NCBI GenBank assembly: GCA_029891345.1
Contig: CM057009.1
Coordinates: 209,678,709 to 209,742,708 of the forward strand
Origin: Dryococelus australis
Lineage: Eukaryota > Arthropoda > Insecta > Phasmatodea > Phasmatidae
Direction of reading: 5' to 3'
DNA length: 64,000 bases
Shown here in pieces: positions 1 to 64,000 of this stretch (its first letter is position 1; every line of letters starts with the position of its first letter). A model generated the notes under the pieces. That model did no database searches. It had not been told where the DNA came from and saw only the letters and a list, made by a program, of their open reading frames with translations. A program made the translations under genes and the position numbers.

Positions 1-459
1 CATTCTTTATTCACACTTTAATAATTCGTAAACTTCGTCTTAGCTACGATATATTTATAAGAAAGGGAAGGAAGAATATAGAACAAAGAATATTCGAGTA
101 ATGCATTTGAAAAAAATAATTTTAGACAAATTAAAATATTTGGTAATACAAGCTTTTTTAAATTTCTGTGTAGGTGTTTCCAGCATAGTGATATCGACCT
201 AGGTTGGCAACAAATAGCAGATTTTGCAGTTTAGCTGTATTTCGATAAGCTTGTCGCAATTACAAATAGTTTCATATTGTACTGCGCTCTAACTAGTTGG
301 GAAAAGTTCAGTCCTAAACCAAATAATGCTGATTATTAGATAACTAGTATGGTTCATTTATTATGAAATGAAAGCAAGCCCATCTACTACAGCTATACAA
401 TGTCCACCAAAGATTTCGTTGCTACTTCTTTGTTATTTAATTCGGACAGTGGTTACATT
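1..459. other. AT-rich flank, no gene seen
   Basis: AT-rich sequence with short open frames only. No recognisable protein, RNA gene or repeat structure was seen. It lies left of the RTE/SINE-like fragment. Confidence 0.5.
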
Positions 460-695
460 GTATACTAGCTGTTACCCGTGGCTCCACCCACGTGCAAAAT
501 ATAAAAAAGAGATCACCAACCAGCACTTGCTCAAATGGTTGGTAGCATATTTTATATGTTCCCTAAGAAACAGATCTTTCTCCGGGATGAAAAGTATCCG
601 ATGTGCCAATCCAGAATATTATCTACCCCTGTACCCAATTTCATCCAAATCCGTCGAGCCGTTATGGCATGATTGATTTACACACAAACATAGAA
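460..695 (+). mobile_element. RTE/SINE-type retroposon fragment, copy 1
   Basis: Begins with TACTAGCTGTTACCCGTGG and ends with the phrase TTTCATCCAAATCCG followed by AGCCGTT and a CA-rich tail, an arrangement common at the 3' ends of insect RTE-like LINEs and their SINEs. A second, inverted member with the same TACTAGC start and 'TTTCATCAAAATCGG...CAGCCGTTT' end lies at about 2430-2620 inside the piggyBac element, which supports a real dispersed family. The open frame across it is not thought to be coding. Family name uncertain. Confidence 0.55.
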
Positions 696-1060
696 ACTTT
701 CGCATTTATAACATTAAGATTATTACTTGAAGTTGATTTTGATGAACGATAAGAATAATCGAAAATATCCGGAGACATTTTTCATACTGGGAGAAAGTTG
801 GAGGAAAAATCTTGACATGTACAGTATCTTAATTATGTCAACATGCTTGATATATAGCAGAACATATTATTTATTTTAATTGTTATTTGCTAGTGCTCAG
901 TGAACATGCAATGATTGAAACATATTGAAAAATACTAACGCACTTTACGAGAAAAAAAAAGCACAATTACTATAAACTTCAAGACGAAAATATCTCATTT
1001 ACATTTACGTTAGTATTGAGTGCAATTATAATTATTTTCATCTCTATTCAAGAGTAGTTA
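696..1060. other. AT-rich spacer, nothing recognised
   Basis: No open frame of note, no repeat and no RNA structure recognised. A short poly-A tract is present near 952. Confidence 0.5.
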
Positions 1061-1640
1061 CTCATCAGAACTGAAAGTAACGTGAACCATGTGAAAAACC
1101 AAAATTAAAAGAACTTTGAAACTGTATAAACACGACAAAAGCTAGCAGGATGTAATACAACAGAAAACTTTGGGAACGCGTTAAGATCCAACAACTTCTA
1201 ACACAACATAAACCAATGGAAAAACAACAACCAATAAAGCCACACAAATATAATAAGAAAAAATATTTTAAAACCTACAGAGTGAAGTACAACAGAAAAT
1301 AAAGGAACCTGTCTAAACCATTAAAACACTATAGAAACCAGTAGAAACCAAATATATAACAAGCGCCAGTGTGAAACACTAGAACATGGCATGAAATGAC
1401 AGTATTTGACACAACATAAATCATTAAAAGACAACGAAAATGACTGGAAACTTCTTCAAAAAAACATAAACCAATAGGGTGCAATACAAAAAATATACCA
1501 TCTAAGCACAATGAAAATCACTGAAAACCACTATAACACGACAGAAACAACATAAATTACTATGTGAACCAGTCAAAACAACTGAGATACATTAATAATT
1601 ACACAATGTAAGAACATTAAATGGTCATTTCCCAAAAATT
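1061..1640. repeat. A-rich cryptic repeat
   Basis: The + strand is strongly A-rich and C-containing, with degenerate recurrences of words such as ACAACATAAACCA and GAAACCA at irregular spacing (for example near 1205, 1330, 1420, 1465 and 1545). No clean period is visible, so it may be an eroded minisatellite. Open frames on the - strand here are low-complexity shadows. Confidence 0.3.
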
Positions 1641-1808
1641 AATAAACACATAAAATATAAGATGACCCAGTGGATCTGAAATAGAGTACAAATAATAGTT
1701 ATCAGAAATTTTATTTTCTGTATTTGATATGAACAAGGTTTTATTTTTTGATAAAGTTTAACGCTTACAAAATATATAGTCGTGTTGTGTAAACTTAAGA
1801 ATGAATAC

Positions 1809-1812
1809 AAGT
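1809..1812. repeat. Likely 4-bp target duplication AAGT, left copy
   Basis: AAGT sits directly before the LTR start, set by aligning 1813 onward with 12186 onward. The partner ACTT is at 53654-53657 beside the inverted LTR half. A 4-bp match alone is weak; it gains weight because it falls where the LTR similarity stops. Confidence 0.45.
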
Positions 1813-1849
1813 TTTGACGGGAGAGACCGCATCGCCTCACGGCCTCGAA

Positions 1850-2020
1850 GAATAATTAATTACAACTGATTATAATTAACTTTAAATTAGCTGGCGGGAC
1901 TACGTTGCCTCACTCAATCGAAGAATTATTAATTACAACTGATTATAATGAACTTTTGAATAGCTGCTGCGACTACGTCGCCTCACGCCATCGAATAATT
2001 ATTATTTACAACTAAGTACA
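1850..2020 (+). repeat. U3 tandem sub-repeats of LTR I
   Basis: Three imperfect units of about 70 bp, each with ATTAATTACAACTGATTATA followed by a GACTACGTCGCCTCAC-like word. The same three units recur in the 3' LTR fragment at about 12200-12390. Tandem units of this kind in U3 often act as enhancers; that role here is inference. Confidence 0.7.
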
Positions 2021-2363
2021 CTTAATAATAGCCTGTTAAAATAGTGAGCCGAGCCACGTCGCCAGTCATCAATTCGAATAGTTAGTGTGGTTGCTCTCCT
2101 GACATTTTGTTCGGCGCAGTGCCCGACACCATGAATAGTTTAAACACATTTGTTTGGGTGTTAAAATTCTATAATAAGACTTAAAACTATTAAAATACTA
2201 ACTTGTATTGTGTTCGCCAGGATCATGTTACCTTAAAAGGACTTTGGAAGACCTGAATTAAAGAAGAACATGTGTCAACACTAAAACCGCGACAGCGGTC
2301 AAAATTACCGTTTTCAAAGTTTCGTCGACCATCGCAACCACATAAATTAACTATCATAATGGG

Positions 2364-2386
2364 CTAAAAGGCTAAAAGCCTTTTAG
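2364..2386. repeat. Perfect 10-bp hairpin inside piggyBac
   Basis: CTAAAAGGCT, a 3-nt loop, then AGCCTTTTAG. It lies between the left terminus of piggyBac and the nested retroposon. It could be an internal transposase-binding or terminal structure, or chance. Confidence 0.4.
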
Positions 2387-2429
2387 ACTTTTAATATCTA
2401 GCTTCACACTATGATTTCTTCTGATTAAA

Positions 2430-2625
2430 AATATCTTTATATATATAATTCTTCTGTGCGTGTGTATGTCACTGAACTCCTCCTAAACGGCTGGACCGAT
2501 TTTGATGAAATTTTGTGTGTGTTCAAGTGGATTCGAGAATGGTTTAGATTCACAATTCGGTAAAGAGAGGGGGAGAGAGAGGGAAAGAGAGGGGGAGAGA
2601 GAGGGGTCCGCTAGTATGTGTATAT
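2430..2625 (-). mobile_element. RTE/SINE-type retroposon fragment, copy 2
   Basis: Reverse-complement member of the family at 460-695: on the - strand it runs from a TACTAGCGGACCCC-type start to a TTTCATCAAAATCGG...CAGCCGTTTAGGAG end and CA-rich tail. It carries an expanded GAGAGGG-type simple repeat at about 2561-2606. It is nested in the piggyBac element and so is younger than that insertion. Confidence 0.55.
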
Positions 2626-2858
2626 ATATATATAGTAACTTTTATTGTAAAGATACATTTATCTATATCTAAAACTGCGGGCTCCTTCATTTTGACAACT
2701 GAAATTTTTTTTTGCTTATTCGAATGCTATCTTGTGTCAAAACTCTCAACTAATTCTAGGGTCATTGCTTGTTTTTATTGACAGCGTACGCGAAGCTGTC
2801 GAGCATAGAAGTTGAAAACATGCGCAGAGTTCACTCAGTTTTCAATAGATAGCAGTAG

Positions 2859-4857
2859 TTGTTGGAACAGTCTCACAGAGTTGTGTGGAAAATGGCACGT
2901 CGCCGTTTGACAACCGATGAAGCTCTTAATAATTTAGATCACTTACATCGAGTTTCGGAGCAAGAATCAGAAGGAAGTGAACATGATACAGCAGTTGAAA
3001 CAGTAGAGAGTGATGATTATATTCCAAATAGTGCTAAGTCAAGTGACAGTAATACAAGTGTTTCAGTTTCAGATGAAATTTTATTTGAAACATCTGTACA
3101 TAATTTACCACTATAGAATGTACCAGCTGCTCATCATGTTTTTTCTTCAGTGTCTACATGCCAAGAAAAAACAAATAGTAGAGGTGCGAAAATGAGCAAC
3201 GATGACAGGACTTCCCCAATCAAGTGCAGGAGACACAAGTGTTGCAGGTGAAAATGAAACTTTGCCTGAAACATCTTCAAATATTAACCCGCTAAATATT
3301 CCATCTGTGTAGAATGTATTGCCATCTACATCCACCCGCCATGGAGGAACAAATGTAAATTTTCACACAAGACAAAGAGGTAGAGGCTAGTGTACACACA
3401 CTACACCACAACCAGAGGTCTAATCACATTTGGTAGGAAAATATGGGACAAAATAGGAAATCATAAGCACAACCACAACACATCGTGGAAGGCTACCAAA
3501 ACATAATGTATTGTGACAGGCAAAAGGACCTACACCATATGCTAAGAAAAGTGTAAGGGCAACCAGTGTAGCAAGTTCGTGGCGACTTCTCATCAACGAT
3601 CCAATGCTGAAACACAAAACTTTGCACAGAGTCAGAAGCTCACAAGCAACTGGAGGACAACACTTGGTGTATTTCGCTTATGGAAATATATGATCTTACT
3701 GTGCCAAGTGACTGGAAGTCGACAGCTTATGGTCAACAGAACGGGGTCCACAACTATTTCGAGACACTATGTCAAGAGACCGATTTAGAGAAATCATGAA
3801 GTTTATTCGGTTTGATTTGAAGGATCAGAGGTATGCAAGGTTGGTAAAAGACAAGTTTGCTTTAATGTCTGAAGTCTGGGATAGTTTAATTGGAAATATG
3901 GTTCCGTCTGTTATGTTACCACAGCCAACATTACAGTTGACGAACAACTGTTTCCCACAAAAACGAGATGCAAATCCACACAATACATGGCTAATAAGCC
4001 TAATAAATTTGGAATAAAATTTTGGCTGGCAGCAGATGTAGATACAAAATACCTTTTGAATGGTTTCCCGTATTTGGGCAAGGATGACAATCGACCACCA
4101 AAAAAAAGTCAATCAGAACATGTTGTCGTGTAACTAATGGCTCCATACCTTGCAAAAGGTTAGAAAAGGTAGAAATGTGACAACGGATAACTTTTTACAT
4201 CTGTATCATTAGCTGAGAAATTAAACATGCAAAGCACAAGTTTGGTAGGTACTGTAAATCGTGCTCGATGGGGGATCCCACAATCAGTAAAAACCTGAAA
4301 ATCTCCACTCTACGACACGGTAGTGATGAAAAACAACGCGACAACCTTGACTGTGTATCAGGGACATAAAAACAAGAATGTTCTTGTGCTTAGCACTCTT
4401 CACCCAAATATTTCCATTGGGAATAATCAGAAGCATCTTCCAGAAACAGTGTAATTTTATAATGCAATTAAGTATGGAGTCAATGTACTTGACCAAATGG
4501 CCAGAAAATATTCTGTGAAAGCAGCATCACGATGTTAGCCAGTACAGGTTTTTTACGTCATACTCGAGCTTGCTGGAATAAATGCTTGGGTTCTTTTCAA
4601 GCAAATTACTGGAAAAAATAATTAGCCGGCGAGTCTTCTTGCAAATGCTCAGTGTAGAGTTACGCTCTGCTTCTGCACATTCAAGACAAAACAGGCCTAT
4701 TGTGAGATGTCCTACATCAAGTCAAGCAACCGAACAGGAATCTGAACGAGCAGCGAAACGTCAGTGTCGGCAGTGTCAAGTTCGCAAGTGCAAGAATAAA
4801 ACTTATTACTTATGTAATAAATGCCATAAATCAGTATGTGGCAAGTGTGACTAGAAA
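2859..4857 (+). pseudogene. piggyBac transposase pseudogene
   Basis: Pieces in order: an acidic Ser/Asp/Glu-rich N-terminal frame (2859-3113); a middle frame (3769-4014) starting MSRDRFREIMKFIRFD and continuing through KDKFALMSEVWD, which fits the DDE_Tnp_1_7 domain of piggyBac transposases; and a C-terminal cysteine-rich stretch at 4765-4854 (CRQCQVRKC, then YYLCNKCHKSVCGKCD), the zinc-binding domain of this family. Stops and frameshifts separate the pieces, for example TAA at 4015-4017 and TAG at 3114-3116. It lies between the matching termini of the element on the same strand. Function in life: cut-and-paste transposition at TTAA. The copy cannot make an intact enzyme. Confidence 0.8.
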
Positions 4858-5779
4858 GTCCTAAAGTATTGCTATGAATGCTTTGTTGATGAGAAATGAA
4901 ATGAATGACAGAAAACTGTGCATGTGATTTGTTGTAAATGATGATCACATAAACAAATACTGATTTATCTAATTTTACATAGTTACTAATATAAGTTTTA
5001 ATTTTTTTGTTAGTAGCTTATTTATATAATTTTACAGCACAACTAATCTTCTATTATCGTTAAAAAATTATTATTTTTTACTTTTTAAACATAATATAAC
5101 TATGTAGTAAGTGGTTGCTTATTTATTTCATTTTACATGCCTACTAATATTCTAATAACATTAAAATATATTATTTTATTTACTTTTTAGACATAATATG
5201 ACTATGTACTAAGAGGCAAGAATGTTCTATGTATTAAATAAAAATTGTAATTAATAATTGTAGTAGTAAACCATTATAAAATATTTGAGGTCAATTTGAC
5301 AGCAACAGCAGCTATAGGTATGCCAAAAATTCAGCGGTTCTAGTGTTAACTATACGGGATCATTTTCACGTGTATCATTGGCCTACCATGGGCCCACTGT
5401 GTGGCGGGCAGCGGTTTCGCCTGTTCGCCACCCGAGAGCAGCACCGTCGGTTGCAGGCACTGAGAACTGCCAGTGCCCGTGCGCGCGCATTTCCACACAG
5501 TGATGTTTGGTTGCATCAATTCCGGCAACTTGGTCAAAAGGGAGAAGTATGGTGGCGTATTGTCATATAATTGGTGGTTGACTTTTAAATTATGGAGACC
5601 CATCTTAGGGAAAATGGTGTCCGCTGTGTTAATTCGCCTTATTAGGTAACATCAACCGTCCTTGGGCATGAATATCACGACCCCCATAAGGGATTTTGAA
5701 AAACCCACTAATTTCTTGGAATTCTGAAAACAAATATGGATCTCATATGTGTTTGGTGATGCTAGGTGGCAGATCGGTG

Positions 5780-5815
5780 TATAAATTGCCTGCACTTGCT
5801 TCGTTCGGGGTCAGT
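5780..5815 (+). promoter_or_regulatory. LTR core promoter: TATA box plus arthropod-type initiator
   Basis: TATAAA at 5780-5785 is followed about 30 bp later by TCAGTC (5811-5816), the arthropod initiator motif, at the expected spacing. The same block is preserved in the inverted LTR copy (about 54774-54827) while sequence around it has diverged in places. This is the likely transcription start of element I, placing U3 upstream and R/U5 downstream. Confidence 0.6.
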
Positions 5816-6984
5816 CAGCGACCTCGAGGGGGCAAACTTCTGCCAAATAAGTAGAATTCTTGGTTTAGCACACATGTAGGCTCATCAAGCGATTAGGACA
5901 TTTACGTCATTCCAACGTTAGGCGAGAGCCATGGTGGCTGGAAATCGTATATATTTTTAAACCTTGCGAAATGTTGGTCTCTTAACCGAAATGGGAGAAT
6001 GGTAATTTTTTGTAACTAATTTTATAAACCCATAAAAGTATGTGTATATCTATTAATGAGAACATTTAGTGGTTGTAACCACTGGTAACCAAAATAATAA
6101 TTATGGTGTTAGCATTTTGAAACCAAGTCTAGGCAATGGTAGGTGATACTTGGGCTTCAGTTTTGTTTTTGTTTTTAGTAAACCATTTCAAAATATTTAC
6201 GAAGTTTAGGACTTGATGAGTAGTAACTTTTGCTCGCGGGAGTTAAGGCTGGCATTGGTAAGCATTTGCTGATATCCACGAGGGATCGCGAGCAGATGAA
6301 GGAAATGTATTGCATAGACATAGCTGTTACACTGCAATATGAGTTGCAATATTGGTTTTTCCTGTATATGACTTAACTTAATTTTCTAAAGTCCAGAGTA
6401 CATGTTGGTACAACAAACTTTGATCCGCCATCTTGCGACAAAGTATGTTTGTGTTAATTTTCCCAGTATTAGATGGGTGTCAGTATAATTGTGTACTTGC
6501 CATTTAATCACATTGAACTCAATTTTTATGGTAATATGTTTTTTTCTACATGTTAATTCGATTGAAACTGAGGGAGAGGAAGTTTTTAGATTTTCCACTT
6601 GTAAGATTGCTAACCAACGAAATATTTTCCACTTGTAAGATTGATAACCATTGAAAAGAATGAATATAAATTTAATAAAAAAGAAATGCCATACTTATTT
6701 GTTTCTATTAGAAGTCATTTACCATTAAGATTAATTCACCTATACATTGCACAAATTTTTTTTTGCATGGCTTTTTGCCATTTTTGGTGTTCTGTTGATT
6801 TTGCTTGTCTGTATGCAAATCCTTCTCTGCCATGCCCTTGGCTTAGGTTGTATCACTGTATGAAAGGCTGTTTGCACTCTGCTTGTGTGCAGTGTGTTTC
6901 GGGTGTTTGTATTTTGAGGAAAAGAAATATTGATGTGTGGTATCTCATACATTGCATGACCATATCAGTGATATGTGATAGGTT

Positions 6985-7860
6985 ATGGTAAAAGTTGTAG
7001 GATTTTTAATAGGGGTTATAGTAATTTCCACCATGGCTGCGGCATGGATACAAAAGCTTTCAAAAATGGTAATAGTACAAATGGTAGGAGAGGTTGGGGT
7101 GGTGGCAGAGGATAGTGACGGAATAGAGGAGCTGAGGATAAAAGCTCGGGCCCTGGTAAGAAAAGAGGCGAGTCAGGTTAGCACTGTTAATTTGGCTGTT
7201 TCTGGTGATGTAACTCCGATGTATAAACTATTGAAGCACGTGACTACAGAGATAGTAGCTAAAATACCCAAATTAGGCAAATTAAGAATTGAAGGAGTTG
7301 TGGATTTTTTTATCAATTTAATTTAGTAATTAATGTTCAATTTTGTGAGCGACAGGTTTTGTATGCGGTTGTATTATTTAGTTCCTGACGATTTACAACC
7401 AGTCTTTGGACAGCCATGGAGGAAAATTGGGAGGTGTCCTAGCTGATCAAGACATGTTTGCAAGAGTGTTCGTGTGATCTAGAGATTGCCAAATTTCGAA
7501 TGAAGTTGTTGGAATATAGGCAGGCACCTGATCAGAGCATGCAAACGTTTGTCTGGGAATAGTGTAGGTGATAGGGTATATCTGTGAAGAAGACCATTTT
7601 ACGCAAATAACTTTTCACAACCTCCATCTGCGGCATAGTCAGTTTTTGGGTTTGCCAGCAAACCTGTTACATTGAATGAATTGTTAACGTTGGTGACCGA
7701 AGTTGAGAGGACCCTTAAAGATTGTATAGTAGATGTGGTACCCGAGGTTAAGTCTCTGGACAAGGAAAAGTGTGTGAGTAAGGTAAATATATATTGTATT
7801 ATTTGTGGATTAAATAACCATCTTCGTAAGGTTTACTATTGTAAAAAAAAGTGTTAGATG
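6985..7860 (+). pseudogene. gag: Gag region of gypsy element I, broken
   Basis: An open frame at 6985-7323 begins after the LTR and is followed by weaker frames to 7857. The last piece (7672-7854) ends with a Cys-rich CIICGLNNHLRKVYYCKKKC stretch that looks like a degenerate zinc knuckle. Gag would form the particle and bind RNA. No single frame covers the region, and the N-terminal part has no motif I recognise, so Gag is called from position plus the knuckle. Confidence 0.55.
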
Positions 7861-7936
7861 TGATAGTTCAAGGTGCGGCAGTTATATGTCAAAATGTACA
7901 AAAACGATCTTGGTGTGGAATTCTCAGACATAACCT

Positions 7937-8275
7937 ATGCAGAGACGACCAAGGGAATTTCAGACAGGAAAGTTAAATCCTGGAAAAGATGTTCGTTTTA
8001 AGGAGTATACCTGTTTTAGTTGCCATCAGAAAGGGCACATTAAAATCAACTGTCCAATAAGTAAAAGTAAGGTGATGGGAAAGTTGGCAGTGGAGGTAAT
8101 ATCGTTTGAGCATCAGCATGGTTTACTGTACATCCCAGTAGCAATAGCCAGGCAGGTTGTGGTGGCTGAGCTACTAGATTCGGGAGCATCGTGTTCTCAG
8201 ATTGATCAGGAATTTTGTAATTTTTTGCTCAGGTCACTACCCAAAGGTATTATTAGGTTATATAAGAGGGAATAA
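7937..8275 (+). pseudogene. Nucleocapsid zinc knuckle and retropepsin of element I
   Basis: A CX2CX4HX4C knuckle is encoded at 8012-8053 (CFSCHQKGHIKINC). About 40 codons later comes LLDSGASCSQID (active-site Asp codon at 8177-8179), the retropepsin D-[ST]-G-A-[ST] motif. It therefore spans the Gag NC domain and the protease that processes Gag-Pol. The frame stops at 8273; the flap half continues in 8288-8608 in another frame (it includes ELILGIYFF, the usual ILG region). Confidence 0.8.
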
Positions 8276-8679
8276 ATAGGGTTTTCCATGGCCAATGGTG
8301 GTATGTTTACCTCACATGGCATAGCGAAATTTAAGTTTAAGATTTTCCATTTTTCTTGGAAATTTACCTTTAGGATTTTGTCGGGTCTCCCGCACGAACT
8401 TATTCTGGGAATTTATTTTTTTGGTAAGATTCAAGCTGTTTTAGATGTTGTCAAGAAAGAGTTAAAGTTTTCTTTTTGTAATTCTCAAATAATAGAAGTT
8501 ATATCAAAAAGATTTCACACTGTTGATCTGTCGGTAAAGACAGTTCAGTCTGCGAAAGTTATCATGAGGAAAGGTTACAATTATTGTGCCAGGAATTTCG
8601 TGATGTCATAACCAGTAAATTGGGGCATTACATTAAGCAACCCATAGTGTTGAGGTTAAAGAATGAGTAGCCTGTGTTA

Positions 8680-9245
8680 TCGGCATGGTATCCGGTAGCG
8701 CCCAATAAATTAAGAATTTTTAAGAGAATCATCCAATAATTACAGCAGGATGACGTGGTTGAGCCCTCAGAAAGCAATTTCTCTAACCCAGCATTTTTGA
8801 TTCCTAAGAAAACACTTGGGAATTATCACGTTATGTGCGATTATAGGAAGGTAAATAAGCAAATCTTTGAGGATCCTTATCCATTGCCCACAATAGGGAG
8901 TGTTTTTCAGCATGTGGGGAAGACAAAATACTTTTCAATTTCGACCTTAACTCGGCTTTTTTGCAAGTAGATCTGCATCCAGACTCTAGATGAGTTTTGG
9001 CGTTTGTCACCACATGGGGGTAGTTTCAATGGAAGAGACTTCAGATGGGTGTGAAATGTGGCCCTCAGGCGATGTCTAAGAGTACTTACCCAGGTTTTCG
9101 GTAAATATCAGGATAATTTTCTGTTTACTTATATCGATGATGTTTGTGTGGACAGTAATACTTTAAAAGGACATTTATAACATTTGAGATTGGTTTTAAT
9201 TGCTTTAAGGGAGGCTGAACTGAAAGTTAATCCCCATATAGTTAT
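8680..9245 (+). pseudogene. pol: Reverse transcriptase of gypsy element I
   Basis: DVVEPSESNFSNPAFLIPKK (about 8752-8811) and CDYRKVNKQ match the RT finger region of Ty3/gypsy. The catalytic box TYIDDV has Tyr-Ile-Asp-Asp codons at 9130-9141. In-frame stops and at least one frameshift separate the fingers from the catalytic box. The enzyme would copy the element RNA into DNA; this copy cannot. Confidence 0.85.
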
Positions 9246-9262
9246 ATTGGCGAAAAACCTAT

Positions 9263-9905
9263 GTGCGATATCTGAGCTTTGTTATCTCTGAATGTACATT
9301 GTTGGTGGACCCTGAAAAGATTGGGCCTGTTGTAAATTTTCCTGCCCCGAAGAACCTGGGTGATGTTCGCCGATTTCTTAGTTTGGCTGGATTTTATTCA
9401 AAGTTTATACCAAATTTTCCCGATATAGCGGAGCCTCTGAATGCATTAAAGAGAAAAAAGGTAAAGTTTGTTTGGGGAGATGCTCAGAAGCATGCATTTT
9501 GTTTGTTGAAAGAAAAAAATTGCTACTCCTCCTGTTCTCCAAGTGCCCCGTTTCGATCGGAAGTTCATTTTGCAGTGGACAGTAGTTCCAAGGCTTTGAG
9601 CGCTGTCCAGTGTCAAGAGGTAGAAGGGAATCTAGCACTTATTTCCTATGCTAGTAAACTTCTTAATCCAGCTGAACAGAGATATTCAGTCTAAGATAAG
9701 GAGGTGCTGGCCACCATATACGGCATGGAGAAATATAAAGATTATCTGGAAGGTGCAGAGTTCACCTTGCACGCAGATAACCAGGCTCTCAGCTGGTTTT
9801 TATCAACAAATAAACCAGTTGGACAGCTTGGCTTGTTGGCTAGTGTAACATGTGCATTAAATTTACTGACCAGCATGTTAAGGGAGTAGACAACAGGGTA
9901 GCTGA
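9263..9905 (+). pseudogene. pol: RT thumb and RNase H of gypsy element I
   Basis: The frame at 9263-9691 carries the gypsy thumb signature (RRFLSLAGFYSKFIPNF, then PLNALKRKK..FVWGDAQKHAF) and the RNase H start FAVDSSSKALSAVQ, where the first catalytic Asp is expected. It continues past a stop with YGMEKYKDYLEGAEFTLHAD (9722-9781) and then the HVKGVDNRVAD end at about 9874-9906. RNase H removes the RNA strand during reverse transcription. Confidence 0.85.
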
Positions 9906-10605
9906 TGCTCAATTGCGGATGTTTGACTCGGATGAATTCTGTGTGGAACCATCAGATTCTGTGAATAGTGTTTCTCCTGTGATGCCTTCTGCAAACAGGG
10001 TTAGTGATTTTTGCCAACCTGATAGTGGTTTTGATGATGTTTCGAATGTGTCTAGTGTTTTTCCTGTGATAGCGTCAGCAAACAGGTCTCCCATTTTTTG
10101 CCAAACTGATATTGTTTGTAATAGTATTTCTGGTGTTTTGAGAGGTTCTAATAGTGTAGCTATTAGTGTTGTTGATAATGTTTCCCCTGGTGTTCAGGGA
10201 GTGCTTCCTGTTAGTTAAAAGGTACCTTGTGCTGACACACATGGGAATAACAGTGTTGAAAGTGAACTAGACCTTTTGTTGGTTGCCAATAATGGAAATG
10301 TGAAGTCGCATGTTTGTGAGGGAGAACAAGTTGGGACTCTCCAAGATTTCCCTCAGGCATACCTTAGTCTGCAGCATCATCAGGGAATTGACCCTGAATA
10401 TAAACAAATCAAGGTGGATATTAATTCGGGTAAGGGTGGTCCTTTTGATGTTGGAAAAGGGCTGATAGGTTTCGTTGATGCCAAAACAGGGAAATTTAGT
10501 ATATTGGTTACTTCTGCTTTCAGGGGGCAGATTTTCCAGTATTATCATAACTCCTTTTTTGGGGTACATCTGGGACAGTATAAAACAGTATCTAGGATAA
10601 GATAA
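9906..10605 (+). pseudogene. pol: Linker between RNase H and integrase of element I
   Basis: An unusually long Ser/Val/Asn-rich linker. It contains an internal duplication: a unit with PVMPSANR..DFCQPDS near 9980-10030 is echoed by PVIASANR..IFCQTD near 10065-10110. The second open frame (10276-10602) then leads into the integrase zinc-binding region. No catalytic motif is seen in the repeat part. Confidence 0.55.
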
Positions 10606-11395
10606 ATGTTCTGTTGGCCTAGGATAACTGGTGAAATTGAAGATCTGGTAACAGCATGTTTTCATTATCAGAGGTCTAAGCCCCGTAATGTCAATAATAT
10701 TAGCCCGTATAGTTCAAAGATTGCTATGTTCCCTTGGGAGTGATTATACCTGGATGTCTTTGGTCTGTTGCCACGCAGTACTTTTGGTTTAATTTCTATT
10801 CTCGTTGCTGTTGAGAGTTTCAGTAAATTTGTGCTCTTCTTTCTTTTAAGTCAGTATAAATGTTAAGAATATTGAGTCAGTACCTTTTTCCAGTATATGG
10901 ATATCCCATGAATATTGTAACTGATAATGCCACTTATTTTGTGTAAGTGGAGGTGAAGCATTTAGCTTTTGCTTGGGGCATTAAGTTGATACAGACTACC
11001 CCTTATTACCCTCAAGTCAACCTGGTGGAAGATATAACCGGAATTAGAAGGTTGCACTAAGAACTTTTCAGACCGGGTCCCATAACGAATGGGATTTAGT
11101 TTTGTATCAACTCTTGCTTGCATTTAACAATGTTGTAAGTGATGCGACACATAAAGTTCATTCAGAGGTGTTTTTTGGCTGTTTGTTATTTAACCCTCTT
11201 ACTCATGTTTGGGGTTTACACAGATTTTGCTGGGATGTTGGGAGCAAGAAGTCCTTGGAGTATGTTTGGGCAGAGACCACTCAAAATCTTCAAAGCTACC
11301 ATAGGAAGTTGGCCGCAAAGAAGGGGTTTTCTAGTTGTACTGTGAACTTTAAAATTGGGAATAAAGTTATGGTCGAAACAAATTTTTTTGAGTAA
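10606..11395 (+). pseudogene. pol: Integrase of gypsy element I
   Basis: The HHCC-like N-terminal region ends in ACFHYQRSKPRNV (about 10650-10690). The rve core follows: LDVFG (about 10750) for the first Asp, TDNATYF (about 10923) for the second, and a degenerate PYYPQVNLVE (about 11000) for the Glu helix. The C-terminal part 11102-11392 (LLLAFNNVVSDATHKVHSE) fits the end of the core. Frames change several times. It would insert the cDNA into the genome. Confidence 0.8.
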
Positions 11396-12185
11396 TAAGG
11401 CTGCTCAGATCAGCACCAAGCTTGCTCCTAAGTACCAAGTTCCCTTCAGGACAGTCAGGCTCTTGACTGCCGTTACTGTAGTATTGGAGGGTGTGTTGCA
11501 GAAAGGGGTTGTGATGAAGTGTCACATAACACAACAAAAATTGTGCACCACTCAATAATGTGGTGTGAATGAGCTGTCACTGATGGTGGTCATGTTATAC
11601 GTGTTTCTTGTTATTTAGAATTGTAGTGTTGATCATCTTGTTTTTAGGTTGTGTGTAGAAGAAGTGGGCTCCCTCGGGGGCATTGCTGACCACATTTCAT
11701 GCGTATTTCACTTTTTGTTCATGCTCATTTAGTAATAAGAAAGTTTGTATATTTAATTATTGGTCTTATTATGGACATTGTTAAAGTATATTATATCATA
11801 ATATAGTTTGAAAAATATTTCTGTTGAGAGCCCAACATGGCAATCTTAAAGTAAACATAGGGCTCCCTTTGCCTCCTTGGCATCGATAAGATTGAATTAG
11901 GATGTTCCCTGTGGGGACTCCTATAATTGATAGAGCAGAGATAGGACTTTTTTTCCTGATTATGACATTTACTTGCGCAAGTTGTTTTCTCTTTTTGGTG
12001 GTGTTCCACTAGATGCTCCTGGAGCCACCCTGATAGTGATGCAGTGGAATTCCGTTCTTGGACTGATGTGGGAGAAGAGCTGCTGGTTCATCTTGGAAGC
12101 TGGCCACTTCATTCTGGTTGCTGGCATATTCTCGTCAACACGGCTGGACTTCTTTTGGGGAGTTCTCTCCTTTAAGGAGAGGGGA
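11396..12185 (+). other. 3' untranslated region of element I with purine tract
   Basis: No conserved coding motif after the integrase. The region ends in a purine-rich tract at about 12172-12185 (AAGGAGAGGGGA), directly before the LTR start TGTGAC at 12186, which is where a polypurine primer for plus-strand synthesis belongs. Confidence 0.65.
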
Positions 12186-12394
12186 TGTGACCAGTGAGAC
12201 TGTGTCGCCTCACTCCTTTGCAAAATTGTTAATTACAACTGACCTTAATAAACTTTTAATTAACTGGTGGGACTACATCGCATCTGCCCTCAGAGAATTA
12301 TTAATTACAACAGATTGAAATTAACTTTTAATAATCTGGCAGGACTACGTCGCCTCACACGCTCGAATAATTATTATGTAAAACTAAATACACA
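12186..12394 (+). repeat. 3' LTR of element I, left 209 bp only
   Basis: Aligns with 1813-2022 of the 5' LTR, including the three U3 sub-repeats, then stops after TACACA (12389-12394). The next base begins the Polinton terminus. The missing remainder is at 53658-55512 on the - strand. Confidence 0.85.
12389..12394. repeat. 6-bp target duplication TACACA (Polinton), left copy
   Basis: TACACA ends the LTR fragment and abuts AGTAGATG. In the 5' LTR the same site reads TACACT (2017-2022). The partner, TGTGTA = reverse complement, is at 55507-55512. Polintons make 6-bp duplications and have AG...CT termini, so sequence and length both fit. Confidence 0.75.
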
Positions 12395-13010
12395 AGTAGA
12401 TGGCTATTGCAGATCCTAGTGCAACTCAATAATCAGACTAAAATTCAAGCAATTTCAAGCTAAATTCAAGCAAATTTCTAATTTCCTTTAAAATCTTTCA
12501 AACCGCAACTCAAAATAAATCAAATTTAAGGCCAAAATCAAAATAAATTTTTCATTTGTGTTCACTATTCGAGTGGGGTTCTTTAAAGGCTTATTTGCAA
12601 GCTAAATCATCGCATTTTTTATGAAATTCAAAGAATATCCCTAATTTTCTTCCGATAATCTTTTTTTACTAAATGATTTGGCTTGCAAATTTAGAGTAAA
12701 TTTTGCCTTTTTAGACGTAAATTTGGCCTCATTCACTCCCAAGAAGTACGCTGATCAAAGAGTGAATGAAGTATGTTTTTACAAAAAGTGCACCTGATTG
12801 AGAATGAAGATTTGGGTCAAATTATCTTGATTTTAGGCGTGAAATTTAAGAGACGAATCGTGTTTTCAGAAGAATTTGAATAAAGTAGCATGAAAGTGAG
12901 AAATTTGCTTGAATTTTAGTTTAATTATTGTGTTGTGCTGGGATCTGCAATAGACATCTACTGAATTTATAAAAATTTTTACATATAACACAACTTTTAA
13001 AAATGACAAA
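12395..13010 (+). repeat. Left terminal repeat of Polinton P-alpha (foldback)
   Basis: The outer 568 bp (12395-12962) is itself near-palindromic: it starts AGTAGATGGCTATTGCAGAT and ends with the inverse of AGTAGATGTCTATTGCAGAT. About 50 bp further inward (GAATTTATAAAAATTTTTAC...) is shared with the terminus at 55513, so the repeat extends beyond the foldback. Related termini: 16130-26676 and 55513-56110. Alone, the 568 bp could be taken for a MITE. Confidence 0.7.
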
Positions 13011-13690
13011 ACTCGTGTGGAGAAATACCCATCTCCTCACTGAACCATATTTACAAATTATTTTATGATGAGGAAAAGATTTTTTGTATTCTGTTCTTAT
13101 TGCAGAGCATGTTCACAATAGGACCAGAGAAAGTTTTTCGCTCAAATTTAAATGGTTTGGTTATAATCTAATATTGTGAATTTGCCAGACACACATATCC
13201 TCAATATTAAATTATCTGCTCAGACCAGGGGATCAAAATCCCAACCTTTGCATATTACACACCAAACACCCTGATGCCTGAGCCATGCGACAGGGCAAGG
13301 AACGAGCTTATTATAACCCTCCAAGAGCAGTGAGCTGCGAGCAGCAGTGTGTTCACAGTAGAGTGAGTAAAGATAGCGACACGGTTATGTAATAACACTT
13401 CCTGTCGCGACCAGAGCTCGCTGTCGTTAGGGACGAGAAAAGAACTGTGCAGATATGCATTTTCCTGTTGCAGACAGAGTTCATGGTGGTCGCCGAAGTA
13501 GATAAGAAAAATGCACGCTTCAAAAGATGCCAAGTTTTGTAGATAAAACAGTTAAAACTTATATGCAAGAATCAGAGTAACTGAAAACAGTTTTAAAGAT
13601 ATAATATTTTAAGTGTATAAAAAACAAACACTAAGCAAATATTTATATTATAAAATATTTTATTTGCTATCGATACTTACCACTGTCCAT
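13011..13690. other. AT-rich Polinton interior without recognised gene
   Basis: No Polinton gene recognised here. It holds a tRNA-like SINE head on the - strand (about 13206-13300) and short frames. The sequence between 13310 and 13560 is less AT-rich than the Polinton around it and may belong to that SINE or to another insertion. Confidence 0.4.
13206..13300 (-). mobile_element. Possible tRNA-derived SINE head
   Basis: On the - strand, an A-box-like TGGCTCAGGCATCAGGGTG is followed about 45 nt later by a B-box-like GGTTGGGATTTTGATCCC, the split promoter spacing of tRNA-derived SINEs. The B box deviates from the consensus. No tail or duplication was defined. Confidence 0.35.
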
Positions 13691-14243
13691 TTTCTACTGA
13701 AATGTAATGTTTAAAAACCATTATTTTTGCCCCAGTACTTTGCACAGATCTCTTTAAATTTCTCATATGACATGTCCCCACCAACAAAATCGCAATAGAT
13801 ATGTTTGAGGTTCGTAATGTCTTGTCTAAATATTCATAGAAAATTTGCATTGTCTTCTATGAATTGTTTGGGCACTCTGGAATATGTTTGTGCGCGTTAA
13901 AAAACATTAATATTTTTATGCCGACCTCTAGTAAAATACTCGGAGACGACATTTTGTTCATCTAAAATGTTATAATCAAAAATAATTATAGAATAATTTT
14001 CAGATTGGTCTAGTGGAATCATTTCCTCAGTATTATTTTTAAATAAGCCATTTTTTCATTATGCTTGCTGGACACATCAAAGTCATCTTGTAACTGAATA
14101 TATTTTGTTTGATTCAAACTTTTTAAACAAACAAACCATTTATTAAAATTTAGCCATTTTGGCTTATAAATATAATTGATTATTAAATTCATCTTGCTGC
14201 AATTTCTCGGGCCTACAATTATACCTCTAATATAATGAGGCAA
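13690..14243 (-). pseudogene. Polinton packaging ATPase (FtsK/HerA type), broken
   Basis: On the - strand the frame from 14243 downward carries IRGIIVGPRNCSKMN near 14190-14235, in the place of the Walker A loop; the loop is degenerate (Ser for the Gly before Lys, Met for Thr/Ser). Further on, SIIIFDYN (about 13965-13990) stands at the Walker B position, followed by the SEYFTRGRHKNINVF region typical of this ATPase. Stops and a frameshift occur downstream. This family drives genome packaging into capsids in Polintons and related viruses. There is no ATG at 14243 (TTG), so the true start is unknown. Confidence 0.7.
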
Positions 14244-14338
14244 AAGGTTGCTATTTTTATTTTTTATTTTAAGAGTTTTCTTTAGAAATTAAAACACCAA
14301 TCGACTTTCTTCATTTAATAACCTAATTTTTATATTAA

Positions 14339-15043
14339 ATGGATAATAAAGTATTCAAGTTAACAGATATTTATTCTATTCTTAAGAATAGACTTCACTA
14401 AGAAATATTTCATAATGGTAAATCTATAGCATTGATTAGTTTTCATGCGAAATTTTTAACATCAAATATAGGCAATAATAATATAACAACAATCGAAAAA
14501 ATGAATGCTCTCATTGATAAAAACTAAGTAACAACTATTCCCCAAGGTCAATAAGATATTAAATCTTTAAAATAAATTATAAATTTGATTGATCCATTTT
14601 CAACAAATAACATTGAATTAACAGCATATGATGAATAAAATAGAATATATATCAAATCTATTTTTAATATTAAACTTGATGAATAATTATTTGATATTCT
14701 AGGTTGAAAGAAATATGACTATTGAAAAAGACAATGTTGTCGTACACTAAATTGTCTAATTATAATCGAATTAAAACAATAAATGTCCAATGCAATTTAG
14801 TATATAGAATGTTTACAAAGTATGACGAATCTAATCACTTAGAAACATAAATAATTGCTAGTTTTCCACCAAAAAAATATGTTTGGCTTTAGAGATTACA
14901 TTAGCTATGTACCTGAGTATCCAATTTTTTATTAAATAAATAATGAGTGGTTTATTCACATTGTTTTAGAAATTAGAGACAAAAATGGTAAATTGATTGA
15001 TTTTGATGGTTCTGAAATTGACATTGTTTTGGAGAATAAATAA
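14339..15043 (+). pseudogene. Polinton penton-type minor capsid protein, with many in-frame stops
   Basis: The frame starts at ATG 14339 and, ignoring stops, stays aligned for about 125 codons with six TAA and two TGA codons and no evident frameshift. After a frame change near 14720 it continues to EIRDKNGKLIDFDGSEIDIV (14967-15026) and TAA at 15041-15043; that closing segment resembles the C-terminus of the small single-jelly-roll (penton) protein of insect Polintons. It is divergently placed with the ATPase. Identity rests on this C-terminal resemblance and gene position. Confidence 0.55.
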
Positions 15044-15103
15044 GTTGAAAATACTATACTATTTTATTATTAAATATATTGGGAGGAACTGCTGGTCCCC
15101 CTT

Positions 15104-15345
15104 TAAGAGGTACATTAAACATAAAACTCTTATTTCAGAAATTGCTGGGTTGAAAAATTCATACCAACTATTATTAATAAATTATAAAACTTTTCTTTGA
15201 AAACTTAAAGGGTGTCTGTCAGACGTCCTTAAGAGGTACATAACGTATAAACCTTTTCCTTCAGAAATAGGTGGGATGAAAAATTCATCCCACCTCTCAT
15301 TAGTAAAATGATAAATTTTATATGCAAATGGGTGTGTAACTATTT
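15104..15345. repeat. 126-bp tandem duplication
   Basis: TAAGAGGTACAT-type starts at 15104 and 15230; the two units share the CTTCAGAAAT and TGAAAAATTCAT words and the ATTA.TAAAA.TAAA end. Located between the penton and PolB pseudogenes of P-alpha. Confidence 0.65.
15269..15295. repeat. Perfect 12-bp hairpin
   Basis: AGGTGGGATGAA, a 3-nt loop, then TTCATCCCACCT, between convergent penton (+) and PolB (-) pseudogenes, where a transcription end signal would be useful. A 21-bp word overlapping its right arm (15278-15298) recurs in the BRO gene at 63196-63216. Confidence 0.6.
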
Positions 15346-15374
15346 TATTTTACAGTAGTATTATCTTGTTATCA

Positions 15375-15810
15375 CAATGACTTAATGCAAATTAACTTCG
15401 ATTATATATATTTTGTGTTTCTTGCTTCTAATTGAATGCATTGTTCTATACTGAACTTTCTTATCAAACACACATTTCTTATAGGCTTCAAATGTAATTC
15501 GATTATTCACAACAATTTTTTTCTTTTCTTTTCTTTATCCTTAACTCTATATGCCCACATCTTTGCTCTTAACCAACAAATTCTATAATTATTTAACCAT
15601 TACTACATTCGGCTTTCATTTTGCCTAAATCTTTTTTATTTATTTGTGTCATTTTATATATATTGTCATTTGGATAATCACTTGTATCAAATTTATCTAA
15701 CATCGACTTCATGTCTTCATTAAAGGTCTCTGGTTGGTTAATTTTTTTTTTCCTAACAACTCTGTAATATAATATTTGTGTGTATGCATCTTGGTTTCAA
15801 CTTCCATTTA
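15375..15810 (-). pseudogene. Polinton DNA polymerase B, C-terminal fragment
   Basis: On the - strand, successive frames carry KLRAKMWAYRVKDK-like and ITFEAYKKCVFDKK stretches, followed by SIRSKKHKIYIIE, the pattern found after the catalytic core near the C-terminus of protein-primed PolB in insect Polintons. Only the last roughly 140 codons remain; the exonuclease and catalytic motifs are absent, removed by the internal deletion. Several stops and two frame changes are present. Confidence 0.6.
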
Positions 15811-16130
15811 GTAAAGAAAAAATTTAATTATAAAATAAAAAGTAGTAGAAGCAATTTTGGAAAAATTTGGTAAAAACTTTGAAAATGTAAAAGTAGTTGA
15901 AACTGGGTGGTTGGAAGTAAAATGCAGTGCTTTTCTTACCTATATGAAGATATATACATTTTTTTAAAATTAATAAATGGAGGATGTAAACTATTCTACA
16001 GAAACAACAAATAGTTCCGATACATTAATTCCAATTTTTAGATGTATAGTTAAGTTGTTTAATCGAATAAAATATTATTTGGTTAATCGGGATGAGATTT
16101 TTTTGTGTCAATTTTATTTGAGCATTTTTT
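15811..16130 (+). other. Polinton right subterminal region, small ORF from 15977
   Basis: The block from 15977 (a frame starting MEDVNYSTETTN) matches, with divergence, the reverse complement of about 56460-56590, where the homologous frame starts MEDINSFTETK. Its presence next to both right termini shows that P-alpha and P-beta share the right end of one Polinton family. No domain recognised. Confidence 0.5.
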
Positions 16131-16606
16131 CAAAAGGGGTAAACTGCTTATATTTAAAATTTTGGATTAATTCAGTAGATGTATATTGCAGATACAAGCG
16201 CAACACACTAAGTTAGATAAAATTGAAGTAAATTAAATCCAAAATCTAGCAAATATCTCTTTTCCGCTAAAATCTTCCAAATTGTAGATCAAAATAGAGA
16301 AAATTTAAGGCCAAAATCAAACCTATTTCAACACGTCTCGGGTTCCTTCAGCAGGTTTTTTTAAAGCCTAATCTGCAAGTTAAATCATCCCATTTTGATA
16401 ACATTTCAGCACCCGTATTTTTTCTTCTTAATACATTTTTCTCTTCATAAATCAAAACGGAATCTCTACTCAAGAAGTTGAATAATTCCTTTGAATTCAC
16501 TAAACTACATGATCTAGAAAAAAATGGTTTACTGCCACAGATTTTGAAATCCGTGAATCTAATTTTGGTAAAAAGATTCATTGTAGTCTAGATGATAAGT
16601 TTAAAA
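16131..16606 (-). repeat. Right terminal repeat of P-alpha, inner part
   Basis: The inner flank (CTTATATTTAAAATTTTGG) mirrors the inner flank of the left terminus, then AGTAGATGTATATTGCAGAT at 16174 begins the foldback part. Similarity to 12395-12620 runs to about 16400; then sequence diverges before the gypsy II LTR at 16607. The outer part resumes after 26230. Confidence 0.65.
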
Positions 16607-17882
16607 TGTGCCGTTTTAGTAAGGCACTTGATAAATAAAAATTTTTTTAGGGCCAATTAATATTTTTGTTTGAATTCGATTTGCCCCAAATTAATGTAAA
16701 GTATTTTATTAGCTTCATTTTGGTTTTTGTTTACTATGGTATTGGTGACATATTGCATAATTAGGTCAGCGACCTCTTAAAAATAAGTTCACTACGAGAT
16801 TGTGCCAGATGAGTTTGACGTCTCTAAGCCAGCTTCACAATTTCCGTCCTGCTGGACATGTGGAGACGACTGTTACAAGACCCGTGGCGGCGCAGTTTGG
16901 TCACGCGCCGTACAAGAGTGTTTTGCCGCGCACCGCGAGAACTGTCACGAAGTAGTTTGAGATTACAATCCAGTCTAAGACTAGCTGTTTTTTTGCCCTG
17001 CGACGCTGTACAGACCGGCTGATGAATAACTTCTCAAAACAGGTTTTCATAGAAGAATATCATATATACCGCCTGAAAGCAAGTTTACTGCCTCTTAGCA
17101 CTATCTAGTGGTGCAGCAGGAACTAAGTATTCTAGTTCGTTTTGGTCTCCATCCGACAGGAACGCTAGTACTTGGTACGCAACGCCGCGGCTGACGAAGA
17201 TCGTACTCGTCATACTGCCGACAGAATTATACGAGGAATCCACGTTTATTAAGCACCGCATCTTCTACCCTCGTAACATCGGGATGTAGTGAGTCATGAT
17301 TTTTTCCTGGCCACAATGTAGCCAGTTGCTTTTGTATTGAGGATGTAGTATAGCGCCAATTGTGATATTAGATATTTATTTTGTGTGGTGATTGACTCAC
17401 CAACCGGCGGTGTCAGGATGTTCCTCACCTAGATCCATTAGAAACCTCCAGCTGGGTAAGTTTGGGTCCTTCTTTCTAATATTTGTTTCTCGCTTTGTCT
17501 AGGGCCATTTATTAATTATGCGCGCGTCTTTATTTTTGTTCGCAGAAGCTTTAAAATTTACCATCACGGTTACCCCTTCAATGAAAAATTTGCATCTCTC
17601 AAGTACTTCAACTTTCGTGATTTCGTTATGCTCAGATTTCAACCCCATCAGTAGACAGCCTTATATGTCATGTGAACGTACCGTGTCTTCCGTCAACGCG
17701 AAATGTGAGAACAGTGGGATGTTGTGTCTCCCGGAAGCCTAACTGTTACCGGTTGGACTTAAGGACTGGAAAATATAATATTGCCACGGTTCAGTACGCT
17801 TGGATTCAACTTTACTTTTGACTTGAATTATTAAATATATGTAGTAGTAAATATATCGGGTTTTGATAGTGGCATGAGTACA
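16607..17882 (+). repeat. 5' LTR of element II
   Basis: Starts TGTGCCGTTTTAGTAAGGCA and is matched along its length by 24486-26230. The end (GAGTACA) is set by the primer site four bases downstream and by the end of similarity with the right LTR. Confidence 0.85.
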
Positions 17883-17886
17883 TAAA

Positions 17887-17899
17887 TGGTAGCAGATGG
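17887..17899 (+). promoter_or_regulatory. Primer-binding site, initiator Met tRNA type
   Basis: TGGTAGCAGATGG; the first ten bases equal the complement of the 3' end of eukaryotic initiator tRNA-Met (TGGTAGCAGAGGATGG), followed by a 3-base gap. Its position four bases after the LTR is right for priming minus-strand DNA synthesis. Confidence 0.7.
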
Positions 17900-19230
17900 C
17901 ATAATTTAAAATAAATGCTTTTTTACGTGGCATAGTTAATGAGTTCGTGACAAAAAAACACAATTTGCACTTGTAGTTACGTATTTTGTAGTGTGGCTGT
18001 TTTGGTAAGGTCATATCTGTAATTTTCGGTCTCTTTGTCCCAGTGTCTGCGTCAACTAATCTCAAAGTAATTTAGTTATAATTCTTTTAGAGATATTGTA
18101 ATATGCTCTGCTGTATATGCTGTAAGTATGTCGTTGATCGACGGTAATTTGTTCAGCAACGACGCTTTCCGTGTATTTTGATTATCCCACGGGTAGAATA
18201 GATGTGAGGTATTTGTGCAGTAGTCATTGGTATTTTAAATTAATATTTGGCCTTCAAACATAAGTTTATTCGTTGTTTACGAGGTCTGAAAGTAATTTGT
18301 TTACCATTAGCCTACGACAATTGTTTATTTTGATATGATCAGATAAGCGCTATCTCCCGTTGGGGTGATGTTGTTTAGTTCGGCGCAGTAGTGCCAACTG
18401 CGCGAGGTTACAATTTCACTGCTCTGCACTTGTTTGTTTAAATTTCATCCTAATAGGATTTGTTTTGCACCCAAAGGTTTTGAAAACATTTGCGTGGTAT
18501 TTGTATTATCTTGGGACTTGTTAAAATTCGTTTTCCCGAATACAAAAATAAGTTTAAGGAGTTCTAAATAATTTCTAATAACTTTACCACACCACATGCA
18601 CTTGACATGGAAGGGAAAGCAGGTCCAGTGCATTATGTAAATACATAAGAGGATAGGGATGTACTTGCTTAGTTACCTGTTATAATATTGTTTCTTTGTT
18701 TAGAAGTTATTGTTTAAATAAATGTCGCAAATATGTAAGGCAGTGTCGTACCAGAGTACATGCTTAAGGATGAACTTGAATACAAGTTGAAGCCTCGTAA
18801 CTGAGACTATTCTGGTGCTGCACAGCAGTTGCGAAAGTAATTACCAGTGGCACTGAAGGAACAAATCCACTCGTCAGTGGAGTATTTAAGGGATATTGAT
18901 ATTATGGATGAGTTCGCATTTGCGTGGGAAAGGTATACGAGCTTAACAGCATAGCTTCGTGTTTACATAAAAGTATACGTTAAGTAGAGCTGCAGCGATG
19001 CCTGACGAGATTGACTCATATCATTAACCGACTAGGAATACTTCAGTCACTAGCCTAGGGCCAGCTGTATCTTGCCTAATTAACACAGATAAGCACATTT
19101 TTGGAGTCGGTCAACACCGATTATCAGAGTATCTCCCAGCAGCTGTAGTTTGTGATAGGAGCAGCATTGATAACTACAGACAGTAATCCGGGCTGTAGTA
19201 GTGCAAGGAAGGTGCTACTAGGCTAATTAA
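17900..19230 (+). other. Leader of element II
   Basis: About 1.3 kb between the primer site and the Gag frame, with no conserved coding motif. Leaders of this length usually hold packaging signals; none can be identified by eye. Confidence 0.5.
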
Positions 19231-20690
19231 TTCCAGGGCGGTCAGAATCAGGGACCTTAGTGTCCGCATTGCGGTTGCGGAACTAGAGACATCGGCTTCT
19301 CCATCTCTACTCACCTCCACCACACTTATTTCAACATCCATTCCCGCTTTTACCACATCATCCTCTCTCATTCCAGTCGACCCCATCACCACTTCATCTG
19401 TATGTTTCACATTGCAAATAAAACAAACTGTTGAAGAGAACCTAACATCTGTGGTGGCAGTCCCCACCAACACAAACACACTGGATGTCACTTCTGCCAT
19501 CCCACGCACACCGCCCTCCTCATTACAACCCTTAATCACTTTCCATTCCACTCAGCCCTCAACAAATGTTTTGGTTGATGTTCAGTAAAGCCAAAGTCAT
19601 GTTTCAGAAGTTTCACAAACTGGCGCAATACGAGCAACCACCCAACCACCCTAAATTCACAATATCAACCCCTTCCCTAGCACATGATTTATGTTTTCCA
19701 AAAACACACTCAACCACAGTTTGCAATAACATCCCAACCCATTGGCACATCCTTTGTAGCCGCCATACCCTCATACATCTGTTACCATACCCCAACATCC
19801 ATCCACCCCCTTTCCTTCCCAATCGCAACCCCATCGCCCATCGAATACACATAAGAAAACATTTGGCATCCAAACCTCAGCAGGCCTACAACACTCCACC
19901 TTCCACCCCCTACTTCTCCAATAGGCTCAACCTACCCTACCACTACCCCTCATATGGCATCCTCATTTTCAGCATATGGAAAACTTGCCCACCCTCTGGA
20001 AATAATTTTAGCTTTTTTCCGGGAAACTGATGGTTAAGATTAATACGAATCAAACAGAAGGGTAATATAACAGAGAACCAGTTGTTGGAAATAGAGTTTC
20101 CTTATACCCGCTCTCCCTTGAGCGACAGGACAATCGTAGCCATTACGAACGTCTACACTTTTGATCAGTATCACCAGGACTTCCTAGATTATTTTATCCC
20201 AGCTAGGATGCTAGTCAACATCCAGTTGAAATGTTTCTATCGTTTACAGTTACCTTATGAGCCTTTGGCTAATTATATAGCTGATATTAAATAGGCAGCT
20301 ATGGTGTTACACTTGCCAGTTTCAGAGACGGAAGTAGTCTCGACCATTGTGGACGGACTGAACCCTATTGAGCGATCATGTGCATAGCAGACCCCATACA
20401 ATTGCAGACCAGGACAGGTTCTGCATTAATTAATCTAATGTTGCTTTTGCTGAACAAGCAAGAGAGAGAGCATCATATCATTTGAGGAGACCTCCTACCT
20501 TATTACACAAAGGAAAAGCAGAAGATGCCACTTGTGCAAACATCAACATTAAACCTAAACAAAAGGTAGACATTAGCAAAGTACCAGATTAACTTTGTTT
20601 CTTTTGTCAGCAACCAGGTCATTTCAAGATAAGCTGTAGCAAATTTCGTGAATTTCTGTAAAATAAGAAACAGGAAAACGGAACCAAAAA
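19231..20690 (+). pseudogene. gag: Gag of gypsy element II
   Basis: An open + frame from about 19231 to TAA near 19588 is Ser/Thr/Pro-rich and lacks an ATG, and leads into 19566-20027 (Pro-rich). The frame 20082-20291 (DQYHQDFLDYFIPARML, YRLQLPYEPLANYIADIK) resembles the capsid region of gypsy Gag. A CX2CX4HX4C knuckle, CFFCQQPGHFKISC, is encoded at about 20596-20640. Gag forms the particle. Stops, for example TAG at 20292, break it. Confidence 0.75.
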
Positions 20691-20939
20691 ACACGTAGAG
20701 TGATGGTTTACACCCAAGCAAAATATGTCTAGACTACCTAAAAAACAAAAGATTACTAAGAAACAAAGGGCCCAAAATAATAATAAATTTAGTACAAAGG
20801 TACAACCAGTGTGTAGTGTCACAAATGTTGTTGAGGATAATTTAGGGAACAAATTGAGTTACTTTAACAATAGAAATGGTAAGGAATGTACGAAAAACAT
20901 GTATAAAAATTTGTCACAACATTTTCCCACTGATCAAAC

Positions 20940-21250
20940 CCTTTTTACCTTTTCTTGTCACACAATTGGGTGCATTTGAAATTGAAAGTCTTTTCGGTAC
21001 AGGATAAGTATGTAGCTTTATTTCTGCTTCATTCTTCAAAGAATTGGAGAATAAGGGTTATGTTAAAACTTCACAACCAGTAAGCATTAAATGTGTTACA
21101 GCTTCAGACCAACCTTAGCCAGTCAATATTGCTGCCATTATAAAAATTAAAAATGTCCTATTTTCATAGGTCTTTCTATTTCTAATGTGTGACTATTCGT
21201 ACTGATCTCCTTCTGGGAACAGATTTCATATAAAAAAAACTGTCATGTTA
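20940..21250 (+). pseudogene. Protease region of element II
   Basis: Downstream of the knuckle a frame reads LGAFEIESLFGTG, a stop, then FISASFFKELENKGY. This fits a retropepsin in which the catalytic Asp (D-T-G-A-S) position has become Gly-Thr-Gly plus stop. Identification depends on position between Gag and RT. Confidence 0.5.
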
Positions 21251-21429
21251 ATTTACATATAAGCCAGATGCATTACACCAAAATTTAATAGGCAAGTAAT
21301 TATTCAATTTGTTAATTGTAGCCAACCCAAGGAAAAAGGTCAAGTGTCGGAAATAATAAGTATCTTCTTGTGTTGAGTCAACTAAAAAGGATAAACCAAA
21401 AGTAAATAGAGAATCGTGTGCTGATTTCT

Positions 21430-22030
21430 CATCAGTAGTGACCCCTAAATTGGACTGTTCTAATTTAATTGAATATGATATCAAGTTACTGGACACCAAA
21501 CCTGTAAAGCGCCTTCCTTATGTTTTGGCACCTCCAAAAATGGAAATCATGAGATACAAAATTCAGGTTTTATTAGACAATGAAGTAATTGAACCATCCA
21601 AATCCTCTTTCAGTTCTCCAGCCTTTTTGGTCCCCAAAGAGGACGCCAATCGTTTAGTGGCGAAATATCATCTCCTAACAAACAAATAGACATATAAAGT
21701 GTTTCTTTGCCTAATCTAAATTCAGCTTTCCATTGGTTCAGTAAAGCTGAATATTTCAGTTGTTTTTGATCTAAATGCTGCCTTCTGGTTTAGCTACAGG
21801 AGCACAAGTACTCACATGTCTCATTGACCAGGTTTTGGGAGATGTCATGTTTAAATATGTTTTCCATTATTTAGATGATTTAGTTGTGTATTCTGAGAGT
21901 TATGATCAACATGTCACTCATTTGAAGGAAATCTTGGTAAGATCGAGGAAGGCAGGTCTCACCGCCAATCTAAAAAAGGTTAAAATTGCATTAAAGAAAT
22001 TTCTCTTCTCTGGCATTTAGTTTCAAAAAA
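21430..22030 (+). pseudogene. pol: Reverse transcriptase of element II
   Basis: NEVIEPSKSSFSSPAFLVPK (about 21580-21640) is the RT finger signature. HYLDDLVVYS (Tyr-Leu-Asp-Asp at 21868-21879) is the catalytic box, in the frame 21775-22017 that continues HLKEIL..SRKAGLTANLKK. The palm in between is damaged near 21690-21780. Confidence 0.85.
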
Positions 22031-22079
22031 AGGGCGTCTCCATAGATCCAGACAGATCTAAATCAATCCGAAATTTCCC

Positions 22080-22665
22080 ACCACCCAAAAATGCAAAAAG
22101 TATTTCTGTTTTCATAGGTATGGTAAACATTTATTCAAAATTTATTCCTAAATTTGCAGAACATGCCGCACCAAGGAATTCTCTCAGAAAGAAGGGAACA
22201 AAATTTAACTGGGGTAAAAAACAACAGGAAGCCTTTTATTTCTTGAAGCAAGCAATTCAAGTCCCACAATACTCGAAACAGCAGACTTTTCGAAAACCTT
22301 CATCCTGCAGAATTATGCCTCCAGCACAGCATTAGGTGCTGTGTTGTTGCAGGAAATAGATGGGCAGAGGCAGCCCATTGCATTTTCTTCCCTTACCCTT
22401 ACCCACTAGGAGAAAAAAACTTATTTGGTATAAGAATTAGAGTGTTTGGCTGTTGTTTTATAATGAGGCACTCTCATGGTTATTTGCTCATCCCAAACAG
22501 TTAGGAAAATTAGGCCACTGGATAGTAAAAATTTCGTCACTTAAATTCAAAACTCAACGTATCCGAGGAACACAAATTATTATTGCGAATGCACTCTCTC
22601 GTATGTTTGAGAACTACCCTGAGGAAGCCACTTCTGACCATGAAACGAAAATATTTCTAGGGCTT
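22080..22665 (+). pseudogene. pol: RT thumb and RNase H of element II
   Basis: The frame 22120-22332 gives GMVNIYSKFIPKFAEHAAP and NWGKKQQEAFYFLKQAI, the gypsy thumb. The RNase H end is in 22453-22668 (QLGKLGHWIVKISSLKF, then GTQIIIANALSRM). The middle of RNase H is shifted out of frame near 22335-22450. Confidence 0.8.
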
Positions 22666-23895
22666 TGCTAACAGATTTCCCATTAGCCTTTCAGGATATT
22701 GAAACCTATCATAAGGAAGACCCTTCTATAAGTGAAATTATTGATCAAGTTCTAAAAGGTACTGCACCAAAACAGTATGAACTATTTAAGGGTGTTTTGT
22801 ATTGCAAATCTTGTTCATCCAACCAGTATAAGATTGTTTTTCCTCAGTACCTGTGTGACATTAATCCATTATTTTCACTCATCACCTTTAGAAGCTCTCT
22901 TAGGAATTCATAAAACAATTAATGCAATCAAGTGTTTTTTATTAGGAAAGGCATGTAACAAGAGATTTCAAGAAGAGTAAAAGTTTGTAAACTGTGTGGC
23001 TTAAGCAAACCAGATCAAGATGCTCAGTTAGTGTTACTTTCTTCTTACATTGCTGAACGTCCTTTACAGAAAGTTTTCGTAGATTTTGATGGACCTTGTC
23101 CTCATTCTAAAGCAGGTAATATTATGCTATTAGTATGTATAGATGCTTCACGAAGTTCGCGTGGTTAATACCCTCACCTAAGGTTACTTCAAAAACCACA
23201 ATAGGAGCATTGAAAAATTACATTTCAAAGTTTCACAGGTTCCTTCTCTCATTGCGTCCGATAATGGTCCACAATTTAAATCTAAGCTGTTAAGGAACAT
23301 GTGTTTCAGTCATGTCATTCAACATGTTACCACCCCACCATACTATCCATAACCTTCTCATGCAGAGAGCTTTACCGGAATCTTCACTTAGCTTTGATTT
23401 CTTTTCATGGGAACAGTCAGAATAGATGGGATCAGAATATTGAATGGCTCCAGATGACATTCAATTATGCATGCCATGAGAGACTTAAATCCACCCCATT
23501 TGAACTCATGTTCACCTACAAAACTAACACCCCACTCTCCAATCTTTGACCCCTTTGCCAATCTCCTACTTGATGATCCGAGCGACATCAGGGAGATTTT
23601 GAAAAGGTCTAGGGAGAATTTAAAATTGGCACACCGCAAGTCAAGGCAGATATATGATAAGGACCATAGAGTTAACCCATTTCAAGTAGGAGATTTTGTT
23701 TTATACAAAGCAAATACTCTGAGTAAGCCTATAGACAAAAGGGCAGTCAAACTTATAAATCGGTGTAAATGTCCTTACCAGGTGCAAAGATTTTTGACTC
23801 CTGTACCTATGGCACTTAATGACCCAGTGAATGGTAAATTTGTTACAAGAGCCCATGTTTCACAACTCATGAAGAGTGTTCCTATCCTCATATAG
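22666..23895 (+). pseudogene. pol: Integrase of element II
   Basis: The core begins QKVFVDFDGPCPHSKAGN (about 23070-23120; first Asp), continues SDNGPQFKSK (about 23259; second Asp) and PYYP..SHAESFTG (about 23338-23375; Glu). The C-terminal domain is an intact 142-codon frame (23467-23892) with VNPFQVGDFVLYKAN and a basic, SH3-like tail ending VTRAHVSQLMK. Stops interrupt the core, for example TAA near 23166. Confidence 0.85.
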
Positions 23896-24485
23896 GTCAC
23901 TGGTTTGTTGCTTAGTAAAAGGCATTTTTTTTAGTGTCGGAAAGGTTTCAGGTGGACTGATCACCCCCTGAATAATATTCTTGCTTGGCACAAATGAAAA
24001 TTTCAGAGCTTAACCTATATACAAGTAAAAATGACTAAACCTCCTTTTTGGAAAAGTAATATGGTGACACATGCTTGTATGAGAAATGCATCGTACTAAA
24101 TATAAGATAATAATTATAAGTGGTTACTTATGAGTTAATGTGCACATGGTTTTGTGGTCATGAGGGCACACATGTTGTAAAAGTAAAGAACTTCATTAGC
24201 ATTACAATACAGTTTTAGTAGGGAATGTTGGATTGTCTGTACAGTGTATATATGTTGCCTGTGTTTCAAGGGTCTTTGTATGATGATTCATTGTAAGTAT
24301 TATGATAGTACTCTATTGTTGTTGGATTATTTTGGGGATACGGATGACAGTACTAGTTACTGCCGTAGTTCCTCCTAGCCGAGACCAATTGCATTTAGGT
24401 GATTTTTGGTGGTAGATCCAGATATATCCCTTTAAGGAGGTTTGTTAAAGGAATAAACCTAGAATCTGCCTGAAAGGGGGGAGTC
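23896..24485 (+). other. 3' UTR and polypurine tract of element II
   Basis: No coding motif. The tract GAAAGGGGGGAGTC at about 24472-24485 lies directly before the LTR, as expected for the plus-strand primer. Confidence 0.75.
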
Positions 24486-25654
24486 TGTGCTGTTTTAGTA
24501 CGGCACTTGAAAAATAATTTGTTAAAGGGGCAATTAATATTTTTGCTTGGGTTTGATTTGCCTCAAGTTAATGTTAAGTAAATTTATTAGTTTCATTTTG
24601 GTTTTCTTTACTATGGTATTCGTGATATATGGCATAATTTGGTCAGGGGCCTCTTAAAAATTAGTTCACTACGAGATTGTGCCAGTTGAGTTTGACGTCT
24701 CTAAGCCAGCTTCGCCTTTCCAGTCCGGCTGGACATGGCAAGATGACTGTTACAAGACCCGTGGCTGCACAGTTTGGTCATGAGCGGCACAGGAGTGTTT
24801 TGCTGTACTCCGCGAGAACTGTCACGAAGTCGTTTGTAACTATGTTCCAGTCTAAGGCTAGCTGATTTTTGCCCTGCGATACTGTAGAGACTGTCTAATA
24901 AAGGACACTTCAAAACAGGTTTTGGTAGAAGAACGTCATGCATGAAAGCAATTTTACTGCCTCTTAGCACTATCTAGTGGTGCAGCAGGAACTAAATATT
25001 CTAGTTCGTTTTGATCTCCATCTGGCGGGAGCGCTAGTACTTGGGATACAACGCCTCTGCCAACGAAGATGATACACATCATTCTGCCGACTGCATCATA
25101 CGAGGAATCCACGTTTATAAAGCACTGCATCTTCTACTCTCGTGACATAGGATATAGTTAGTCTTGATTTTTTCTGACAACAATGTAGCCACTTGCTTCT
25201 ATTTTGAGGATGTAGTATAGCGCCAATTGTGATATTAGATATTTATTTTGTTTGGTGATTGACTCACCAATTAGCGACATCAGGATGTTTCTCACCTAGC
25301 ACCATTAGAAACCTCCAGCTGGGTAAATTTAGGCCCTTCTTTCTAATATTCGTCTCTTGCTTTGCCTAGGACCATTTATTAATTCTGCATGTGTCCTTTT
25401 TCTTGTTTGCAGAGGTTTTAAAATTTTCCTTCACGTTTACTTCTTCAATGAATAATTTGCATCTCTGCTGTACTTAACTTTCGTGATTTTGTCATGCTCA
25501 GCTTTAAACCCGTCACTGGACAGCCTTCTATGCCCTGTGAATGTACGGTGCCACTCCGCCAATGCGGAATGTGAGATCAGCAGAATGTCTCTGCCGGCAG
25601 CCTAACTGTTACGGTTGCCTACAATGCGGTTGGAATTAAGGACCAGAAAATATT

Positions 25655-25702
25655 TGCGTATATGACCTACAAGCTAAATAATACTTTGTTTCTAAGTTCC
25701 CG

Positions 25703-25748
<46 letters not shown>

Positions 25749-26128
25749 ATAATATATTTTGGAGACGCAATCTTTAGAAATGTTTTTAATGATTATGTAA
25801 ATTTGCAACAAAGATGAAATTTCAATTAATGGCATTTATGTTAACATATTGCTCTTAAAACATATCTATGAGGTACCTCTTTTATGCAATTTTATCGCTT
25901 TTACATAATTTTACAGTTTTTTATCATTGTTACAGGCCTAAGTATAAAATGTTTCATTAAATTAAAACTTTTTCTTGTTACATTGACTAATTGAAAAGAA
26001 TATATAAATGTCGCCAATTCCATAATTGTCTCGTGTACTTTATTTAGTGACAGAACCTTGGCACCTATATGAATTTTATTAACCATAGTTATTAATTTTG
26101 GTTGTTTCAAGGTGAATGAATATGTGCT
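25655..26128. mobile_element. Insertion of about 475 bp in the right LTR, unclassified
   Basis: Defined by its absence from the left LTR. It includes a (TA)n tract at 25703-25745 and AT-rich sequence without a coding motif. Terminal repeats and a clean duplication were not identified, so its class is unknown. Confidence 0.55.
25703..25745. repeat. (TA)n microsatellite
   Basis: About 21 uninterrupted TA units inside the LTR insertion. Confidence 0.95.
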
Positions 26129-26230
26129 ATGCCACAGTTCAGTACACTTGGATTCAACTTTATTTTTAATTTGAAATATTAAATAAATGTAGTAGTAAAT
26201 ATATTTGATTATGGTAGTGTAACGAGTAAA

Positions 26231-26676
26231 AAATTAATTTACCAAATTGCTATGTGAAAATAGTAGATCAGAATACTTTGAAACTAATAAATGAGAAATA
26301 TGTTTTATATCATATAGAGGTTTAAAGAAATGAATAATGGCAAATCTATCAATGATCTACAATTCTCTTAAGAATTTTCATCAAATTTAGTGATAATTTT
26401 TTTTGACTGGTTGATTTGTCTTGCAGATTTAGATTAAATTTAGCTTATTTGACTGGGAAAAGGACTCTGCTCAGCAGGCTTTTAAAAAAAATTGCTTGAT
26501 TTAGATTGCAGATTTAGCTTGATTTTGACCCTAATTTGCTTGATTTTGGGAATGAAATTGACAATATGAGTGTTGTCTTCAGAAGATTTTGAAAAAGTTT
26601 GTAGAAAATGAGAAATTTACTCGATTTTTTTAGTCCAATTATTGTGCTGCGCTTGGTTCCACATTAGACCTCTACT
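26231..26676 (-). repeat. Right terminal repeat of P-alpha, outer part
   Basis: From about 26380 the sequence follows the second half of the foldback at 12395-12962 (TTGCAGATTTAGATTAAATTTAG; CCAATTATTGTGCTGCGCTT) and ends CCTCTACT at 26676, the inverse of an AGTAGAGG terminus. The next six bases are TTCCTT (26677-26682), not TACACA. 26231-26380 is AT-rich and not matched. Confidence 0.65.
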
Positions 26677-26689
26677 TTCCTTTTTGTCA

Positions 26690-27180
26690 CTATTTCGCAA
26701 CGGATCCTAGAACAAGGTACTTTCAGTGCCGACAGGAACGACTGTGGTGCTCCAAAGAGACACCGCACTCCCGAATTGGAAGAGGCTGTTCTGCATCTCA
26801 TTGAACAGAGCCCACCAGCGAGTACGCGAACTATTGCGCATGCAATGGGTGTTGTTCCCACCATAGTCTGGGAGGTTCTGTATGAGCAAGAACTACGTCT
26901 TTACCCCCTCCACAGGGTACAGTCTGTGAGTCCAGCCGATTTTGCACCACGTGTTTAACTTCTGCATGTGGTTCCTGCACAGCTGCCCCAACGAGCACGT
27001 TCGCACGTCGCGTTCTGTTCACATATGAATGTAAATTCACTAGGAACAGTGTTCTTGATTCTCGAAACCGCCTTGTCTGAGCAGACTTATACCCTAATAC
27101 CACGCGTGTCCAGGTATTCCAGCACAGATTTTCTATCAATGTGTGGGCAGATATTCTGGATGGCCTTTCGTAAAATACCT
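26690..27180 (+). pseudogene. Tc1/mariner-type transposase, N-terminal and central part
   Basis: The frame near 26767-26955 reads RTPELEEAVLHLIEQSP, STRTIAHAMGVVPTIVWEVL and LHRVQSVSPADFAPR: a helix-turn-helix DNA-binding region followed by the entry to the DDE domain. Another frame near 27113-27172 gives HRFSINVWADILDG, the strand of the core that follows the first catalytic Asp. The rest is missing. It is the same family as the fuller copy at 31979-33000. Confidence 0.7.
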
Positions 27181-29509
27181 GATTTTAAATGGCTGTAACA
27201 TGGAAACGGGATGTTTCCAGACATGATTTACTATTCAAAAGATCATTTACTCAGTACCCTCTACAAGCACTAGGAGTTTGTAAGGGGAATATTCCGAGCA
27301 ACCTATGTAATGCAAGAGGAAATGTTATTTTGCGTTGCAAATTGAGAAAAAAAAGCATTAAAAATGTTATTGTTTCGGAAAATTTGTTAGAAATAATTGT
27401 TTTTCCTCTAAATGTTAGTGTGTGTTTTCTATTCATATACAACTTAAAAACGGTTGTTGTCATGCAAAGACGGGTTTGGGATGGAAAACTTGTCGGATTT
27501 TAAATATTTGGGGAGCTTGTTTTTAATTTTTACGTTAAGGTTTTGTCGAATGGTTACATGTCTACAGTACCCTGCGGTTTACCAGTATGAATTCTTGTAA
27601 GGAAACAATATTTTGAGAATGGACTGATTTTTTGTTAATGCGAGGCGAGATCTGAATTTTTGGGGTAATGGAGTGCAAATGTTTATACACCTACATAAAG
27701 CTTAACAGAAAATTGGTCGTTTGCGGAATTTGGTACATGTGTGAAAAGTATGAGAACAACAACATATTTACTTTTGCTATTGAAATGTTGATTCCCATAT
27801 TAACTGTGTTTTAATGTAGTGAATGTTAATTTATTTTAAATATTAATATGTAACTAGGCAGACATAAAGATTAAATCACTTTTTTTTTACATTTTATATT
27901 TCAATAAAATATACATAAGATACTTTTATTTGTAACATTGTGTTAACCTTTTATGTAATTATATACATGGAGAAATAGGGTGATGGTGTAGACTCAGTGG
28001 GTTTGAGATAGCTTTCCGAAACGGAAGTGTTATGTAGCGAACACTGCGAGCTGTCTCCTTGCCTCCTGATGCACCTGTATGAGGTGGTGTGGCTTGTTAG
28101 AGTGGTGTAGGAAGAATGATAGCTCGCACTCTGTCGGCGTTTGCTGGAACTAGTGTCACACATCTCCACTTTCACTTCTCTTTTTCTAAATTTATTTGCA
28201 ACCTCGGGCTGTTCACATCTGTCACTGCACTGCTGCCCCAAGCAGGAAAATATGCCAATCGTTGCGTTCGTTGGGAAGGAAGGAATCTCATCTCGTGTGC
28301 GATCCCTCTTGTTACAGTATACCAACACAACAATGGCATGTTTCTTAATACACTATATTAAATTAACATATATTAAACAAAATGTTTTATAAAGAGTCTA
28401 TTGCTTTAAATATTATTTCCCTCTTATTTAACTGTTTAAGATTTTTGGGGTTTAAAATATTGTGTTGTTAAAATGTGTCCGGATACATGTTCCGAGTTGA
28501 GTTCCGAGTAAATCGGTTTAGATATATTTACCTCGCTGGGATTGGAAATTAGGACTGTGATAGTAATAAACGTAATTACCCTCGTTTGGGTCGAAGTAAG
28601 GAATATCTCGATATGTTTTAACATTGGCAGACTTCGAAGCAATAACTAATCCATTACAAAATATAGTTAAGCAAAACTTAGTTTTGTTAAGAAATGAAGT
28701 AGGTTTAAATTTGCTATACCTGTATTTATACTCAATGGGATTTCTGAATTCAATTCCGCTATGGTATATGTGGTAAATAAAGATTATGGTTAAAATTAAT
28801 AGTATTTACTTTTAACATAAAATGACGATGACAATAAGTGGTGTTCGGAAATCAAGCAAATCAGGAAAGCACGCTTTGAGTGAAGCGAGTTCTTTATTAG
28901 GGTTTTAATTAATTTTAAACTTATTATGTAGAAAGTTCAAACAAATATTATTGAAAATAATATTTTTTATTTACTATTCTGCAATTAAATATATTTAAGG
29001 TGCCTTTATTTGTGTAATCGTAAACACAGTGAGTGTTGATGGTGTAAACTTCATAAACACTTATCCTCCTTTAAAAAACCGATCCCATGAGGAGTTCTAT
29101 CTTTTGGGAGTGCGGTGCGGCATGGGTCCCATCCTTTCTCATCACTCACTGTTTAACATTCTAACTATTAGCATTGAAAAATTTAGTTTACAATAATGTT
29201 ACTGATATATACAGGAAGCATAACACTGAGTACGCAGCTCCCACGTTCCGAATCTGACTGGTTGCAAGCTTAAAGTAGGATTTTTTTAAATTTCCGCTTT
29301 ACATATATTAACACTGATTATTGTAGTTTCCCTTAATATCGCTGTTATACGCAGGATGAATCACGTGGACCGAAGCTGCCTGGTTCCAGTCTTATAGTAG
29401 GACTTCTTTTAAAATAAATTCCCGCCTGATATTATAATGCAAAGCACTGTGTACTTTAACCCTTTGGGTTTTCTTATAGTAATTCATCTCATGTGCACTG
29501 TTAGATTTT
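27181..29509. other. AT-rich region, no gene recognised
   Basis: Open frames of up to 125 codons exist (for example 27951-28328 on the - strand and overlapping + frames at 28116-28392), but both strands are open over the same interval and no domain was recognised. No terminal repeats were found. Confidence 0.4.
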
Positions 29510-30012
29510 TATTATAACTCGCAGAATTTCTGAGAGAATGTAAAAAAGTGTTCAGAACAATATTCGTAACTTGTAAAATGTAAGTGACTTCCAAGTAGAA
29601 ATTTTGCTTACAATTTTAAATCCATTAGTTTTTGACTTAGACGTGTGCAATTTGTGAGAAAATATAATAAATTATGTAGGAAAAGAAAGGGCTGCTGAAA
29701 ACAGCAGACGTAACTTGTAAAACATAAGTGATACATAAGTAGAACTTTTACTTATAATTTTAAATCCATTAGTTTTTTTACTATAGCCTATACAATTTGT
29801 GAGAATACATAACAAAAAGTGTTGGAAACATGAATCGTAACTTGTGAAACATAAATGAAATAAAGTAACTAGTTTTTTTATAATTTTTCCATTCGTTATT
29901 TTTGACTAAGACATACAATTTGTGTGAAACTATAAAAAAAGTGTTTAAAACATGACTCGTGGAATGTAAAATGTAAAGGAATTAAAGTAACAAGTTTTTT
30001 AATACTCTTTAA
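29510..30012. repeat. Tandem array, about four units of 123-145 bp
   Basis: CAATTTGTG recurs at 29648, 29793 and 29916, with a degenerate first copy near 29521. Each unit continues with AAAAAGTGTT, CGTAACTTGTAAAA-like and CCATTAGTTTTT-like words in the same order. Divergent units indicate an old satellite fragment. Confidence 0.75.
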
Positions 30013-30126
30013 AACAAATATATGGGAAATGGTTGAAATATCGGAAGGCATTGTTAACAAAAATGTATTTGGCTAGAGAGAATGTTTAACTTCGTGTCTG
30101 CAGAGAACGAAGCAGATAAGCAGCGT

Positions 30127-30178
30127 AGCGCAGGGGGAGGAGGAGGAGGAGGAGGAGGAGGAGGAGGAGAGAGAGAGA
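30127..30178. repeat. (GGA)n microsatellite
   Basis: About a dozen GGA units running into GAGAGAGAG. It gives long Gly or Pro runs in open frames on both strands, which are therefore not evidence of genes. Confidence 0.95.
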
Positions 30179-30930
30179 GGCAGGGCTTACCTGCGAGGTG
30201 CGTCCCATGTGGTGATGATGCGAAGTATTCATTCCACCACGACAATGGGGGCCGACTGGATTCTTGCGAGCCTCTGTAGATGAAAGAGGGTGACTCGAGT
30301 GGTATGCAAGAATAAAAAGGACATTTTTTCTATCTCTCCCTCTGTGGTTGCCCACACACTGAGATGTCGGCAGGCAGCACCAATGTTGCAATGTGGGGTG
30401 TATCTGCCGGTGCTTGGATCGGGGTAGTGGATTAGGTGGTGCTGAGAAGTAACACATAATATCCAAATATGAGTATCAGGGTCGTACACAAACGTGCGGA
30501 AAATTTTTAACTTTAAATAATAATTTACTCAAATTGTTAAAAATAGTGTCGGCGAGATATTCTGTCGGCGGACGGGCAGCAGGCAATCGGTATAGGCTGC
30601 ACAGTCTGTTAGCATGCACCAGGTTGCCAGTGGCATGCGGCGTTCAGCTGGAAGACTATCGAATGACCACAATCCATCATCGCTGGGGGTATAAACTATT
30701 TATATGGGTGATGACAGGTCAGTTGTGTGTGGAGTGTTTAAGGTAGCAGAAATGTAATAAGTCACTTGGTACATATAACTGAGCACTCTTACCATTGGTA
30801 ACTCTGCAATAACTCTCATTGTGGGTCTTTACTTTGCAATTGCTAATTACTTATTATGAGTACTTAATAATTACATATTATGCAATTATTCACTATGCAA
30901 ATACTTATTGCACATATTTACTCTATTCGG
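30179..30930. other. Spacer, nothing recognised
   Basis: Mixed composition with short open frames on both strands; no domain, terminal repeat or RNA gene seen. Confidence 0.4.
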
Positions 30931-31245
30931 GGGTCTAACCAAGGACTAAGGATGACTCCTCAACACTCCTGCTACCACCCTGCACTCCCCCTTACTCCTA
31001 ACCCCTCGCCTTAAAAAAATTAAAATACCTGCGACGGGTTTCAAACCAAGTATTGGGAATGACTCCTTAACCTTCCTGCTCCAACCCTTTCACCTAAACA
31101 CCTTCCATAAACATTTAATTTTGAATACCTTCAATGGGTGTCTAACCAATGACTGGGAATGCCTCCTCATCTCTACACTCCCCCCTTAACTCTCACCCCA
31201 ATCTAAACCCTAATCCTCCCTTTCCAACCTCGTCAGTTATTGTTC
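30931..31245. repeat. Tandem repeat, three units of about 100 bp
   Basis: Units near 30931, 31037 and 31136 each begin GGGT(G)TCTAACCAA-like, then a GACT.GGAATG.CTCCT-like word, then a C-rich stretch. Confidence 0.6.
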
Positions 31246-31960
31246 TGCAGTCGAAGGGTGAATATGTGTAATTACTCATTGCACAATTACTAGTTATGCC
31301 TAATTAGGCTTAATTGCTTTCGATGGGATACAAATCAAGTATCACCCCAGGCATCAGTCAGCAGAACTCCCATTTTTCCGGCACTTCATCTGATGAAACC
31401 CTGCCAAAGAGCCTCCTCAGACCACTGGTGATACAAAGTCTCCAAACGTCCCCTGTACCAGTATTGCTATTCGGGTACCCAGTCTCAGCCAATGGTCATT
31501 AACAACACACTTCTCAGGGTGCAAGTGGTTGGTAGGGTTAAGGGTTTTTTGAGGGGTAGGCCAGAAGCCAATCACTGCAAACATATCAGGGGTGGGGGAA
31601 GGGATATAAAGCAAAGGCCAATCACCACATAGGGAGGGAAGGGGAGGTAGCGGAGGTGTACCCCTACATGCTTTAAGGGTGGAGGAGGAACACACATTAA
31701 TAAAATCAGTAAAATGTCACTTGTGCCACTATTGCACTGAATTGATCCAAAACCAACTAGCTCCTACTACTTAAATTAATGTACAAATAACTTTCCCTTT
31801 GTGTAACACTCATACAGGAATAGTTGACGAGAAAACAGAGAAAATTTTTAAGGATGCACTTGGTTGCCTGCCATGTATGCAACCCGTAACTCAAGGCTTG
31901 CCATTCTAAATGACGAGACAGCTGTGCACACAGCTGTGTTAGCACTGCTAGCATGTGTGA
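31246..31960. other. Spacer, nothing recognised
   Basis: CA/GGGG-biased sequence. A short frame at 31314-31499 and an antisense frame overlap each other. No supported gene. Confidence 0.4.
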
Positions 31961-31978
31961 CAGGATGGCATTGCACTG

Positions 31979-33000
31979 TTGGTTCGTAACATGGAGGGAT
32001 GTTATATGGGGAAGATATTTTATGTTATAAATATTTATAATAATAAAATATTTATTGTACATTGCACAGAAATTGCAGATGTGTATCTTGTATATGGTGC
32101 CGTGGGTGGTAATGCAAGGGCTGCTCAATGTCTGTATGAACAGACCTTTCCACATAGACACCATCTGGGTCACCGGACGTTCACGTTGGGTAAGACTGGA
32201 CAATTTACAGCGAACAGCTATGACACCAGCATTATCTGGATAACCTGATTTGAGAGGAAGTGTTTGAACGCATCGCCAATTCGCCATGAAATCATCAAAC
32301 ACTTGGAATCACTTGAACAATGCATGGAAGCCACCAAAGTGTGCTGCATGTCCTGCACGCACAACAGCTACACCTATATTATCGTGAAAAGATGCAAATC
32401 TTACAACCATCTGATATCCAGCCACGTGTCGCTGGTTCTGCACCACTGTGCAGACGATCCTGGTTTTCGTCGCTACAGTCTGTGGACAAATAAGCCTGAT
32501 TTCACGCGTGATGGCAATCTCAATAGTCGAAATAGTCTTGTTCGAAACAATGTAAATCCAAATGAAATGGTTGAAGACCACCATCAAGTGACATTTGCTG
32601 TTAATACCTGGGCTGGCACTGTTGGCGAGAACATCATTGGACTGTAATTATTGACACCATGTTTGACTGGCCCCCTTTATCGACAGTTTTAGAGTACATG
32701 CTGCCTGGTCTGTTGCAGGATGTGGATTTACACGCACACTAGCATAGGTGGTATCCAGCACAACATAGCCATTGCACACTTCAGTTTGGAACCCTGTCAC
32801 CACCTTACCACCCCATTTGGTGGGCATTGGATAGGCAGAGGTGGACCAGTCAGGTGGCCACCATGCTCCCCATACCTGACGCCACCTGATTTCTTTCTGT
32901 AGGGTCATCTCAAGACATCAGTATACGAGACCCTAGTCAACATGGTAGCTGAAATTCGCGTCTGTTTACTTATGCTTGTACTATCATTCGCTACACCACA
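31979..33000 (+). pseudogene. Tc1/mariner-type transposase pseudogene, near full length
   Basis: Pieces in order on the + strand: ADVYLVYGAVGGNARAAQCL with FPHRHHLGHRTF (about 32073-32180), the N-terminal helix region; DDPGFRRYSLWTNKPDFTRDG (about 32453-32515), around the first catalytic Asp, which here reads Asn; VTFAVNTWAGTVGENIIG; then HWIGRGGPVRWPPCSPYLTP (about 32825-32884) and DFFL-stop-GHLK, around the last catalytic acidic residue. Frameshifts and stops inactivate it. The family is the one seen at 26690-27180. Terminal repeats were not resolved. Confidence 0.75.
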
Positions 33001-33523
33001 CAAATCTTTGCCCCTGTCAGAAGGTCGAATGTGCATTGCTGTCATTTGTGTATCGAAGCTGGTGGTCGCCACTTTGTACAGTTACAGGAAAACACACGTA
33101 TATCATTTGCAGAGTACATTCTCGTTCAGTTACCATCTATAGTCTTCTCCTTTTAATTAAAACTACCTACAGAGCCTGTCATGTGCGGACAAACTATCCG
33201 GTCACCATTATTTGCATTCATACACAGTGGTAAAGTCGTATTCGTACTACCTGTCTTGCAACACTGATTGTGTATCTGGCAGGCAACAAATTACACCCTT
33301 ACAAACATCGTCCATTGACTCGTACACTATTCGCCTGAGAGTGTTACATCAATGTCACATGTTTCCATGCAGTAATGTATAATTATGACATCTTTACAAA
33401 ATACCCGAGGGTTACTCACACATTGGTAGGATTATAACATACCACCCCTAAGTGTCTCAATGTAGGGGCTGATAGTACAGACAGATATGTCACTGCACCA
33501 GGGAGGGTGCGGCAAACAAGTTA
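33001..33523. other. Spacer, nothing recognised
   Basis: 3' remainder of the transposon and unassigned sequence, without a supported frame. Confidence 0.4.
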
Positions 33524-35613
33524 ATGGAGGAGATAGTATGGATTGGCACTCTGGTGAAGGAGATATACAGTCAGACCAAGCTGATGCGATCACTGATGCC
33601 AGGCGAGTGTGCTATCTATAATAGGGCCACCATCTGCCATCTCTGTTCGGGCCCCTTCGCCAGAGTTAACAACTGGAAGGTTCGTGATCATGACTACTTC
33701 ACAGGGGCATTTATTGAGGTGGCATGGAACAACTGCAACAAGCTCCGCCGCCACCCCAAGCATCTGTCAATCCCGTTCAACAATTTGGCATACAATGCGC
33801 ATTTCGTCAAAACCCAGCTTGACTAAGACACAGAGGACATATTTATCACCCAAAACACCGAAGAGATATTAATTACCTTTAGCAAAATGCTGATCGATAA
33901 CTTTACCAACCAGTTCATCGATACTTAGGGGGTGTTTCCTTATGTAAACATCTCAGTAATGGGGATGCTCGACAAGCCACAGCTGCCAGACATCGCTGCC
34001 TTCCACAACTGGCTTACCGGTTGTGGCATCAGCAGGGAGGCTACCATCATGTGCAGATGGTCTGGGAGGTATTTGGATGCACCACTCTCTGAGAATACTC
34101 CAAGTTTGCACCTCCGGACTGACAACTTGATTTTGTGCAACATCTGCGAGAACTTCTTGGGGCTTTGTATGATTAAGTATGGTCTGGACTGTTTCTGGTA
34201 TGTGAGCACCCCAGCATTCTTGTTTGACGCCATGCTGTCCAAGATAGGTGTAGAGCTGGAGCTCCTTATCGGCTACAATGTCCACCTGTTTGCAAGTCTA
34301 GTATCTGGGGATGGGTGACCCACTGCATCACACATCACATGATGGCCAACAACAGGGACTTGCCTGCCATGTAGAATTCCACTTGGCCATCTACCTACCT
34401 CCAGTATGTTGATTGCAAACAACCTATATGGATGAGCAATGTCCCTGCTCCTCACCTAGGGGGGCTCTGAATGTACCAGTACGGATGTTGATGTGATGTA
34501 CATGCCGGATGACAGCCCGTTTTGCTACATACTGGAGGTGGATGAAGACTACCCTGCTACATTACACAAGGACCATAGAGACCTTCTGTTCCTGCCCATC
34601 AGCGAAAGTCCCCTCAGGTCCAGACAGCACAAGATGATGACCATGTTTTAGGGAAGATGCAATACATCGTAAACTTTGTAACACTCAACAAGCATTGGCA
34701 CATGGGCTATTGCTAAATGTTGTCCACTGTGTCCTGAAGAACTCCCAGAGGGTGTGGCTCAAGCCCTACATTGAACTGAACACCATGAAATGTCAGGCTG
34801 CCACAAACACCTTCGAGCAGGATTTCTTCAAGCTTATGAACAATGCTATGTACAGCAAACTAATGGAGAACAAACAAAACCTTCTATGGGTGGAGCTTGT
34901 CTGCTATGAGGTGTGGGCGAAGAAGCTAATTTCTAAGCCGGCATTCTTTTGTCGAACAATATACAGCAAAACACTGTATCTCGCCAAGCTCGACTATGAG
35001 CATAAAGAGTTCGACAAACCGTTTTATGTCGGCTTTGCCATACTAGACCTGTCGGAGACCCTCAGTTATCGCTTCCACTAAGACATCATGTGGGCACAGT
35101 ATGTCCCTGACATTGTCTTGGTCTACATGGATACCAATTCCTTTGTCATGTCCATATCGTGCCCTGATTTCTACCACAACCTGACCTCAGACCCATCGTT
35201 CCTGACAGACTTCGACCTCAGTGGTTAACCTCCCACTCATCCTTGCTATTCCATTGCTTATGACAAGGTCATCAAAATGTTTAATGATGAGTGTGTGGGG
35301 ATTGACATGATTGAGTTCGTCGAGCTGAGGGTCAAACCATATGCATATGTGTGCAGAGACAATGCCAGGAAGCATGCCAAAGGGGTTCAGAAGAGCATAG
35401 TCCATCATGTCATCTCCATCTCGAGCACTACAGATGTGCTCTTCTGGACCACCAACTTATGATGGTACAGGTCCACAGCATTAGGTTGCACCACCATGAA
35501 TTTTACACCAAATGCAGAAATAAGCTTGCCTTGTCATGGATGGACGACAAGCATCCGGTCATGGACAACAGCATTCATATTGTCCCCTATGGCTACATTG
35601 GGTATATCTCGGC
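33524..35613 (+). pseudogene. Polinton/virus-type DNA polymerase B, second lineage
   Basis: The frame 33524-33823 contains CHLCSGPF..VNNWKVRDHDYFTGAF, the zinc-binding endonuclease-like segment found before PolB in these proteins, then NKLRRHPKHLSIPFNNLAYNAHF, the exonuclease start. Later: NWLTGCGIS and FENF/YGLDCFWY-like blocks (33932-34315), ANNLYG (about 34416), FFKLMNNAMYSKLMEN (about 34827-34874, the Kx3NSxYG region), and YMDTNSF (35124-35144) at the polymerase C motif, where DTDS is expected. Many TAA/TAG/TGA codons and shifts. It would replicate a virus-like element by protein priming. Clearly GC-richer than the PolB scrap at 15375-15810. Confidence 0.8.
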
Positions 35614-37929
35614 GCACACATGCCTGAGCAGGCACATATCATATATGTGTCTGCCCAAGGGCAACTGGGTCGGGATGCTTAGTAGGAGCCAGTTCCTCGA
35701 CCCAGGATCGTCGAAGCTGAAGTGGTTCTTATCCCCTTTCCCACAATGACTTACCTGTGTGTGCATGTGGACTTGCCCCCAGCATGCTGGAGCTTCAAGC
35801 AGGAGCTGTATAGGAATCCTGCCAGGTATGCCGGCTTTCTTCTGCTCTGGTTACAGCTCACTGTAGTACATGTAGGAGCGCTATGTATTCTACCAGGTGT
35901 GTTGGCTTCCCTGGATGGCATGCTCGAGTACGTACAGGAGTTGTATGATGTTCGTGTCAAGCATGTCGCCAGTGTGCATTTGTGTCTGCACTGTGAGCAT
36001 TTACAGCATGTTGAGGAGCATACTACAGCTGGTCAGGTATGCTGGCCAGTTGTATGCTATGGTGCCTTGTATACAACTGGTTTTTTCCCCACACTCTGGT
36101 TCCCCACAATTCAGAGCATGTCCCCAGTATACCACATGCAAGTCACCTTCAACTTGTCTGGTATATTTTGTGTGGCTTGCTTCTGGCATATCAGAGCATG
36201 CACAGGGGGTCTGATATGCCCTGTCGCATATGTCGGTTGGTCATGTGCTGGAGAACATGTGGGGAGCAAACCTAATACTGTGGAATCGTACGACCAGTGA
36301 CCTGGTACATGTTTTGCATTGGACGGCACTGTCGAGGACATAGAGTAGTTGTAGAACATTGCTATCATGTGTGTCGCTGCTTTTTTGAAGATGGAGTTAG
36401 TAGCATGTTGGCACCTACTGCAGGGGATGCATCATTTATCCCTTGCTGAGTGAATGTTACTAGCACACATGGTAAATGTACTGTTTCACATTCACTCACT
36501 ATGGATTATATGTATTTTTATATCTACTGCTAAGTATGTACATGTATTGTTCTTTGAAACCCAAATCCACTCTCATTAATTACATCTAGAGATTATTATT
36601 TTGTTCTGCACCATAAACCACTACATTTTTGCACACACACTATCTACCGGGTATTTGGCATCTATGTTGGGTCTCCAAACTGAGAAACTCTGTTTTTTCA
36701 CCCTCCCTGTGGGGCCCAGTGCTTATTCTATCAGGGATGGTGTGAATGTGTGAATGTATTGTCTACCATTGAAGTGTCTGGTCGCCCATATCATAGCTAC
36801 TTTTCGTCTTATATGCAAACATTGCACTGCCCCCTTCACTTTTCCACTACCTGTCCTCCTTTACTATTATCCGTGCTGTAATCTTTATTTGTTGTGTTTC
36901 ACACCATGTTCGATGTATTTCTAAAGGTTATCTTTCCCATTCCAACCATCATAATTGCATCTATTCCATATATTATACCATCCTCACCGACAGTTACATT
37001 GTTTGTTTATTATACATTCTGTTTATGTATGGCTCAAATTATTACTTGATGGTAGTGATTACAGTTTAGTGGATGGCTGGTCGTCAGTCCAGGCTCCGCC
37101 TGTGCATCTTGCCTTAATGTATGAGCTATGGTGTGGTAAGTGGGAGTGGGGCAGCTGGACAGGAATGTGTCTTCTTTCTGTTACATGTGTGTGTGGTGGT
37201 AGTGGTGGTGGTGCCCTTGTGGAAGAGGAGGAGGGTCAGTGCTTTCAGGGCCTTCATCGTGGTCAGACATCTGTGAGTGGGTGGTTCATCTTCACATCAA
37301 CATGGACGCCTGCAACATGGCATGTGTGAGTAGAATTTTGTATTTATAATACCTAACAGACCACTGGAGTGGACAGTGTACTAGTATAACAAATAGGAAA
37401 TTCTGGCTCACCAGGGTCCAGGGTTAGGATGGAAGGATGAAAAAATATAATGTAGGGTCCCATAAAACAATCGACTGTCAAACCACAGTATGAGGCGGTA
37501 TACGTGTGTGATCATTCGAGATGTTTCTGGTCACCACATTTGTTGCCAATCACAAAGGAATTTTCCCTGGCTGGAAAAATGGCGGCCATCAGCATGTCCA
37601 TATTCTTGCAAAATGGCGGTCGCCAAAATGAATGCTCTGGTCATCACAATAATCGATATGTCTGACATATTTCGCAAAAAATGCACTTCCCGACAAAATG
37701 GCAACCATAGGTAAATTTTACTGTCTGGTAAAAGGCCACCAGCATCGTAACGAACGTTCTGGAATTTTCCACAAAGAAAGAGGACAAAAAATTTTGAAAT
37801 TTTTGTGATGAGGCCATAACTAACATTTTTGCATCCCTGTGTCCTGACCCAGGACCCAGGCATGCCAGAACTCTCCTTTTTATACTACTAATCACAAATG
37901 TTACAAAGGGCAAACCAGCTTACGGTAAC
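35614..37929. other. Unassigned region with long but unrecognised open frames
   Basis: The longest frame of the window (35722-36297, + strand, 192 codons) is here. It is Cys/Val/Leu-rich, overlaps open frames in other phases and on the other strand, and matches nothing I recognise. Recurring words such as GTATGC and CATGT suggest degenerate repetition at 35800-36250. 37560-37700 holds four or so AAAATGGCGG/AAAATGGCAA words, a degenerate minisatellite. No supported gene. Confidence 0.35.
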
Positions 37930-38570
37930 TCAGCCACCTTGTCAAAAGGGAAGGGGACTGCCATACACATGAACAGCTACATATCATGCAAGATTATCCA
38001 CTACCTACAACACACAAATGCTTGCAACAGTTATTTGGTTTAGTGAATTGGTTAAGACAATTCATTCAAGATTTTGCCATTCTAACAACTCCACTCACAG
38101 AAATGCTCTCCCCCACCAAGACTTACAAATGAGAAGTAAATATACAAAACACTTTTGATCAATTCAAATGCAGTTTCTTGCAGTATCACACACTTTACTC
38201 TATTGACACCACACACCATCTATATTAACAAGCTGATGCCAGCTAGGAAAGCATTGTCGCCATACTGTTCCAATACAGAGACAATCGGGAATGCTGAGTT
38301 ATTGATTACTCCAGCACGAAACTTGGCAACACTGAGAGACTGTATGACGTAAATGAAAGAGAATGAAAACTGGCTCTTCATGCTAAGGATAGATAACTGG
38401 TGCCTCTTATGGCTACACAAGATGTGCGAAGTCCACAACAAGGTGACACAATGGTTGATACTTCTGAAAAATTTCGACTTTTTTGTAGAACACGTGACAG
38501 CATGAAAAACGAGCTAATAGATACCTTATCGCGAACACCTAGTGATTATGAATGAGCCGCAGACGAAGAG
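37930..38570 (+). pseudogene. pol: RT thumb and RNase H of gypsy element III
   Basis: A frame near 38000-38210 reads QQLFGLVNWLRQFIQDFAIL, TTPLTEMLSPTKTYK, stop (TGA), EVNIQNTFDQFK: the gypsy thumb signature. It is followed by ALSPYCSNTETIGNAELL and, near 38520, the LSRTPSDYE end of RNase H. The RT palm upstream is missing. Dead copy. Confidence 0.7.
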
Positions 38571-40482
38571 GGATGGGAATTAGTTTTACATCCTGAGAAC
38601 ACAGCCTCAATGCCCGTAGCATTACAACAGAGTACAGTCATGCAACAACCAAAACCGCTGCCAGAAACGTGCACAGATGACTTGTACATATTTGTGTTAA
38701 ATAACCAACTAATGTCTGTGGATGTAGTGGAAATCAAGGCCCAGTGCGCACAGGAGGAGTTCAAGGGTGGCGAATAGTCGCTAACCACCTCGAAACCTGC
38801 CGAAATGGTGGACCGAACCTGTGGTGGCTAAATGCACCACCCGAGGCATGAAGTGCAATTATCCATTTAACCCACAGCAACTGTCTGTCCAGACACCCAG
38901 GTGTGGTCCATACTGTTCGCAATAGCGTATAAAATTATTTGTGGCTCACTCTTACTAAACATGTACAAGAATATGTTTCCAACCCTCATACCTGCAACAC
39001 CTGTTCAATCCACCAGTCGGACAGGAATGCACAGCGACAATCCAGATTACATAAGCAGCCCTATGTGTCAATACCATTAGGTTTAAATGAGGCGATACTC
39101 GCATTTGGCAGTTGGCAAAGATTATTTACAAGTCGTGACTGATCTGTTTACATGATGGTGTTAAGTTTATACCCTGCCTAGCGCATGCATGTGGCATATA
39201 GCTGCTGCGCTTAAATGAGAATTTTATTCCCTGTTGGGGATTTCCCAAGATGATGTTGAGTGATAATGCTATGTAGTTACCCAGGCAACGTTGGAGAAGT
39301 TTTTGCAGGGAATGGCATGTCACTCTCAACACTACTTTCATCTAACATGCCCGTACTAACCCAACAGAGAGGCAGAATCAAGTGATAAAGGCCCGACTCC
39401 ACCTCAGAGTCGATGAAGTCCATACTTCCTGGGCAAAGCACATCGCGAATTTTCTGTTTGGTTTGCACAACAGTATCAACGACGCCATGTGAAAATCACC
39501 TGCCGAGTTGCTATACGGTGCTGGTCATGCCCGCTTGGTAGAGTTAGTATGCTGCATGCCAGATTCGAACTAGGAAACAGCTGACACAGAGTTGTGGAAG
39601 GGGAAAGAGAAGCATGTCATAGTGAGGCGCAGGACAATGAGAAGTGTTGTGTTCAGAAATGACTACCACGAAGAAACTAAGAGACCACCTAAGCCGTTAC
39701 AGCCAGGTGAATACCTGTATGTCCATAAACATAAATTATACGCTGTAAAAGGAAAACTACTATGCTGGACTTCCATCTAGATGGAGTGGCCCACACCACA
39801 TACTTGAAAGTTTAAGTGTTAGACATTGTACTTAGTGCAGGTAGGGCCAAGAAGATAGTGCAAGATCCACAAGGAAAACTTGTGCTCTGCTTCAAACCCT
39901 GATGTTGACTTCGCAGATTCGCTTGAGGCAGTGCTGATAACCCCTGCTGCGACACCGTTGTGGAGGTCTGGCGGTACTCTTTGCGATAATTCAAGCGCCC
40001 AATGTGATAAAAGTGAATGTCTCTCGACTCGAATCTCATGTTCTGCCAACATGAAGGTGCCAGGTATCCCATTGTCTACCTCACATCCTGTCAGCACCAC
40101 AGGGGAATGTCAAGTGTCTATGCAAGGGCATTTGCCGCTTGACCTTATCAACTCTTCCATCACAAACTCGCCCACTGCCTCGACTGATACCCCAAAAACA
40201 AAGTGGTCAGGGTCGGAAGATATCAGCGATGTGTGGCAGAAGGTGCCTTCTCTGGCACACCTCGACAGCCGTGTACGGCAACAGTTGCACCTAGAGGGTG
40301 GGAGCAGCTCTTCCGTCACCTCAACATGTTTGTCGAAGCACCGCCCAGCTAGCCCACACCAATGCCGCCGGAGACCATATTGCTACTGGCACACAAACAG
40401 CAACAGCCTGTATTACAGGGTGAAAACTCTCGCTGATGGCTCACGCCCATCAGGGATGTCTTACTACAGGACACCTGCATAG
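38571..40482 (+). pseudogene. pol: Integrase and C-terminal tail of gypsy element III
   Basis: HVQEYVSNPHTCNTCSIHQS (38960-39019) is the H2C2 zinc region. Core segments follow in changing frames: LSDNAM near 39258 (second Asp), a region ending in the VIKARLRLRVDE helix near 39385-39415, and a CSEMTTTKK / PGEYLYVHK C-terminal domain in 39592-39777. A 200-codon open frame (39880-40479), Ser/Thr-rich, then extends the pol tail; its function is unknown. No LTR was identified around it. Confidence 0.65.
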
Positions 40483-41229
40483 AAAACAGACACCCAACAT
40501 CAAAGAGGTCATGGGCGATCGCCCAGAACGTCTCATCAACAGGTAAGTGCCTCGCAATTCCGCACCTACAGGCTGAGGCAGTGCCCCTTGTGCCACCTCA
40601 CCCTCTGCTGCTCTTTTGGTTTAGTCGATGTTATGGACAGAGACTTCACATCGAACCATTGGTCTCCTCAGGAGCGAGACATTTGATGTCATCCTCACTG
40701 CAACGACTGGGACTAGGACGACTGCTGCTCCACTTCTGCTTCATGTACAACATCCATGCGTCTCATGTGTGTGCCCTGGCGATTAATGTAGAAACCGAAT
40801 CATGAATCGGTTCACAACCTGTTCGAGCTCTGACCCGAAATGAGTAATATTTTTGTGTGTGTGCAGGGTTAATCGAATCATCGCCCCACAAAGTAGACTT
40901 AATGTGTCACCAGGGGTCAGAATCAATAAGATGTTTGTAATCGTACTGACAAAACAAGAACACTATATAGGAATTGGTTCAGAATTGTTTTGTTAATGCT
41001 GGCAACATGCTTCCCTTTGAGATATCATGCCGACATAATTTCGGTGGTATCCATTTTTATCCTAAATAATACACCTTGCCTTTGTCTTTATTGTGACAGC
41101 TAGCAACCTGTCTCCAAATAGATGTCATGCCATTGTCAGATGGTCATATTAGTGAATATAAAATTCATTTGCCGACAGTGCCGATATTGGGCCGACAATT
41201 TGCGGACTATTTGCAGACAGGTTGTGTTT
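40483..41229. other. Spacer, nothing recognised
   Basis: Short open frames only; no domain or clear repeat. Confidence 0.4.
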
Positions 41230-41535
41230 GCTGGGGGTGGATGATGAAGATTCTGGTGGATTGGTGTAAATATTGTAAATTATTTCGTCTTTTGGTGGAA
41301 AGGATGTGAAAGATTGGATGGATTGATGTAAAGATTGTGAATAATTGGGTGGATTGGTGTAAAGATTGTGGATGATTGGGTGTATTGGAATATAGGTTGT
41401 ACATTATTGTGGTGGATTTGGGTAACGACTGTGAAAGATTGGGTGGATAGTGAAAGATTGTGGTGGATTGGTGTACACATTGTGAATGACTGGTTGGGTT
41501 GGTATAAATATTGTGAATGATTGGGTGGATTAGTG
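41230..41535. repeat. Minisatellite, unit about 30-35 bp
   Basis: Eight or so variants of ATTGTGAATGATTGGGTGGATTGGTGTAAAG-like units (quoted in part: GATTGGGTGGATTGGTGT). The unit produces Ile/His/Pro-rich antisense open frames that are not genes. Confidence 0.85.
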
Positions 41536-42039
41536 TCTGCACAGGATATTGCTGGTGAAATGCGATTAGTTCTAAGTTAATATGATGCCACAGGGCTTGA
41601 ATGCTCATATATTATAAGCATTAGGGAGGGAAGCTCAGATATTTGGTTTGACAGCAGCCGCTATGAAAATTGGATTGTCTTTGTTAGTTTCTGCCTCTTT
41701 GTATGTAAGTCTTTTTCTGCATCTGTGGTGTCTTCGGGCAATCCAGGGCTATTGGCAGCTACGGCAGTGTCATATAATTTTTTGGGTGTGGTACCTAGGA
41801 CATCATTGCCTGTCCAGGTCTTTGCCTGAACCACTATTTCGTCATTAGTGTCAGTTTTGTATAAGGCATTTCTTTCGTCCATAATGTACGGCTACATGAG
41901 TGTTTTAACTGTGCCACGAATCCCTGTCATATGTCCAATTTGTGACAGGTGCAGTTAGCAGTTCAGCCATAGCAGCAGTTTACTTAGACATGTGAAGACC
42001 TGAAAAGGTGAAGTGCATTTCTCGTTCAGTACTTTGGTA
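41536..42039. other. Spacer, nothing recognised
   Basis: Overlapping open frames on both strands (41648-41845 and 41661-41882); none recognised. Confidence 0.4.
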
Positions 42040-42660
42040 CCAATTTTACTGAAATCAGGTCTCTTGTTACTTTTTTCGAATTTTTTTCAAATTATATTCA
42101 AGGTCATGGGCTTATGGTTAAAGTCATCTCTATCCACTATGGTGGTAGTAGTTGGTAACATATTTTGCTTGCTGAGTTTTATTTATTTTTTCTCGAGTTT
42201 TTTTCAAGGTCATTCGATCTCATGGGGTCACACTCAAGTTCACCTGCATCTAATATGGTGGTGGTAGTTTGTAACGTAATATGCTTGCTGACTTTTATGT
42301 ATTTCTTCTCGATATTTGTTTTCAATATCATTCAAAGGTATGGGGACAAAGTTGAGGATACCTGCATCCAATATGGTGGTAGTAGTCAGTAACTTATAAT
42401 GCTTGCTGACTTTGATGTATCTTGCCACAAGCTTTTGTTTTCAAGGTAATTTCATTAAATGTTATGGGGTCAAGGTCAAGGAAATATGAATCCATTATGG
42501 TGATAGTAGTGTATAATGTTTATACTTGCTGACTTTAATGTATTTTTCTCGAGTGTTGTTTTCAAGACCATTCAAGGTCATGGGGTCAATGTTAACATCA
42601 TATGCATCTAAATTGATGGTTGTAGTTAGTAAGTAATAAGTTTGTTGACTTTTATGTATA

Positions 42661-43847
42661 CTATCGACCAAAAAGTAATTGGGCAGCTATCCACAATGTT
42701 TGCTCAGTGGTTGTCACCCTTTAGAATCTCAAAAGGCCATGTCTTGTGGCTATAACAGGAGCCACCCTGTCTGGTATGTTCTCTACGAGTGTTTGCCGGA
42801 CATCCATGGGGATTCGTCACCATTCCTCTTGCAAACCATTCCTTGAGCTGAGCAATGGATTTTGGTCGTGCCTGACAAGCCCTCACCAGGTGATCCAATT
42901 TGTCCCATAGATGTTCTATAGGGTTGAGGTCGGGGCTCTGGGCAGGCCAGTCCAAACGGTAAACATTGTTGTCGGCATATCACTGCATAGTAGCCCTTGA
43001 AACATTGCACCTGGCATTGTCATTCTGGAAGTAAAACGGGTCCATTCCGTAAAAATGCCACAATTTTGGGATCATTTCACTATCCAGAATGTAACAATAG
43101 GCCTCTGTGTTCATGCTACCAAGGACAAACACCAGCGGTCCTATGCAGAAGGCTATTAAACATCCCCACACCATCAATCCACCAGCACCAAATTTCTTAG
43201 TTGGCACTATACACCCTGGCAGAAGCCATTCCCTGGGTAGACTTCACATCCATACATGTCCATCGGACTGAAATAATGTAAACCTCGACTCATCACTCCA
43301 CAGTACCGATTTCCATTGCTCCAGTGTCCAGTTGCGAAGGTCCAATCATCACCTGGGTCACCGATATTAATAGCGTGTCATGATATGGGGCTTATGTGCA
43401 GCTGCTCTTCCGAAATATCCAAGTCGGTGGGCCTCTGTACGCAATGTTACAATGGAAACTTATACTCTGTTGCTGCATGAAACTCCTGTTGGATGGTAGC
43501 GATGGGCTGTGCCTTATTTTTGACAATTATACCTTTCAGGGTTCTACGATTCCTTTCGGTCAAGATTGGAGGTCGCCAAGAATATGCAGCATTGGCACAA
43601 TGCCCATCGACCTTCCACTTATGCAGGACGAATGCGACCATTGATTTGGGCCTGTTTACCTTCTGTAGAATCGTCCGGCTAGACAGCCCACAATCACACC
43701 CTTATCGAAGTCCGATAGCTCTGTACCTCGTGCCATCTCTTTGTCAACTGGTTCTACACTGGCCTGCAGTGTATTGCGGCCACACAAGTCAACTGACGTA
43801 CTGAATTACCTAGCTTCATGTGTGCCCAATTACTTTTTGGTCGATAA
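42661..43847 (-). mobile_element. Tc1-like transposon, about 1.19 kb
   Basis: Terminal inverted repeats of at least 22 bp (CTATCGACCAAAAAGTAATT at the left, matched inversely by the right end 43826-43847, one mismatch at the outermost region). TA at 42659-42660; the right duplication has become TG. It is inserted in the satellite array, whose units continue on both sides. Length and TA target are those of Tc1/mariner. Confidence 0.9.
42700..43660 (-). pseudogene. Tc1-type transposase pseudogene
   Basis: On the - strand from right to left: an N-terminal helix-turn-helix segment (43444-43641, with IVKNKAQPIATIQQEFHAAT), the middle FGAGGLMVWGCLIAF and YFQNDNARCNVSRATMQ (42980-43204; the second catalytic Asp is in QNDNA), and DWPAQSPDLNPIEHLWD (42905-42955; the final Glu in IEHLWD). 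About 34 residues separate the last two acids, as in Tc1 DD34E. Frame changes break it into three pieces. It lies within matching terminal repeats. Confidence 0.88.
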
Positions 43848-44045
43848 TGTATTCTTCCTTGAGTTTTTATTTTCATGGTCGTTCAAGGACATGGGGTCAA
43901 GGTCAAAATCTTCTACATCTAATATGGCAGTAGTTGTATGTAATGTAATATGCTTGCTGACTTTTATGTATTTTTTCGCGAGTTTTTTTCAAGGACATTC
44001 AGGGGCATAAAGTCAAGGTCGAGGTAGTCTGCATCCAACATGGCA

Positions 44046-44180
44046 GATGGTTGATGTCTACCAATATGGTGGCCACCTACCAAGATTATGGTTTCCTACC
44101 AAGTTGGTGGTCGCCTACCAATAGTCTGGTCACCTACCAAGATAGTCTTTGGTTGCACCTGCCAAGATTGTGGAATGGGT
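44046..44180. repeat. Short minisatellite, CACCTACCAAGAT units
   Basis: Five or six variants of a 25-bp unit containing ACCTACCAAGAT/TAGT, directly after the satellite array. Confidence 0.65.
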
Positions 44181-44665
44181 ATGGTGAGGGTGATCTACAT
44201 AATTTAAGTTTTTAAAAAATTTAATAATCCTTTTTTAATAAATACTAATAATTTTTAATAATATTTATTTTGGGATGTTTTTGGAATTTTTACGGAATGT
44301 TTTTGGTTTTTTCTTTGGGGACAAAATTCATGGTCAGAGGTCATAGGTCGTGCTCTGCCGACCCCGAGGTCGCTGATCCCCGTCACCTGCTATGTGAAAA
44401 ATGGGAAATTTCTGGAGGTCCTTTTGCAATTGGAAAAAAAAACTTTTTTTTAGGGAAACTTTTATCGAAAAAGGGAAATTTTTAGGGAAAATGGGTAATT
44501 TTAGGGAAATTTAGTAATCGATTTCAAGGTAAAAAGGGAAATTTTAGGGTAAAAAGGGATGAAATACGGCGGACGAATGACATCACAACATGGCGGCCCC
44601 CTTGCTTTGGCTCTGAATCTGGTATCCATTGCGCCAGAATGCCCATAATCCTGCTAGTTACCTGA
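44181..44665. repeat. Dispersed repeat with AGGGAAATTTT units
   Basis: Several AGGGAAATTTTAGGG-like words at 44455-44560 and a tail (GAATCTGGTATCCATTGCGCC near 44622) that resembles the tail of the segment at 52860-53110. The two look like members of one dispersed family of unknown class. Confidence 0.4.
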
Positions 44666-45540
44666 ATTCATTGCATTTCATAGTACTCATGTGATTTGAC
44701 GATTGTTGTTTTGTTGGAAATATATGCGCCACGTGTTCACAATTTTTAGCTTAAAATAAGATCTCGACGCGATACATGGATGTGTGTCGCTCTGCTTGGT
44801 TGCTCTGAAAAAGAGAAATCCGGAACCACGAATAGAAGATGTTTCATCGTCTCTATGTGCAAGACAATGAATTGGTGTGCGGTATTTCCATCGAAAATGA
44901 GTTTCTACGAGACATTCACTGCTGACCCTATAATTTTATGACGGTTCCCATTTTCTTGTATAATTATAATATCCTCTACCTTATCGTTCATACTTAAAAA
45001 AAACAATCACGAAAATCCCGTTTTATCAATTTTCACTCTACAAAATAGGCTTCACAGGAAAGTTGAGAAACAGAAAATTTTAAAGATGCATGTAATACTC
45101 CAGCTCTCCTGCAAACCATCATAAATGTGGTTAGAAATATTTTCGTACGATGGCCGGTCATTCTTCTTATTACTGCTCTCTTAGATACTGTGAATTTTTT
45201 TTTTTTTTTTAGATATTAATGTGAGAGTGCATGAAAGCTTATGACGCAAGGGCACCACAGGGCACGCCGTTTTTATGAAGAAAAATAAATTCTTTGGAAG
45301 AGCTCTATCGTGTAGTGAATAGTTATCAACTAGAGTGGACAAGCCATCCACATAACGTGCAGTTAACGGCACTCTTAGCAGAAGTAAGCTTGGTTGTACC
45401 GAACTATGCCACTGTGATGAAGGCTTACACATTTATTCCTACGAACACTGTAGATACCAATACTTTTTTTATATTCGTGCAAAAGGCTTAGATTATAGAC
45501 ATTTAAAAAGAATTTTATACTAAAATTAAAAGTACATAGG
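44666..45540. other. Spacer, nothing recognised
   Basis: Short open frames overlap on both strands at 45181-45491. No domain recognised. Poly-T near 45197. Confidence 0.4.
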
Positions 45541-45544
45541 TATT

Positions 45545-45748
45545 AATGATTCGTCGAAATCGAGATCATCAGAGACAGATTAAATTGCTCGGAGAAAGTA
45601 GGAGCAGTAAGGAACCATCCCAGCATTTGCCTGGAGTGATTTCGGAAAACCACGGAAAATAGAAATCAAGATGGGAGGACCGGGATACGAATCCAGGTCC
45701 TCTCAAACGCGAGTCCAGTGGTTTACCACTACGCTAGCTCACTCGGTA
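45545..45748 (-). mobile_element. tRNA-derived SINE
   Basis: On the - strand: ACCGAGTGAGCTAGCGTAGTG gives a tRNA-like start with A box TAGCGTAGTGG, then B box GGATTCGTATCCC (plus-strand 45681-45693), followed by a tRNA-unrelated body containing TTTTCCGAAATCACTCCAGG and CTGGGATGGTTCCTT, a body seen in several insect SINE families. RNA polymerase III internal promoter. Tail near 45545 AT-rich. Confidence 0.8.
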
Positions 45749-48305
45749 CCATTCATTTTTTAAATTCAAGTTTTTTTGACATTAACATATATGTCAAAAT
45801 TAATTATAAAGTTTTTGGAACTGTCAAATAAAATGAACAAGGTGATAAAAAATTTCTTACGCGGAAATATTTTTGTATTTTTAACATTCTTTCTGCAATA
45901 CTAGAGAGAATTTCAACAATCAGGAATATGTACTCATTTAAAATATGCCAAAATTTCAATTTTATTACTTTGTTTCTAGAAATGAAACAAAATTTTTCTG
46001 AGTGATTGCTACAGGTCTTGAGTTATCTGGATATATCCTCCTTCAGAGTAAACTGTCTCAATTCTAGATGTAAAATAATTTTTATTCTTTAATAAAATCA
46101 GAACAACTTAATTTTTGACTTGCTAGTATGCAACAACTGTGGGATCAGTTTATTTTGCTTGTAAAAATATTAACATATAAATTCCGACGATTTCAACAAA
46201 AATATATATAAATTGGATTTACTATGTTGGAGACACGGCCGTTTGTTTTTGCGTGAATGCGTCTATGTTAACGCGTTCGGACGCCTTGATTTTTTTTTTT
46301 TGCGGCACCTCTTCAATCGATCATATGGGGTTTTATGGGTATCACTGGATTGCATATATACGATCTATGTATTTCGACTTGGATTTTTGACGAGTATAGG
46401 CAGATATTTGTTAAGTTTTCTTAAATTTTTACAATAAACTCATACAATTTCACCATTACTACGCCACACAAATTTTTTTTATACACGCAATAGATTGATC
46501 TTGACGGGAGCTGTCGATTGAAATCCAACCAAATGAGGGTCGTAGTTTCTCCTAGTCAAAAGTTATGAGATGAGGCGAAACGAACTCAAAATTAACCCCC
46601 CCCCCCCCCCAAAGTGTGCTTCGCAGTCCTCAATCAACATAAAATATTCTTTGATCCTCTGGCAATCGAGTGGTGTAATTGAATTTTGGTAGACGACAGA
46701 TTCGGAACTGCAATGCCAAACTGTATCCCCCGATGTTGTTATCATCGGATTTTCTGAATTGCTTCCCACTTATGGCCGCAAATTTAAAGACATATTCACG
46801 TCGAAAGGATAGGCGTAGATATATATCTAGCACACGTAAAGTTCTATGTCGAACAACACAGATTTGTCCTTCGCAAAACACGGTTTATAGAATACTACGT
46901 TATTCGCTACTATCTGGAGAGCCGTTTAGCATCCTCAATTTTCTAGATAATATGTATGAACCGGCTGACTTCCCCACTTGCTAGTTGTTCCCCGGCTCGC
47001 TCAGTCTGACGTTCTGTTCGAATCGCAAGTAACACTCCCTTATGTTCACTGCTTTTATGGTTCAGTATTTTTGATTTAGTATTACAGGCACGTGTCTGTC
47101 GGCCAAAATGTTGAACAGTGGGTTTTAAAACACCGCCCACCTTTTTTTATTAAATTCGAAATAGTGTTGTTGAAATACCACGTATCTTTAACAGAAAAAT
47201 CTGACTTAGTATGCAATTTATTCTCTACGAATTTAAATCACGTCGTCTTGGAATACAACTTTCATAACATCTTTTGTTCATGAACATACATTTCAGATCT
47301 ATCAAAAGAGCCAAAAAAATGGCATTTGCAGTCTATCTGTGAGACTCGTACAAGTGCTTGCATCGAACGTTCTTACGGACTTATAACAAACATAATTTCT
47401 CGGTGTTTAATGTCTTAAAGTTAACACGCCATATAACTGAACGTAAGTCAGTCCCTTGCACGCAGATGCGATGGAGCACAATAGCTCGTGCCAGTCTTGC
47501 TGTTTATATGAATCAAATGTGACTAAGACCTCCTGGTAGACGGAAATATAAAACAATAGATGAATGCAGCAATATAGCAAACTAAATGTTGGAACAAAAT
47601 GAATGTAAATGTTCTTTTACACAACAAGAGTACTATTGCTCTGCTGAAAAAAAAAGTACTTATGACATACTAAAAAAAACTTTCCTTACTGTTTTCTATG
47701 ACAGCGCCTGTGTAAATGAATACATTCACTACATTAATAAGAAGCTTCTTCGGCATTACTGAAGTGTTCTATTTGTGCTTGTGAGACCTAAAGGCGAATG
47801 TTCAAATAATGGGAGAGAGGAAGGATTGTTTATTGCGTGTTGAACACTTGCTTATATTCACAGCTTATTTATGTCACAGCAGATACTACCTACGAGACGC
47901 ACTTTGCTAAAAATGTTAATATTTTCATGGCAGAGCTAAATCTAAATTAGGTAAATGTTCAAATATTTATTTTGCCTAACAGCTGTTGGCCGCTGCTTCA
48001 CACGTTCCGAAATTGAAGTTTTCACTCATGAAGCACGTATTACCAACTTTAATATGAAATGTATTATTTTATTTTATGAATATGTTCTTGCTCATATGAC
48101 TTGAAATAGTTTCTCTTCATGTTATTCATGGGGATTTATTTTTTCAAGCATGTATATCTGACCAATAATAAATAACATATTTTGATTTGATAGTTTTTCA
48201 ATCTATTTTTTTAATGAAGTATGTAAACACAATTACATAAAGTAATTCACAATAACGTACTATACCAACAAGATTTTAGCTCACTTTTATTGAATCGTAA
48301 GCACG
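45749..48305. other. AT-rich region, no gene recognised
   Basis: Frames of up to 101 codons (46679-46981) overlap antisense frames and show no domain. Poly-C of 15 at 46596-46610. No terminal repeats found. Confidence 0.4.
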
Positions 48306-48325
48306 TATCGCCCCCCCCCCTTCTA

Positions 48326-48328
<3 letters not shown>

Positions 48329-48421
<93 letters not shown>
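48329..48421. repeat. (CT)n microsatellite, about 92 bp
   Basis: Uninterrupted CT dinucleotides after a C-run (48310-48320). The near absence of interruptions suggests a young, unstable tract or recent expansion. Confidence 0.97.
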
Positions 48422-48424
<3 letters not shown>

Positions 48425-49514
48425 CTAGTTCTCTGAGGAAGTTTTCGGATTAATCAATGCTATGCTTTCCGTTTTCTGATTTTATAGGTTTTGGTTTGCG
48501 TATTGACACTGTCGCTTAATTAACACTCGTTGCACATCAGTGAGTTATAAAACTAAGAATTTAAAAAAATAATTTTAACGAAATCTAATATAATATGTCA
48601 TTGTAGATAACATCGAAACACCCCGAAAGTTAGTGTAACATAAAATAATAATTACTACTCTAAAACTTTAAGAGTATATAATTCTTAAGATTGATTTAAC
48701 TAAAATTTCATGTATGCATAAAATTAAATAACTATGTAAAATAATTGCAAAGATACATAATATTTTTAATAGTCAACGCATTATTGTGCTTATTTTAAAT
48801 GCAGTGGTCTCGTTGCTTAGCAAAATCTTAATTTATATTTCTTTTTTAAGTTATAAAATCCAAAAGAAACTATAAATTCCGACAGACCTCATAATTTACA
48901 TATACAGAATTGAGTGATCCGGAAATTTAATTTGCGAGAATTGTAAATTATAACACCAACAACTGATTCACGTGGCTCATACGGCTAAGGGATTACGGTA
49001 CGTAAGAAAGTGTGCTAATTGCGTATTAATATCAGAAACGTTCGACCTTCTTCCTCCCTCCTAGATGTAGTTTATATTTACTTAATAGGTATTACGTCAA
49101 TTATTAAACATTCACAGGATCTATTTACGTAGAAAAAGATATATAATTGTTCTATTCGATACTCGAATAAGATATGCTTTTATTATATTTGTACGGATAA
49201 TAATTAAGACAAAGTAATATTTAAAAGGCATTTATGTAGAAAATCTTACATTTTCATCGGAAAATTCTTGCGATTTCCTCAATACTTTTACGTTTTCAAG
49301 TTGTAACGTATTAAACAAAGAAGAAACAATTAATGAACCAAGTATAGGAAAAAAAGTTAACTGAATGTATCCGTTATTCTCTAGGTAGGGTATCAGTTCC
49401 GTCATCTTTTAGCTGAAATAACATTTGTTTTAAACTGCTACTTTCCCGCCATTTGCGTTGTAGAGAATAAACTATTTTGTAAACAAGAGACTGGCACGTT
49501 GGTTCCCTTTCTTA
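48422..49514. other. AT-rich spacer
   Basis: No supported frame, no repeat or RNA gene seen. Confidence 0.45.
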
Positions 49515-49517
49515 TTA

Positions 49518-50914
49518 GGGCCGGCTTCACCACGCGAGATAACGATAGTTTATATAGATTAAGTGTCATTATCTCGATTGTACGTATTTTATGTTTCATT
49601 ACGCACCTTATTTCGATTTTCTCTGTATATCTACACAAAATATTTGAACAGCAGATTTTGGTGTATAAAGTCTCATTATCGGGACAAATCTGTTAAAATA
49701 ACTCGCAAACAAATTTGGAAAGTTAAAGGGAATTATTATTTGTAGATTATTAGCATAACATTAGACAGTAATAAACACATGATCTGGAAATGGTAGCAAA
49801 ATTAATGCAAGAGTATTCAGGAAAATATCGATGTATAGAAAGTAGTCTGGGAAACAGTAATTGCAGTGTTATCTGTTTTCTATATAAAATACTCTCTTTA
49901 AATTTTAATATACCTTTAATATAGCCATATTATCACAGTATAAGTTTATTCGCTGCATATGATTCGATAAACAATAATGCACTCAACTTGCGGTTATTAA
50001 TTCAGGCGTGGATGTAAAATACGTAAAAGTTAAAACATTTGAAAATAACCGAATTTATGAGCAACGCAACAAACTATAATTCAGCCGAAATAAAAAACAG
50101 TAACTTATGAAACATATATTTAAGCCTTTATTTTCATAGGTTTAATTTTCATTGTATGGAGTTTATTCCAGCATGTTTGCCTGAAGAAGCATATGTATTT
50201 AAATAAGTCTACTATTCACCCTTTATAAGAGTATATTGTAAGGAAAATAACATTTAAAACATCGATAATATTACATATTGTGTTGATAGAACATTTCGAA
50301 AAATTTAATTTTCCGCGTATTTTATATTATTCTGATATTATCTGTTATACACTCTTCACGGTAAAGTGATCACTTTTGAAAGCTCTCTAATTTGAATACT
50401 AGTCAATAAATATATTTTATTTTAGCCTTAGAAGTAAACTTTCGAGTGCGGTGGAATATATACATTGTGTTTACTACTTACATGACAATATTTATTTAAA
50501 AAGCTGGTTAAATGATAAGAAATGGCTGAAAGGAAAAAAGTAACTGAGCCCTCAAAAGTGTTGACTTTACCGTGAACAGCCTATACTATCTCTAACAAAC
50601 AGTTTTTTTTCTTTCCAGTACGTTGTTGTTTTGTTGCTTTTTTTTTCGTGAAAATACCATCTGGACTTCTAAAAAATATTCACTTTATTAAACGTAAAAT
50701 ACCAAACATTTTCTGTAAACTGAGCCAGTAAAGCAGACGATCGCGATTTAGACAGAATATCGAGATAATTATTTACGAGACATTCTTTATGGCGGATAAC
50801 ATGTAGCGAAACGCGCTCAAAATTATCGAGATAAAAATCGAAGTTAAACCTCTTATCTGGATAAAATTATCTCGATGCTCCGAAAAAGATATTCTTCGTT
50901 GATGAAACCGGCCC
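49518..50914. mobile_element. Harbinger-like non-autonomous DNA transposon, 1397 bp
   Basis: Left end GGGCCGGCTTCACCA and right end, inverted, GGGCCGGTTTCATCA; both are flanked by TTA (49515-49517 and 50915-50917). A 3-bp TTA/TAA target and GGGCC termini fit PIF/Harbinger. CGAGATAA/TTATCTCG words recur near both ends (49535, 49571, 50759, 50818, 50869). No transposase frame inside, hence non-autonomous. Confidence 0.7.
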
Positions 50915-50917
50915 TTA

Positions 50918-51630
50918 GCCCTTCGTTTCTTTGTCACCACAACCTCCCGTTTCTGGTCGAAGGCCACAACACCTCCAGGTAAGTCTCATTTTTCGTATTT
51001 AAGAAACGATTCACAGTCAACAGATAGCGACCCACATTTTGTAAATAATTTTTATAAATTTATTAAACTACCAAGTTACAAAACGGGGTACAATAACTTG
51101 ATAATTTTAAAACAACCCATATATAGTGTGTGAAATAAGATGACCGAGTTTAAAATGCACATATTCTGATGTTAAAAATGCTTTAGTCAAACAGTGGAAA
51201 AATTTAAAGAAATTATGTATTCACAATTACAGTGAAACTGTGATTTTATTATTTTGTATGTAAAAAGGCACACACTGTTGTGAAATTACAATTGTGATGC
51301 CTGCGTAAATTTACTAACTGTGGAGAACAGCACGAATATTGCAGTTTATAATTTGCTACATGTTAATTGTAATTTCACTTCTTCTGTGAAAAATTTGTTG
51401 TACAATGTACATGCTATTACACTAATGTGTAGAATAAATTTATTGGACTTAGAGTAAAGAAAAAGTCTTCGACCTACAATGGTGGAAAATCTAAAATTAA
51501 GATCTGGATGCATTGGTCCAGCATGGATGAAGGTTAGGCCTGTACTGAATAATTATACAGGCTGTACACTCTATATGATAATGATCAGAGGGTCGTGAAC
51601 CTATGGATAGAGGCTAAAGTGAGTCTTGAA
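50918..51630. other. AT-rich spacer
   Basis: Nothing recognised. Confidence 0.45.
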
Positions 51631-51639
51631 CAACCACGT

Positions 51640-52340
51640 CAGTAACTTCTGTAGCCTCCTTTAGCGACGATGCAGTCCTACAGTCGTCCTAAGAGACGAT
51701 CATACATGTATCGGATGTTATCTTGGGGAATATTGTTCCATGCTAATTCCGCCTGATGTTGCAAATGGAGGAGGTTTGTTGTCGGTATTGCAGACCACAC
51801 CAAACGCCGTCCCATCATGTCTTACACATGTTCAATGGGAAACAGGTTGGGTGATCGTGTTGGCCAAAGGAGTGGACGAACACCTTCGAGTGCGCGTTGG
51901 GTAACATGGGGCTTGTGTGCATGGGCATTGACCTGTTGGAAGAGGACATCTCCTTGGCGTTGTAAGAATGGTAACAAAATGGGCTGGACGATGTTCTGAA
52001 TGTAGTGTTCACCGTTCAGTGTTCCCTCGACAAACATCAGAGGCATACAGTCATTGTAGGCTATTGCTCCCCAGACCATAATGCCAGGAGTTGTCCCTGT
52101 ATGCCACTGCCATATACACACTGGTTGTTGTCGCTCTCCTGGTCGATGCAGCACTCGCAAACGACTGTCACTGGCGCCAAGGCTGAATCTGCTTTCATCA
52201 CTAAACACCTCTCCACCTCAATCATCCTTCCAGTTTCGTCGTTAGCGACACCATCCGAGTGAGTGAAGAGATTTGGGCGGCTCTTAACAGCGAGGTCTTG
52301 AGAGCCGATGAGAGTGATTGAGGTGCGTATGGAGCAAATA
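51640..52340 (-). pseudogene. Tc1-type transposase, C-terminal two thirds
   Basis: The - strand frame 51822-52208 reads FSDESRFSLGASDSRLRVLH (first catalytic Asp in SDES), GIMVWGAIAYNDCMPL, VLFQQVNAHAHKPHV (second Asp position now Asn) and RSPNLFPIEHV (last acid). The frame then continues past TAG at 51822 as DMMGRRL towards 51640. A different frame upstream (52061-52340) covers more of the N-terminal part. No start and no terminal repeats were found. It differs in sequence from the Tc1 element at 42661. Confidence 0.8.
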
Positions 52341-52858
52341 TTGATGACAGAGGTATATGTTGAAATAAAGTGCAAAAATGTCAGTGGATTAATATAGTAA
52401 TAAACTCATCAGGTTGGACGCAACAGAAATGGAAGAATGCTGTTGAAGTGGTAGAAATCCGATACCTGAGTTTTGGAGTGAAGATGGCGAAGATCGAGCA
52501 AAGCCTGACAGGCTTCAGTGCAGTACATGGCGAAGAGAGGTCCTACATAATTTCTACATGGCTGGCCCTGCTACAATACACCCCCAGTTATTTTTCCAGT
52601 AAACGCAGATGATAATCAAAATGGAATATTTCTATGGTTAAATGTCAAGGACATATGGTATAATACAACTTGATGGAAGTGATTTAATCCAGAAGGTCGA
52701 TCGAGAGAGTGGGGTAAAAGCAACTAAGGTGGAACGACAGAGCATGGAGGGGAATGGAGGTGACTAAGGAAAATGAAATCCAATATGGGAGGGTTAACAA
52801 AAGTGGGTAATTGGGAAACAAGACGGCGGCCAAATCCAAAGCATGATCCCTGACCCAG
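52341..52858. other. Spacer, nothing recognised
   Basis: Short open frames on both strands; no motif. Confidence 0.4.
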
Positions 52859-52910
52859 ATAAAAGGGGCTATTTTGCTGGAAAAATAAGCTTTTTGGGGA
52901 GAAAAGAAGC

Positions 52911-52974
52911 GAGCCCCCCCCCCCCCAAATCCTTCCAATGGCTCGAAAATATACTTGGGGGGGGGGGGAGGCTC
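52911..52974. repeat. C13 / G12 inverted tract (GC hairpin)
   Basis: GAG + 13 C (52914-52926) faces 12 G (52957-52968) + AGGCTC across a 30-nt loop, giving an almost pure G:C stem on either strand. The G run could also form a quadruplex. It sits in a dispersed repeat related to 44181-44665. Confidence 0.8.
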
Positions 52975-53653
52975 ACTATTGCAATTTGGAGACTAGGTGT
53001 TTTTTTCAAGGAAAAATCGGCTAATTTTTGAGGAAAAAAGGGGGAATTCCATGATGGCGAACGGATCCTGAATACTGCTGCCAGATGCCAATGCGCCAAA
53101 GTACCCATTACTACACTACTGCCATCATTGAACACTTAGTGATGAGAAGAATCCATAATATATTTTGGTTAGTGAACCTGTGCAGATCTAACATGGCACA
53201 TTGATAATTCAACAACGCCACTTTCGAGAGTTTAGAACAATTAGGTCCATTCTATATGTGTATTATTTAAAAAGCTATCGAGATAATTTTCATTCGAATT
53301 GAGTCGTATTATTCACGTAGTAAACAATGTCACAAGAAAGGAAAAAAATTGCCTGACAGCAATGTGTGTTTAAAATGGGATGCGAACAGTGTGCATATCG
53401 TCTCGCTGGTATTATTCATGCTATCAGTGAAACTAGATAACTTTCGCTTTATATATATCAGCGTCAAAAAAGCGTGATTCTATACCGATGAGGGCACCTG
53501 GTAACGTACATAATATATATATTTTTATGAAGTAAATATTTCCAAAGGCCATATTCTGCTTTAAAATTTTGTCACTGTATTTTAACACAGAGGGATTTAA
53601 CTCAACACATTTTTATATTCCTGACCTACATTAAATAGTTAATTATGTACATG
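52975..53653. other. Spacer up to the LTR half
   Basis: Nothing recognised. By the inversion model this is the original right-hand flank of gypsy element I, now reversed. Confidence 0.4.
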
Positions 53654-53657
53654 ACTT

Positions 53658-55512
53658 TCAGACCGTGCTACGCCCTAAGACAAGGGCGTTGCAGGGCAGG
53701 ATTTGCATACAGATAAGCAAAACCAACAGAACACCAAAAATGGCAAAAAGCCATGCAAACAATTATTTGTGCAATGTAAGGGTGAATAAGCATGATGGTA
53801 AACGACTTGAAACAGAAACAAAGAAGTATGACAAGTCTCTTTTATTAAGTTAATATTCATTCGTTTCAGTAGTTATCAATCTTACATGTTGAAAATATTT
53901 CATTGGTTAGCAATCTTACAAGTAGAAATGCTAAAAACTTCCTCTCCCTCATTTTCAATTGAATTAACATGTATATAAAACTAAGTTACCATAAATATTG
54001 AGTTAAATGTGATTAAATGGCAAGTACGTAATTATGCTTACACCCAGTTAATACTTGCTTATCCCCACTAAAATGCAGGTAATATTTACGCAAAAACCTT
54101 GGCCATATAGCGAATACACAGGACATCACAATACATACTGGGTAAATTACCCTAAACATACTTCATCGCAAGATGGCGTAACAAACTCTGTTTAACCAAC
54201 ATGTACTCTTTACTTTAGAAAATTGAGTTAAGTCATATACAGGAAAAACAAATAAGACAACTCATATTGCAGTGTAACCTTTATGTCTGTGCGATATTTT
54301 GTCCTTCATCTGCTCGCGATCCCTCGTGGATAGGAGCAAATGCTTAGCAATGCCAGCCTTAACTCCCGCGAGCAAAGGTTACTTTCAACATGTCCTAAAC
54401 TTCGTAAATATTTTGAAATAGTTTACTAAAAATAAACATAACTGAAACCCAAGTAACGCCTAACATTGCCTAGACTTGGTTTCAAAATACTAACACCATA
54501 ATCATTATTTTGGTTTCTAGTGATTACAACAACTGAAAGTTCTCGTTAATTATTGGTCACATACTTTTATGGGTTTACAAAATCAGTTACAAAAATTACC
54601 ATTTTCCCATTTCGGATAAGAGACCAACATTTCGCAAGGTTTAAAAATATATACGATTTCCAGCCACCATGGCTCTCGCCTAACGTTGGAATGACGTAAA
54701 TGTCCTAATCGCTTGATGAGCCTACATGTGTGCTAAATCAAGAATGCTACTTATTTGGCAGAAGTTTGCCCCCTCGAGGTCGCTGACTGACCCCGAACGA
54801 AGCAAGTGCAGGCAATTTATACACCGATCTGCCACCTAGCGTCACCAATAACACATGAGATCCAAATTTGTTTTCAGAATTCCAAGAAATTAGTGGGGTT
54901 TTCAAAACCCCTTATGGGGGTCGTGATATTCATGCCCAAGGACGGTTGATGTTACCTAATAAGGCGAATTAACACAGCGGACACCATTTTCCCTAAAATG
55001 GGTCTCCATAATTTAAAATTCAAACACCAATTACATGAAAATACGACACCATTCTTCCGGCCTCTTGACCAAGTTGTCGGAACTGATACAACTAAAAATA
55101 CGCTTTGGATTTGCGCGCGCACGGTCAGTTCTCAGCGCCTGCAACCGACGGTGTTGCTTTCGGGCGGCGAACAGGCGAAACCCCTGTCCGCCACACAGTG
55201 GGCTTCCATGGCTGGCCGCTGCTAGAAGTGATTATTAGCACGTATAGTTAACACAAATTCTTCGTTACCTCAGGTCTTCCAAGGTCTTTTTAAGATAACG
55301 TGATCCTGGCGAACGTATTAGAAGTTAGTATTTTAATAATTTTAAGTCTTATTATAGCATTTTAACACCAAAACAAACATGTTTAACATGTTCATGGTGT
55401 CCGGCACTGCACCACCGAACAAGATGTCAGGTGAGCAGCCACAGTAACCATTCGAATGGGTGACGGGCGACATGTTCCGGCCCACTGTTTTAACAGGTTA
55501 TTATTATGTGTA
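53658..55512 (-). repeat. Right-hand part of LTR I, inverted
   Basis: The reverse complement follows 2017-2274 and 5346-6863 (without the piggyBac) from TACACATAATAATAACCTG to CTGA at the far end, including the TATA/initiator block. It lacks exactly the part present at 12186-12388. ACTT (53654-53657) beyond its far end mirrors the AAGT before 1813. It shows the unoccupied piggyBac target. Confidence 0.85.
55507..55512. repeat. 6-bp target duplication TGTGTA, right copy (inverted)
   Basis: Exact reverse complement of TACACA at 12389-12394, and like it followed directly by AGTAGAT. Confidence 0.75.
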
Positions 55513-56110
55513 AGTAGATTTATATTGCATAACCTAGTGCAACTAAATAATCAGACTAAAATTCAAGCTAATTTCTCACTTTCTAGCAATTTTTTTTTCA
55601 TATTCTTCTGAAAACGTGATTCATCCCTTCAATTTCACCTCCAAAATCAAGCTAATTTGACCCAAATCTGCATACTCAATCAGGCGCACTTTTTTTAAAA
55701 ACATGCTCCATTCACTCTTTGATCAGTGTCCTTCTCGGGAGGGAATGAGGGTAAAGTTTGGTCAAAAAAGCCCAAACTTACTCTAAATCTGCAAGCCAAA
55801 TCATTCAATAAAAAAAATCACAGGAATGTTAGTGATCTTCTTGGAATTTCTTGAAAAATGTGATAATTTAGCTCGCAAATAAGGCTTTAAAGAACCCCAC
55901 ACAAAGAGTGAATACAAGTTAAAAATTGATTTTTATTTTGGCCTTAAATTTGATTGATTTTGAGTTGCGCTGTGAAAGATTTTCGAGGAAATTAGAAATT
56001 AGCTTAAATTTGGCTTGAAATTGTTTGAATTAATTATTGATGTACTAGGATGTGCGCTTAACATATATTGAATTTATAAAAAATGTTTCCATATAAACAC
56101 AATGTTCGTT
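55513..56110 (-). repeat. Terminal repeat of P-beta
   Basis: AGTAGATTTATATTGCATAA start; similar along its length to 12395-13010 (ACCTAGTGCAACTAAATAAT, CAAACTTTACTC.., and the inner GAATTTATAAAAAATGTTTC). Like the left terminus of P-alpha it is a foldback about 560 bp long. Confidence 0.75.
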
Positions 56111-56590
56111 TTCAAAAAATGCTAAAATAAAAGTGGCACAAATAAATTTGATACTCTCAAAGATGTTAAGCTCGAAGCTCTACTTACTTTTTAAAAATTT
56201 CTTCTATCTTCTCAAAATCGTCACCTATTAAACGAAGTATAAATTCATTGTTAATGTTTTCGTAGAGAGTTAATAGTAAACTTTGTAGATTTCGATGAAA
56301 TTTGTATACTAAGTATTTTATTACGCTAGAGGCACAATCTATTTCTTAGGAAGGTGTAATTTTACAACCATCTTAAAAAAGTTTTGTCATGCTGCATGAC
56401 AACACAGGCATCTTTATTTATAAAAGAAAAAATGTGTTAAGAGAAAGAAAGAACTCATTCAAGTTCAGCAAAAATGATTTTTATTCGATCAAACAACTTA
56501 ACAATACATCTAAAAAAAATTATTGAAACGTCGAAACAGTTTTTTGTTTCTGTAAAACTGTTTATATCCTCCATCTAATAAAATTAAAAA
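56111..56590 (-). other. Subterminal region of P-beta
   Basis: On the - strand a short frame starting MEDINSFTETK near 56570 is homologous to MEDVNYSTETT at 15977 in P-alpha. No domain recognised. The remainder is AT-rich. Confidence 0.45.
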
Positions 56591-57900
56591 TTTATAAATG
56601 TTCAGTAATCCGGTCTTTCAAATAATCATAAGTTAAATTCCGTTGGCTAATTAAAATAACATTACAAATTGTATGTGCGTCAACAGCTTTATCAATTTAA
56701 ACACTAATTTTTATATTTGTTTTTCTTTAACTACAGTTGTTTTTCTATATAATAAATTAATAATATAGAATGGTCTTCGACCCCAAAATGAATAACAATT
56801 TATTTTATCATCAAAGTTTAGAGTCGGCTTATAATAAAGTTCATTATTTATTTATACAGTATCTAGTTTTATTTTAGACGTTCTAAAATAGTTATAAGCA
56901 AGAAACGCTTTATCACAAAAAATAATGGGCAATATCTAGATTCCAATTTTCTTTTGGAAAAATTTCATTTATACCATTTTTAAAATAAATATTTTTTACA
57001 TTACAGTGAAACATAGAAGCGTTCTTTCACTGAGCAGCAATATTTTTCTTTTATTTTGAAATCCTACAGTTACAAAATTGGGCATGTCAAATTGTAAATT
57101 ATTAAATTGATACTTGATATCAAAGTTATAACAGTTGTATTAGAAGAAACGTATTTTTCTAAAAAATTGCCAATAATCAAGAGTAATAGAAATTTTAGTG
57201 GTTTTGTATATTTTTTTCTTTAATTGCAATAGCTGTGTTAGCTTCGTATTCAACAATAGGCTACATAATTTCTAATTTCGGAATAGAAATTTTACCAGTA
57301 TCAGCAGAATCTTTGGGAGCACCAGCAGGAGTATCCTAATTTTAATAAACAAATAAACAGTTGTTATCAGATGAAATACGAATAAAATTAATTTTATAAC
57401 TACCTTTCCAATAAATTTCATTGTTAACTCGAATAAAACCAAACAGATATATCTGTGGATAGATAATTACATTTGGTTTATGATTATGAGTAGCCTTTAC
57501 TCGATAATATTCATAAACACAAGATAATTCTAAATAAGTTTGTTCACCAGGCGATCTTAACAAAGTATTCATCACTGTCGAAGTTATACTTGGAATATCG
57601 ATAGCTCCAATAATATTTCCATGTTTTGAAATTTCTTCTCTAGAAAACTGAAAAGGAAAAAAAAAGTACGAACAAACATGTTATCTAATTTCTCATATTT
57701 TGCTTCATCTCCAACTTTATCTCTCTATAGTAAACGAAATTGCTCATAAACATAAGCAAAATATATAGAAGAAAAGCCATCTCCTATAGTAATATCAAAC
57801 ACAATTCAATTATTATAAACATTACAATTCCCTCTAGTTTGATCAGTTGGGGGAAAAGTTTGTCTCTCAAGACTCTAAATACATTCATAACTCATTTGAA
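56591..57900 (-). pseudogene. Putative Polinton capsid-type protein (major capsid candidate)
   Basis: On the - strand an ATG near 57893 opens a frame with TAG, TGA and TAG within about 75 codons, then a frame change near 57650 at a pyrimidine-rich TTCCTTTTCAG. The following open frame (57342-57575) and its continuation past TAA and TAG give SIPKLEIM near 57275, and further down PNFVTVGFQNKR near 57080 and AHTICNVILISQRN near 56665. These short blocks sit in the order seen in insect Polinton double-jelly-roll capsid proteins. The resemblance is by eye and patchy. Confidence 0.4.
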
Positions 57901-58032
57901 AGAAAAAATATATATATAAATGAATGATCGGAGGATATTTCTCGAGTTAAATTACTCATCGGGAGTTTAAATGATTATAAAAGGACCATGAAGTAGAATA
58001 TGAAAGAAATTACAAAAAAGAGCTACCATTGA

Positions 58033-58383
58033 TTGATGAATTACGAAATATTGGCAAAAAACGTAGAACAAGTAAGTGAAGAAAAATATTTTAGAAACAC
58101 GCTGGTTCATGTTGCAGCAAATAATTTATATTATCTGCCAACTCCGGATGAAATATCATTTGAAAGAGAATTAATCCCGAAATCATCTAATTTGGGTGTT
58201 ACTCCATTAAGAGATTTGCCTCCTATAGCAGGTGTTTCTACTATAAATTTTGGAATAGAAGTAGCAAAAATAATTAATGTTAATAATGAAAAATATGGTA
58301 TAAGTGGCGTTGGGGAAGATTTTTACATTAGTGATACAAAATTAACGCTAAATAAAGATACACTCTCTGTTAAGGATAAATAA
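58033..58383 (+). CDS. Unknown Polinton protein, 116 aa, open
   Basis: The only clearly uninterrupted gene-length frame in this part: ATG 58033 to TAA 58381. Mixed-charge, soluble-looking, with no membrane segment, cysteine cluster or motif that I recognise (it includes LPTPDEISFERELIPKSSN). It precedes the PLA2 block on the same strand, so it may be a virion protein, but this is context only. It may also be the remnant of a longer gene. Confidence 0.45.
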   Translation: MMNYEILAKNVEQVSEEKYFRNTLVHVAANNLYYLPTPDEISFERELIPKSSNLGVTPLRDLPPIAGVSTINFGIEVAKIINVNNEKYGISGVGEDFYISDTKLTLNKDTLSVKDK

Positions 58384-58431
58384 TGTAATTTAAGACAAGA
58401 CTTTATAATTTGTTAACAAAATAAGATCATG

Positions 58432-58745
58432 GAGAACTTGAAGGTAAGTACAATGTTAATGTCCTTGAAAATTACAAAGAAATTATTTTATTAACCAATG
58501 CTTAATTTAAAAATTATAAGGCTAATCCGGAAAGGAATACTCCAAGTTCTAGTTCAAGAGCTTGGAAGTGTAATAATATATATAGTCGAATTTATAGTGA
58601 CTATTTAATACCTCAATCAGTATCAAGCACAGACGGAGTTGAGAATTTTACATCTGATTTTAAATCTGGAGATGGCATAAAAAATACAATAGTTTGCCAA
58701 AAGAATATACTTGGATGGATGACTTTAGAAATTAATTGATAGATT
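58432..58745 (+). pseudogene. Unknown Polinton frame upstream of PLA2
   Basis: Ignoring one TAA, a continuous frame runs about 100 codons (SSSSRAWKCNNIYSRIYSDY; STDGVENFTSDFKSGDGIKN), ending in TGA TAG near 58739. It could be the N-terminal part of the PLA2-domain protein or a separate gene. No domain recognised. Confidence 0.35.
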
Positions 58746-58859
58746 GATAGTTATACATGGTGAAGAAACTGCAGGAAATAAAAATTATTACATTGAAAAA
58801 GTTAACATATTTAATATGCTAAACAATAAATTGTTCTGATTTAGTTTATAATAACCAGA

Positions 58860-59270
58860 AAGGAATGCCATATCTAATAAGAGTTTTAAAAGCAATTCCG
58901 CATTCATTTTGGAATGCTGAACACCATGGCAAAGGTGTGATAAATTGGGCATGAAACAATTTAAATTTGCCCGAAATGCATTTGCCTGGCTATAATTATT
59001 GTGGTCCATTTACAAAATTAAATGAAAGATTAGAAACAGGAGACTCAGGAATAAACAAATAAGATTAAGCTTGCACATATCACGATATTGCTTACAGAGA
59101 TTATAAAGATTTTGAATCTAGACATGAAGCTGAAAAATTTTTACAAAAAAACTAAAGAAATTATGTTAGATAAAAATACTCCAATTGGAGAAAAAAACGC
59201 ATCTGCTGTTGTTGCCTCGACAATATTTACAAAACTTGGTTGGGACATTAAAATTTATTAAATAATATAT
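58860..59270 (+). pseudogene. Parvovirus-type phospholipase A2 domain protein
   Basis: LPGYNYCGPFTKL (58982-59020) gives the calcium-loop Y-x-G/CGP pattern, and CTYHDIAYRDY (59072-59104) gives the HD catalytic pair (His codon 59081-59083, Asp 59084-59086). These two motifs in this spacing mark the PLA2 domain known from parvovirus capsids and adinto/Polinton-like viruses, where it helps virions leave endosomes. Two TAA codons lie between the motifs (near 59060 and 59066) and a TGA before them. Confidence 0.7.
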
Positions 59271-59284
59271 ATTTTTATTTATAA

Positions 59285-59755
59285 ATGAAGATAAAAAGCT
59301 TAAATTTCAGTATAGCCATTGGTGAATTAAGAGATTTGCGTATAGATAAATGTTTAACAAAATATCAACTTGAGCGAAAAAATTAAAAATTAAAAGAAGG
59401 CAAAGCTTTCTTACTAGCTTTACCAATACCAATACTCAAAAAAATATTAAAAGATAAACAGGAATCGGTTTACACCATAGAGGACTTTAACCAATTTTAT
59501 TTGCAGCTTTAGGTACACTTGGTGCTTTAGCTGATGGAGTTAGAGCAGTTTATAATTCTGTTGAACAAATTAAAATGTAAAAATAAAAAAGAATTAGAAG
59601 AACAACAAAGACACAATTTGGCAATGGAAAATAAAGCAGGAAGTGGTGTAGTTGCTAAAAAAAAAAAGAGGAAGTTCAAAAATTTGAATATATACCCACT
59701 ATCTAATATCGATATTGAAAAATATGGAAAAAAATTAAATATTACAAATTTCTGA
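59285..59755 (+). pseudogene. Adenovirus pVI/pX-like minor virion protein region
   Basis: A frame from ATG 59285, with TAA codons, then LGTLGALADGVRAV (about 59518-59558) and LEEQQRHNLAMENKAG (about 59594-59641), a small hydrophobic Gly/Ala segment followed by a charged helix and a KKKKRK basic cluster (59659-59676). The same arrangement occurs next to the protease in insect Polintons. The end (SNIDIEKYGKKLNI) probably belongs to the protease N-terminus after one frameshift. Confidence 0.5.
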
Positions 59756-60075
59756 AATATTTATGTTTGACGAACTACCAAATAGAATGCACGTAATGAA
59801 AACGTAATGGTAAATTTCGACATTTCAACAAATCTTGGTACTCATTCGGTTGGCTATTTTAAAGCAAATAACGATGTTTACTATTTCGATTCATTTGAAG
59901 GCAATATTCCTACTAACTGAACTAATTATTTAAAAACAGAAATGTTAATAAGATGGTGACAAAATTCAGAATTTTATTAGAGTTATTTGTGGACATCTAT
60001 GTTTAATTGTTTTATATCTTTTTTCGAGAGAATTTAAGTTTAATGAGATAATTTCTATGTTATTAAATTTAAGAT
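59756..60075 (+). pseudogene. Polinton adenain-like cysteine protease
   Basis: MFDELPNRM opens the frame, followed by NLGTHSVGYF (catalytic His codon 59843-59845), VYYFDSFEG (Asp codon in FDSF), and, after a frame change, VICGHLCLIV with the active-site Cys in CGHLC at 59988-60002. His-Asp-Cys order matches the adenovirus protease family that matures capsids. A TAA, TGAs and one frameshift inactivate it. Confidence 0.8.
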
Positions 60076-61300
60076 ATATTTGGAAAACCATTAATCAAAT
60101 CTTTAATTGAAGACATTGACAATATTACTGAAGATTTAAAAAGATATGTAGATTCAAAATGCGATTCCAGTGTTTATAGTTTACAAAGTAAACTATCTAA
60201 CTGTTTTGATTACAGAAAATCGTATTTTTGTTTTCTAGGACGTAGGTGAACCTGTATATAATAAAGATGCGGTCAATAATATATATAGCAGATTAAACAT
60301 TTAAAAAGATGTAGATCCGAAATATAAAACTATTGTTTCTGATTATGCTCTGAAAGAAAATACAAATTTACGATTCAGTAATAGTATTGCTGATTGTATA
60401 AAACGAATAAATAATGCGAAACAGGCATTAAAAAAGGAAGTAGTTTCAAAATATAAAACTATTGTTTCTGACTATGCATTAAAAAATGATGTCGAATCAA
60501 TATATAATAATATTTTTTCTGATTAAATATCATATGTAGATTCAAAATACAATACTATTTCTTCTGCATTACAAGATCAAATAAGTTAAGTTTTTACTTA
60601 TACAAACGGTTATATTTCTTTTCAACATCGTAGTATTACTAGTCTGTCTGACCCTATAGATGAAGATGACGCACTCAATAAAAGATATTTCGATAAAGAA
60701 ATAGCTGATTATGCATTAAAAAGAAATGTCGAATCAAAATACAGTACATGTGTTTCTGATTCGAAAACATATGTAGAATAAAAATATAATACCATTGTTA
60801 CTGCTTTACGAGATCAACTTAGTATAGTATTTTTTTATACAACAGACTATGTTTCTCTTCAAAATCGTAGAATTAATAATATGGCTTATCCTGTAGATGG
60901 AAAAGATACTGTTAATAAGAGATATTTCGATAAAGAAATAACTGATAAATTACAAAATTTAAAAAATAAGTTTGAATATTGCGATACACTTGTTAACACA
61001 AAAGCTGGAAAAAGCAAAGAACTTTCTGTTAAAGAATTAGATGTTAAATTAAAAAATTTAAACCAATCAATTGAAAAATGCAAGGAAGAAAAATCATGTG
61101 TGTTTTATTTACATGCAAAGTGGAATAAAACAAATAATGCTTTTGTCTTGGATAATAATCTAATTCACTTTACTTTTTTGATGGATTGTACTGTTTATAA
61201 AATAAATACTGTTAATCCCATTTTACTAAAGGGATACATACATAAGTGTATCCCTTTGGTAAATTGTGTATCCCATAATAACTGTCATACTTGTGTATGA
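60076..61300 (+). pseudogene. Fibre-like coiled-coil repeat protein
   Basis: Repeated blocks: SKYKTIVSDYALK at about 60317-60360 and 60452-60485, a SKYNT..SALQDQ block at about 60545-60585 echoed at about 60779-60825, and two copies of an NKRYFDKEI block (60679-60705 and 60914-60940). The last 139 codons (60881-61297) are open and strongly helical. Proteins of this type, with phage-tail-fibre-like NKRYFD repeats, are widespread in insect Polintons and are thought to form virion fibres. Confidence 0.6.
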
Positions 61301-61493
61301 CAGTTGTGTATGACGTACTTGTGTATGATCTAAATAAATAGATTACAGTAAGCCTTTTGATGTCAAAAGAGGTGACATTTTTAACTTTTTAAAATAAAAA
61401 ACAATAAAATATCTGAATATGGTGATGGCATGGTGACTGCAATAGTGATATTCGTGAAATATAAAGATTAACTATATATTTTTTAACTATTAA

Positions 61494-62554
61494 ATGGAGA
61501 ACAATTAGTGTTTGAAGTGCAAGAAAGTTACTAAAAATAATAATATAAAACCAAAAATACTAAAAATGGGCGATTAATTCGGAAAAGTATATGTTATATT
61601 TGTAATTCTTATAAATCAACATAAAAAAAATCCCCCTAAGTAAGATAAGGAATAATAAATTAATGATAAATACTTGCACAAAAAAATTTTCCAAGAAGAA
61701 AAAGTAATTTCGTATGGTATTGATGATTTATGACAAATCGATCTTGTTGAAATGGATACTGGAAATTTAAAATACATATCACATATAAACAATGGTTACA
61801 ATTATATTATGACAATTATTGACTTTTTTCGAAATACGCATTTGCAATACCAATTAAAGTTAAAACAGCCAAGAATGTAGCAATTGATTTTGAATCTATA
61901 TTAGTTAAAAGTAAGCTAAACAATTTACAAAGTGACAATGGCTTAGAATTTTATAACAAAAATTTTTAGTGAACTTATGCAAAAATATAACATAAATCAC
62001 TGTTCTACATTCAGTGAATTAAAAGCCAGTTGTGAAGAAAGATTTAACCATACAATGAAGAATAAAATGTGGGAGAAATTTGCGTTGAATGGCAATTACA
62101 AGTGGGTAATATTATTAGAAGATTTTGTAAAGGAATACAACAGTACAAAGCATAGTACCATTGGCATGAAACCAATTGAAGTTAATAATACCAATGAAAA
62201 CAATTTATGACAAGATTTTGTAGACATGATTACTAAACCGAAATGCAAAGATGGAGATATTGTCCGTGTGAGCAAGAGTAAACTATTTTTTTAAAGGGTT
62301 ATACAGCTAATTGGACAACAGAATTATTGACCATTTTTTTAGTTTTAAATTTTGATGTGCCAACTTACAAACTGAAATATGACAAAGGAGAAGAAATAAA
62401 AGGGCGTTTTTATGAATATAAAATAATGAAAACAAATTATCCTGATGAATATTTGGTTGAAAAAGTTTCAAAAATAAGAGGCGATAAAATTTATGTAAAC
62501 TGGTTGGGTTTTGATAACTCTCATAATTCTTGGATTAATAAAACAGGTGTGTAA
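61494..62554 (+). pseudogene. Polinton integrase (retroviral type) with chromodomain
   Basis: An N-terminal Cys cluster (LKCKKVTKN, then CYICNSYKS) suggests the zinc-binding domain. The core has QIDLVEMD (Asp 61740-61742), LQSDNGLEFYN (Asp 61934-61936) and KASCEERFNHT (Glu within 62034-62039), then EYNSTKHSTIGMKPIEVN. The C-terminus (62457-62545) is a chromodomain: LVEKVSKIRGDKIYVNWLGF with NSWI. Three frameshifts and several stops, including TGA 61731 at a position normally Trp. It would insert the element into DNA with 6-bp duplication. Confidence 0.85.
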
Positions 62555-62575
62555 ATTTATATATTTTTTCGAAGT

Positions 62576-63400
62576 TTATTCGTTTCCTCTTAAGGGTCTA
62601 TTCAGTCTCATTCTTTGCCATAAATTGATTGAATTTGGTATATATTCAAATCTTAATAATATTTCACTATTTGAATGGCTATCTTCAGTTACACACAATT
62701 GTCTTTCAACACTGCTTGTTTGATCTCTAATGATATAATAATTATATTCACAAACATTTAATAATCTTAAAAGAATGAAAGTTGGATTTAAATGTTGTTC
62801 TTGTGTTTGATGTATAACACGAGGTTTCATTTCTCTGATTACCTCATTTCTGTGAGCTATTCCATCTAGTGCCATATGAACTGACTATCTTAAATTTTCT
62901 ACATCCTCACTTTGAATTCTATTTATATCTTTCAAATTTTCAAAATGATCACCTTGAATTTTATTTATATACTTCAAATGATCAACTTTAATTTTGTTAA
63001 TTTTATATGCTCTATTTGGCTTTTGAATAAATGCTTTATTTCTTTTTTAATCTTATATTCATCATATTTCTAATTGATGCAATAACATCTTCAAATATCA
63101 ATGTTTTAAAAACTTTAGCAATTTCACAACGTGAACTAAAAATAAGTTCATATAAACCAGGCGCACTAATATAAACTGCTTTGCCTTCGTTATAAGAGAG
63201 GTGGGATGAATTTTTCTTATATTTTACCGAAATTTGTTTTTGTAATGCATCTTTTGAATTAGAATATTCTAAAATATCACAAAAATTCCTTTCCTTTTAA
63301 CCAAGGATTATTTTCCTCATCAATAATCATAGAAACTTGTTTACCATTGTAAATAAGGTTTTTTGTTAATTATGTCTAGAATTGACTCCATTTTCACATG
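62576..63400 (-). pseudogene. BRO-family gene (BRO-N plus C-terminal repeat domain)
   Basis: On the - strand a BRO-N domain is visible at about 63070-63350 (NGKQVSMIIDEENNPWLKGK; then YNEGKAVYISAPGLYELIFS and EDVIASIRN), followed by an open C-terminal frame (62576-62875) with QEQHLNPTFILLRL, YYIIRDQ and PNSINLWQRM, the shape of the C-terminal domain of poxvirus/iridovirus/baculovirus BRO-like proteins. BRO proteins bind DNA and are carried by many large insect viruses. One frameshift and a stop separate the halves. Confidence 0.65.
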
Positions 63401-63655
63401 CGAAATAAGTTTATATATATATTTATAAAGGTAATAAATAATATGATTTTCTAAAATATCGACCAAATTCATTAATAAATATAGCATTGCTTATTACTCA
63501 ATTTGACGAAGATTATTTATATCATTAATCAATTGTTACTGAGTATAATTATTTCCAACAATATAAAAATATTTATGAAAACACTCAATGTGTCGATTAA
63601 ATGTTTTTCATTCTTTGGTATAAATTTATAGAATTTGGAAAATAATCAAATCTCA
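63401..63655. other. AT-rich gap between BRO genes
   Basis: Short AT-rich spacer with a TATATATATATTTA stretch at about 63412. A LLRFDYFP.SIN-like end of the second BRO gene may extend into 63600-63655. Confidence 0.4.
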
Positions 63656-64000
63656 ATTATTCTTCGCAATTTGGATGTCTATTTTCTATTCTATACAATT
63701 GTATTTGAACATATTTTCTTTGAGTTCTTATGACATAGTAAAAATATTCAAAATTATTATCAAATAACTTTAAAAGAACAGAAGTTGGATTTAAATTATG
63801 ATCTTGGGTTTGTTGTACAACACGGGAAGACATTACTCTGATTTCCTCATTACTCCGATTTATTGTAGCGAAGGCCATGTGAACAGATTCTCTTAAATTT
63901 TCTATATGTTCGTCTTTAATTTTATTTATATCTTTTAAATTATTAACTTTAATTCCGTTCATTTTTTTAAATGTGCTCTATTAGACCTTTGTATAAATGC
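63600..64000 (-). pseudogene. Second BRO-family gene, C-terminal part (runs off the window)
   Basis: An open - strand frame (63657-63962) parallels the C-terminal part of the neighbouring gene: QTQDHNLNPTSVLLKLF aligns with QTQEQHLNPTFILLRLL and FYYVIRTQ with YYIIRDQ. The BRO-N part would lie beyond 64000. Tandem paralogues of BRO are common in insect viruses. Confidence 0.6.

What the first reader, a model, noticed from the sequence alone, without database searches (positions are those of the whole stretch)
12186..55520. One LTR cut by a Polinton, with its two halves 43 kb apart in opposite orientation
Seen: the 3' LTR of gypsy I stops at 12394 after TACACA; the missing LTR part starts at 55512 on the - strand and ends with TGTGTA, its exact reverse complement. 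Both junctions abut the same AGTAGAT terminus. Known: Polintons make 6-bp target duplications and have AG...CT ends. Inference: a Polinton inserted in the LTR, then an inversion with one breakpoint inside Polinton sequence and the other beyond the LTR moved the right half. Re-joining restores a contiguous LTR, one LTR length similar to the 5' copy (about 2.06 versus 1.98 kb) and a 4-bp AAGT duplication.
Basis: partly seen in the sequence, partly recalled or inferred. Interest (0 to 1): 0.88.

Follow-up and report, generated by a model that had tools for sequence, protein, structure and literature searches.

The report
Retrotransposon repeat split by a Polinton
A virus-like transposon appears to have jumped into the end of an older retrotransposon, and a later flip of neighbouring DNA carried half of that end about 43,000 bases away; this is a tidy fossil of ordinary genome rearrangement, not a new kind of element.

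Summary
The left part of gypsy I's 3' LTR (12186-12394) and the right part on the minus strand (rc 53658-55512) align without a gap at the junction to the 5' LTR: 1712 of 1963 compared positions (87.2%). They share exactly the 6-bp TACACA. Both abut AGTAGAT, the outer end of a 557-568-bp terminal unit; the two units are 83.8% alike. AAGT flanks the rejoined retrotransposon. Best reading: one Polinton-like element P entered the LTR; a later inversion moved P's other end, the LTR half and its flank.

12394 and 55512 are then old insertion edges, not breakpoints. A second, more diverged Polinton-like end (Q, outer end 26676, flank TTCCTT) closes the left piece. So I place the left breakpoint inside 12963-16173, probably 15720-15950, and the right one beyond about 56600, perhaps beyond the window. 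Both are inference.

Polinton identity rests mainly on termini and duplication; integrase matches are weak, and ATPase, PolB and protease are recalled motifs. Misassembly is untested: the whole-genome tool did not complete.

The parts
1809..1812 (+). AAGT, left target duplication of gypsy I
1813..2274 (+). 5' LTR of gypsy I, first part, holding the uninterrupted site GTACACTTAATAAT
2275..5349 (.). later insertion in the 5' LTR with ends CACTAAAACCGC...GCGGTTCTAGTG; not identified
5350..6863 (+). 5' LTR of gypsy I, second part
9242..10602 (+). gypsy I pol remnants: RNase H pieces (PF17919 E 4.1e-10, PF17917 E 2.6e-6) and an integrase zinc-binding piece (PF17921 E 7.9e-5, below its curated cut-off)
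12186..12394 (+). 3' LTR of gypsy I, left half, ending in TACACA (12389-12394)
12395..12962 (+). Polinton-like terminal unit Pl: 63-bp inverted arms (87.3%) around a ~440-bp core
12963..15800 (.). inferred left piece of Polinton P; minus-strand reading pieces that resemble Polinton ATPase (14288-13714) and PolB C-terminus (15796-15596) by recalled motifs only
   Evidence: no convincing family hit
15720..15950 (.). inferred left inversion breakpoint, between the PolB-like piece and the second copy's end
   Evidence: inference
15977..16105 (+). small reading frame beside Q's end; counterpart at 56574-56479 (-), 65.6% over 32 aa, tblastn E 1.8e-9
16174..16606 (+). terminal unit of the second Polinton-like copy Q, inner part (16174-16564 was used in the alignments)
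16607..26235 (+). second LTR element ('gypsy II'): repeats from 16607 to about 17887-17913 and from 24486 to about 26234-26262, inserted in Q's terminal unit; right ends approximate
26263..26676 (+). terminal unit of Q, outer part, ending CTCTACT and followed by TTCCTT
26677..53653 (-). inferred inverted stretch: former downstream flank of gypsy I, with a DDE_3 transposase remnant at 51825-52217
   Evidence: inference; DDE_3 E 2.3e-9
53654..53657 (-). AAGT on the minus strand, right target duplication of gypsy I
53658..55512 (-). 3' LTR of gypsy I, right half, with the second TACACA (rc of 55507-55512)
55513..56069 (+). terminal unit Pr, other end of P; 83.8% to Pl in flipped orientation; its inner arm is worn
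56070..64000 (+). inferred rest of P (and possibly part of Q), running off the window: protease-like pieces 59531-60107 (recalled motifs), fibre-like frame 60782-61297, integrase-like 61947-62207 with chromodomain-like 62282-62551 (61734-61966 recalled only), DUF3627 and BRO-N pieces 62576-63977 (-)

Best explanation
An LTR retrotransposon (gypsy I) inserted with an AAGT duplication. A Polinton-like element P later integrated into its 3' LTR, making the 6-bp TACACA duplication. Later still, an inversion with one breakpoint inside P (probably 15720-15950) and the other at or in a second, more diverged Polinton-like copy Q turned around the rest of P, the right half of the LTR and its downstream flank. 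12394 and 55512 are therefore insertion edges, not breakpoints. Shown: LTR halves, 6-bp duplication, AAGT, matching terminal units, Q's end with a foreign flank. Inferred: that this was one inversion, where its breakpoints lie, and that the element is a Polinton.
For: Rejoining without a gap, with exactly 6 shared bases and a single-copy site in the 5' LTR. AAGT on both sides of the rejoined gypsy I. Pl and Pr are 83.8% alike (465/555), at 80-88% in each of 9 windows, whereas Q is 71.3% and 69.6% to them in the three-way alignment (70.6% and 61.6% pairwise), so Pl and Pr are each other's closest match of the three units. Ends AGTAGA against the vertebrate Maverick motif (AGT)2//(ACT)2 and 6-bp duplications (PMC8097293, passages and section 7). 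Integrase C-terminal piece: IS481 transposase E 0.005, rve_3 E 0.084, chromodomain piece E 0.043, all under curated cut-offs, and one database relative P0001 at 9.4e-7. The flanks of Pr and of Q share a small reading frame, while the sequence inward of it differs in the two places and the PolB-like piece in the left part is cut short there (PolB reading recalled). The ATPase- and PolB-like pieces had no match below E 0.08 right of 55513, as expected of complementary parts, though only 8.5 kb of that side is in view.
Against: No uninverted arrangement and no reads were seen. K80 between the two ends of P (0.183) exceeds that between the LTRs (0.14), although P must be younger than the LTR pair; this needs ends that already differed at insertion, or uneven rates. 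The left LTR half is more diverged than the right (76.1% versus 88.5%). P's ends are not a plain terminal inverted repeat: the cores are direct. No curated cut-off was reached by any of the pieces I read as integrase, ATPase, PolB or protease. If the small frame beside Pr and Q lies within a longer terminal repeat, the argument for a breakpoint at 15720-15950 weakens and 13015-13700 becomes possible.
Confidence: 0.66

Rival explanations
1. Ectopic (non-allelic homologous) recombination between P and an inverted copy Q made the inversion, leaving two chimeric elements with exchanged target duplications, as shown for Galileo in Drosophila.
For: The left composite has mismatched flanks TACACA and TTCCTT and ends of two different similarity classes; Pr and Q carry the same end type. 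Precedent PMC2775673 (passages).
Against: At the inferred left junction the PolB-like piece meets Q's end region, and I saw no homology between the two exchange points. The left composite is only about 4.6 kb without gypsy II. The far end of the right composite is outside the window, so the decisive flank was not seen.
Confidence: 0.17
2. Misassembly or scaffolding error at repeated Polinton sequence.
For: Polinton-like copies at both places; no reads or second assembly could be consulted (genome search did not complete).
Against: No N anywhere in the window; the repeated units at the two places differ by about 16%, which makes confusion by an assembler less likely.
Confidence: 0.13
3. Two independent insertions of the same family at the same base of two different LTR copies, with no inversion.
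For: The two LTR halves differ in divergence from the 5' LTR (76.1% versus 88.5%).
Against: Needs the same cut to the base; the AAGT duplication ties the right half to gypsy I; the self-comparison lists no match of gypsy I's body next to 53657.
Confidence: 0.04

Closest known systems
Polinton/Maverick elements (PMC8097293; section 7 and passages seen)
   Same: 6-bp target duplication, AGT-rich outer end, long terminal repeats, integrase-like and other virus-like gene pieces.
   Different: Here the two ~440-bp terminal cores are in direct, not inverted, orientation; the element is broken and decayed and runs off the window; PolB, ATPase and protease are only recalled-motif readings.
Galileo-generated inversions in Drosophila buzzatii (PMC2775673; passages seen)
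   Same: Copies of one transposon family at an inversion, and target duplications that no longer pair within one copy.
   Different: A different transposon class; only one of the two exchanged flanks is visible here and no homologous exchange point was found.
TIR-TIR recombination inversions of bacterial insertion sequences (PMC3004938; abstract seen)
   Same: Recombination between short inverted repeats flips what lies between them, which would explain the flipped terminal core.
   Different: There the inversion is of the insertion sequence; here only one terminal core would have flipped.

Membership tests
Polinton/Maverick | 6-bp target site duplication | tested here: met
   TACACA at 12389-12394 and on the minus strand at 55507-55512, single copy in the 5' LTR; depends on the rejoined arrangement
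Polinton/Maverick | AG...CT outer ends, (AGT)2-like | tested here: met
   AGTAGA at both P ends, 5 of 6 bases of AGTAGT (motif); Q ends CTCTACT
Polinton/Maverick | Long terminal inverted repeats | tested here: inconclusive
   63-bp outer arm and a short inner flank are inverted, but the ~440-bp core is direct: 83.0% direct versus 48.3% inverted, 20 shuffles 38.6-49.4%
Polinton/Maverick | Retroviral-like integrase | tested here: inconclusive
   IS481 E 0.005, rve_3 E 0.084, chromodomain E 0.043, all under curated cut-offs; two further pieces, 61734-61877 and 61823-61966, gave no integrase hit; one fragmentary relative P0001
Polinton/Maverick | Protein-primed PolB, packaging ATPase, protease, capsid proteins | tested here: inconclusive
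   PolB-, ATPase- and protease-like pieces recognised by recalled motifs; no convincing family hit; ATPase piece found no relative; capsid genes not identified
Polinton/Maverick | Size 12.7-24.6 kb with genes in two modules (vertebrate Mavericks) | not testable with these tools
   Right piece leaves the window at 64000; genome tool unanswered
Ginger2 | Termini TGTNR with 6-bp RTATAY targets (PMC2836005, passages) | tested here: not met
   Termini AGTAGA, target TACACA
LTR retrotransposon (Ty3/gypsy-like) | Two LTRs, short target duplication, RNase H then integrase | tested here: met
   87.2% LTR identity, AAGT on both sides, PF17919 upstream of PF17921
LTR retrotransposon (Ty3/gypsy-like) | LTR ends TG...CA | tested here: not met
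   3' copy starts TGTGAC but 5' copy TTTGAC; ends read TATGA and TCTGA where the alignment stops; decayed copies
Transposon-mediated inversion by ectopic recombination | Exchanged target duplications at both composites | tested here: inconclusive
   Left composite mismatched (TACACA/TTCCTT); right composite's far end outside the window

The most novel reading that the evidence does not exclude
This Polinton family carries invertible terminal cores: a ~440-bp segment bounded by 63-bp inverted arms can flip at one end, giving an element whose terminal cores are direct repeats and whose copies are then prone to local and long-range inversion.
Probability: 0.12. Interest if true: 0.5.

Novelty: new member of a known kind. 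Interest (0 to 1): 0.33.

Why it matters
Nested insertions and two target duplications here order an insertion and a later rearrangement from sequence alone. A Polinton (rather than Galileo, LINEs or SINEs, the cases named in the passages of PMC2775673) at an inversion would be a further example of large transposons reshaping chromosomes. In the listings (20 of 489 papers; 6 of 6) I saw no title or abstract opening that reports one; those listings are partial and full texts were not read for it. The flipped terminal core, if found in other copies, would be a real oddity in Polinton ends.

Tried and rejected
Considered and rejected: that the 568-bp unit is a stand-alone short transposon. Its inner flank (GAATTTATAAAA...) recurs, in the inward direction, beside all three units Pl, Pr and Q (by eye in the alignment), so it is the end of a larger element. 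Considered and rejected: that the unit is a full palindrome; outside the 63-bp arms Pl's core matches its own reverse complement at 47.6% (192/403), inside the range of 20 shuffles made for the Pl-Pr core pair, 38.6-49.4%. Considered and rejected: Ginger2, on its termini.

Led nowhere: viral-contig scans with the integrase piece, the PolB-like piece, the chromodomain piece, a two-sequence integrase alignment, the end motif and an integrase DNA pattern (no relative in 6 of 6). PHROGs (9 pieces) and NCBIfam (10 pieces) gave only weak hits apart from two PHROGs for 60782-61297, a tail fibre family at 2.6e-5 and a head decoration family at 9.6e-4. Pfam on the 30 frames, out of 41 stop-to-stop frames of 110 aa or more: families at E below 1e-3 in 3 of 30 (two in gypsy I, one DDE_3). 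Pfam on 20 pieces: 3 of 20 at E below 1e-3 (BRO-N and two DUF3627). Solved structures: nothing useful. Host organism not identified. No structure was predicted and no RNA search was run.
Full report
What was checked. Self-comparison of the window and pairwise alignments confirm that 12186-12394 and the reverse complement of 53658-55512 are the two halves of one LTR type, that of gypsy I. The alignment of the rejoined 3' LTR with the 5' LTR (whose own 3.07-kb insertion, 2275-5349, was left out) covers 1963 compared positions, 1712 identical (87.2%, K80 0.14), and has no gap in the 81 columns printed around the junction. The halves overlap in exactly TACACA; the 5' LTR has one copy of the site, as TACACT. 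AAGT stands before 1813 and, on the minus strand, directly after the right half. The left half is more diverged than the right (159/209 versus 1553/1754). The matching part of the 5' LTR is a 73-bp tandem array (1832-2013), which may evolve faster; this is not proven.

The elements at the junctions. At 12395-12962 (Pl) and 55513-56069 (Pr) lies a terminal unit. In Pl it has 63-bp inverted arms (87.3%); in Pr the inner arm is worn. Pl and the reverse complement of Pr agree at 465 of 555 positions (83.8%), at 80-88% in each of 9 windows. A third unit, Q (16174-16564 plus 26263-26676 as aligned), agrees with them at 71.3% and 69.6% in the three-way alignment, 70.6% and 61.6% pairwise. Q is interrupted by a second LTR element whose repeats start at 16607 and 24486 and whose stretch 21824-22450 matches gypsy I's RNase H region at 55.6%. 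The inner flank GAATTTATAAAA... recurs inward of all three units (by eye), so the units are ends of a larger element, and Q's outer end is 26676, followed by TTCCTT.

Is it a Polinton? For: 6-bp duplication and AGTAGA end (vertebrate Mavericks commonly have (AGT)2//(ACT)2 ends and 6-bp duplications: PMC8097293, passages, section 7), an integrase-like piece at 61947-62207 (IS481 transposase E 0.005, rve_3 E 0.084), a chromodomain-like piece at 62282-62551 (E 0.043), a fibre-like frame 60782-61297 (PHROG tail fibre family 2.6e-5), and BRO-N (5.9e-14) and DUF3627 (1.2e-11, 2.3e-4) pieces. The integrase and chromodomain scores are below the curated cut-offs, and two further pieces I read as integrase gave no integrase hit. 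I also read ATPase-like (14288-13714, minus), PolB C-terminus-like (15796-15596, minus) and protease-like (59531-60107, plus) pieces by motifs recalled from memory; no library supported these three (as far as each was given; for the ATPase piece). I call the element Polinton-like with fair, not full, confidence.

Where the inversion breaks. Pr and Q share an outward-reading small frame next to the terminal unit (65.6% over 32 residues, E 1.8e-9), so they look like the same end type, unless that frame lies within a longer terminal repeat. Inward of it the two places differ: beside Pr other frames follow, beside Q the PolB-like piece, which lacks its upstream part (recalled reading). The ATPase- and PolB-like pieces have no match below E 0.08 right of 55513, where 8.5 kb is in view. 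The simplest reading is that the left piece, 12395 to about 15.7 kb, and the right piece, from 55513 on, are complementary parts of one element P, and that the left piece was joined to an end fragment of Q between about 15720 and 15950. The other breakpoint lies right of about 56600, probably outside the window. The inverted stretch would then start near 15.7-15.95 kb and include Q's end, the former flank of gypsy I (26677-53653), AAGT, the right LTR half and most of P. All this is inference. If the ATPase- and PolB-like pieces belong to Q instead, the left breakpoint would lie near 13.0-13.7 kb.

Alternative mechanism. In Drosophila buzzatii, recombination between inverted Galileo copies left chimeric copies with exchanged duplications (PMC2775673, passages). 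The mismatched TACACA/TTCCTT flanks fit that pattern, but I saw no homology at the exchange point and could not see the far end of the right composite.

The flipped core. If Pl and Pr were the two arms of an ordinary terminal inverted repeat, Pl's core should match Pr's core read inward. It does not: 201/416 (48.3%), within 20 shuffles (38.6-49.4%), against 356/429 (83.0%) in the other direction. In the rejoined element the outer arms and inner flank are inverted but the ~440-bp cores are direct. A flip between the 63-bp arms at one end would explain this; inversions by recombination between terminal inverted repeats are reported for bacterial insertion sequences (PMC3004938, abstract). With one left end and two right ends in view, a family trait is equally possible.

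Against the reading. The ends of P differ more (K80 0.183) than the LTRs they entered (0.14), which is not expected if P's ends were identical at insertion. The left LTR half is the more diverged one. No uninverted relative, haplotype or reads could be consulted; the genome search failed in 10 of 10 tries. The window holds no N.

Print search. Searches (20 of 489 papers listed; 20 of 89; 12 of 19; 6 of 6; 12 of 24) searched the held papers; I saw listings and abstract openings only, except for passages of PMC2775673, PMC8097293 and PMC2836005, section 7 of PMC8097293 and the abstract of PMC3004938. None of the rows listed shows, by title or abstract opening, a Polinton-caused inversion or a flipped Polinton core.

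Verdict. A well-preserved fossil of ordinary events: real as sequence, interesting as a small case history, interest 0.33.

Noticed in passing
12395-12962 and 55513-56069: Terminal cores of the Polinton-like element are direct, not inverted, in the rejoined arrangement.
   Followed up: partly
16607-26235: Second LTR element with repeats about 83.5% alike, nested in the end of another Polinton-like copy.
   Followed up: partly
2275-5349: 3.07-kb insertion in gypsy I's 5' LTR with ends CACTAAAACCGC...GCGGTTCTAGTG, GTCAA before and TTAAC after it; superfamily not determined.
   Followed up: no
62576-63977 (-): BRO-N piece and two DUF3627 pieces beside the integrase-like gene.
   Followed up: partly
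51825-52217 (-): DDE_3 transposase remnant, E 2.3e-9.
   Followed up: no
42132-42659 and about 43740-44130: Tandem array of about 116-bp units with related copies about 1.2-1.8 kb further on.
   Followed up: no
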